35,051 bases of DNA from an uncultured Oscillospiraceae bacterium. GTDB taxonomy: Bacteria > Bacillota > Clostridia > Oscillospirales > Oscillospiraceae. Under the pieces are notes generated by a model, which saw only the letters and a program-made list of their open reading frames with translations, searched no databases and was not told where the DNA came from. Both the position numbers and the translations under genes were made by a program. The stretch covers positions 1-35,051 of the forward strand of contig CALWWB010000012.1 in the NCBI GenBank assembly GCA_944385175.1, given 5' to 3'. Positions 1-35,051 of the stretch are shown here, piece by piece (within the stretch, counting starts at the first letter, position 1; each line of letters starts with the position of its first letter).

Positions 1-101
1 CACCCGTTGTTGAGGCTGCGCCCGTTGTTGAGGCTGCACCCGTTGTTGAGGCTGCACCCGTTGTTGAGGCTGCACCTGTCGTTGAGGAGGCTGTACCTGT
101 G
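1..101 (+). repeat. 18-bp in-frame tandem repeat (PVVEAA)
   Basis: Near-identical 18-bp units begin at 6, 24, 42 and 60, with a degenerate copy from 78. The array is open in the glycogen synthase frame and encodes Pro-Val-Val-Glu-Ala-Ala repeats. Three of the four units differ by no more than one base, so the array is recent or homogenised and could change length by slippage without breaking the frame. It runs off the left edge, so the copy number is unknown. Confidence 0.9.
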
Positions 102-1574
102 TTTGATATATCCACCTTGCCCCGCAGAAGCGTGGCTTTCATCGGTTCCGAGTGCCACCCCTTTGTAAAGACCGGCGGCCTGGGTGACGTTATGTATGCC
201 CTGCCCAGAGAACTGGTAAAGCTCAACTGCGATGTCAGGGTCATTCTGCCCCGCTACGCCTGCATACCTCAGCAGTATCAGGACAAGATGGTCTACAGGG
301 GCGAGTTCTACATGGATCTGGGCAACACCGGCCGCAATTATTACGTGGGAATCATGGAATATGTATGCGACGGCGTGGTTTACGATTTCATAGATAACCA
401 GGAGTTCTTCACCTCCGGCAATCCCTACCTCAATCTGGTGGACGACATTCCCAAGTACTGTTTCTTCAGCAAGGCCGCGCTGGCTGCACTGAACTACATG
501 AACTGGATTCCCGACATTATCCACTGCCACGACTGGCAGGCAGGTCTTGTGCCCGTATATCTGCGCACCCTGTTTAAGGATTCTCCCGTGGGCCGGGCCC
601 GCTCCATACTCACTATACATAATCTGCGTTTCCAGGGCATCTACAACATACCCACCATCAAATACTGGTCCGGCCTGCCTGACTATGTATTCAACATGGG
701 TGCGCTGCAGCAGGATTACACCAATGCCAATATGCTCAAGGGCGGCCTGGCCTATGCCGACCGTATCACCACTGTCAGCGGCACCTACGCCTGGGAGATT
801 CAGACCGCCGAATACGGTGAGCGCCTGGAAAACCACCTGCGCTATCACAGCGGCAAGCTGAGAGGTATAGTAAACGGCATCGATTATGACATGTGGAACC
901 CGGAGACCGACCCGTCCCTGGCGGAGAACTACGGTCTGGGCAATGTGCTGGATCACAAGATGGCCAATAAGCGTGCCCTTCAGCGGGAGCTTGGGCTGGA
1001 GGAGGATGAGGGCAAGTTCGTCATTGGCCTCATCTCCCGCCTTACTAACCAGAAGGGTCTGGACCTTGTCAGCGCCATCATCCCCCAGATACTGGACGGC
1101 AACACTCAGGTGGTAGTGCTAGGCACCGGAGACGCCCAGTATGAGGACACCTTCCGTTATTATGAGAACGCCTACAAAGGCACCTTCAGCGCCTGCATCC
1201 AGTACGATGAAGGCCGTGCCCACCGCATCTATGCCGGCGCAGACGTCCTGCTGGTCCCCTCCCGCTTCGAGCCCTGCGGCCTTACCCAGCTCAATGCCAT
1301 GCACTACGGCACCCTGCCCATCGTCCGTGAGACCGGCGGCCTGAAGGACACTGTGGAGCCCTACAACAATTACACCGGCGACGGCAACGGTTTTACCTTT
1401 GACCGCTACGAGTCCGGCCTGCTGCTGGACGCCATCAACCGGGCAAAGACTGTATACTTCACCAACCGCTATCACTGGGATGAAGTTGTCCAGCGGGATA
1501 TGGCCAAGGACGTGTCCTGGACCAACTCCGCACGTCAGTACAAGGACCTCTATCTGGAACTTACCCAGTGGTAA
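1..1574 (+). CDS. glgA: Glycogen synthase (ADP-glucose, GT5), 5' end outside window
   Basis: Starch/glycogen synthase that adds glucose from ADP-glucose to an alpha-1,4-glucan in the cytoplasm. The open frame enters from the left edge, so the start is not visible; the GTG at 99 is an internal codon. Counted from that codon, the usual GT5 N-terminus (VAFIGSECHPFVKTGGLGDV) begins at about residue 12 and contains the KTGGLGD nucleotide-sugar loop. HCHDWQAGL follows near 145, and RFEPCGLTQLNAMHYG plus RETGGLKDTV of the C-terminal Rossmann lobe lie near 385-420. The 491 residues from codon 99 already match a full GlgA, so the upstream Ala/Pro/Val/Glu-rich repeat is an extension, perhaps a flexible linker to another domain upstream. 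A perfect hairpin follows the stop. No other glg gene is in the window. Confidence 0.93.
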   Translation, partial: PVVEAAPVVEAAPVVEAAPVVEAAPVVEEAVPVFDISTLPRRSVAFIGSECHPFVKTGGLGDVMYALPRELVKLNCDVRVILPRYACIPQQYQDKMVYRGEFYMDLGNTGRNYYVGIMEYVCDGVVYDFIDNQEFFTSGNPYLNLVDDIPKYCFFSKAALAALNYMNWIPDIIHCHDWQAGLVPVYLRTLFKDSPVGRARSILTIHNLRFQGIYNIPTIKYWSGLPDYVFNMGALQQDYTNANMLKGGLAYADRITTVSGTYAWEIQTAEYGERLENHLRYHSGKLRGIVNGIDYDMWNPETDPSLAENYGLGNVLDHKMANKRALQRELGLEEDEGKFVIGLISRLTNQKGLDLVSAIIPQILDGNTQVVVLGTGDAQYEDTFRYYENAYKGTFSACIQYDEGRAHRIYAGADVLLVPSRFEPCGLTQLNAMHYGTLPIVRETGGLKDTVEPYNNYTGDGNGFTFDRYESGLLLDAINRAKTVYFTNRYHWDEVVQRDMAKDVSWTNSARQYKDLYLELTQW

Positions 1575-1610
1575 GCCGCAGTCATTACCTTAGCTTTCTA
1601 TAGTGATTTT

Positions 1611-1641
1611 AAAGTCCGGCAACCAGAGGTTGCCGGACTTT
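1611..1641 (+). terminator. Rho-independent terminator after glgA
   Basis: Perfect 14-bp stem (AAAGTCCGGCAACC with its complement) and a 3-nt AGA loop, 37 bp after the glgA stop. The U-tract is just the final TTT of the stem. The A/T ends are symmetric, so it could work in both directions. Confidence 0.75.
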
Positions 1642-1654
1642 AACCGTTGATTGC

Positions 1655-1684
1655 TTGCAATGCAACCGTCCCTTATGCTAGTAT
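1655..1684 (+). promoter_or_regulatory. Candidate promoter for the XRE membrane regulator
   Basis: TTGCAA (1655-1660), an 18-bp spacer and TAGTAT (1679-1684). It lies just after the glgA terminator and would start RNA near 1691, some 30 nt before the chosen ATG. Matches to consensus are moderate. Confidence 0.4.
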
Positions 1685-1722
1685 CTGTTCATCTGAACTC
1701 CATCGGAAAGGCGGTACAAGAA

Positions 1723-2346
1723 ATGAATATGGCCGACAGAATACAAAATCTCAGAAAGACAAAAGGTATTTCCCAGGAGGAGCTGGCGGAGGCTCTGGGC
1801 GTATCCCGACAGGCCGTCTCCAAATGGGAGAGCGGCCAAAGCAGCCCGGATCTGGACAAGATAGTCCAGCTCAGCGAGTATTTTGAGGTCAGCACCGACC
1901 ATCTGCTTAAAGGCACGGAGCTTCCCGCAAAGGATGATGAGGGACTGAACACGGCCTTTATCTTCAACTCGGTGGCCACCGCCTTCGACCTGCTGTCTAT
2001 TGTTCTGTCCGCTTTTATCTGGTACGAAACCCAGGAGGCCGGGGCTCTGATAGCCGGATTCATTTTTATAGTTTTCGGTCTGATGCTCCATTTCATTGGC
2101 AGCCAGTGGGCCAGAGGCAAAGCCGGACTCACCCTCAAGCTCCGCTTCTGGAAAATAAACATCTGGCCGGTGCTCTTTCTGCCCCTGTCTCTGGTCTACA
2201 ATATACTGGCTCTGAGCTGGCCTGCCCCCTATCCGCTGATAGCAATGAACCGTCTTATTCCCTTTGCCCTCTTCTGGATCATATACCTGGGTGCGGGCAC
2301 GGCGGTAACGCTGGGATGCGTGAAAAAAGAGCGCTCCATAAAATAA
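1723..2346 (+). CDS. XRE-family HTH regulator with C-terminal membrane domain
   Basis: A 207-residue protein with an N-terminal XRE helix-turn-helix at about residues 5-60 (ISQEELAEALGVSRQAVSKWESG), followed by a hydrophobic region with about four predicted membrane segments from residue 77 to the end. This is the common Firmicutes arrangement of a Cro/CI-like DNA-binding domain tethered to the membrane, and no ligand can be deduced. ATG 1723 is preferred because GGAAAGGCGG lies 8-10 nt upstream and a candidate promoter overlaps any earlier start; ATG 1729 is an alternative. It stands alone between a terminator and the convergent malic enzyme operon, so its target is unknown and self-regulation is only a guess. 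Confidence 0.85.
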   Translation: MNMADRIQNLRKTKGISQEELAEALGVSRQAVSKWESGQSSPDLDKIVQLSEYFEVSTDHLLKGTELPAKDDEGLNTAFIFNSVATAFDLLSIVLSAFIWYETQEAGALIAGFIFIVFGLMLHFIGSQWARGKAGLTLKLRFWKINIWPVLFLPLSLVYNILALSWPAPYPLIAMNRLIPFALFWIIYLGAGTAVTLGCVKKERSIK

Positions 2347-2368
2347 ACTATGGCATTTTTATTGGAAG

Positions 2369-2394
2369 CCGCCGTGTTGAGTACAACACGGCGG
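2369..2394 (+). terminator. Hairpin between convergent XRE gene and malic enzyme
   Basis: Perfect 11-bp stem CCGCCGTGTTG with its complement and a 4-nt AGTA loop. It lies 22 bp after the XRE stop and 34 bp beyond the malic enzyme stop on the other strand. The T-tract is weak (TAAATCCTTTT), so efficiency is uncertain; it may serve both genes. Confidence 0.6.
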
Positions 2395-2428
2395 TAAATC
2401 CTTTTATCACATTTATTGAAATGCCTTT

Positions 2429-3607
2429 TTATATCCTGGCTGCTCCGCTGTCCCTGGCCGCCTTATACACCGCGGAGGCCACTGCCTCCCGCACCCGGGG
2501 GTCAAAGGCCAGGGGCAAGATATAGTCGGCAGAGAGCTCCTCGTCGCTGACCAGGGAGGCTATTGCCTCAGCGGCAGCCAGCTTCATCTCCTCGTTTATG
2601 TCCCTGGCCCGGGCGTCAAGAGCACCCCGGAATATACCGGGGAAAGCCAGGACATTGTTCACCTGGTTGGGATAGTCGCTGCGGCCGGTGGATACCACCG
2701 CAGCACCGGCGGCCTTGGCCTCATCGGGCAGTATTTCCGGCACAGGATTTGCACAGGCAAAAATTATGGAGTCCTTATTCATGCTCCTAACCATATCCTG
2801 GGTGAGCAGGCCCGGGGCGGAAACACCGATGAACACGTCGGCCCCCTTTATCACTTCTGCCAGGCTCCCCTGCTTCATCCCAGGATTTGTCATTGCGGCT
2901 ATCTCCGCCTTGGCCGGGTTCAGTCCGGGGCGGCCGGAATAGATTGCTCCGCTCCTGTCGCACATTATTATGTTCCTGACCCCTGCGCCCGCCAGCAGTT
3001 TCACCACGGCGGTGCCCGCAGCCCCTGCTCCCGAGGCCACTACCTTTATCTCCTCAAGCTTTCTGTCTGTAAGGCGCAGGGCATTTTTCAAGGCAGCCAT
3101 GACGATGACGGCTGTGCCGTGCTGATCGTCGTGGAAAATGGGGATATCGCAGCGCGCTTTCAGCTTCTCCTCAATCTCAAAGCAGCGGGGAGCGGATATA
3201 TCCTCCAGATTTACCCCGCCAAAGGAACCTGCCAGCAGAGCTACGGTGTTTACTATCTCGTCCACGTCCTTGCTGCGGATGCACAGGGGTATGGCATCCA
3301 CTCCGCCGAACTCTTTGAACAGGACGCACTTGCCTTCCATCACCGGCATTCCCGCCTCCGGGCCAATGTCTCCCAGTCCCAGTACGGCAGTGCCGTCTGT
3401 TACCACGGCCACGGTGTTCCAGCGGCGGGTCAGCTCATAGCTCTTATTTATGTCCTTCTGTATCTCCAGGCAGGGCTGGGCCACTCCGGGAGTGTATGCC
3501 AGGCTCAAAGCTTCCCGGCTGTCCACTTTTGCCCGGGACACAACTTCTATCTTTCCTCTCAGCTGCCGGTGCAGCTCCAGGGATTTCTGGGCATAGTCCA
3601 TATTCAT
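2429..3607 (-). CDS. Malic enzyme, short NAD(P)-dependent type
   Basis: Oxidative decarboxylation of malate to pyruvate and CO2 with reduction of NAD(P). At 392 residues it is the short bacterial form without a phosphotransacetylase-like tail. Seen are the YTPGVAQPC signature (Tyr38 in the proton-shuttle position), VMEGKCVLFKEFGG, the metal-site motif FHDDQHGT near residues 158-165, a Rossmann loop ASGAGAAGTA, and the C-terminal FACANPVPEI and FPGIFRGAL motifs. The ATG overlaps the stop of the fumarase beta gene by 4 nt (ATGA), so translation is probably coupled and the two steps fumarate to malate to pyruvate are made together. It is the last gene of the operon started by fumarase alpha. Cofactor preference cannot be told by eye. 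Confidence 0.93.
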   Translation of the reverse strand: MNMDYAQKSLELHRQLRGKIEVVSRAKVDSREALSLAYTPGVAQPCLEIQKDINKSYELTRRWNTVAVVTDGTAVLGLGDIGPEAGMPVMEGKCVLFKEFGGVDAIPLCIRSKDVDEIVNTVALLAGSFGGVNLEDISAPRCFEIEEKLKARCDIPIFHDDQHGTAVIVMAALKNALRLTDRKLEEIKVVASGAGAAGTAVVKLLAGAGVRNIIMCDRSGAIYSGRPGLNPAKAEIAAMTNPGMKQGSLAEVIKGADVFIGVSAPGLLTQDMVRSMNKDSIIFACANPVPEILPDEAKAAGAAVVSTGRSDYPNQVNNVLAFPGIFRGALDARARDINEEMKLAAAEAIASLVSDEELSADYILPLAFDPRVREAVASAVYKAARDSGAARI

Positions 3608-4170
3608 TTACCGCCTTTCAAACTCTCGAGATAGGCCGCCGGCCCGCTCTCATATATGTTTCCCCCAAGACTGTCTATAGCGACGGTGAGGGGCATGTCC
3701 TCCACTTCCAGCAGGCGCACTGCCTCGCAGCCAAGATCCTCCCAGCATATCACCCGGGCAGATTTTATGCAGGCGCTCATCAGCGCTCCCGCTCCGCCCA
3801 TGGCCGCCAGATACACCGCGCCGTTTCTGACCATGGCATCGATCACCTCTCTGCTGCGCAGGCCTTTGCCTATCATCAGCTTCTGCCCCAAGTCCAGAAG
3901 CCTGGGAGAATAGGCGTCCATCCGTCCGGAGGTGGTAGGGCCTGCGGAGCCTATCACCCTGCCTGGCGGTTCAGGGGTGGGGCCCACATAATATATGGCA
4001 CTGTCTCTTATTTCAAAAGGCAGCAGCTCCCCTCTGTCCAGGCACTCCGTCATTCTTTTGTGGGCGGCGTCCCGGGCGGTATACACCTCTCCGCTGAGGT
4101 ATACCATATCCCCTGCCCGGAGCCTGTTCAGTTCCTCCCGGTTCACCGGGGTTTTCAGTCTGTATTCCAT
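3604..4170 (-). CDS. Class I fumarate hydratase, beta subunit
   Basis: C-terminal (beta) half of the oxygen-sensitive [4Fe-4S] fumarase/tartrate dehydratase family, which pairs with an alpha subunit to interconvert fumarate and malate. At 188 residues it has normal length. The family motifs VYLSGEVYTARDAAHKRM, IYYVGPTPEPPGRVIGSAGPTT and the GKGLRSREVIDAMVRNGAVYLA stretch are present, as is the late region CWEDLGCEAVRLLEVEDMPL. The start has a strong GAGGAG a few bases upstream, inside the end of the preceding gene. A tartrate dehydratase activity is possible, but the malic enzyme next door favours fumarate. The alpha subunit lies 1.7 kb upstream in the same operon, separated by a glycosyltransferase gene. 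Confidence 0.92.
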   Translation of the reverse strand: MEYRLKTPVNREELNRLRAGDMVYLSGEVYTARDAAHKRMTECLDRGELLPFEIRDSAIYYVGPTPEPPGRVIGSAGPTTSGRMDAYSPRLLDLGQKLMIGKGLRSREVIDAMVRNGAVYLAAMGGAGALMSACIKSARVICWEDLGCEAVRLLEVEDMPLTVAIDSLGGNIYESGPAAYLESLKGGK

Positions 4171-4176
4171 CTCTCC

Positions 4177-5844
4177 TCAGTCTTTCCTTTCCAACAGGCA
4201 GTGAGTCCCAAAGTCCTTCACGTTATACAGCTCAATATCAAAATACTCCAGTTCTTCCTTAGCCACCACATAGGCAGCATCTTCCGTAGTATCGATCTCA
4301 ATATTTTTCATTGGTTCAAAAGTGTACCGCTCATCAAAGGGAAGTAAACCATCCGGGCATTTTTTCCCCTGATAATATTCTGCATCTATCTGATGGAAGA
4401 ACATCGTAAGTATTTCGCTTGTTCTTGGATATTCGTTATTTTCCATTCTTGCAGTAATATACAACTTTTCCGCATCACTGTCCTTCATACTGCTCACGGC
4501 CTTACAGAAATCAGCGTCAAAATAGTAAGCTATCTGCTGGGCATAGCTGCCGAAGTAGGTATTGCAGAACAGGGCGAAAGCCAGAAGATATGCCCCGGCA
4601 ATGCCCAGTTTTATTGGGAAAGCCGGCAGTCTGCACAGCACCGCATATATGCCAAGAGCGGCAAAAATTATCTGGGGATAGAAAATAATATTGATACGGT
4701 TGATGTTCACCCCATTGGTGCATATGCCGCACCACAGCCCGGTAATGAAAAAGAAGAGAAGCAGCACGGCACCGTGGTTGTTTTTCATTTTGCACAGCAC
4801 ATATACGAACCCCGCCACTGCAAAGGGCATTGAGAAAAGATATATGCTGCCGAAAGCGGGGATATTGTTCCAGGGCAAATCTTCACTTTGAGAGAACACC
4901 ACCTCTACTGTCCACCAAATATTATAATACAGCTGATAGAAGAAGTCCTTGGAAAAGAATAAAATATCACCGGAGCGAACGCTATCCTGGAAAAATGCCA
5001 GAGTAAAGGGCCCGACCTCTATTGTATCCCATTTAAAGAAGTTTATGGCCATTACCAGAATAAAGGGCCAGGCCACAGCCAGCCATACTGCGAAAGCCAT
5101 AAAGGCTTCCCACAGCTTCACCTGCTTTTTTATCAGCAGATATACACAGGCCATTATCAGAAACAGGGGCATGGTATATATGGAAATGCCGTAACAGTAC
5201 ATGCACAGGCCGAACATCACCATGGAAATACAAAGCATTAGTCGGCGGTGTTTGGATTTCAGGGAACGGTTTAAGAAGAAGATACCGAAAAGGAAAAAGT
5301 GGGGATACAGGTTGCAGTCCAAGGCCCAGCGGCTCTGAAGAATATGCCAGGGAGCAATGGCCCCGAAGGCAAATATCACCAAGGCTGCCTTTTTCCCGAA
5401 GGTATCTTTTGCAAAGAAATAGAGCGCAGCCAGGCCCAGAAGGCTGACTATCAGCTGGGGCAGCCTGGCAGATACCGGGTTCAGGCCAAAGAGTTTTATG
5501 AAGGGAACCATGAGGTAGCTGAGCAGGGCGCTCATCTGGCCATAGCCCCAGGCTGTCAGGTGCACGGGATAGCTCATGCCGTATCGGTCGGTACCGTAAT
5601 CCGCCAGAGCCTTGGCATCCACCGCAGCCATGGCCCCGTCCTGGTTGAAACCTCCCGGTACTTGGCCAAATTTATACACACGTATAAATAGAGCCGCTAA
5701 AGCGAAGAAAACTAAAACCGCTTTATAAAACCTGTCATCCATAGCAAATTCAGATCCATTTGCCTGCCTTCGCAGCATAGCGACAGCTGCTATCGTCGCC
5801 AAAAACACCGAAATGGCCAATAAAATTTGATTAACCAATTCCAT
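4177..5844 (-). CDS. GT-C membrane glycosyltransferase (GT39/ArnT-like)
   Basis: A 555-residue polytopic protein, with roughly 10-12 hydrophobic segments from residue 5 to about 430 and a soluble C-terminal tail of about 120 residues. The first extracytoplasmic loop reads VPGGFNQDGAMAAVDAKALADYGTDRYG, placing acidic residues (Asp in NQDG and AVDA) where GT-C enzymes of the PMT/ArnT group hold the catalytic or metal-binding Asp. Such enzymes move a sugar from a polyprenyl-phosphate donor to an acceptor outside the membrane. The acceptor here is unknown. The gene sits between fumarase alpha (33 nt gap) and beta (6 nt gap) on the same strand, an odd place for it. It might serve the surface-glycan operon 2 kb to the right, but that is inference. 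Confidence 0.8.
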   Translation of the reverse strand: MELVNQILLAISVFLATIAAVAMLRRQANGSEFAMDDRFYKAVLVFFALAALFIRVYKFGQVPGGFNQDGAMAAVDAKALADYGTDRYGMSYPVHLTAWGYGQMSALLSYLMVPFIKLFGLNPVSARLPQLIVSLLGLAALYFFAKDTFGKKAALVIFAFGAIAPWHILQSRWALDCNLYPHFFLFGIFFLNRSLKSKHRRLMLCISMVMFGLCMYCYGISIYTMPLFLIMACVYLLIKKQVKLWEAFMAFAVWLAVAWPFILVMAINFFKWDTIEVGPFTLAFFQDSVRSGDILFFSKDFFYQLYYNIWWTVEVVFSQSEDLPWNNIPAFGSIYLFSMPFAVAGFVYVLCKMKNNHGAVLLLFFFITGLWCGICTNGVNINRINIIFYPQIIFAALGIYAVLCRLPAFPIKLGIAGAYLLAFALFCNTYFGSYAQQIAYYFDADFCKAVSSMKDSDAEKLYITARMENNEYPRTSEILTMFFHQIDAEYYQGKKCPDGLLPFDERYTFEPMKNIEIDTTEDAAYVVAKEELEYFDIELYNVKDFGTHCLLERKD

Positions 5845-5877
5845 TATGTCAACCTTTCATTGCGTTATATAAACCTA

Positions 5878-6717
5878 TTACAATTCCATACTTGCCCGGC
5901 GGGTCACATGGCAGCTGATGTTCACCGCCACCGGCAGACCTGCCACATGGGTTGGCATTGTCTCAATATTCACGCCCAGCGCCGTGGTATGCCCTCCGAA
6001 GCCCTGTGGGCCTATACCCAGGGAATTTATCTCCCGGAGCATATCTTCCTCCAGCCGGGCATAGAATTCATCCTGGTTGGGACAGTCGATGGGCCGGAGC
6101 AGGGCATGCTTTGCCAGGGCAGCCGCCTTATCAAAGGTGCCGCCTATACCTACTCCCACCACAACAGGGGGACAGGGGTTTGAGGCCGCTTTCCTCACGG
6201 CATCCACCACAAAGCGCTTCACTCCCTCCACCCCGTCGGCGGGCTTGAGCATGGCGAGGCGGCTCATGTTCTCGCTGCCAAAGCCCTTGGGCAGCACCGT
6301 GAGCTCCAGCTTCTCCCCAGGTACCAGCTCCAGAGTGATGACGGCCGGGGTATTGTCACCGGTGTTTATCCGGCGCAGGGGGTCGGCCACTACGCTTTTT
6401 CGCAGGTAACCCAGCTCATATCCCCGGCGCACGCCCTCATCTACCGCAGCTCTGAAGTCACCCTCTATATGCACATCCTGGCCCAGCCGTACAAAGACAC
6501 AGGCCATGCCCGTATCCTGACATACCGGCAGCTCCATCTCCTCCGCAGCCGCGATATTTCTGCACAGCACTTCCAAGGTGTTCTTTGCCACGGGCCATGG
6601 CTCATCGGCAGCAGCTCTGTTCATAGCCGACACTATATCCTCGGGCAGTTCCCTGTTGGCTCTTATGCACAACTCAGCCACCGCCGCGCTTATCTGCTCC
6701 GCTGTAATTATCCGCAT
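5878..6717 (-). CDS. Class I fumarate hydratase, alpha subunit
   Basis: N-terminal (alpha) half of the [4Fe-4S] fumarase/tartrate dehydratase family, 279 residues. The three conserved cysteines expected to bind the cluster are C66 (PVCQDTGMA), C182 (NPCPPVVVGVGIGG) and C269 (NISCHVTRR). LPKGFGSENMSRLAMLKPADG, INTGDNTPAV and GPQGFGGHTTALGV are further family motifs. It is the first gene of the minus-strand operon, starting downstream of a very good sigma-A-type promoter. The beta subunit needed for activity is the second gene further on. Its likely role is the malate/fumarate branch of anaerobic central metabolism, joined here to malic enzyme. Confidence 0.93.
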   Translation of the reverse strand: MRIITAEQISAAVAELCIRANRELPEDIVSAMNRAAADEPWPVAKNTLEVLCRNIAAAEEMELPVCQDTGMACVFVRLGQDVHIEGDFRAAVDEGVRRGYELGYLRKSVVADPLRRINTGDNTPAVITLELVPGEKLELTVLPKGFGSENMSRLAMLKPADGVEGVKRFVVDAVRKAASNPCPPVVVGVGIGGTFDKAAALAKHALLRPIDCPNQDEFYARLEEDMLREINSLGIGPQGFGGHTTALGVNIETMPTHVAGLPVAVNISCHVTRRASMEL

Positions 6718-6774
6718 GGCTTATATACCTCATGCCCCTGTTTCCGGGGACTCCTTTCAATAATTGACGGGAAT

Positions 6775-6803
6775 ATTATTCCACCCGCTTATCTGCCTGT
6801 CAA
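6775..6803 (-). promoter_or_regulatory. Promoter of the fumarase/malic enzyme operon
   Basis: Read on the minus strand: TTGACA (6803-6798, perfect consensus), a 17-bp spacer, then AATAAT (6780-6775, five of six). RNA would start near 6768, about 50 nt before the fumarase alpha ATG at 6717. No other promoter is evident before malic enzyme. Confidence 0.65.
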
Positions 6804-6857
6804 GTATTTTAGACCGCTGTCTGCCCCGGATATTTAAAAAATTTTACATATTGCTGC

Positions 6858-6887
6858 TTGTTTACCCTGGCTTTGCTGTGGTAAACT
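6858..6887 (+). promoter_or_regulatory. Candidate promoter for the HAD gene with overlapping dyad
   Basis: TTGTTT (6858-6863), an 18-bp spacer and TAAACT (6882-6887), about 20 bp before the HAD start. A perfect inverted repeat, GTTTACC (6860-6866) and GGTAAAC (6880-6886), coincides with both promoter boxes; its half-sites are 20 bp apart, about two helical turns. That is the geometry expected for a repressor operator; no regulator is identified. Confidence 0.4.
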
Positions 6888-6905
6888 GCCCCGCGAGGTG
6901 AATAT

Positions 6906-7703
6906 ATGAGTACACTTAATTTTAACGAAAAGACCGGTTTCATCTGCGATATGGACGGTGTTATATATAAAGGAAACCAGATCCTGCCGGGTGTGACCGA
7001 ATTTATCCAATGGCTCCAGGAGGAAAAAAAGGAGTACCTGTTTCTAACCAACAACAGCGGCTATACTCCCAGAGAGCTGAATCAAAAGCTGGAGCGCATG
7101 GGCTTGGATGTGCCCGAAGAGCACTTCTATACCAGCGCTCTGGCCACCGCCGCCTTTCTGAAGGATCAGGCGCCGGGCTGTTCAGTGTTCGCAATAGGCG
7201 AGGCCGGGCTGCTCAATGCCCTGTACGATGCAGGGATAACCATGAACGACGTCAACCCCGACTATGTGGTAGTTGGTGAAGGCCGCTCCTATTCTCTGGA
7301 CTCTCTGACCAAGGCCACAAACCTGGTCATGGGGGGTGCCAAGCTCATCGGCGCCAATTCCGACGTCTCCGGCCCCATTGAGGGCGGTATAGCGCCGGCC
7401 TGCCGGGCTCTGGTGGCCCCCATTGAAATGGCCACCGGCATACAGGCCTATTACTGCGGTAAACCCAACCCGCTGATGATGCGCACGGGCCTTAGAAAGC
7501 TCCACTGCCATTCGGCGGAGGCCGTCATGATAGGCGACAGGATGGACACGGATATAATCTCCGGCCTGGAAAGCGGTATGTCCACGGTGCTTGTGCTCTC
7601 TGGATGCTCCACCATGGACACCCTTAAGACCTACGCCTATCGCCCTTCCGCAGTTGTGGACGGCGTGGGCGACATTGTCACTCTGGCTCGGGCCATGAAA
7701 TGA
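6906..7703 (+). CDS. HAD superfamily IIA phosphatase (NagD-like)
   Basis: A 265-residue HAD hydrolase of the NagD subfamily, acting on small phosphate esters such as sugar or nucleotide monophosphates. Motif I is CDMDGVIY (nucleophile Asp15, acid/base Asp17), motif II TNNS at 48-51, the lysine motif CGKPNP near 188 and motif IV GDRMDTDI near 210. The large alpha/beta C2-type cap lies between motifs II and III, as expected for type IIA. The start has GAGGTG 6 nt upstream. It is a single-gene unit divergent from fumarase, closed by a long hairpin. The substrate cannot be read from the sequence; NMP, p-nitrophenyl phosphate and glycerol-phosphate activities are all known in the family. Confidence 0.9.
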   Translation: MSTLNFNEKTGFICDMDGVIYKGNQILPGVTEFIQWLQEEKKEYLFLTNNSGYTPRELNQKLERMGLDVPEEHFYTSALATAAFLKDQAPGCSVFAIGEAGLLNALYDAGITMNDVNPDYVVVGEGRSYSLDSLTKATNLVMGGAKLIGANSDVSGPIEGGIAPACRALVAPIEMATGIQAYYCGKPNPLMMRTGLRKLHCHSAEAVMIGDRMDTDIISGLESGMSTVLVLSGCSTMDTLKTYAYRPSAVVDGVGDIVTLARAMK

Positions 7704-7725
7704 GCCCTGGGGAAAATAAAGACCT

Positions 7726-7770
7726 ATAATTTTGAGGCCGGTGTGTAATACGCACCGGCCTCAAAATTAT
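7726..7770. terminator. Bidirectional terminator between HAD and glycan operon
   Basis: Long hairpin: an 18-bp perfect stem (7726-7743 with 7753-7770) and a 9-nt apical part that can extend it. The stem ends in ATAATTTT on one side and AAAATTAT on the other, giving U-rich exits in both directions. It lies between the convergent HAD gene and the last ATP-grasp gene. Confidence 0.85.
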
Positions 7771-7777
7771 TTATGGT

Positions 7778-8851
7778 TTATGTCCCTGTTTCCTTGGATT
7801 CCGGCTCCGGAGGGTAACCGTAAAAGTCAATTAGCATGTTGGCAAACTTGTCGTGTACACCATGCTTTGCCGGTGCCTGGACAATGTTCATACCCGGGTT
7901 GTGGTTGCCCTCTATGAGTTCCAGCTTTCCTCCGGGGAGGATCGCCACATCCCATCCCACCACTTTAAGGCAGGGCAAGGTCATGGAGGCCCGGCGGCAC
8001 AGATCCACGATTTCCCGCCAGCAGGGTATCTGTTCCCCCTTGAATCTGGTCCCGGTCATGGGATGGCATTCATAATAATTGCCGTGCTCGTCCAGACCGT
8101 CGGTTATGATGACACCTGTCTCCGGGTCCATCTCGCAGAAAATTCCACCACCGTGGGCGTTATCCACATGCAAACCCTTGTTGCCTACCCGCAGGCCGCA
8201 GCCGAACACTTCAAAACTCTCTCCGTTTCTGAAGGTGATGACTCTTATGGTGTTCAAGGATTCCGGGTGGAAGCGGGCCAGTCTCTCATCGGACTGGATG
8301 AACTGCTCTGCCAAATATTTTCCTTCTACTAGTTCCTGGAAAAAGGTATCCATATCCTCTATCCCGTCCAAATCTTCCGCATTAAGTTTTCTGAAGCCAA
8401 TGCCCCAGCTGGAGAGTTTGGGTTTCAAGGCAACGGAGCCGTTGCGTTTTACAAAGTCAACAAACGCCTCAGGTTGCTCATCCGGAACATACAGCCAGTC
8501 CCTGCTGACAAACTGGGAAAAGTTTTGCAGGAAAGCAACCTTGTCTTTAAGATATGGCTCACTCTCAGCATTGTAAGGCCGCATGAGAAGGGTGGCCTCC
8601 GTATCCGTGAGGAACTTTTTTTGCTCCTCCTCAGGCAAAGAATAAAATCCGAATATGGTATATTCCGACATGGACACCCGCTTTTCCGGGTTTCTCCGCC
8701 GCACCTTTATGTAATCATAGAAGAGTTTGCGCTCGGTAAAGCCCTCCGGCAGCTTGTCTATTCCCTTAACATAAGTTCTGAAACGTCTGCGCAGCACCGG
8801 ATATGCCCGCAAGTTTTTAACCAGCATATTATCCAACAGTATGTTGCCCAT
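7778..8851 (-). CDS. Sugar-transfer-associated ATP-grasp protein (paralogue 1)
   Basis: Member of the ATP-grasp family found beside polysaccharide genes (ATPgrasp_ST). Such enzymes are predicted to activate a carboxylate with ATP and form an amide or ester, but substrates are unproven. Motifs seen are ALKPKLSSWGIGFRKL (ATP-binding lobe), HPESLNTIRV, DNAHGGGIFCEMDPETG, HPMTGTRFKGEQIPCW and, at the catalytic end, VGWDVAILPGG with ELIEGNHNPGMN (metal ligands Glu and Asn). ATG 8851 (357 residues) is chosen because GGATGGTGG precedes it; ATG 8860 and TTG 8872 are alternatives. All of these overlap the end of the previous ATP-grasp gene, implying coupled translation. It is the last gene of the operon, and the C-terminus PPEPESKETGT looks like a short free tail. 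Confidence 0.87.
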   Translation of the reverse strand: MGNILLDNMLVKNLRAYPVLRRRFRTYVKGIDKLPEGFTERKLFYDYIKVRRRNPEKRVSMSEYTIFGFYSLPEEEQKKFLTDTEATLLMRPYNAESEPYLKDKVAFLQNFSQFVSRDWLYVPDEQPEAFVDFVKRNGSVALKPKLSSWGIGFRKLNAEDLDGIEDMDTFFQELVEGKYLAEQFIQSDERLARFHPESLNTIRVITFRNGESFEVFGCGLRVGNKGLHVDNAHGGGIFCEMDPETGVIITDGLDEHGNYYECHPMTGTRFKGEQIPCWREIVDLCRRASMTLPCLKVVGWDVAILPGGKLELIEGNHNPGMNIVQAPAKHGVHDKFANMLIDFYGYPPEPESKETGT

Positions 8852-9827
8852 GTCCACCATCCAAACACTCAAGAATCAACGGGTATTTACCCACATTGTC
8901 AAATTGTATTATATTTCCGCCGGGCCAGCTGTAATTGCCCTCTACCAGCTCCGGCCCGCCGGGCCCGATGGCTATGTCCCAGCCCACGTACCCCAGGCTT
9001 GGTACTTTGTCCATGGCCTTAAAGACGCAGTCCCTGACCTCGCTCCAAAAAGGCAGATGAAAACCCGGCATGTAGAAGTTTGTACCGGGATGGTAAGAAA
9101 AGTCTTCTGCATCCCTGTTGTTCCTCCCGGGTCCTGTCACCCTCCCCGTCTCCAGGTCCAGGGGATAGGCAACTCCTCCGCTGTGAAAATTGTCTGTCAC
9201 GGCTCCTGGCCCACCGCATTTCAGGCAGGCACCTATGAGCCGTACCCTGCCGTCACGGCCTCGTGCCGCATTAACGCGCACGGTATTTACGCAGGCCGGA
9301 TTTATCCTGTTCAGTTCCGGGTGCTGTTGGATTATTTCCTCCAACAGCAGTCCCCGCTCACGGCAGCTATCATAAAGCTCCATGCAGTCCCCTTCGGCGC
9401 GCATCTTTACAATGCCCTGCCCCATAGTTCCGGAGGGAGGCTTGGCGATAAATTCAGGATGCTTTTTTATAAAGAGCTCAAATTCTTCCCGGCTGCTTTC
9501 CGGGCAATAGAGGAAATCCCGCCTCACCATTTCAGCAAAAACCCTGTTGAAAACTTCTTTTCTCCCTATAATGCGCTTGTCTTCCGCGGCGGCATTCTGG
9601 TTCAGCACCGCGTCGGCAGCCTTGGAGCGGCCCGATGTAAGAAAGTCCCGGCGCTGCCTGTCGTCCAAATCATAAAACCTCAGAACAAAATAGTTCTCCG
9701 GAGAGGCCCCATGCTTTGCGCTGCAATACAGGGCGTCTGCAAAATATACGACCCGGCTGCCGCCCCGCTGCTGTGTGAGCCTGCGGCACATGGCCCAGGT
9801 CTTTTTCACTGCACTGAATCTGGACAA
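8829..9827 (-). CDS. Sugar-transfer-associated ATP-grasp protein (paralogue 2)
   Basis: 332-residue ATPgrasp_ST protein, probably a cytoplasmic carboxylate-amine/alcohol ligase for a glycan precursor. It shows FIAKPPSGTMGQGIVKM, NPACVNTVRV, DNFHSGGVAYPLDLETGRV, HPGTNFYMPGFHLPFW and VGWDIAIGPGGPELVEGNYSWPGG, the same ordered motifs as its three paralogues in this operon. The likely start is TTG 9827, with GGCGG 9-10 nt upstream; an in-frame GTG lies at 9809. It overlaps the opine-dehydrogenase-like gene by 22 nt and the next ATP-grasp gene by 23 nt. Overlap on both sides suggests the three products are made in fixed ratio, perhaps acting in sequence. Confidence 0.87.
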   Translation of the reverse strand: MSRFSAVKKTWAMCRRLTQQRGGSRVVYFADALYCSAKHGASPENYFVLRFYDLDDRQRRDFLTSGRSKAADAVLNQNAAAEDKRIIGRKEVFNRVFAEMVRRDFLYCPESSREEFELFIKKHPEFIAKPPSGTMGQGIVKMRAEGDCMELYDSCRERGLLLEEIIQQHPELNRINPACVNTVRVNAARGRDGRVRLIGACLKCGGPGAVTDNFHSGGVAYPLDLETGRVTGPGRNNRDAEDFSYHPGTNFYMPGFHLPFWSEVRDCVFKAMDKVPSLGYVGWDIAIGPGGPELVEGNYSWPGGNIIQFDNVGKYPLILECLDGGHGQHTVG

Positions 9828-10909
9828 AGGATAGCACCGCCTTTTGCCTCTTTCAAAATCGCCTCCACATTTTCCCTGCCCAGAGCTTCCAGAGTTCTGC
9901 CCTGGGAGCGGAGATCCCGGCCTAAAGCAGCGGAAGCCAACTCTATAAGAGCTCCTGCCACAGGGGTGGCCACATTCAAAGCCCGCCCAAGGGATTCCAG
10001 CAGCACCAAGCCCTGAGGCACATCCTCGCTTATATATCTGGAGTCCACACAGACAGGCCCTTTTGCCCTGGTAGGCATGGCCGCATATTCAAAAAAAACT
10101 TCCTTGCCGGGGCGCTTTTCCTCCAGACTGTTGCGGAACTTGCAAGCTTCCACATAGGGCAGGGGCTCACAGCCCAAGCTCCGGAGCACTGCCATTTTCT
10201 CCCCATCCAGTCTTTCCAGAATGTTCCATACAGACGGGGTAAACACCTCATGGTACATGCAGTAATCCCCTCCGGTGGCTTCAATGCGGGGGATACTCAT
10301 GACCGCTCCTACGGTATGCACAATCATATTGGGATTGTGGAGGGCGGCCTCCACTACATTTTCAAGATAGGTAAAGGGGGTGCCCAGGCCATCCAGCAGT
10401 TCTCTTGCCCGGGTCAGTGAGGAGCGAGGATATATCCCCAGAGGGTTCCTCACATTGCGAAAGCCCACCTTAAAGCGTCCGGGAGCGGATATGCGCCCGT
10501 CGATAAAGTTGCTTTCGGCCTCGGCTATTATCAGTCCCGGCTCAGCCTTCAGCCCCAGCACGTAAGCTGTGGACAGATATCCCGGGTCTATCAGCAGCAC
10601 CTGTCCCCTATGGAGCAGCGGCACCAGCTTTTCCAATATCTGCCTGTGATAGGCAGTCTGAGTACACAGCAGAACGACCCGGCAGCCCTCCACATCCTCC
10701 AACCGCCGGGACAGCCGGGATATCCGGCCCGTCTTTTCGACGCCGAATTCCTCTAAAACCATCTTCCCGCCGTTTTTTTCCAGAAATGCAAAATTGTCCT
10801 CATGGACTGAGCGGGAGCTCTTTATCAGCGTCACCTCATGGCCGCCGGCTGCATAGTCCGCCGCCAGGGCACAGCCGCTGTTCCCTGCTCCGATAACAGC
10901 AATCTTCAT
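9806..10909 (-). CDS. Opine dehydrogenase family (NAD/NADP octopine/nopaline type)
   Basis: 367-residue NAD(P)-dependent enzyme. The N-terminal Rossmann domain opens MKIAVIGAGNSGCALAADYAAGG. The C-terminal helical domain has the octopine/nopaline dehydrogenase hallmarks HNPNMIVHTVGAVMS near 190-204 (including the conserved catalytic His) and YCMYHEVFTPSVWNILERLD. Known members reductively condense an amino acid with a 2-oxo acid to give an N-carboxyalkyl amino acid (opine). Position inside a glycan operon with five ATP-grasp ligases suggests that an opine-like acid is made for attachment to a polysaccharide; N-(1-carboxyethyl)lysine is a known constituent of some bacterial O-antigens. Both substrates are unknown, and an N-acyl or hydroxy-acid dehydrogenase role cannot be excluded. 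ATG 10909 follows AAGGAAT. Confidence 0.85.
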   Translation of the reverse strand: MKIAVIGAGNSGCALAADYAAGGHEVTLIKSSRSVHEDNFAFLEKNGGKMVLEEFGVEKTGRISRLSRRLEDVEGCRVVLLCTQTAYHRQILEKLVPLLHRGQVLLIDPGYLSTAYVLGLKAEPGLIIAEAESNFIDGRISAPGRFKVGFRNVRNPLGIYPRSSLTRARELLDGLGTPFTYLENVVEAALHNPNMIVHTVGAVMSIPRIEATGGDYCMYHEVFTPSVWNILERLDGEKMAVLRSLGCEPLPYVEACKFRNSLEEKRPGKEVFFEYAAMPTRAKGPVCVDSRYISEDVPQGLVLLESLGRALNVATPVAGALIELASAALGRDLRSQGRTLEALGRENVEAILKEAKGGAILCPDSVQ

Positions 10910-10933
10910 TGTTATTCCTTTTCCTTCCGGAGC

Positions 10934-11815
10934 TCATGCCTCCATCATTGCGCCAAACATCAGATCCGTCTCCGGCAGGCGCTTGTTGTCCAGCGCCGCC
11001 GCCGGCGTAAAGGTCATCTCCCCAAAGCGCAGCCCCTTATCCGTCAGGTACAGGTCTACCCGCACGAAGGGGAAGCCCCGGCTCAGGTCGTCTGCTGCCT
11101 GAAATGCCTCATCCAAACCCTCTGGTTTCGGCAAGGCAAATCCCTCCGGTGCATTTCGAGAATCCCGGTTTATCCTCAGCAGCCGGAAATCCCTGTCCAT
11201 AAAGTAGAACTTGGGCCAGCCCTCATCCCTGTCCAGACATAGCATGCAGCAGTAAGCCCGACCGTTGAAGCAGTAGAACTTATAGTCCTCCGGCAGCTTG
11301 CCCTCTGCGTCTCCAATATACTCCTCCGCAATTATTTTCTTATCCACACCCCGGTATTGCAGTTCGGAGTAGTATGACCAGAATGGTTCCCTGCCCCACT
11401 TTTTCATCTTTCTCTCCGCTTCGCGGAAATCCAGGTCGGCTTTGTCCCGGCATATGATATTGTAGCCGCAGCCAAAATTCCACTTCAGGGCAAAGCTCTC
11501 CGGCAGGGCCTGCCACTGTATTTCCTCCGGCCTGTCATATACGGCAATGAGCCGGTTGAGGATATGCCCCCATCCCCGCTCAGAGACAAATTCCCTGACC
11601 CGGTTTTTGTCGGCACATTTGCGCACCAACGGGTCTGTACCAAAGCTCTCCAGCTTAAGCTTTAGCAGCTTCTCGTTCAGTGTCTTGGGTTCTTTAAGCT
11701 GAGGCCAGCGTCCGAACTTCCGTTTGAAAAGCAGCGCTGTGTTGAGCCGGGGAGAAATATAAGACATGGCTGCAAAAAAAGCCCGGGTATTTTTATTTAT
11801 ACGCTTTTTCTCCAT
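10934..11815 (-). CDS. TupA-like ATP-grasp protein
   Basis: 293-residue ATP-grasp protein of the TupA type, named for the Bacillus teichuronopeptide locus, where it is linked to the polyglutamate/glucuronate cell-wall polymer. Motifs are KTLNEKLLKLK near 44-54, the nucleotide loop FALKWNFGCGYNIICRDK, IIAEEYI, LPEDYKFYCFNGRAYCCML, PFVRVDLYLTDKGLRFGEMTFTPAAAL. Members are also found fused to or next to glycosyltransferases in capsule loci. It differs from the four ATPgrasp_ST proteins around it in these motifs, so it probably handles a different acceptor. It sits between a GT2 gene and the opine-dehydrogenase-like gene with gaps of 19 and 24 nt. Confidence 0.87.
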   Translation of the reverse strand: MEKKRINKNTRAFFAAMSYISPRLNTALLFKRKFGRWPQLKEPKTLNEKLLKLKLESFGTDPLVRKCADKNRVREFVSERGWGHILNRLIAVYDRPEEIQWQALPESFALKWNFGCGYNIICRDKADLDFREAERKMKKWGREPFWSYYSELQYRGVDKKIIAEEYIGDAEGKLPEDYKFYCFNGRAYCCMLCLDRDEGWPKFYFMDRDFRLLRINRDSRNAPEGFALPKPEGLDEAFQAADDLSRGFPFVRVDLYLTDKGLRFGEMTFTPAAALDNKRLPETDLMFGAMMEA

Positions 11816-11834
11816 ACTGCCTATCCTGTCCTGC

Positions 11835-12755
11835 TCAGGCTTCTGCCAGGGCAGGTATCTTGCTCTCCCTGGTTTCCGGCATTTTTCCCGCCTCTACCAT
11901 GAGCATCAGCTCCTCGGCCGCCCGTAGAGAGTCCATCAGGCATTTGCACACGAACTGTGACTGCTTCAGTATTGAGCTGAATTCCATTTTTGAGGCCATG
12001 TACTGATGATGAAGCACAGATATGGCCGGGTCATATCGTATGAGTCCGCCCTCGCGGCGGCAAAGCCACTCCAGTATCTCCATTTCATAGTACATGAAGG
12101 TCTTGCAGTAAAAGGGCTCCGGGTGTTCTTCTATGTAGCGCCGGGAAAAAATAACGCAGGAGCCATGGAGTACCACGCCCTCACGAGCCACGGCGGAGTC
12201 GATATTCTGTTTGGCCCTGCGCCGTCTCTGGGCCCGGCGCCACAGGGCTGGGCTGTTCTTTTCCCCGCTGCTGAGCAGCATGAGTATGGGATTTTGGCTC
12301 CGTTTCACATAGGCCATCTTTTTTCGCACCGACTCTAGGCTGATCCCCTTCAGGGTCTTGGGGCTCTGGTGTATACCTGAAAAGACGGACACAATGTCCG
12401 GACCCAGCAGATCAAAGGGATGGGAATTATATATGTCATGAATTTTACTTATAAAATCTCTCTGAGTGATCTCCACATCATTGTTCAAAACCACGGTAAA
12501 GTCTGGGGAAAACTTGCATTTTCCGTATCTGACGCCGTAGTTGTTGCCCCGGGCAAAACCGGAGTTTTCCTTGTTGAGCAGGACACTGACCTCCCGGTCT
12601 CCCTTATACTCCTCCCGGAGAAGGGCCCCCGTACCGTCTGGGGAAGCGTTGTCAACTATTATTATATGCTTTTCCCCTTCCAGGGCTTTGATGTTATCCA
12701 CACATTTTCTGGTGTAATCTATGGCACGGTAATGGAGCACGACGAAGGCTGTCAT
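11835..12755 (-). CDS. Family 2 glycosyltransferase, rhamnosyltransferase-like
   Basis: 306-residue GT-A fold enzyme. The N-terminus FVVLHYRAIDYTRKCVDNI leads to IIIVDNASPDGTG (nucleotide binding) and NSGFARGNNYGVRY, followed by VVLNNDVEI (DxD-equivalent NDV). This is the WbbL/rhamnosyltransferase-like branch of GT2, which usually adds a deoxysugar to a lipid-linked chain. About 60 residues near the middle are rich in Arg/Lys (WRRAQRRRRAKQ), a plausible membrane-surface contact. The ATG overlaps the upstream GT2 stop by 4 nt. Sugar and acceptor are unknown. Confidence 0.88.
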   Translation of the reverse strand: MTAFVVLHYRAIDYTRKCVDNIKALEGEKHIIIVDNASPDGTGALLREEYKGDREVSVLLNKENSGFARGNNYGVRYGKCKFSPDFTVVLNNDVEITQRDFISKIHDIYNSHPFDLLGPDIVSVFSGIHQSPKTLKGISLESVRKKMAYVKRSQNPILMLLSSGEKNSPALWRRAQRRRRAKQNIDSAVAREGVVLHGSCVIFSRRYIEEHPEPFYCKTFMYYEMEILEWLCRREGGLIRYDPAISVLHHQYMASKMEFSSILKQSQFVCKCLMDSLRAAEELMLMVEAGKMPETRESKIPALAEA

Positions 12756-13636
12756 AGGACTTTACCACCTTTTCCGGCGCGTATGCGCGCCCGTATATAC
12801 CAAAATAGATCATAGGGATTTGCGCTGATTTTGAAGCTTTTCAGGAAATGCACGGCAGCCGCTTCAGGCTGAATCCGGCGCAGGCGCTTGCCCATACGCC
12901 TATTCATAACGGCATCGCTGGCGGGATACTGCCTGTATAGGCTCAGATGCTTATTATAAAGATGCAGCAGGGCCTGGTAGGAATTTACCGAGGCGGAAAT
13001 ACTGTCCGTCCCCACCTCCGAGTCCGCCAGGGCCTCGGGCAGATAGGCCAGGCTGAATCTCTCCGCAGCACGGATGGAGAAATCCCAATCCTGATAACGG
13101 CGAAAGCTCTCGTCAAAGCGGAGAGTTTTCCAAACCTCCCGGCGCATCAGCATTGTCTGGGTACCTGCCCGGTTTTCCGCCAGCATCTCCTCCAGCCCTT
13201 TCTCCGGGTGGAAGGGGTGCACCGGATAATAAAAGCTGCTGCCGGTACTGGATATTCGGTTCATACCGCAAAAGCTCAGATCTGCCCCTGTAGCTTTCAG
13301 GTGCTTCACCTGTTTTTCCAGCTTGTCATTATGCCAGCTATCGTCGCTGTCCTGAAAAGCGATGAGCTCGCCCGCAGCGCGCTCCGCCCCCAGGTTCCTG
13401 GCATGGCAGGCCCCCAGGTTCTCCCCGCAGCGGATATAGCTGAGCCGCCTGTCCGGGAAGTTTTCAAAGAGCTCCCAGGTGCCGTCGTCTGAACCGTCAT
13501 CCACTACGATTAGCTCCAGGTTTTCATAGCTCTGTTCCAGGACGCTGTCCACACTTTTGAGAATCTTGTCTTTACGGTTGTAGCTGGGTATCACTACAGA
13601 TACCAGAGGTTCTTCCCTCATAACACGCCGCCTCAT
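12752..13636 (-). CDS. Family 2 glycosyltransferase
   Basis: 294-residue GT2 enzyme. VSVVIPSYNRKDKILKSVDS, LELIVVDDGSDDGT, NLGACHARNLGAERAAGELIAFQDSDD form the standard GT-A core, and the DSD of the last motif is the metal-binding DxD; RYQDWDFSIRAA near 180 matches the catalytic ED/W region. The C-terminal 60 residues are basic, likely lying at the membrane. The start at 13636 overlaps the pyruvyl-transferase stop by one base (TGATG); a second ATG at 13621 is possible. It is one of two consecutive GT2 genes that would build a short repeat unit. The donor sugar is unknown. Confidence 0.88.
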   Translation of the reverse strand: MRRRVMREEPLVSVVIPSYNRKDKILKSVDSVLEQSYENLELIVVDDGSDDGTWELFENFPDRRLSYIRCGENLGACHARNLGAERAAGELIAFQDSDDSWHNDKLEKQVKHLKATGADLSFCGMNRISSTGSSFYYPVHPFHPEKGLEEMLAENRAGTQTMLMRREVWKTLRFDESFRRYQDWDFSIRAAERFSLAYLPEALADSEVGTDSISASVNSYQALLHLYNKHLSLYRQYPASDAVMNRRMGKRLRRIQPEAAAVHFLKSFKISANPYDLFWYIRARIRAGKGGKVL

Positions 13637-14472
13637 CAGTCATACAGCTGTCGGGGAAAACTCTCCCGCATCTGCCTCTTTTTCTCTCTCACCATCTGGG
13701 GGCTTATCCTGTACTCCCCGTATACCTCACTCAGCTCCGGAGGGCGCTGACAGCGCAGGTCTATCTGCCTGTGTTCCAGACCGTAAGCCGAATAGTAATC
13801 GTCAAATTTAAATCCGTCGCCCTTCAGCCGTTCGTCGAAGACCAGGTGCATATTCGGCACGCCAAAGCTGTCTGCCACTATTAGGCCGTGAAGGCTGCTG
13901 GACAGCACACAGCCGCAAGCTGCAATCTGCCTCACCACCTCCAGCGGGTCGTCCTTTACATTGATTATTTTTGAATTTTCATAGGTATTTGCAAGAGCTT
14001 CCACTGCCGGGTCCTTCAAATCGCAGATGTGGGGTACTATCCCCACTTCCCATTGCTTTTCCGGCAGCTCCTCCAACAGGGCATCGGCCAGGAGTCCCCC
14101 ATCCCCCGTGGGAATATCCAGCTTTCTGCCGGTCATGGCTTCTACTCGCTCCTTCGTCAGCTCACCGCGCAGGGCGTGGAACACCATATTTCTTTTAAAG
14201 AAATGCCCCCTGCTGTCATCATAGCTTATAAAGCCGGTGCCCCATATATGTACTTCCGGATTCCTGCGGCCATTTATAAGCTGCTGCAGCCGCATCAGCA
14301 GATTTCCGTGGTAGGTATACATGGCCAGGTGACTGCCTATGGCGCTGATCTCCCCATCCAGAAAAGAGCGCCGCTCCACAGTGCAGCCGAAGCAGCGGCT
14401 TACAATAAGCTCGTTGAGCAGATCCCCCATATTGGCAAGCTTTGCATAATATAACTTTACAGGTTTGTCCAT
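13636..14472 (-). CDS. Polysaccharide pyruvyl transferase family protein
   Basis: 278 residues, a family whose characterised members (for example WcaK/CsaB/EpsO) transfer pyruvate from phosphoenolpyruvate to a sugar to make a ketal on cell-surface polymers. The opening KLYYAKLANMGDLLNELIV is the GDLLN-type start of the family. The best match is the signature CVLSSSLHGLIVADSFGVPN near 197-217, with the conserved SxHG. It is short compared with CsaB but usual for the branch found in capsule loci. It starts 17 nt after the symporter and joins the two GT2 genes by one-base overlap, so a pyruvylated or otherwise acidic glycan is the likely product. Some members act in other transfers, so the activity is inferred. 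Confidence 0.87.
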   Translation of the reverse strand: MDKPVKLYYAKLANMGDLLNELIVSRCFGCTVERRSFLDGEISAIGSHLAMYTYHGNLLMRLQQLINGRRNPEVHIWGTGFISYDDSRGHFFKRNMVFHALRGELTKERVEAMTGRKLDIPTGDGGLLADALLEELPEKQWEVGIVPHICDLKDPAVEALANTYENSKIINVKDDPLEVVRQIAACGCVLSSSLHGLIVADSFGVPNMHLVFDERLKGDGFKFDDYYSAYGLEHRQIDLRCQRPPELSEVYGEYRISPQMVREKKRQMRESFPRQLYD

Positions 14473-14489
14473 AGCGCTTGAACCTCATA

Positions 14490-16085
14490 TCAGGCTAAAG
14501 CCCGGTTGTAGGGTATGGCATACATGAACAGGAAAAAGCATCCAACAAAAACGGCAAAAGCCAGGTATACCAACCACATCCGCCTGTCCTTTCGGCATTC
14601 TTCGTCCCCGCCCTCTGCTATACTGCTGTCAAACAGGGCCTGACGCAGCTGCTGTTCACGGGGGCTCACCTTGAAAATGAGAGAGCCGGCAACAGCCCCG
14701 AGAATGCTCAGGACAATGCCGATAAAAAACGCATCCAGGTATATAGGCGGGGTTATGCCCGCCAGAGCGTAATAAGCCTTGGCTCCGGCACAGCCCAGGA
14801 ATCCCAGAAGCATGCCCAGGTAGGCACCCGCCCTGCTGAGTTTTTTGCTCCATATGCTGCCGAATGCCACCACGCTCCAGGAGGCAGCAATAACAGTGCC
14901 CCCAAAATACATAATTACAAAGATCTGGGGAGGGTTAATATAGGCAAGCACAAGGATGACCAAGCTGGCTCCCAACATGGCCCAGCGGGAGAGCCGGAGT
15001 TTTTTCCTGTCGTCCTCTCCGGCGGCAGACACCACGTCGTTTGCCGCAGAAAAACCTATCAGCGACAGGAAAGTGGAAGCTGAGGATATGCCTGCGGCAG
15101 TGATGCCGGTAAGCATGGTTATGCCGATAAAGGTGGGCAAAACATTCATGGAAGCCCAGATTATTGCCTGACTCCCCTGAAGCTGGCCGTTTATATTGCG
15201 TATAAAGGCTGCTGTAAAATACAAGGAGACTGTAACAGTCATTACCCCAATAGATGACCATATGGCCGAGCGCAGAACCACGTGCTCATTTTTAGCCATA
15301 AGGTAGCGGCTTGTCTGCCACGGGCTCACCGCCACCACCAGGGCCCACACCAATCCATAAGTCAGGGCCCAGAGGAGATTACCCAATCCGTCGGGATACA
15401 GGTAATCCAGATTTCCGTGCCAGGAAATTATCCCCGGCATGCTTTCACAGTTGGCCAGACTGGCAATACCGTCAAACCAGCCGCCACCTGCCTTTACAAT
15501 ATATGGCACCGCCGCCAAGGCTCCCGCCAGAAAAACCAGGAACATTATAGTGTCCGTAAGCAGCACTCCAGGGGAACCTGAATAAATTGTAAACACTGTA
15601 AAAGCCAGCCACACTATCACCGTGCAGGCCGGATAGCTGAGATTGGTTATGCTGCTCATGAGGGTGGCCACCCCCTGGATAGCCGAGAGCAGATAAGCAC
15701 TGACAGAAACTATCATTATGATAGCTGCCAGCCGGCGGAGTTTGGGAGAGTCAAAACGCTGTCCGAAGTACTCCGGCACAGTACCGGCCATGCTCCGGCG
15801 TATGTAACGTCCAAAGAATCCTGCGCCGTAAATATAGCCGGTGGCCTGAATAACGCCCACAATGACTATGCCCATGAAAAATCCGGAGTAGACTTCGCCT
15901 GTGTCTCCCAAAAAGGCCCCGGTGGACAGGAAAGAGGCAATAAGGGAGCCCACGATAAGCACTGTAGGGGCCCGGCGGCCGGAAACATAGTAGTCGTTAG
16001 TGTCTTTCACTTTTCTTCCGGCGATAAGCCCCACCAGGAAAAACACGGCTAGGGAGACAAATATACCTATAATATATACATTCAT
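14490..16085 (-). CDS. Sodium:solute symporter (SSS family)
   Basis: 531-residue polytopic transporter, with about 13 membrane segments of the LeuT-like SSS fold. The N-terminal GRKVKDTNDYYVSGRR after the first helix is characteristic, as are GSLIASFLSTGAFLGDTGEVY and TAAGISSASTFLSLIGFSAANDVV, where the Na2-site Ser pair is expected in helix 8. Substrates of the family include proline, pantothenate, sugars and small carboxylates; none can be assigned. Its position inside the glycan operon suggests import of a precursor such as an amino acid or 2-oxo acid. The ATG overlaps the stop of a 34-residue membrane peptide by 4 nt, resembling two-component symporters with a tiny accessory subunit. Confidence 0.9.
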   Translation of the reverse strand: MNVYIIGIFVSLAVFFLVGLIAGRKVKDTNDYYVSGRRAPTVLIVGSLIASFLSTGAFLGDTGEVYSGFFMGIVIVGVIQATGYIYGAGFFGRYIRRSMAGTVPEYFGQRFDSPKLRRLAAIIMIVSVSAYLLSAIQGVATLMSSITNLSYPACTVIVWLAFTVFTIYSGSPGVLLTDTIMFLVFLAGALAAVPYIVKAGGGWFDGIASLANCESMPGIISWHGNLDYLYPDGLGNLLWALTYGLVWALVVAVSPWQTSRYLMAKNEHVVLRSAIWSSIGVMTVTVSLYFTAAFIRNINGQLQGSQAIIWASMNVLPTFIGITMLTGITAAGISSASTFLSLIGFSAANDVVSAAGEDDRKKLRLSRWAMLGASLVILVLAYINPPQIFVIMYFGGTVIAASWSVVAFGSIWSKKLSRAGAYLGMLLGFLGCAGAKAYYALAGITPPIYLDAFFIGIVLSILGAVAGSLIFKVSPREQQLRQALFDSSIAEGGDEECRKDRRMWLVYLAFAVFVGCFFLFMYAIPYNRALA

Positions 16086-16186
16086 ACGTCTTTCCCGCCC
16101 CTTTTATCCCGGGAGCAGATTGCCCTGTATACCAGCGCCGTAATGCCTATCCACAGCCCGAAGGCCAGGGAAATTATTATTTCCAT
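16082..16186 (-). CDS. 34-residue membrane peptide, likely symporter accessory subunit
   Basis: A short gene not obvious in a normal ORF scan. ATG 16186 has AAGGAG 5 nt upstream, and the TGA overlaps the symporter ATG (ATGA). The product MEIIISLAFGLWIGITALVY... is one hydrophobic helix (about residues 3-22) followed by a positive tail (RDKRGGKD), so the tail should face the cytoplasm. Size, single helix and coupling resemble the small partners of some SSS transporters, such as the MetS-type subunit of methionine/alanine importers. Sequence similarity to a named family was not recognised, so function rests on context. A coding role is supported by the ribosome site and exact stop/start overlap. 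Confidence 0.72.
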   Translation of the reverse strand: MEIIISLAFGLWIGITALVYRAICSRDKRGGKDV

Positions 16187-16235
16187 ACCCGCTCCTTATC
16201 CCTGTACAAAAATTCTATGTTTATTTCATTACGTT

Positions 16236-17291
16236 TCAGAGCTTTATCAGGACCTTGTCGTAGCGCCCGTCCTCAGGCAGTTCGCCAAGACCCAGGCCGT
16301 AGTCGAACAGAGGCCGGTATCCCCAGCCTTCAGTCACCCAGCGGTAGCCTCCATACTGGGCGGTGTTGAAGCCCGGGATTGTGTTGGCTTCCACTATAAG
16401 CGGTCCGTTTTCCGTTATTGCCAGATCCCAGCCGATGTTGGATATCTTCCCCGCCAGGGGCATTGCCTTTCGCATCAGCTCCAGGCACTCCTGCCAGTAA
16501 GGTATCTGCAGCCCTTTGAATCTCACTCCCGTCACCGGGTGGCACTGATGCTCCACCAGCTTGTTCTGGTCCACGGCGTCGGTTATCACTTCCCCGCTCC
16601 TGATATCAATCATGGCTGTGAGGGCATCCTGACATCCATTGGATATACTCTTGCTTATGGCACAGGTGAGCACCGGTGCAAATACCAGATCGCCCCGGGG
16701 AGAACTCAGGGAGTAGAAGCGGATTATGCTCACGGCTCCGGGGTTCAGCTCTGCCAGCCGGGCGTGCTGGGTAATGTATTCCTCTACAATATAATTCTCC
16801 GCCCCTCTGATGAATTCCATGGCGGCATCCAGTTCTTCCGGCCCAGAGGCGGGCAGTACTTTTACGCCCTTGCCCTGACCCTTACAGTTGGGCTTTGCTA
16901 TCACCCGGCCTTCCTCTCCCGCCAGGCTGCACAGCAACTCCTCCGTTACATCCTTTGCCAGATAGCAGCGCCGTCCGTAAAATTCGGAAAACACCTTGGA
17001 GAAGATGTATTTGTTCATCAGTATGCAGATATAGCGTCTGTCCGTCAGAGTTTTTCTGTATTCCGCCCTGGACCACAAAGTACATACGGTCTTTTTCTGT
17101 TCCTCCGTAAGGCTGTCATAGCCCAGCCAGCTGTACTCCCCCAGGGAAATGTGGTTTATTTTCTTTGCCTGGATTATGTCTTTTTCTATCCATCCCGCGC
17201 TTTTGCCGCACTGGGCGGAGTAGCTCCGGGCAAACTCCCGTATATGCTTTCTTGAGGAAATTATCCTTGCAAGTCCTGTACTCTCTTTCAT
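16236..17291 (-). CDS. Sugar-transfer-associated ATP-grasp protein (paralogue 3)
   Basis: 351-residue ATPgrasp_ST protein. VIAKPNCKGQGKGVKVL (nucleotide loop), NPGAVSIIRF, HPVTGVRFKGLQIPYW, IGWDLAITENGPLIVEANTIPGFN are in the same order as in its paralogues. It lacks the DNxxxGG segment that the other three carry between the second and third motifs (here SISNGCQDALTAMIDIRSGEV), which may mean a different substrate. The N-terminal 100 residues are an all-alpha region of unknown role. It follows the first operon gene after 12 nt and precedes the symporter peptide by 49 nt. Predicted cytoplasmic ligase; the bond formed is unknown. Confidence 0.86.
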   Translation of the reverse strand: MKESTGLARIISSRKHIREFARSYSAQCGKSAGWIEKDIIQAKKINHISLGEYSWLGYDSLTEEQKKTVCTLWSRAEYRKTLTDRRYICILMNKYIFSKVFSEFYGRRCYLAKDVTEELLCSLAGEEGRVIAKPNCKGQGKGVKVLPASGPEELDAAMEFIRGAENYIVEEYITQHARLAELNPGAVSIIRFYSLSSPRGDLVFAPVLTCAISKSISNGCQDALTAMIDIRSGEVITDAVDQNKLVEHQCHPVTGVRFKGLQIPYWQECLELMRKAMPLAGKISNIGWDLAITENGPLIVEANTIPGFNTAQYGGYRWVTEGWGYRPLFDYGLGLGELPEDGRYDKVLIKL

Positions 17292-17303
17292 TCCCCTGTC
17301 CCC

Positions 17304-18386
17304 TTACATTTTTGCTATCAGTGCTTCCAGCTCCCAGCGGCGCCCCGTCTTGGTCACCAACTGCATCCCGCCCATCTGGGCCGTACAGTTGGCCTCCACC
17401 ATACACCAGCCTTGCTTTGCCGTATAGGCCAGATCCCAGCCGCAATAGTGGTTCCCCGGAACCATCATAGCCGCCTGCTTCACCATGCTCACCGCCTCGT
17501 CCCAGGCGGGTATCTGAAAGCCCTCAAAGCTCACTCCCGTATCCGGGTGCTGCCGGAAGCTGTGGCCCTTTTTGTCTGCCCCGTGGGTAAACACCCTTCC
17601 CGACTCCGGGTCGATCAGGGCGCTGATGCCTCCTGCGCTGAAGTTGTCTACAACGCTGTCGTGCTGTCCCACTCTGAGGGTGGGGTTAAAGAGCACCACC
17701 TGCTCCGCTCCCTCTCCGTCCTTTATAACTGCCGTGGGGATGCGGAGAGTGTTTACCGACTGGGGGTGTATCACCGCCATTTCTTCCCCCTGTTCAATAA
17801 GTTCCTCCAGCACGGCACCGGCAGAGCTGTATTCAGCAAAAGCCTCTTCCAGAGAAGCGTAGTTTTCTATTTTATCAAGATAAACACCTTTGCCGAAGGC
17901 GGCATATATGGGCTTTACTATGTATTCCCGGTGCTTGTCCGTAAAGCCGCCCAGCTCCTCCAGAGCTTTTTCCCCAGGCTCCTTGTCCTTGCGGATGCAC
18001 AGCATATCCCGCTTGAAAAACTCTCGGAATTTCTTATAGGTCAGGTATTTATTCTCCAACATGTTGGTGTTTCTGGGGTCGTTCATCCTGGGATAAAAGC
18101 TCATCCTTATGCCTTCGGTAATGAAGGAGGAGCGGTATTCATCATCTTTTCCCTCAAAGCCGTACTGGAAGTACTCATCATAATAAGCTCCGTACTTCAT
18201 CAGGCAGCGGGTCATATCCCGGCGAAGGCAACGGAGGTATTTCTTATCCTCAAGTTCCTCCGGGCTTTTATACTTTGCAATAATGCTGTCTATTTGTCCA
18301 TGCTTTAAATTGTAGTGACGGCACTTCCTGTACCAGGTCTTGAAGCGTATTTTCCTGTATATCTTTCTACGTATCCTGCGCAGCAC
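17304..18386 (-). CDS. Sugar-transfer-associated ATP-grasp protein (paralogue 4), first gene of operon
   Basis: 360 residues from GTG 18386. This start is preferred because AAGGGAG lies 8 nt upstream. The longer TTG reading at 18461 falls inside the -35 box of a strong promoter and would put the start before the RNA begins. Motifs are YIVKPIYAAFGKGVYLDKI, HPQSVNTLRI, DNFSAGGISALIDPESGRV, HPDTGVSFEGFQIPAW and CGWDLAYTAKQGWCMVEANCTAQMGG. The N-terminus is strongly basic (LRRIRRKIYRKIRFKTWYRK), suggesting contact with the membrane or an acidic polymer. Family role as for the other three: probable ATP-dependent ligation on a glycan precursor, substrate unknown. Confidence 0.86.
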   Translation of the reverse strand: MLRRIRRKIYRKIRFKTWYRKCRHYNLKHGQIDSIIAKYKSPEELEDKKYLRCLRRDMTRCLMKYGAYYDEYFQYGFEGKDDEYRSSFITEGIRMSFYPRMNDPRNTNMLENKYLTYKKFREFFKRDMLCIRKDKEPGEKALEELGGFTDKHREYIVKPIYAAFGKGVYLDKIENYASLEEAFAEYSSAGAVLEELIEQGEEMAVIHPQSVNTLRIPTAVIKDGEGAEQVVLFNPTLRVGQHDSVVDNFSAGGISALIDPESGRVFTHGADKKGHSFRQHPDTGVSFEGFQIPAWDEAVSMVKQAAMMVPGNHYCGWDLAYTAKQGWCMVEANCTAQMGGMQLVTKTGRRWELEALIAKM

Positions 18387-18432
18387 GGCAATTTCTCCCT
18401 TTTCCCGCCGCCGGTTGGCACTTATTTTTTTT

Positions 18433-18461
18433 ATTATACAGAAGTCCCTAATTTTATTCAA
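18433..18461 (-). promoter_or_regulatory. Promoter of the glycan/ATP-grasp operon
   Basis: Minus strand: TTGAAT (18461-18456), a 17-bp spacer, TATAAT (18438-18433, perfect). RNA would begin near 18426 and give a leader of about 40 nt before GTG 18386. No further terminator or good promoter was seen through the 10.6-kb gene run that follows. Confidence 0.7.
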
Positions 18462-18505
18462 CCGGAAAACGCCGGGACAATACTGTAAAATCTTTCATTC
18501 ACAAG

Positions 18506-18538
18506 AATGCCGCCATGCCACGAAGGCATGGCGGCATT
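18506..18538. terminator. Terminator after baiE
   Basis: Perfect 14-bp stem AATGCCGCCATGCC with its complement around ACGAA. It lies 35 nt beyond the baiE stop and upstream of the glycan operon promoter, so it closes the baiCD-baiE unit. The exit on the minus strand is TTCTTGTG; on the plus strand it is TTTT. Confidence 0.8.
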
Positions 18539-18572
18539 TTCAAACTATTACCGGTTAATAATTGCCTCTGAA

Positions 18573-19103
18573 TTATTTTTTGACGACTTTCTTTTTCTTG
18601 GGACGGAACATGTTGATGCGGATGAAATGGGACTTGTCTCTCTGGAAGGACTCCTCATAAATCCGCAGGTAGCCGGTCTCCTTGATCAGCCACTTGCCGT
18701 CCACCTTCTCATACTTGTCGGTGTAGAGAGCGCTGCCCTGGATCTGGAGACCCTCATAGGGATTGCCCTGGGCGAAGATCAGGTTGTCCTGCAGGTACCA
18801 GTGGCCGATGGCCTCGGTATCGCTGACAATGATGATCTCGGGGGTATGGCCCTGATGGAGGGTGATCTCAGTCTGGGGCATATTCTCTGCCATATAGTTG
18901 GCCACTTCTTCGGGGCCGTGGAAAGACAGCTTGCCGTCAGAGTAGGAGGTGGTCACATCGGGGTGGAAGGTGGCCTTCAGGCCTTCCCAGTCCTTGGTGT
19001 CCAGGGCGGCGAAGTAGCGGCTCTTCAGGGCCTTGATCTCTTCGATGTCCTTGAGTCTCTGGATTTCCTTCTCAAGAGCTTCCAGACGTTCTTCAACAGT
19101 CAT
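18573..19103 (-). CDS. baiE: Bile acid 7-alpha-dehydratase
   Basis: Removes water from 7-alpha-hydroxy-3-oxo-delta4-cholenoyl-CoA, the rate-limiting step of 7-alpha-dehydroxylation, in the cytoplasm. The 176-residue SnoaL/NTF2-like protein matches remembered C. scindens BaiE along its whole length: LEALEKEIQRLKDIEEIK, TSYSDGKL, HTPEI, ALYTDKYEKVDGKW and ETGYLRIYEE have clear counterparts. The residues shown important in BaiE are all there at the same positions: Tyr30, Asp35, His83, and Arg147 (Arg146 in C. scindens, one residue shorter before it). The basic tail RPKKKKVVKK is longer than usual. GGAAGGAAG lies about 9 nt before the ATG. It follows baiCD by 37 nt in a two-gene unit, whereas in C. 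scindens it sits inside the long bai operon. Confidence 0.95.
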   Translation of the reverse strand: MTVEERLEALEKEIQRLKDIEEIKALKSRYFAALDTKDWEGLKATFHPDVTTSYSDGKLSFHGPEEVANYMAENMPQTEITLHQGHTPEIIIVSDTEAIGHWYLQDNLIFAQGNPYEGLQIQGSALYTDKYEKVDGKWLIKETGYLRIYEESFQRDKSHFIRINMFRPKKKKVVKK

Positions 19104-19140
19104 GATAAAAACTTCCTTCCTAAAAGTTTACAGTCCGATC

Positions 19141-21063
19141 TTAGATGCGGTATGCAACTGCGTAAGCGTCAGCGGTAGCATCCAGACCCATGCGGACCTG
19201 CTTGGCATCGCCGATGACGTCATAAGCAATACCCAGCTCCTGGCACTTGGCGGTCAGGTCGGCAGTGGGACGGGAAACGGTACCGGTAGCAACCACCAGG
19301 GTGTCGAAGTGACGGCTCTTGTCGGAGGTCTTCTTGAACTTATCGGTGAACTTGTAGTTGATGGTGTGGTCCTCGATGCTGGTGACCTTGGACTTGTTGC
19401 TCTTCTTAATGGCATCTCCGGGATACTCGATATCCAGGAACATGGTGCGCAGCATACCCATGTTGTTGCCAACACGCTTGGCATCCATCACGCGGACATC
19501 CTTGACGCCCTTGCTCACCAGATACTGGGCAACCTCACAACCCACGGTGCCGCCGCCCAGGATGACCACTTCGCCCTTGGGCTCCACCTTGCCGGTGAGC
19601 ACGTCCTCTGCAGTGACAACATCAGCGCTGTCAATGCCGGGGATTTCGGGGGCCACATAGTGGGCACCGGTAGCGATGACCACATGGTCGGGCTTGACCT
19701 CAGCAATCAGCTCGGGAGTCACGGTGACGCCGGTCTTGATCTCGATACCGCGGCGCTGGCACTCCTTCACTTCCCATTCCACAGCAGCGGCGAACTCCTG
19801 CTTCTTGGGGGCGGCGCCGGCCAGAACGAACTGACCGCCGGCCTTCTCGGAGGCTTCGTAGATGGTGGGGTTGTGGCCGCGGGCCTTCAGGAACTGAGCA
19901 GTCAGCAGGCCGCCGATGCCGGCGCCGATGACCATCACGTTCTTGGGGCTGTCGGTCTTGGGCAGGCCCTGATGCTCCAGGCAGAGCATAGGGTTGCGGG
20001 TGCAGGTGATGTGGTTGGCCTTGGGGTCAATGACCTTGTCATAGCAGCCCTGGGTGCAGCCGATGCAGAGACGGATCTCATCGGTGCGGCCTTCCTTGGC
20101 CTTGTTGCACCACTCGGGATCGACCAGCTGGCCACGGCCAACGGCGATCATATCGATCTTGCCTTCCTCAATGAGCTTGTTGGCCACATCGGGAGTGTTG
20201 ACACGGCCCACGCCGATGACGGGGATGCTGATGCCGGCCTTGACGGCGGCGATGTTATCCATATTGAAGCCCGGCTCCAGATTGTAGGGGGGGACTTCGT
20301 AAACGGTGGCAAGGCTCATGGCATTGCCGCGGGAGAGGTCAGCAGCGTCTACACCGGCCTCGGCAGCCCAGTTGATGAACTGGATGGTCTCTTCAACGGT
20401 GGTGACCTTGGGCATCAGCTCGTCGATGGCGTCCAGGCGCATCAGCAGAGGCATATCCTCGGGCATATTGGCGCGCATCTCCCGGATGACCTCCAGGTTG
20501 AAGCGGCAGCGGTTCTCCAGACTCTGATTTCCGTATTCATCGGTACGTTTATTGAGGAAGGGGTTCATGAACTCGTGGGGCAGATAGGTATGGGCGGCAT
20601 GGAACTCCAGGGCGTCAAAACCGGCCTCCACAGCCAGCTTTGCGGAAGCACCGTACTGCTTGATGATCTCCTGGATACGCTCATGGGTGATGGTATCGGG
20701 AGTCTCTCTCTTGTTGGTCTTGTCGAAGAAAGCTTCGGGAACAAAGCCGCCGTGCCAGATCTGGACGCAGGCCAGACCGCCGTTGTCATGGATGGCCTTG
20801 GTGACCTTCTTCAGCTCTTCGCTGTGGTGCTCAGTGTACAGGCCCAGGTACAGGTAAGCGTGGGTCTCGGGGCAGACGCAGGCAGGCTCAACGATGTTCA
20901 GGGCGCAGCCGCCGGCAGCACGGGCGGCATGGTAAGCGGCCAGGTCTTCCGCGATGTCGTGCTTATTCTTGACCATCTTGGTGTTCATGCCGGGCAGAAC
21001 AACGCGGTTCTTGAGTTCAAGTCCTCTGAGCTTAATGGGGGAAAACAATGCATCGTAACTCAT
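19141..21063 (-). CDS. baiCD: NAD(H)-dependent 3-oxo-delta4-cholenoic acid oxidoreductase
   Basis: Old-yellow-enzyme/2,4-dienoyl-CoA reductase type flavoenzyme that introduces, and later reduces, the delta-4 double bond of 7-alpha-hydroxy bile acid intermediates. It has 640 residues from ATG 21063, a start chosen because MSYDALFSPIKLRGLELKNR is the BaiCD N-terminus and GGAAAGAG precedes it. The TIM-barrel FMN domain spans about 1-365 with FHAAHTYLPHEF (His155, His158). A 4Fe-4S site C-x2-C-x3-C-x13-C is at C333, C336, C340, C354. The FAD domain begins VMVIGAGIGG near 377, and a second dinucleotide loop LGGGTVGCEV lies near 520. Similarity to remembered C. scindens BaiCD is high throughout. 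It is the first gene after the divergent control region and is preceded by a leader of about 290 nt. Confidence 0.95.
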   Translation of the reverse strand: MSYDALFSPIKLRGLELKNRVVLPGMNTKMVKNKHDIAEDLAAYHAARAAGGCALNIVEPACVCPETHAYLYLGLYTEHHSEELKKVTKAIHDNGGLACVQIWHGGFVPEAFFDKTNKRETPDTITHERIQEIIKQYGASAKLAVEAGFDALEFHAAHTYLPHEFMNPFLNKRTDEYGNQSLENRCRFNLEVIREMRANMPEDMPLLMRLDAIDELMPKVTTVEETIQFINWAAEAGVDAADLSRGNAMSLATVYEVPPYNLEPGFNMDNIAAVKAGISIPVIGVGRVNTPDVANKLIEEGKIDMIAVGRGQLVDPEWCNKAKEGRTDEIRLCIGCTQGCYDKVIDPKANHITCTRNPMLCLEHQGLPKTDSPKNVMVIGAGIGGLLTAQFLKARGHNPTIYEASEKAGGQFVLAGAAPKKQEFAAAVEWEVKECQRRGIEIKTGVTVTPELIAEVKPDHVVIATGAHYVAPEIPGIDSADVVTAEDVLTGKVEPKGEVVILGGGTVGCEVAQYLVSKGVKDVRVMDAKRVGNNMGMLRTMFLDIEYPGDAIKKSNKSKVTSIEDHTINYKFTDKFKKTSDKSRHFDTLVVATGTVSRPTADLTAKCQELGIAYDVIGDAKQVRMGLDATADAYAVAYRI

Positions 21064-21120
21064 AGTAATACACTCTTTCCTTTTTTTAATTTTTCTTTGC
21101 AATGGGGCAATAGGAAATTT

Positions 21121-21209
21121 GACAGTGGCCCTTTGGGAGAGGGCCGAAACGGGCCAGGGAACAGCCCGCCCGGCAGCTACTGGTGGCTTGAAGCCGCCTT
21201 ATCACTGTC
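21121..21209 (-). ncRNA. Candidate structured leader RNA of baiCD
   Basis: On the minus strand a perfect 7-bp helix (GACAGTG at 21209-21203 with CACTGTC at 21127-21121) encloses three hairpins: 21198-21182 (GGCGGC/GCCACC, one wobble), 21168-21150 (CGGGC/GCCCG) and 21145-21127 (GGCCCT/AGGGCC, whose outer base competes with the closing helix). It lies within the predicted baiCD 5' leader, 58 nt before the ATG. It does not match a tRNA or a riboswitch class I can name. GC-rich DNA folds readily, so this is a candidate only. Confidence 0.35.
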
Positions 21210-21360
21210 TCAGCAGAAAACTTATTGTAGAAATTTTAACACTAGTGGCCGCTGCTTGTAGGCAATATTTTCTCTTTCTCATACCCAAGCCAGGAACAAA
21301 AAATCATATTTTATTATCATTTTTTCTTATCCAAAACCGTCATTTATCTACGCTTTTTAA

Positions 21361-21389
21361 ATAATATAACCCTAAAGGTACACTTCCAA
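21361..21389 (-). promoter_or_regulatory. Candidate promoter of baiCD-baiE
   Basis: Minus strand: TTGGAA (21389-21384), a 17-bp spacer, TATTAT (21366-21361). It implies a long leader of about 290 nt. The weak -35 fits an activator-dependent promoter. This 675-bp gap between baiCD and baiH holds no gene. Confidence 0.45.
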
Positions 21390-21417
21390 ATTGCCTATAT
21401 TTGTGTCACTGTCACAA

Positions 21418-21444
21418 CAGATACCGGATGTATACAGCAGATAC
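21418..21444 (-). promoter_or_regulatory. Direct repeat CAGATAC x2, candidate activator site for baiCD
   Basis: CAGATAC occurs at 21418-21424 and 21438-21444, spaced 20 bp, with a related CAGATAT at 21490. The pair is 29-60 bp upstream of the baiCD -35. Direct repeats about 20 bp apart are usual for AraC-family activators; two AraC/cupin genes lie in the cluster. Confidence 0.35.
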
Positions 21445-21497
21445 GCTTTAAAGCCGTTGATATGTGTGGAAGCGCTGCTGTTAGCGCCGCAGATATC

Positions 21498-21544
21498 GTA
21501 GGAAAATTTAATAAAATGTCTACATATCTTGTAGGAAAATTAAA
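21498..21544 (+). promoter_or_regulatory. Direct repeat GTAGGAAAATT x2, candidate operator upstream of baiH
   Basis: GTAGGAAAATTTAA (21498-21511) and GTAGGAAAATTAAA (21531-21544), start to start 33 bp. Each is preceded by ATATC, and the second reads ATCTTGTAGG. It ends about 43 bp before the -35 of the baiH promoter. ATCTTGTA also occurs twice upstream of the second baiA gene. Confidence 0.4.
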
Positions 21545-21587
21545 AGAAAGTCTCGGATGAATGTGGATTGTTTAACAAAAAATGAGA

Positions 21588-21616
21588 TACACAATACGCC
21601 CTTTTCAGTTTATACT
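21588..21616 (+). promoter_or_regulatory. Candidate promoter of the baiH operon
   Basis: TACACA (21588-21593), a 17-bp spacer and TATACT (21611-21616). Predicted RNA starts near 21623, about 115 nt before the baiH ATG. A short hairpin (CTGGCTT/AAGCCGG, 21633-21649) sits just inside the leader. Confidence 0.4.
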
Positions 21617-21738
21617 GTAAACATATTCAGGTCTGGCTTCATAAGCCGGATTTTCAGCAGAAAGCCTTGCTGTGGAACAGGGAAATCCACAGAGAACAGT
21701 CGGCAAGCGTCAATTCAATATTATTTGGAGGTATACGC

Positions 21739-23733
21739 ATGATAACGGATATGAAAAATGCAAAACTCTTCAGCCCCCTCCAGTTGGGAAAAACCACCCT
21801 TAAAAACCGCATAGCAATGGCTCCCATGAGCATGCACTATGAGGCTACTGACGGCACCGTACCCAAACAGCTGGCGGACATATTTGTGCGCCGTGCCGAG
21901 GGCGGTGTGGGTTATGTGGTCATCGATGCCGTAACCGTCGACCACAAGTATTGGTACATCGGCAAAACCACCGCTTTGGATAAGGACAAGCTGGTACCTC
22001 AGTTTGCCGCTTTTGCAAAGCGCATTACCGATGCCGGCAGCACCCTTTTCCCCCAGATAGTACATCCCGGCCCTGAGTCTATCTGTGCCCTTAAGGGCAT
22101 CAAGCCTATGGGACCCTCCGTCAACACAAATGCCAACGGCCATGTCTCCAGAGAAATGACCATTGAAGAAATACAGAAAGTAATCAAGCAGTACGGGCAG
22201 GCTGCCCGCAGAGCTGAGGAAGCCGGCTGCGGCGGCATCGCGCTGCATGCCGCCCACGCCTACATGCTCCCCGGTGCTTTCCTGTCCCCTCTTCGCAACA
22301 AGCGCATGGACGAATACGGCGGCTGTATAGACAACCGGGCCAGACTTATTCTGGAGATTATTGAGGAATGCCGCAGAAATGTCAGCCGCGACTTCCCCAT
22401 AGTGCTGCGTATCTCCGGCGACGAGCGCCAGGCCGGCGGCAATTCTCTGGAAGAGATGCTGTACCTGGCTCCCAAGTTTGAGGCAGCAGGCGTGGATATG
22501 CTGGAGGTATCCGGCGGCGTTCAGTATGAGGGACTTCAGAACATCCTTCCCTCCCACAGCATGAAGATAGGCATGAACGTCTATGAAGCTTCCGAGATAA
22601 AGAAAGTTGTCAACATCCCCGTATTTGTGGTCGGCAAAATCAACGACATCCGTTATGCTGCCGATCTGGTGGAACGTGGCCTGGTAGATGGAGTAACTCT
22701 GGGCCGTCCCCTGCTGGCAGATCCCGATCTGCCCAAGAAGGCTCTGGAAAACCGCTTTGACGACATCACTCCCTGTGGCTCCTGCGGCGGCCGCTGCATT
22801 ACTCCCGAAAATCCCCAGCATCCCGTATGTAAGTGCCACATCAATCCCCTGGTGGGCCGGGAATATGACTTCCCCTTCAACCCCACTGACAAGCCCAAAA
22901 AACTGCTGGTCATCGGCGCAGGCCCCGGCGGAATGTACACTGCAGTCACCGCAGCCGAGCGGGGACATGATGTCACCGTATGGGAAAAGAGCAATCATAT
23001 CGGAGGCCAGCTGAATCTGGCAGTTGTTTCTCCCGGTAAGCAGGAGATGACCAAGTGGATGGTGCATCTCAACTACCGCGCCAAGAAGGCCGGCGTTAAG
23101 TTTGAGTTCAAGAAGGAAGCCACCGTGGAACTGGTAAAGGAATTTGCTCCCGATGCCGTGGTGGTCGCTACCGGCGCAACTCCCCTTATCCCCACCTTTA
23201 TCAAGGGCGTAGGTGACTATCCCATCATTACTACCCACGATATTCTCAGCCGCAGGATCACCATTCCTCAGGGCCGCGTCTGCATTCTGGGCGGCGGTGA
23301 GGTGGCTTGCGAGACCGCCGAGATGATTATGAAGGACGCAAGACCCAACTCCGTCTACTCCACCGGCGGCAGCATTGGCGACGTAGAGGTGAGCCTTGTG
23401 GAGATGATGCCCCAGATGATGACCGGCGTCTGCCAGCCTAACCGCAGCGTCGCCATGGCCAGCCTCCGTCACGAGGGTGTCCAGATGCATGTCAACTCCA
23501 AGGTTCTGGAGGTCACCGAGCACGACGTTAAGATTCAGCACAAAGACGGCAGTGAGGAGTGGCTCAAGGGCTTTGACTACATCGTCCTGGGCCTGGGTTC
23601 CAGAAAGTATGACCCGCTCTCTGAGGAACTGAAGGCTTTTGTTCCTGAGGTATATGTCATCGGAGATGCCGTCAAGCCCGGCCAGTCCAGTGATGCAATG
23701 CATCAGGGCTTCGAGGTTGCCTATAATCTCTGA
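21739..23733 (+). CDS. baiH: Bile acid flavin oxidoreductase BaiH
   Basis: Paralogue of BaiCD that in reconstituted pathways acts as a reductase of the dehydrated intermediate (the second reductive step; first described as acting on 7-beta epimers). It has 664 residues from ATG 21739, after GGAGG. The N-terminus MKNAKLFSPLQLGKTTLKNR and long stretches such as PQIVHPGPES, SPLRNKRMDEYGG, LRISGDER, APKFEAAGVDMLEVSGG and YRAKKAGVKFEF match remembered C. scindens BaiH closely. A 4Fe-4S site C346-x2-C349-x3-C353-x12-C366, an FAD loop VIGAGPGGMY near 391 and a second loop ILGGGEVACETAE are present. It heads the plus-strand unit, 675 bp from baiCD in opposite orientation; in C. scindens the two are in one operon. 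Confidence 0.95.
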   Translation: MITDMKNAKLFSPLQLGKTTLKNRIAMAPMSMHYEATDGTVPKQLADIFVRRAEGGVGYVVIDAVTVDHKYWYIGKTTALDKDKLVPQFAAFAKRITDAGSTLFPQIVHPGPESICALKGIKPMGPSVNTNANGHVSREMTIEEIQKVIKQYGQAARRAEEAGCGGIALHAAHAYMLPGAFLSPLRNKRMDEYGGCIDNRARLILEIIEECRRNVSRDFPIVLRISGDERQAGGNSLEEMLYLAPKFEAAGVDMLEVSGGVQYEGLQNILPSHSMKIGMNVYEASEIKKVVNIPVFVVGKINDIRYAADLVERGLVDGVTLGRPLLADPDLPKKALENRFDDITPCGSCGGRCITPENPQHPVCKCHINPLVGREYDFPFNPTDKPKKLLVIGAGPGGMYTAVTAAERGHDVTVWEKSNHIGGQLNLAVVSPGKQEMTKWMVHLNYRAKKAGVKFEFKKEATVELVKEFAPDAVVVATGATPLIPTFIKGVGDYPIITTHDILSRRITIPQGRVCILGGGEVACETAEMIMKDARPNSVYSTGGSIGDVEVSLVEMMPQMMTGVCQPNRSVAMASLRHEGVQMHVNSKVLEVTEHDVKIQHKDGSEEWLKGFDYIVLGLGSRKYDPLSEELKAFVPEVYVIGDAVKPGQSSDAMHQGFEVAYNL

Positions 23734-23770
23734 TCCGGTGGCAGAATTAATAAGAGAAAATTGATAAATT

Positions 23771-23801
23771 AGACCCCACCGGATATTCTCCGGCGGGGTC
23801 T
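23771..23801 (+). terminator. Hairpin between baiH and the first baiA-type gene
   Basis: 13-bp stem AGACCCCACCGGA with its near-complement (one A/C mismatch) and TATTC loop, followed by a smaller GCCC/GGGC hairpin. There is no run of T after it, so it may attenuate, process or stabilise RNA rather than stop it. The 153-bp gap holds no gene. Confidence 0.45.
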
Positions 23802-23886
23802 GCCCTTATGGGCCGGTCCGGTTCCAGTTTTCAACCTTTGCAAGCATTATTTTTCAAAAATAAAAACAAGAAAGAAGGAAGGAAAA

Positions 23887-24648
23887 ATGTACGAAGAATT
23901 GAAAGGCAAGGTCGCTGTCATAAGCGGCGGAAGCAGGGGTATAGGTTTTGCCGCTGTGAAGAAATTCCTGGCAGAAGGTGTCAAAGTGTGTTTCCTCAGC
24001 CACTATGAGGAGACCGGGGAAAAAGCCATGGCCGCCCTGAAGGAGATAAACCCGGATTACGAGGTCATGCGCAGGGTTATCGACCTGTGCGACTACAAGG
24101 CCGTGCAGCAGCTTTTCAGCGACGTAGAGGCCAAGTGGGGGCGCATAGATATACTCATCAACAATGCCGGTAAGGACAGCAGTACGCCACTCAACCAGCT
24201 GAAGCAGGCAGAGTGGAACGAGATTATGGATCTCAACACAAAGAGCATCTACACCATGAGCAAGTACGCAATCAAATACCTTAAGAAGCACAAGGGCTGC
24301 ATTATCAATACTGCATCGGTAGCCGGTGTCTACGGCTCTGCCGCAGGTCTGCCCTACCCCACCAGCAAGGCAGCTGTTATAGGCATGACCCAGTCTCTGG
24401 CATGGACCTTCGCCCCTCTTGGTGTGCGTGTGAACGCTGTTGCCCCTGGAGTCATCAATACCGATCTCGTGGCAAATCTCCCTGATTTTGCCGCAAAAAC
24501 CATCACCGGCACCATTCCCCTTTCCCGTTTCGGTGAGCCTGAAGATATCGCAAACGTAATGTTATTCCTGGCCTCCGATTCCGCAGCATATATAACCGGC
24601 GACACCATACATGCTGACGGAGGATACAGGCCCGCAAACACTTTCTGA
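23887..24648 (+). CDS. baiA: Short-chain dehydrogenase, BaiA-type (first copy)
   Basis: 253-residue classical SDR. TGxxxGxG appears as SGGSRGIG at 13-20, NNAG at 92-95, and the catalytic set is Ser144, Tyr157, Lys161 (YPTSK). APGVINTDL and DGGYRPANTF close it. BaiA enzymes oxidise the 3-alpha-hydroxyl of bile acyl-CoA and reduce it at the end of the pathway. Placement in the bai cluster and overall likeness support a bile acid 3-alpha-hydroxysteroid dehydrogenase, though SDRs are hard to assign by eye; a BaiL-like or other hydroxysteroid role is possible. At the end of strand 2 it has FLSHYEETG, where BaiA has an acidic residue favouring NAD, so cofactor choice may differ. More than half of its positions equal the second copy 5 kb downstream. 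A strong GAAGGAAGG precedes the ATG. Confidence 0.8.
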   Translation: MYEELKGKVAVISGGSRGIGFAAVKKFLAEGVKVCFLSHYEETGEKAMAALKEINPDYEVMRRVIDLCDYKAVQQLFSDVEAKWGRIDILINNAGKDSSTPLNQLKQAEWNEIMDLNTKSIYTMSKYAIKYLKKHKGCIINTASVAGVYGSAAGLPYPTSKAAVIGMTQSLAWTFAPLGVRVNAVAPGVINTDLVANLPDFAAKTITGTIPLSRFGEPEDIANVMLFLASDSAAYITGDTIHADGGYRPANTF

Positions 24649-24664
24649 GACAGGAGGAAAGACA

Positions 24665-26485
24665 ATGTCCAGATTTAACGCAGGCACATATCAGGGGCAG
24701 GGCAAGGGTTATCGCGGCAAGCTGACCGTTGAAGTCTGCCTCGGTCCGGAGCGCATTGAGTCCGTCAAAGTGACGGAGCACAACGAGGTGCGTGGCATAG
24801 GCTGGGGCTTGAACACCTCTCCGGTGGAAACCATGCCCGGATTAATTGTCGAATACCAGTCTCTGAACATTCCGGAGGTAGTAGGCGCCGAGCTCACAAG
24901 TCAGGCCATTTTGGAGGCGGTTGCCGCCGCCATTAAGGCTTCCGGGGCAGACAAAGAGCTTATCTCTCAGCTGAAAACTGCCCCCGGTCCAATACAGGAA
25001 GCCCCGGAGGATGAAGAATACACTGTGGATCTGCTCATATGCGGAGCCGGAGCCGGCGGTCTTGCCGCCGCAGTGGAGGCAAAGCTGGCGGGAGCCAATG
25101 TGCTCGTGGTAGAAAAAGCAGGAATTACCGGCGGCTCCACCGCCCGCAGCGGCGGCAAGGTCCTTGGCGCCGGAACACGCTGGCAGAAAAGGCAAGGCAT
25201 ATATGACAGTCCAGAAATGGTATATGACTACCTCATGGAGGTGGGCTGCCGTCGGGGAGATTTCATGTCCCCGGTAAAGACCCGCTATGTCTCAGAACAT
25301 TTGAACAGCACCCTTGACTGGCTCAGCTCCGTGAAATACAGCATAAAAGGCAATCCAGAGGATATACTGAGCCAGCCCTGGCCGGAGCTATCCAGGCCGG
25401 AGCAAAATGAGGACGGCAGTCTGAAAAAATGCAGCTATCAGGTCCAGGACGTAGAGCCCATCCACGTTTCCCTCCAACCCTGGCGAGTCCACAATTCCCC
25501 CGGAGGCGGCGGCCAGACCAACGGAGAGGGTGGAGAGATCTCCGTTCCCCTGACTTTGTACTATGAAAACGACCTGGGCGGAAAAATCCTGTACAACACC
25601 GCTCTGGAGGAACTTATAACCGACGAAAAAGGCGCGGTCACCGGAGCTCTTTGCCGCCGCAAAAATGGTAGCCTTGTCACTATTCATGCTGAAAAAGGCG
25701 TCATACTGGCTACCGGCGGATACTCCCGTAATAAGGAGATGTGTTCCCGTTACCCCACGGCCCACTATTACAGCACTGTACCGCACGGTAACGTAGGCGA
25801 CGGACTTGTGGCTGCCGAAAAGATAGGCGCCAGGAACTTTGTGCACCCCGCTGTCCAGGTAGTATACACAAGCCTCACCTGCGGTATAGGTATCAATGAC
25901 GAGTCCGGCCTGATTGTAAACGAAAAGGGCGACCGTGTTGTGAACGAGTGGACTTACCAATACACTGTGGGCGATGCTTTGGCCGCCAGCGGCAGCAACT
26001 GCGGCTGGTACATCACCTCCGGCAAAGAGCCCTACCCCGGTGTCAAGTTGGGCTATAAGATGGCAGTAAACAAAAAGAGCCGGGATCCGGTATCCGACAG
26101 CATTGAGGGGCTGGCAAAGAAAATGGGCTGTGAGCCTGAGCGTCTGCGCAGGACCTACGATCGTTACTGTGAACTGGTTGATAAGGGAATAGATGAGGAC
26201 TTCGGCAAACCCGCTGAGTTCCTGCACCCCATAGAAGGGCCCAAATTTGTAGCCCTCCGGCTCCACCCCTGTATTACAGTTACCTTTGGCGGGCTAGAGA
26301 TAGACGTTGATTCCCGGGTGCTTCGTCCTGACGGTTCTTTTATCCCAGGCCTGTACGCCGCCGGGGAAGTTGCCAACACGGGCTTTTTCGGCACTGAGTA
26401 TCCAACCTGCGGCACCTCTATAGGCGGAGCATTGATGTTCGGCAGAGTGGCCGCCAGGACGGCGCTGGGCTTGTCCAAGCTCTGA
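24665..26485 (+). CDS. FMN-binding/FAD-dependent flavoprotein reductase (BaiJ/BaiP-like)
   Basis: 606 residues in two parts. Residues 5-93 form an FMN_bind domain (GTYQGQGKGYRGKLTVEV...), and 119-606 a fumarate/urocanate/3-ketosteroid-reductase type FAD_binding_2 domain (CGAGAGGLAAAVEA at 126-139, ILATGGYSRNKEM, GLYAAGEVANTGFFG, YPTCGTSIGGALMFGR). In the bai setting it recalls BaiJ/BaiP, flavoproteins reported to saturate 3-oxo-delta4 intermediates to the 5-alpha (allo) series, or a delta-1 dehydrogenase. Substrate is inferred. In most FMN_bind domains an SGA-T motif takes covalent FMN from ApbE; here it reads VGAELTS (73-79), with Glu76 in place of the acceptor Thr, so FMN may not be attached. 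AGGAGG lies 8 nt before ATG 24665. It is 16 nt after the SDR gene and ends at a strong terminator. Confidence 0.82.
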   Translation: MSRFNAGTYQGQGKGYRGKLTVEVCLGPERIESVKVTEHNEVRGIGWGLNTSPVETMPGLIVEYQSLNIPEVVGAELTSQAILEAVAAAIKASGADKELISQLKTAPGPIQEAPEDEEYTVDLLICGAGAGGLAAAVEAKLAGANVLVVEKAGITGGSTARSGGKVLGAGTRWQKRQGIYDSPEMVYDYLMEVGCRRGDFMSPVKTRYVSEHLNSTLDWLSSVKYSIKGNPEDILSQPWPELSRPEQNEDGSLKKCSYQVQDVEPIHVSLQPWRVHNSPGGGGQTNGEGGEISVPLTLYYENDLGGKILYNTALEELITDEKGAVTGALCRRKNGSLVTIHAEKGVILATGGYSRNKEMCSRYPTAHYYSTVPHGNVGDGLVAAEKIGARNFVHPAVQVVYTSLTCGIGINDESGLIVNEKGDRVVNEWTYQYTVGDALAASGSNCGWYITSGKEPYPGVKLGYKMAVNKKSRDPVSDSIEGLAKKMGCEPERLRRTYDRYCELVDKGIDEDFGKPAEFLHPIEGPKFVALRLHPCITVTFGGLEIDVDSRVLRPDGSFIPGLYAAGEVANTGFFGTEYPTCGTSIGGALMFGRVAARTALGLSKL

Positions 26486-26520
26486 ATTGTTTGTACCTTT
26501 TTTGAGTTTTAATAATTTTT

Positions 26521-26558
26521 TACAGGCGTATTCTGCATAATCCGAGAATACGCCTGTA
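26521..26558 (+). terminator. Rho-independent terminator of the baiH operon
   Basis: 14-bp stem TACAGGCGTATTCT with its complement, a 10-nt loop, then ATTTTTTC. It ends the baiH-baiA-flavoprotein unit and separates it from the regulators. The remaining 180 bp before the AraC gene is AT-rich, with GGCAAAA repeated at 26605 and 26620 and a TTGACT at 26677; no clear promoter. Confidence 0.9.
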
Positions 26559-26735
26559 TTTTTTCATTATTCTTAGCATATGCTGACCTTATTTTGAATT
26601 TTATGGCAAAATGATTTGAGGCAAAACTTGATTTTTTAACAAATTTCTGTTACCTTTATTTTAACATCAGTACAGCTTGACTGGACATTTTTATCAGAAA
26701 CACTACATTCTTATCCGGCTTCGAGAGGTGAGAAC

Positions 26736-27980
26736 TTGAAAAAGAAATGCAGGCCGCTGTGTGAGACCCCAAGAAGCAACATTTTCTGTGGGCCTGACAA
26801 ATATCTTCAGCTTCAGGAATATACAATTTCTCAGGAAATGTTTCCCGTAATGGAGATAGACAGCTACTTTATACTGGTCAGGGCCGGTAAGGGAATTTTC
26901 ATCATCAATGGGGAAGAATTCCCCGTTGAGCCTAGGTGTATCGCCTGGATACAGGGCTCCCAGGTGCTCACCATATGCCCGAATTTTGGAGAACAGCTGC
27001 ACATATGGGTATGCGCCTTTGATTATCAGCTGATCAGCTATTTTACTTTCAGGAAGCTGAGCCTGAGCAAGGAGTCGGAAGTCGTAACCGGTCTCCCCGT
27101 AATCGGTCCCGGCGGCGAGGGGGTCGATCAGATTATCCGACTCTTCTACCAATACAAAAAATTATGCGAAAAAAATACCAGAGGCTCTACAATCATCAGG
27201 AGTTCTTTCCTCCGGAAAATTGAGCTGCTGTATAATAGGGTAACCCAGAGCATGAAAGATCAATACAGATTTGAGAACATGCCGCTGGGCCGCCAAGTCA
27301 GCCTCTACATGGCTACTCACAGTACAATGGATCTGAGCGCAGCCCAGGTCGCCAAGGCCATAAGCCCCAAAGTAAACGAAGCCTCCCTGAACCATGCCCT
27401 TTTGGTGGCAACTGGACTGAACTTTAACCAATATCTTAACAGGCTCCGGCTTATTCTGGCCACCTCCTTTTTCCTCTATGACAGTCTGCCCTTCGGCTAT
27501 ATAGCGTCCATCTCAGGATTTAATATGGAAATCACTTTCTTTCGCCGCTTCAAAGCTCTTACGGGGATGACTCCCCAGGCCTACCGCGAGCAGATGCTCT
27601 GTTCAGGTACACGTAAGCGCCCATACAGAGGTATGATAATGAGTGAAACGCTTATTTCCGTAATAAGCTTTCTCTATGAGAATATGACCGAGTATATTGA
27701 TATGGACACAATATCCAAGGAATTGTATACATCCGGCAACATACTTCGTATACAGTTCAAGTCCAGGCTGAATACCAGCTTTAAGCAGATCCTTTCACAG
27801 TTTCGCGTCAGATATGCAGAGGCCCTGCTCAGCACAACCGACCTGCCTACGGTGGATATAGCCATAGAGTCTGGCTTTGGTTCAGGCCGTACAATGGGCC
27901 GTGTATTTTATGATATTAATGGTGTGTCGCCCGGTGAATTCAGGAAGAAGCGCGGCGATACCGGAGGCAGCAATGAATAA
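26736..27980 (+). CDS. AraC-family regulator with two DNA-binding domains
   Basis: 414 residues from TTG 26736, with GAGAGGTG 6 nt upstream and no in-frame ATG nearby. Residues about 25-100 are a cupin sensor (YFILVRAGKGIFIINGEEF). Residues 184-288 are an AraC helix-turn-helix pair ending IASISGFNMEITFFRRFKAL..MTPQAYREQ. Residues 305-407 are a second one ending IAIESGFGSGRTMGRVFYDI..VSPGEFRKK. A normal AraC protein has only one such 100-residue domain, so this is a tandem duplication or fusion that could bridge two operator pairs. By position it is the bai regulator, counterpart of the AraC-type bar genes near C. scindens bai; the inducer is probably a primary bile acid or its CoA form (inference). 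The stop overlaps the next gene by 8 nt. Confidence 0.87.
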   Translation: MKKKCRPLCETPRSNIFCGPDKYLQLQEYTISQEMFPVMEIDSYFILVRAGKGIFIINGEEFPVEPRCIAWIQGSQVLTICPNFGEQLHIWVCAFDYQLISYFTFRKLSLSKESEVVTGLPVIGPGGEGVDQIIRLFYQYKKLCEKNTRGSTIIRSSFLRKIELLYNRVTQSMKDQYRFENMPLGRQVSLYMATHSTMDLSAAQVAKAISPKVNEASLNHALLVATGLNFNQYLNRLRLILATSFFLYDSLPFGYIASISGFNMEITFFRRFKALTGMTPQAYREQMLCSGTRKRPYRGMIMSETLISVISFLYENMTEYIDMDTISKELYTSGNILRIQFKSRLNTSFKQILSQFRVRYAEALLSTTDLPTVDIAIESGFGSGRTMGRVFYDINGVSPGEFRKKRGDTGGSNE

Positions 27981-28569
27981 CAAATACACTTTTGAAACTG
28001 ATGGAAAAAACCGCACCACCATCACCTCAAACTTTTCCGGAGCACACGACTACTTTTCAAAGACTGTGCTCCCCGATGAAATACGTACCGTCCTTCGCCG
28101 AATAAAAGCTCCCACCCCATATGCCAACAACAGGGAGCAGGTTTTTATGCTGGTACGCTCCGGTACTGGTAAAATAGTCGTAAACGGCATAGAATACCCT
28201 CTCAAGCCAAACACCCTTATAAATCTGGGGCCCTTTCACCGCTACCGCTTCATTCCCGATATAGGTAAAATAATGGAAATCGTGGACAGCCGCATGAACA
28301 GTGGTACCTACGTTTACATGATCGCCAATCCTTATCTTAAAATAGAGCAGTTCTACGTCACTTCAGAGCCACCTATCGTATATCTCAACGGGCTCTTGGC
28401 CGATATTGCCAATGATTCTATGAACGGTTTGCTGAGGGAAATGAACAGCAATTGGGACAACCGTACCAGCATCTGCTTTTGCTACATGATGGATCTTTTT
28501 GGCGTACTTACCGAAAAGCTTCCCCGGTCATATTTTCAACACAGCTCAGCTCCGGAAAAGAAAATGTAG
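27973..28569 (+). CDS. Cupin sensor protein without DNA-binding domain
   Basis: 198 residues from ATG 27973, inside the last codons of the AraC gene, with GGAGGCAG just upstream. EQVFMLVRSGTGKIVVNGIEYPLKPNTLINLGPFHRYRFIP (about 56-96) aligns with the cupin part of the regulator before it (YFILVRAGKGIFIINGEEFPVEP). The remaining 100 residues are helical, like the linker/dimer region of AraC proteins. No helix-turn-helix follows; translation stops at TAG and the next 300 bp carry no homologous frame. It could form a heterodimer with the full regulator, acting as a co-sensor or brake. A truncated AraC gene is the other reading, but the tight translational coupling argues for a working product. 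Other unrelated small cupins cannot be excluded. Confidence 0.75.
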   Translation: MNNKYTFETDGKNRTTITSNFSGAHDYFSKTVLPDEIRTVLRRIKAPTPYANNREQVFMLVRSGTGKIVVNGIEYPLKPNTLINLGPFHRYRFIPDIGKIMEIVDSRMNSGTYVYMIANPYLKIEQFYVTSEPPIVYLNGLLADIANDSMNGLLREMNSNWDNRTSICFCYMMDLFGVLTEKLPRSYFQHSSAPEKKM

Positions 28570-28671
28570 TAATTTTTAACAAGGAAAATTTTTGTTTTCT
28601 TAACTGCTTTAAATCTATTGATTATATTTATTGCGATTTTTACTGTTTATTTTAAAAAAATTGCCTAAAAG

Positions 28672-28705
28672 AGACTGACAAATCACTTTTTTCTTTTGTC
28701 AGTCT
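28672..28705 (+). terminator. Terminator after the regulatory module
   Basis: 11-bp perfect stem AGACTGACAAA with its complement and a T-rich 12-nt loop, about 100 bp after the cupin gene stop. The T-run after it is short. The gap 28570-28918 otherwise holds AT-rich DNA, the CATCTTGTA repeats and a GC-rich hairpin. Confidence 0.6.
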
Positions 28706-28719
28706 TTACTACATTCTGC

Positions 28720-28762
28720 CATCTTGTACATAGAATCTCATTTTTTGTCGCAACATCTTGTA
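28720..28762 (+). promoter_or_regulatory. Direct repeat CATCTTGTA x2 upstream of the second baiA
   Basis: CATCTTGTA occurs at 28720-28728 and 28754-28762, 34 bp apart. The same ATCTTGTA core occurs at 21526-21533 upstream of baiH, in a pair of repeats 33 bp apart. Two plus-strand bai promoters sharing motif and spacing suggest a common regulator site. AT-rich -10-like sequences (TAAAAT, TATTAT near 28806-28817) follow, but no good -35. Confidence 0.4.
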
Positions 28763-28849
28763 AAAAAACTCAATGCTTCGGCACACTGTATTTTTCGAAT
28801 TCTGTTAAAATATTATCGTTCCAAGCATTTAAACTGGTGGCATATGCAA

Positions 28850-28868
28850 AGGGCCCCGGGAAGGCCCT
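28850..28868 (+). other. GC-rich leader hairpin before the second baiA
   Basis: AGGGCC, a 7-nt loop and GGCCCT, 50 nt before the start codon and followed by an AT-rich stretch and the ribosome site. Similar GGGCC/GGCCC hairpins stand in the leaders of baiCD (21127-21145) and between the second baiA and baiB. No T-run, so not a terminator. Confidence 0.35.
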
Positions 28869-28918
28869 GGAACGGACTGATTACTTTATAACTTTTTAAA
28901 AGGAAAGGAAAATGTCCA

Positions 28919-29686
28919 ATGTTTGAAAATGAGTTTAAAGGCAAGGTAGTTCTGGTTACCGGCGGCAGCCGTGGTATTGGTTTTGGAATCGTAAAGTCTT
29001 TTCTTGCAGCCGGTGCAAAGGTGTACTTCCTCAGCCACTATGTTGAGACCGGTGCAAAGGCTCTGGCTGCCCTTAAGGAAATCAACCCCGATTACGAAGT
29101 CATGACCAAGGCAATTGACCTTTGCGACTACAAGGCCGCTCAGGAGCTCTACGCCGAGATTGAGGAGAAATGGGGCCGCTTGGACGTTCTTGTCAATAAC
29201 GCCGGCGCTGACAGCAGCACTCCTATTCAGAAGCTCAAGCAGTCTGAGTGGGACGACATCATGAACGTCAACGTCAAGGCTATCTTTAATATGTCCAAGT
29301 ATGCCATCAAGCTGCTGAAAAAGACCAAAGGCTGCATTATCAACACCGCCTCCGTCGCCGGTATCTTCGGGTCCGGTGTCGGCTGCCCCTACCCCACTTC
29401 CAAGGGCGGCGTCATCTCCATGACTAAGTCCCTTGCCTGGGAGCTGGCTTACCACGGCATTCGCGTCAACGCTGTCGCCCCCGGTGTGATTGAGACTGAC
29501 CTGCTCGCTACCGTTCCCGAGTTTGCAAAGAAGAACCTGATGAGCGGTATTCCTCTCCGCCGCATCGGTAAGCCCGAGGATATTGCCAACGGTGTTCTCT
29601 TCCTTGCCAGCAGCGCAGCTTCCTATGTCACCGGCGTCACCTTGAATGTGGACGGCGGATACGTTCCTGCAAACGTAGCCAACTAA
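28919..29686 (+). CDS. baiA: Short-chain dehydrogenase, BaiA-type (second copy)
   Basis: 255-residue classical SDR: TGGSRGIG at 14-21, NNAG at 93-96, Ser145, Tyr158, Lys162, DGGYVPANVAN at the end. It is closely related to the copy at 23887 (FLSHY-ETG, LKEINPDYEVM, DLCDYKA, KGCIINTASVAG identical or nearly so), so the two arose by duplication. It heads the baiA-baiB-transporter-baiF unit, so it is the better candidate for the 3-alpha-hydroxysteroid dehydrogenase that acts on bile acyl-CoA after BaiB. ATG 28919 is the start, about 10 nt after AAGGAAAGG; an ATG at 28911 is out of frame and stops after four codons. The NAD/NADP preference is unclear because the strand-2 acidic residue of BaiA is replaced by Ser-His. 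Confidence 0.82.
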   Translation: MFENEFKGKVVLVTGGSRGIGFGIVKSFLAAGAKVYFLSHYVETGAKALAALKEINPDYEVMTKAIDLCDYKAAQELYAEIEEKWGRLDVLVNNAGADSSTPIQKLKQSEWDDIMNVNVKAIFNMSKYAIKLLKKTKGCIINTASVAGIFGSGVGCPYPTSKGGVISMTKSLAWELAYHGIRVNAVAPGVIETDLLATVPEFAKKNLMSGIPLRRIGKPEDIANGVLFLASSAASYVTGVTLNVDGGYVPANVAN

Positions 29687-29695
29687 GGGCAGTTC

Positions 29696-29721
29696 AACTT
29701 GGGCCCATAAGGGTCCAAGTT
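29696..29721 (+). other. Intercistronic hairpin between baiA and baiB
   Basis: 11-bp stem AACTTGGGCCC / GGGTCCAAGTT (one wobble) with a 4-nt ATAA loop, followed by TTAAAAC. The position 10 nt after the baiA stop and 28 nt before baiB suggests partial termination or RNA protection that sets the ratio of the two products. Confidence 0.5.
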
Positions 29722-29749
29722 TAAAACTCATGCAGAAAGTGTGGATATT

Positions 29750-31270
29750 ATGAGCGTTAAGCATTTTAACATCTTCAACACTGACGACGGCAAGAGTGAG
29801 TTTTCCCCCGGCAGGCAGCTTGCCCGCATAGCCGCCGTAAAACCCAACGCCCCAGCCATTATTTACATTTCCCCGGAAAATCGCGAAACCGTCATGACTT
29901 GGCGTGAGCTGGAAGTGCTGTCCAATAAGATTGCCTGGTATCTGAAAGATCAGGGCGTTGGTAGCGGCAAAAGTGTTATAGTTGCTCTGGGCAACACACC
30001 TACCCATATTGCTCTGGCTTTCGGTATTTGGAAAGTCGGCGGATGCTATGTGCCCATTTCCAGTAAGGTGCCGCAGAAAAACATGGCTGAGATATGCGAA
30101 TGTATCTCCCCTATCCTTGTGGTCACCAACCGCAGAAAGCCTGCGGGCTATACCAGCCTCAGCACCTCGGAACTCAAGGAGCTCAGCTCCGGCTATTCCG
30201 ACGAGATGCCCCCTGACACCGATGCCGTGCCCAACATGGCCAACTGCTCCGGCGGCACCACCGGCAAAACAAAGGTTATCCAGCAGAATGTCCCTGCCGG
30301 CCAGAGTGACGAGGGCCTTCAGGCTTGGTTTTATATGTCCGGTATGAACTTTGAAATGCGGCAGCTTCTGGCGGGACCTCTTTTCCACGGGGCCCCTCAC
30401 TCCGCCGCTTTTAACGGGCTGTACTGTGGAAACACCCTTATCATGCCTGCGGTGTTTGATGCCCAGCTGATGGTAGATCTTATCAAGAAATACCAGGTCG
30501 AATATGTGCAGATGGTCCCGACCCTGATGCAGCGTATCGTAAAGTTGCCTGGATTTAAAAAAGAGGATATGAAGAGCATCAAGGCTCTCTGTCATACCGG
30601 CGGCATATGCTCCAAGGATCTCAAATATCAGTGGCTGGATATCATTCCGCCGGATTCGCTGTATGAAATGTACTCCATGACAGAGTGCATAGGCATGACC
30701 AATATACGGGGCGACGAGTGGCTGAAGCATCCCGGCAGTGTAGGAAAAATGCTCGACGGGAAAATATCCATTCGAGATGAGGAAGGCAATGAGCTCCCTG
30801 CCGGTGAAATCGGCGGGATCTATATGTACTGGCCCACCAGCCCTGATGTTGAGTATGTGAATGTGGATCCCATCCCCAAGGATGCCTCGGGCTTCCGTAC
30901 GGTTGGCGATATGGGCTATGTCGATGAAGAGGGTTATCTGTACTTTGCAGACAGGCGCAGCGACATGATAGTCACCGGTGGTGAAAACGTTTTCGCCGCC
31001 GAGGTAGAGGCCGTACTTAAAAAGCATAAGAAGGTCACCGACGCAGTAGTTGTCGGCCTTCCCGACAGTGAATGGGGTCACAGAATCCACGCCATTGTGG
31101 AGGCCAATGAACCTGTCACCGCCAAGGAACTCATTAAGTTCTCCCTGAACTTCCTCCCTCCCTATAAAATACCTAAATCTTTTGAGTTCTTGGATTCTAT
31201 CCCACGTAATGAAAGTGGAAAAGTAGTTAGAAGCCTGCTTATTCAGGAAAGTCTGAAGAAGGGCTTTTAA
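29750..31270 (+). CDS. baiB: Bile acid-CoA ligase
   Basis: ATP-dependent ligase that activates cholic and chenodeoxycholic acid to CoA thioesters, first step of the pathway. It is a 506-residue ANL-family enzyme from ATG 29750 (GTG 29741 would add three residues). The P-loop is SGGTTGK at 167-173. LFHGAPHSAAFNGL, YEMYSMTECIG and YVDEEGYLYFADRRSDMIVTGGENVFAAEVE follow, and the A10 lysine is Lys491 (ESGKVVRS). FFN-type N-terminus, LLxGPLFHGAPHSAAFNGL and IRGDEWLKHPGS agree closely with remembered C. scindens BaiB. The ribosome site (AGAAAG) is weak, so translation may depend on the upstream gene. It is followed by the transporter after 25 nt. Confidence 0.95.
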   Translation: MSVKHFNIFNTDDGKSEFSPGRQLARIAAVKPNAPAIIYISPENRETVMTWRELEVLSNKIAWYLKDQGVGSGKSVIVALGNTPTHIALAFGIWKVGGCYVPISSKVPQKNMAEICECISPILVVTNRRKPAGYTSLSTSELKELSSGYSDEMPPDTDAVPNMANCSGGTTGKTKVIQQNVPAGQSDEGLQAWFYMSGMNFEMRQLLAGPLFHGAPHSAAFNGLYCGNTLIMPAVFDAQLMVDLIKKYQVEYVQMVPTLMQRIVKLPGFKKEDMKSIKALCHTGGICSKDLKYQWLDIIPPDSLYEMYSMTECIGMTNIRGDEWLKHPGSVGKMLDGKISIRDEEGNELPAGEIGGIYMYWPTSPDVEYVNVDPIPKDASGFRTVGDMGYVDEEGYLYFADRRSDMIVTGGENVFAAEVEAVLKKHKKVTDAVVVGLPDSEWGHRIHAIVEANEPVTAKELIKFSLNFLPPYKIPKSFEFLDSIPRNESGKVVRSLLIQESLKKGF

Positions 31271-31295
31271 AAAAAATTTAAAGGAGATAAGAGTT

Positions 31296-32591
31296 ATGGA
31301 AAAGAAACAATTCAAAGGCTGGGGAGTTCTTGCAGCTGCCTTCATTTTGTCTTTCATACCCACGGCAATAATGAGCAACTGCTTCTCCCTGTACATGGCC
31401 CCCGTATGCTCTGACCTGGGCTTCAGCAATACCAGCTGGTCTATGGTAAACCTCATATCCTCTTTTGCCAGTGCAATCGGCGCCATGGTCATTGCAGGCC
31501 TGTATCAGAAGAAGAATATGAAACTCATGATGGTAATCGTCACCGTGGGTACCGGACTGTGCTGGTTTATCGCCACTTTCTGCACCGCAATCTGGCAGTT
31601 TTATATTCTCTTCGGCCTCTCCAACGTATTCATGGCCGGTCTGACTCAGCTGCCCATCTCCATGCTGATCACTGCATGGTTTGAGGACAAGCGGGCCACC
31701 ATGATGTCCATCGCCTATGCCGGCGGCGGCCTGGGCGGCGCCGTATGGTCCCCCGTGATCTCCGGTTTCATTGCCGCTGACGCAACCGGCTGGAAGACTG
31801 CCATGATCTTCTCCGCCGTTGTTGTCACTGTCGTGATGGTGCTCACCGCTCTGTTCCTTGTCAAGCGCTCCCCTGCCGAGTACGGCACCGAGCCTTATCG
31901 TACCGGCAAGAAGGATGAGAAGGCCGAGGCTGCTGCCGCTGCAAAGAGCAATGCTTGGATAGGCGTGTCCAAGAAGACCGCAACCAAATCCGGAGCCTGG
32001 GGCTTCATGATCGGCGTTGTTATCTTCACCGGTATCCTGGCCGCAGGCGTCACCACTCACGTCCCCAACTTCATTACCTCTATTGCCCAGGACGGCGGCA
32101 AGCTCCAGGGCACCATCCTCTCCGCTTACTCCATCGTCTCCCTGGTGGGTATGATCTGCGGCGGAGCTCTCATGGATAAGATTGGCATCAAGAAGACCGT
32201 TCTCGGCGCTGTAGTGCTGGTCATCATCGGCCTCGGCAGCCTCTATGCCTATTCCATTACCGCCACTGTTTACTTCGCCTTTGGCTACTCCGTGTTCTTT
32301 GCTTTCGCCATGTTCCTGCCTAAAGTGCTGCCCGCAGTCATCATGTCCAAGGTTTTCGGAACCAAGGAATACGCAGGTATATACGCCTTTGCAAATCTCT
32401 TCTTCCTCATTGGCGCAGCTCTGGGTTCCGTACTTACCTCCATCATCCAGGGTATAGTTGGCTATGGCCTCACCTGGGTTGTCTACATGGTCTTCGCAGT
32501 TCTCCTCTTCGTCTGTGTCGCCGGTGCACTTAAGGGCGGCGAGAAGCTCCAGGAGAAGTACCCCGAGGGCGATGAAGTCACAGTTGCCTGA
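31296..32591 (+). CDS. MFS transporter in the baiG position
   Basis: 431-residue transporter, with about 12 hydrophobic segments in two halves joined by a charged loop near 190-225 (KRSPAEYG..GKKDEKAEAAAAAKSN). It starts MEKKQFKGWGVLAAAFILSF, a form typical of the oxalate/formate and monocarboxylate-type MFS branch, with YAGGGLGGAVWSPVISGFI in the first half. By place between baiB and baiF it should carry bile acids, as BaiG does in C. scindens. As remembered, BaiG is about 477 residues and of a different MFS subfamily; no colinear similarity was seen, so this looks like non-orthologous replacement. AAGGAG lies 9 nt upstream of ATG 31296. Direction (uptake or efflux) is not known. Confidence 0.85.
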   Translation: MEKKQFKGWGVLAAAFILSFIPTAIMSNCFSLYMAPVCSDLGFSNTSWSMVNLISSFASAIGAMVIAGLYQKKNMKLMMVIVTVGTGLCWFIATFCTAIWQFYILFGLSNVFMAGLTQLPISMLITAWFEDKRATMMSIAYAGGGLGGAVWSPVISGFIAADATGWKTAMIFSAVVVTVVMVLTALFLVKRSPAEYGTEPYRTGKKDEKAEAAAAAKSNAWIGVSKKTATKSGAWGFMIGVVIFTGILAAGVTTHVPNFITSIAQDGGKLQGTILSAYSIVSLVGMICGGALMDKIGIKKTVLGAVVLVIIGLGSLYAYSITATVYFAFGYSVFFAFAMFLPKVLPAVIMSKVFGTKEYAGIYAFANLFFLIGAALGSVLTSIIQGIVGYGLTWVVYMVFAVLLFVCVAGALKGGEKLQEKYPEGDEVTVA

Positions 32592-32667
32592 GCGGACTTT
32601 CTGAATTGATGAGGGGGGCGGCAATGCCTTATTCCCCCGAAAAAAACTATATGGAAGGAATACTTAC

Positions 32668-34023
32668 ATGAAAGTTATCAACAACAAGCTGACCCACAAA
32701 TTTACCGAGTATCCCGATTTCGGCGTTCTCAAGGGTGTAAAGGTCTTTATCACCGGTACAAACATTGCCGGCCCCTTTGCCGGATGCCTTATGGCCGAAA
32801 TGGGCGCAAAGGTTCTTCAGGCCGAGGCCCCCAATATCGCCTGCCAGACCAGAGGCACTCTGGCCTGGGCTCAGAACCACCGCAATGAGTTCTCCATCAC
32901 CCTTAACACCGCCACTCCCAGGGGAAAGAAAATCTTCCTCAAGTGCATTGAATGGGCCGACATTTGGATAGAGGCAGGCCGTCCCGGCTCCTATGAGAAG
33001 CGCGGTCTCTCCGATGAGGTGTGCTGGAAGCACAACAAGGCGCTCACCATCGTCCATGTCTCCGGCTACGGCCAGTTTGGCCCTGCCAAGAACAAGGCCT
33101 CTTATGATGTCTCCGGACAGGCAATGGGCGGCTACATGTATCTCAACGGCGTCTCCCCAACCTCCGGTCCTCTGAAGGTCAACCCCTATCTGTCTGACTT
33201 TGTCACCGCTTACAATGTCTGCATGGTTTCTCTGGCCGGTTATATCAATGCCCAGCACACCGGTGAGGGTGACTCCTGCGACGTGGCCCAGTACGACACC
33301 ATGTTCCGTCTCCTGGACAACTACCCCGCCAACTGGTTCAACAAGGGCTATCCCAAGCAGGGCGATCCCGTACCCTACCGCACCGGCAACAAGAGCGACC
33401 AGGCCGCCTGCTTCTCCTTCTATGACACCAAGGAGGGCAATGCCATGTTCGTGGCTATCGTCGGCCAGGGCCCTGTGGAGCGCGGCTATCCCATCATCGG
33501 CATGCCCAAGCCCGGTACCGGAGATGTGCCTCTCAAGTGCACCGGCTTCCCCCTCTTTGACCCCAGAGGCAAGAGAGCCGAGGAGCTCTGCACCAAGTTC
33601 TGCGCCGAGCACACCTGCGACGAACTGGAAGAGATCTTCACCAAGGCCGGTATCCCCTGCCAGCGCTGCTACGGTCCTGCCGACATCGAGAAAGATCCTC
33701 AGTACGCCGCCCGCGAGAATATCGTTGAGTGGGAAGACCAGTGCTTTGGCCCCATGAAGGGTATCGGCGTTACCAACATCTTCAAGAAGAATCCTTCTCA
33801 GATCTATGCTGCCGCCCCCTGCTTCGGCGAACACAACAGAGAGGTCCTCACCGAGTTCGGTTACAGCGAGGAAGAGATTGAGGATATGTACAAGAAGGGC
33901 GAGATGGCCACCTGGACTCCCAAAGACACCGCTATCAACAAGAACTATGTTGAGTGGCGCTTCTTCTGGGATCCCGAGCGTCAGGCCAAGCGCATCGGTA
34001 TGGACTATCCCCCCAAGAGATAA
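32668..34023 (+). CDS. baiF: Bile acyl-CoA:bile acid CoA transferase
   Basis: Class III (CaiB/BaiF) CoA transferase that moves CoA from late intermediates to new primary bile acid, sparing ATP. At 451 residues it is a little longer than C. scindens BaiF. Shared features with the remembered protein are TNIAGPFAGCLMAEMGAKV, QNHRNEFSI, ADIWIEAGRPGSYEKRGLSDE, IVHVSGYGQ, NPYLSDF (Asp177 in the catalytic Asp position), DVAQYD, PRTGNK-type YRTGNKSDQAACFSF, PIIGMPKPGTGD and IPCQRCYGPADIEKDPQ. The start ATG 32668 follows GGAAGGAA. It is the last gene of the unit, with a perfect hairpin 18 nt after the TAA. Confidence 0.95.
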   Translation: MKVINNKLTHKFTEYPDFGVLKGVKVFITGTNIAGPFAGCLMAEMGAKVLQAEAPNIACQTRGTLAWAQNHRNEFSITLNTATPRGKKIFLKCIEWADIWIEAGRPGSYEKRGLSDEVCWKHNKALTIVHVSGYGQFGPAKNKASYDVSGQAMGGYMYLNGVSPTSGPLKVNPYLSDFVTAYNVCMVSLAGYINAQHTGEGDSCDVAQYDTMFRLLDNYPANWFNKGYPKQGDPVPYRTGNKSDQAACFSFYDTKEGNAMFVAIVGQGPVERGYPIIGMPKPGTGDVPLKCTGFPLFDPRGKRAEELCTKFCAEHTCDELEEIFTKAGIPCQRCYGPADIEKDPQYAARENIVEWEDQCFGPMKGIGVTNIFKKNPSQIYAAAPCFGEHNREVLTEFGYSEEEIEDMYKKGEMATWTPKDTAINKNYVEWRFFWDPERQAKRIGMDYPPKR

Positions 34024-34040
34024 TAAAGCAATCAGTGATT

Positions 34041-34068
34041 CATGCCCCGGCTTTTCAGCCGGGGCATG
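34041..34068 (+). terminator. Terminator of the baiA-baiB-MFS-baiF unit
   Basis: Perfect 12-bp stem CATGCCCCGGCT with its complement and TTTC loop, followed by AGATTTATATATTT. It marks the right end of the bai locus. Confidence 0.8.
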
Positions 34069-34094
34069 AGATTTATATATTTGCGCAGAAAGAA

Positions 34095-34121
34095 ACCGCA
34101 GTCGCTTTACGCGGCTGCGGT
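34095..34121 (-). terminator. Terminator of xerD
   Basis: 11-bp stem (ACCGCAGTCGC with GCGGCTGCGGT, one wobble) and a 5-nt loop, 21 nt after the xerD stop. On the minus strand it is followed by TTTCTTTCT, a fair U-tract. Confidence 0.75.
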
Positions 34122-34142
34122 GTAGTTATATATCTTGTTTCC

Positions 34143-35027
34143 TCAGGCTCTGGGATGCGCCTTATTGTACACATCCTTCAGCTGCTTTTTAACCAGCTGG
34201 GAGTACATATGTGTGGAGGATATATCCGCATGTCCCAGCATTTCCTGTATCGCATGGATGTCCGCACCGTTTTCCAGCAGATGCGCTGCAAAGGAATGGC
34301 GCAGGGTGTGGGGAGTGATATCCTTCTCTATGCCTGCCTTTTTTTGGTAGTACTTCACTATTTTCCAGAAGCCCTGTCGGGACATGCGCTCTCCGCTGAC
34401 ATTCACAAAAAGTGACTGCTCGTCCGGCCTGGATATCATCTGAGGCCGTACCAGAGTTATATATTCGCTGAGAGCCTTCACAGCGGCGCTGTACATGGGG
34501 ATGAACCGTTCCTTATTTCGGCTGCAGCAGCGGATGACTCCGGCCCCCAAATTTACATCCGAAATGTTCAGGTCTATCAGTTCGCTGACACGTATACCCG
34601 TGGCATACAGCAGCTCCAGCATAGCTCTGTCCCTGTAGCCCTTGGCATCCACACACTGAGGCTGTTCCAGAAAGAGTTCCACCTCTTTCCCAGTGAGAAT
34701 CTGCGGGTATTTCCGTTCTGTCCGCACCGGAGAGACGCCTTTTGCAGGATTGGACTCCACAACGCCAACAGAGATGAGGTAGGAGAAAAAGGACTTGAGC
34801 GAGGCAATCCCCCGGGCCACGCTGGCATTGGACTTGCCGTGTCCGGTCATGTAGTCCATATAGTCCTCCACGTGTTCCTGTGTACACGCCTCCACCGGAA
34901 CCTCGGGCACAGCACGCAGATATCCCTCGAACTGCCGCACATCCCGGAGGTAGGAGGTCACCGTGTTCTCTGAGGCGCGCTTCACCTGGCGCAGATAGGC
35001 GCCGTATGCCTCAATATAATCGGCCAC
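34143..35027 (-). CDS. xerD: Tyrosine recombinase XerD
   Basis: Site-specific recombinase that with XerC resolves chromosome dimers at dif. It has 294 residues, the usual XerD length. The N-terminal SAM-like core-binding domain spans about 1-90 and the catalytic domain 105-294. The active-site residues are Arg146 (ATGIRVSEL), Lys172 (NKERFIP), His240 and Arg243 (HTLRHSFAAHLLE), His266 (LGHADISSTHMYSQL) and nucleophile Tyr275. The start is GTG 35027, with GGGAGGCGG about 8 nt upstream. Phage-type integrases are longer and more divergent, so this is read as the housekeeping enzyme, not evidence that the neighbouring bai locus is mobile. Confidence 0.92.
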   Translation of the reverse strand: MADYIEAYGAYLRQVKRASENTVTSYLRDVRQFEGYLRAVPEVPVEACTQEHVEDYMDYMTGHGKSNASVARGIASLKSFFSYLISVGVVESNPAKGVSPVRTERKYPQILTGKEVELFLEQPQCVDAKGYRDRAMLELLYATGIRVSELIDLNISDVNLGAGVIRCCSRNKERFIPMYSAAVKALSEYITLVRPQMISRPDEQSLFVNVSGERMSRQGFWKIVKYYQKKAGIEKDITPHTLRHSFAAHLLENGADIHAIQEMLGHADISSTHMYSQLVKKQLKDVYNKAHPRA

Positions 35028-35051
35028 GAGGACCGCCTCCCTTCCAAAGCC

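Follow-up and report, generated by a model that had tools for sequence, protein, structure and literature searches.

A c-25-type bai locus with a linked ATP-grasp gene cluster in an uncultured Oscillospiraceae bacterium

Secondary bile acids are important in colonization resistance as well as in diseases of the liver and bowel. Besides the classical bai operon, a single polycistronic baiBCDEAFGHI unit, another arrangement of the 7-alpha-dehydroxylation genes is in print. According to Song et al. 2021 (PMC8623032), it occurs in Eubacterium sp. c-25 (Claveliimonas bilis c-25), which makes DCA from cholate and in which cholate strongly induces baiB and baiCD and modestly induces baiH. Kim et al. 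2022 (PMC9426597) describe this layout in Oscillospiraceae cluster 1 MAGs (UBA11811 / CAG:103), whose BaiA and BaiB were shown to be active. Here we analyzed a 35,051-nucleotide stretch of DNA from an uncultured Oscillospiraceae bacterium (hereafter the window).

A complete core bai set in c-25-type order

Positions 18573-34023 of the window encode BaiE, BaiCD and BaiH, a pair of BaiA-type SDRs and a flavoprotein, two regulators, and BaiB, an MFS transporter and BaiF. The open reading frames, order and strands proposed for this region by a first-pass annotation were all recovered, and its claim of a complete core set was confirmed by family HMM and PDB matches together with intact motifs. The order is indeed non-classical: the genes occupy two strands, with baiCD-baiE divergent from baiH, followed by barAB and baiA2-baiB-MFS-baiF, and do not form a single baiBCDEAFGHI unit. 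The implied novelty of this layout did not hold, since it is already published for c-25 and the cluster 1 MAGs. Beyond the first-pass annotation lie the probable identity of BaiJ, the linked ATP-grasp cluster, the apparent transfer between families and the finding of no bile salt hydrolase, all treated below.

BaiE, the bile acid 7-alpha-dehydratase (18573-19103, minus strand), shares 59-60% identity with two BaiE chains of solved structure, and its PDB match has an E value of 2e-65, while the next, unrelated SnoaL match reaches 7e-5. Residues Y30, D35, H83 and R147, previously noted as intact, are all present, and so is D106. Its residues, its grouping with other BaiE proteins and the distance in PDB score from the remaining SnoaL proteins place it in the BaiE family. 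BaiCD, a 3-oxo-delta4 oxidoreductase of the OYE-type Fe-S flavoenzymes (19141-21060, minus strand), was recognized by its NCBIfam match, its Fe-S cysteines and its place in the tree; it scores 806 bits against bile_acid_BaiCD (NF041087), short of the equivalog cut-off of 825, and the next family scores 376 bits. The second enzyme of this type, BaiH (21739-23733, plus strand), was assigned by family matches and identities, sharing 69-75% identity with its counterparts in four classical-order loci and 86-90% with those of four same-genus genomes (G065, G012, G018 and G008). For BaiA2, the second BaiA and a 3-alpha-hydroxysteroid dehydrogenase (28919-29686, plus strand), the best PDB match is the bile acid 3-alpha-HSDH 4is2, and the protein is 69-72% identical to BaiA2 of nine c-25-type loci. 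BaiB, the bile acid-CoA ligase (29741-31270, plus strand), reaches 851 bits against the NCBIfam BaiB model (cut-off 650), with bile acid-CoA ligase 4lgc as best PDB match (E = 7e-170). Motifs are intact in BaiB, BaiA2, BaiCD and BaiH.

The place of baiG is taken by an MFS transporter (31296-32591, plus strand; MFS_1) whose best NCBIfam match, a conjugated bile salt MFS transporter, scores 183 bits, below the cut-off of 400. It is 74-78% identical to the c-25 MFS protein and hence of that type rather than a BaiG; relatives G065, G018 and G088 have a different protein at this position. The last gene, baiF (32668-34023, plus strand; CoA_transf_3), encodes a family III CoA-transferase that is 80% identical to the c-25 protein and 43-46% to BaiF of four classical-order loci. 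Among NCBIfam models it matches L-carnitine CoA-transferase best (266 bits, below the cut-off of 413), with no Bai model among the matches listed, and among PDB entries CaiB. The BaiE and BaiCD trees proposed by the first-pass annotation both place the window proteins, with starred support, among those of c-25 and similar loci and separate from the classical-order ones, and BaiCD of c-25-type loci forms a starred clade of its own. Both trees contain Bai-type rows only, with no outgroup, and cannot alone exclude a place outside the family; membership rests on the HMM and PDB scores.

The divergence of BaiF could mean that these proteins act on another steroid or sterol-like acid, cholate not being the natural substrate. 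Some related records carry the labels Lapin and RUG, which we take to denote rabbit and rumen samples, where the bile acid supply differs. Against this, BaiA2, B, CD, E, F and H of c-25 are 66-80% identical to those of the window, and c-25 makes DCA from cholate (PMC8623032), so that we regard a different substrate as highly improbable. All enzyme activities of the locus are predicted ones. The MFS transporter would import free bile acid, BaiB would join it to CoA, BaiA and BaiCD would oxidize C3 and C4-5, respectively, and BaiE would dehydrate at C7; BaiH, BaiCD and BaiA would then carry out the reductive steps, and BaiF would recycle CoA. Conversion of CA and CDCA by the host is plausible, and BaiJ may add allo forms to the products.

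A probable BaiJ, the regulator pair and the division into units

The first BaiA-type SDR, the extra copy baiA1 (23887-24648, plus strand; SDR family), encodes NxAS and YPTSK motifs (the latter by reading of the translation, in which an earlier YxxSK also occurs); its nearest relative among the loci compared is the SDR after baiE in L023 (60%). Beside it lies the gene of a flavoprotein with Pfam FMN_bind and FAD_binding_2 domains (24659-26485, plus strand), which the first-pass annotation had left unnamed. This protein is 62-72% identical, in two pieces, to a Dorea sp. D27 protein placed in the BaiJ cluster by Lee et al., and in G065, G088 and Dorea D27 the corresponding gene lies elsewhere, adjoining baiK/baiL-type genes. 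This similarity and these neighbors in relatives make the window flavoprotein a probable BaiJ orthologue. Counterparts belong to the baiJKL genes (published for C. hylemonae and C. scindens VPI 12708; seen here in Dorea D27, G065 and RUG332), but those include K and L, whereas baiJ and baiA1 of the window sit between baiH and barA with neither K nor L beside baiJ. When G065 BaiK is compared with the window's own genome, BaiF of the window matches best (61%), two other CoA-transferases reaching 38-39%. No BaiJ match at E<=1e-50 was found in the c-25 genome or in Extibacter muris.

Because BaiJ lies within the main cluster, allo (5-alpha) products are possible, and allo-bile acids would be predicted from the window lineage. 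Alternatively, the enzyme might catalyze the first reduction in 7-dehydroxylation rather than act as a 5-alpha-reductase, as 3-oxo-delta4,6-LCA is a substrate that BaiJ from C. scindens ATCC 35704 can reduce (PMC10936602). However, the window protein is tied, through Dorea D27 rather than by direct comparison, to the sub-cluster of VPI 12708, whose BaiJ is without that activity and makes 3-oxo-allo-LCA, its 5-alpha-reductase activity being in print. An exclusively first-reductive role is therefore rather unlikely, and in our scheme BaiJ, beside the extra BaiA, would add a branch comprising 5-alpha (allo) reduction and/or the first reductive step.

Two regulatory genes follow. barA (26736-27980, plus strand; HTH_18) encodes a BarA-like AraC-family regulator 60-85% identical to that of nine c-25-type loci. 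BarB (27964-28569, plus strand) had no Pfam match; its AlphaFold model (pLDDT 77) gave the AraC and RhaR regulatory domains as best Foldseek matches (TM 0.57-0.59 by query length), suggesting an AraC-type sensor/dimer domain that lacks the DNA-binding helix-turn-helix part. We infer a BarA-BarB pair in which BarA would act as a switch on the promoters of baiA2 and baiCD, and BarB, with no DNA-binding part of its own, would tune BarA through dimer formation. The promoter-like sequence TGTTAAAATAT lies 5' of baiA2 in 10/10 loci having that stretch, and a related site 5' of baiCD in 6/10 loci (both raw counts).

The first-pass annotation had divided the region into four separately controllable units. 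A division into several units fits the hairpins found by folding 3' of baiE, baiJ and barB and by scan 3' of baiF (34039-34070, plus strand; 14-pair stem), as well as the promoter-like sites; sites from the consensus scan, on the other hand, were no more frequent than chance, both promoter-like (16 versus 13.9 in shuffles) and terminator-like (15 versus 17.1). Folding also revealed a strong hairpin without a T-tract between baiH and baiA1-baiJ, so these may be separate units. The hairpin after baiE (18506-18538, minus strand) is conserved: 9 of its 18 pairs change on both sides across 8 loci, a value reached by 0/500 shuffles, and wherever found it occurs at a single place per genome. Together with a promoter-like site it lies between baiE and the ATP-grasp cluster, which are therefore probably not one transcript. 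Rfam gave nothing in the window at gathering thresholds and nothing around the baiE hairpin at E<=1. A 15-base motif present in four copies (<=4 mismatches) between baiCD and baiH was dropped, as it is not kept in relatives.

The ATP-grasp cluster behind baiE

Behind baiE, ten minus-strand genes form an ATP-grasp/glycosyltransferase/opine dehydrogenase cluster (7778-18386). The first, AG_d (17304-18386; PF14397), encodes a sugar-transfer-associated ATP-grasp protein and is followed by the ATP-grasp gene AG_c (16236-17291; PF14397), a sodium:solute symporter gene found in 6/11 full clusters (14490-16085; PF00474) and a polysaccharide pyruvyl transferase-like gene (13636-14472; PF04230). Next come two GT2 glycosyltransferases (PF00535), one TuaG-like (12752-13636; NCBIfam TuaG 124 bits, the cut-off of 400 not being reached) and one at 11835-12755, then a TupA-like ATP-grasp protein (10934-11815; PF14305), an opine (octopine-type) dehydrogenase present in 7/11 full clusters (9806-10909; PF02317; PDB 1bg6, E = 3e-31) and the ATP-grasp proteins AG_b (8829-9827) and AG_a (7778-8842), both PF14397. 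AG_d is next after baiE in all 12 c-25-type loci examined, with an SDR in between in three, and the eight-gene core is complete in all 11 loci not cut by a contig end. Within the flanks examined, four classical-order loci had no gene of this cluster, and hence the pathway does not need it there.

These families (ATP-grasp, GT2, pyruvyl transferase, opine dehydrogenase) would suit an envelope cluster of the capsule or teichuronopeptide type, although Pfam found no flippase or polymerase family among the ten genes. Most likely, the cluster would build an anionic, amino-acid-decorated envelope glycan aiding tolerance of bile acids and of the more toxic products made from them. Alternatively, its enzymes could use bile acids as their substrates and attach amino acids or sugars to them, the conjugates being exported or stored: bile acids have a carboxylate, the cluster is constantly linked to bai genes, and the best fold matches of the AG_d model are carboxylate-amine ligases such as ArgX, PsnB and RimK. 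Yet that model is weak (pLDDT 70.6, matches at TM <0.5) and bears a fold-level statement only, while glycosyltransferases, TupA and the pyruvyl transferase are families that suggest polymers of the envelope, which makes conjugation improbable.

The cluster could also be an unrelated neighbor of the bai genes in one ancestor, merely carried along. The hairpin and promoter-like site that part it from baiE would fit this, as would the coming and going of two of its genes and the greater variation of its proteins compared with BaiH and, in pairs of close genomes, with BaiCD. Nevertheless, it has been retained behind baiE in hosts whose RpoB is 68% identical, it lies between two bai gene groups in RUG332 (the baiJ/K/L genes and baiE-baiCD), and two of its genes are also found downstream of baiE in the differently ordered locus of a Hespellia MAG (G092, compared as far as position 11863). 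We consider simple carriage a serious if somewhat unlikely competitor of an envelope cluster that belongs to the island.

Distribution, transfer and comparison with known loci

AG_d orthologues were found only in genomes with baiE in the genus, order and c-25-family samples. Both genes were sought in 37 genus genomes: AG_d orthologues (>=66% identity) occur in four, the same four that have BaiE. Among 299 genomes of c-25's family, AG_d is present in two, both with BaiE, and BaiE in three; the two positives are nearly identical copies. The order sample (394 genomes) speaks to rarity rather than linkage, AG_d and BaiE each occurring once, in the window's own genome. No RpoB match was found in that genome, so the host was placed through same-genus genomes only. 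c-25 and G065 share 68% identity in partial RpoB and 81% in BaiCD, while same-genus G065 and G008 share 90% in RpoB and 66% in BaiCD. Cluster proteins are about equally far within and outside the genus (TupA 65-76% within it, 64-69% to c-25), and BaiH gave no clear sign of transfer in the identity comparison with RpoB. Most clades are common to the concatenated Bai and ATP-grasp trees, which disagree over RUG332 and over the window/G065 pair. Taken together, identities and trees point to a passage of the locus between families, along with its ATP-grasp cluster; if so, this would explain its scattered distribution (4/37 genus genomes). As for a possible island integrase, the gene at 34143-35027 was rejected, since its product scores as XerD (330.3 bits, cut-off 329.6) and none of the other loci compared has a match to it, although several extend past baiF.

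From the observed gene content, residues, synteny, co-occurrence, hairpin covariation and signs of transfer, we favor, with a probability of roughly 70%, a bai island of the c-25 type that has spread horizontally, here in an Oscillospiraceae-like host, with a BaiJ branch, BarA/BarB control and an envelope cluster that would be part of the same transferred island. More tentatively, c-25-type 7-alpha-dehydroxylation may be a mobile package of about 26 kb that combines the bai genes with a dedicated, so far unlinked cluster remodeling the envelope (or bile acids) for the producer's own survival, with the hairpin at the joint. If the cluster does belong to such a package, it would open a genetic route to the question of why so few lineages have bai genes, could serve to mark c-25-type producers and would be a concrete target for deletion in the cultured strain c-25.

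Classical-order loci (L025 Extibacter muris, L026 Peptacetobacter sp., L028 Dorea sp. D27 and the variant L024) share the core enzymes with the window but have their main genes arranged differently on a single strand, and their examined flanks are without ATP-grasp cluster genes; in Dorea D27, unlike in the window, BaiJ lies with K and L at a separate place. Cluster 1 has the same order and strands as the window (baiE-, baiCD-, baiH+, barA+, barB+, baiA+, baiB+, transporter+, baiF+) but a baiG-type transporter, two baiF genes, a BSH gene and genomes of 62% G+C, whereas the window has the c-25-type MFS, one baiF and 53% G+C. No bile salt hydrolase (CBAH) was found in the window's own genome (G000, 90.6% complete) or in four same-genus bai carriers, so that neither the BSH gene of cluster 1 genomes nor, within the window, the second baiF of their operon was recovered; c-25, in contrast, has a CBAH-family gene. 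Otherwise c-25 and the window are alike in baiCD-baiE against baiH, in barA-barB, in baiA2-baiB-MFS-baiF, in the MFS type and in the ATP-grasp cluster behind baiE, to which the window adds baiA1 and baiJ between baiH and barA and, in the linked cluster, the symporter and the opine dehydrogenase. The bai layout is thus already known from a cultured human strain, while the linked ATP-grasp block and its co-transfer seem new: a bai set that appears to travel between families with a block of cell-surface-type genes.

Gene content and layout of the bai locus

The first-pass annotation had described a complete but rearranged bai locus at positions 18573 to 34023 of the window, which is contig 12 of a 90.6% complete genome (2.23 Mb, 146 contigs). 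As judged by open reading frames and family matches, the genes it had named are present in the order and on the strands it had given: baiE and baiCD are on the minus strand, and baiH, an SDR gene (baiA1), a flavoprotein gene, an AraC-family regulator gene (barA), barB, baiA2, baiB, an MFS transporter gene, and baiF are on the plus strand. The BaiE residues that it had called intact (Tyr30, Asp35, His83, and Arg147) were all found, as was Asp106, and we take these five to be the catalytic residues. Window BaiE is 59 to 60% identical to two solved BaiE chains, window BaiB matches a solved BaiB (E value of 7e-170), and window BaiCD scores 806 bits, below the curated cutoff of 825. The enzyme steps of this set would follow the published pathway.

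A BaiE scan of one genome collection returned at least 14 loci among the matches listed, and at least nine of these (L015 to L022 and L027) have the layout of the window as far as each reaches, many of them stopping inside baiB, the transporter gene, or baiF. An extra SDR gene lies in the divergent region between baiCD and baiH in the genomes G087 (L018), G018 (L011), and G008 (L012). L027 is the locus of Claveliimonas bilis c-25, whose accession is that of Eubacterium sp. c-25 in Song et al. (2021; PMC8623032). That paper describes a layout of the window type with separate promoters presumed from prediction, strong induction of baiB and baiCD and modest induction of baiH by cholate, and DCA production in culture. 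Similarly, Kim et al. (2022; PMC9426597) give the order of the window for Oscillospiraceae cluster 1 and demonstrate activity of its BaiA and BaiB. The central point of the annotation, a rearranged bai locus, is therefore correct but already in print.

The MFS gene (31296 to 32591) shares 74 to 88% identity with its counterparts in c-25, G090, and G091, partly through short edge hits, and 76% with the one in G087, while G065, G018, and G088 encode a different protein of 471 to 481 amino acids at this position. At the sequence level, these differences suggest that modules may have been swapped. G008 also harbors a separate cluster (L014, 4191 to 11101) with a second BaiE-like gene (34 to 35%), a BaiCD-like gene (33%), and SDR genes, possibly another dehydration pathway.

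The ATP-grasp and glycosyltransferase cluster behind baiE

A cluster of ten genes (7778 to 18386) follows 186 bases behind baiE and, like baiE, is on the minus strand. Read from baiE, these are the ATP-grasp genes AG_d and AG_c, a sodium:solute symporter gene (14490 to 16085), a pyruvyl transferase-like gene, two GT2 genes, a TupA-like ATP-grasp gene, an opine dehydrogenase gene, and the ATP-grasp genes AG_b and AG_a. Neighboring genes are -22 to 24 bases apart, and the one wider gap, of 150 bases, precedes the symporter gene. We counted 12 loci in which baiCD-baiE is divergent from baiH: the window, G065 (L015), G012 (L016), G086 (L017), G018, G087 (L018), G008, G088 (RUG332; L019), L020, G090 (L021), G091 (L022), and c-25 (L027). 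AG_d comes next after baiE in all 12, with a single intervening SDR gene in G065, G012, and G086. A core of eight genes (AG_d, AG_c, the pyruvyl transferase-like gene, both GT2 genes, TupA, AG_b, and AG_a) is whole in 11 of them, the exception being L020, which ends at a contig edge. The opine dehydrogenase and symporter genes are found in seven and six of the 11 full clusters, respectively. The G008 contig carries baiE, baiCD, baiH, and an SDR gene with the linked cluster, and the remaining bai genes are not on it. In RUG332, the baiJ/K/L genes, about 2.7 kb, the ATP-grasp cluster, and then baiE-baiCD follow on one strand. No linked-cluster genes were found in the flanks examined of the Candidatus Scatomorpha (L024), Extibacter muris (L025), Peptacetobacter sp. 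(L026), and Dorea sp. D27 (L028) loci, and the Hespellia MAG locus (L023), which has a different bai order, harbors only AG_d and AG_c within the stretch examined.

TupA is associated with teichuronopeptide. Going by family names only, the linked cluster may build an envelope glycan bearing amino-acid or opine groups. Genes for malic enzyme, fumarase halves, and a membrane protein (2429 to 6717) adjoin the cluster; these neighbors are shared with G065 and occur in none of the other stretches compared.

We searched 60 genomes for BaiE, 37 of the genus and 23 of other families, and the 37 were searched for AG_d as well. BaiE was found in four of the 37 (G000, which is the window's own genome, G008, G012, and G018) and in none of the 23, and AG_d, at 66% identity or more, was found in the identical set of four. 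By simple arithmetic that ignores kinship, identical sets would arise by chance once in 66,045. When 61 genus genomes were searched for AG_d (E ≤ 1e-40), eight matched. Identity was at least 66% in the four above and in a fifth genome, G065, which is also a BaiE carrier. The matches in G002, G062, and G075 (35 to 40%) were rejected as orthologues because their identity was too low; no BaiE was found in G002. In a sample of the order, AG_d and BaiE each occur in one of 394 genomes, both times the window's own, which shows rarity more than linkage. Of 299 genomes sampled from the c-25 family, 3 carry BaiE and 2 carry AG_d; the AG_d carriers, c-25 and another genome whose copy is identical, are both among the three.

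A hairpin after baiE (18506 to 18538, minus strand) is conserved in sequence and shows covariation. Across eight aligned loci, nine of its 18 pairs change on both sides, four change on one side, and five are invariant; 90.3% of the cells pair, and the observed values were reached by none of 500 shuffles that leave the relatedness of the loci in place. When the partner was slid as a control, at most four pairs changed on both sides. The exact pattern was found in 7 of 14 genomes, only once in each and always after baiE. It is absent from four congeners without BaiE (G001, G015, G023, and G029) and from the bai carriers G065 and G012, and RUG332 has a variant that it missed. This hairpin may be a terminator, although its tails are T-poor, or a processing site. 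The promoter-like TGTTAAAATAT lies 97 to 111 bases upstream of baiA2 in all ten loci covering the stretch, and the promoter-like TGTTAAAATTT lies upstream of baiCD in six of ten. The predicted structure of BarB (pLDDT of 77) best matches AraC and RhaR regulatory domains, and neither Pfam nor the model revealed an HTH.

Among the papers listed, we found none that brings bile acids or bai together with ATP-grasp, in a search that covers few subscription journals and did not list a 2019 bai-diversity survey that several papers cite, so that absence is unproven. Two papers combine bai terms with "glycosyltransferase" (PMC12702444 and PMC12562777); judging by their titles, they deal with a swine model and with markers of bile acid diarrhea. 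The words ATP-grasp, glycosyl, polysaccharide, and flanking are absent from the c-25 paper (PMC8623032), as are ATP-grasp and glycosyltransferase from PMC11748489.

Probable transfer between families and mosaic structure

A fully supported split in an RpoB tree sets c-25, G091, the Hespellia MAG (G092), Extibacter, and Dorea D27 apart from the host genus, and G087 stands beside G018 within the host-genus group (96/96). No RpoB match was found in the window's own genome (90.6% complete), and the host is called Oscillospiraceae-like solely because G087, recorded as Oscillospiraceae, groups with the host genus. c-25 and G065 share 81% identity in BaiCD and 68% in RpoB; for the congeners G065 and G008, the values are 66% and 90%. 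In the BaiCD tree, a clade with starred support unites the c-25 group, RUG332, and the window's group and excludes the congeners G008 and G018; within it, the c-25 group and the window's group join with support of 89/93. The transfer pattern was not seen for BaiH (72 to 73% between c-25 and the genus, 85 to 93% within the genus), and parts of the locus may therefore have separate histories. The linked-cluster proteins of c-25 and the genus are about as close as those of two congeners: the identities are 64 to 69% for TupA and 62 to 68% for AG_a, compared to 65 to 76% and 68 to 76% among congeners.

The concatenated bai and ATP-grasp trees have three groups in common, namely, c-25 with G090 and G091, G012 with G086, and G008 with G018 and G087. 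They conflict on RUG332, placed with the G008 group in one (92/95) and with the c-25 group in the other (100/100), and the window and G065 group together in the ATP-grasp tree (100/100) but not in the bai tree (80/90). We favor the explanation that a c-25-type bai island has spread horizontally with the ATP-grasp cluster as part of it, at a probability of roughly 0.70 and not higher, because the concatenated trees partly conflict and the order sample says little on linkage. Between the window and G065 (L061 and L062), BaiE is 100% and BaiCD 98% identical, and the flanking proteins are less so (BaiH, 89%; BaiA2, 70%; BaiB, 80%; AG_d, 79%; AG_c, 76%). Such a profile, with 98 to 100% at baiE-baiCD only and 70 to 89% on both sides, is mosaic and a sign of recombination.

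A probable BaiJ inside the main cluster

The window flavoprotein, a probable BaiJ, has FMN_bind and FAD_binding_2 domains. In a search with it (E ≤ 1e-50) of 19 entries representing 17 distinct genomes (G012/G085 and G065/G084 being duplicated), 12 entries, or 10 distinct genomes including that of the window, gave a match. The window protein is 84% identical to those of G012 and G086, 71% to those of G065 and RUG332, 68% in Candidatus Scatomorpha, 62 to 72% in Dorea sp. D27, and 47 to 55% in G087, G008, and a Peptacetobacter MAG. Lee et al. (2022; PMC9645264) assign the Dorea D27 protein to the BaiJ cluster. In G065, RUG332, and Dorea D27, genes for a BaiF-like CoA-transferase and an SDR (baiK and baiL type) adjoin baiJ on the same strand in varying order. 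Neither type was found beside window baiJ, and G065 BaiK, used as a query against the window's own genome, had window BaiF as its top match (61%).

VPI 12708 BaiJ leads to 3-oxo-allo products (Lee et al., 2022; PMC9645264), and five enzymes including ATCC 35704 BaiJ and leaving out BaiH achieved CDCA 7-dehydroxylation (PMC10936602). By analogy with these published activities, the window host may make allo-bile acids. Candidatus Scatomorpha carries two baiCD-like genes (59% and 48%) and two baiA-like genes in its bai cluster (L024, 4475 to 18695). The window is not alone in having baiJ in the main cluster, because baiJ adjoins baiH in Candidatus Scatomorpha too, there within a cluster of the classical type.
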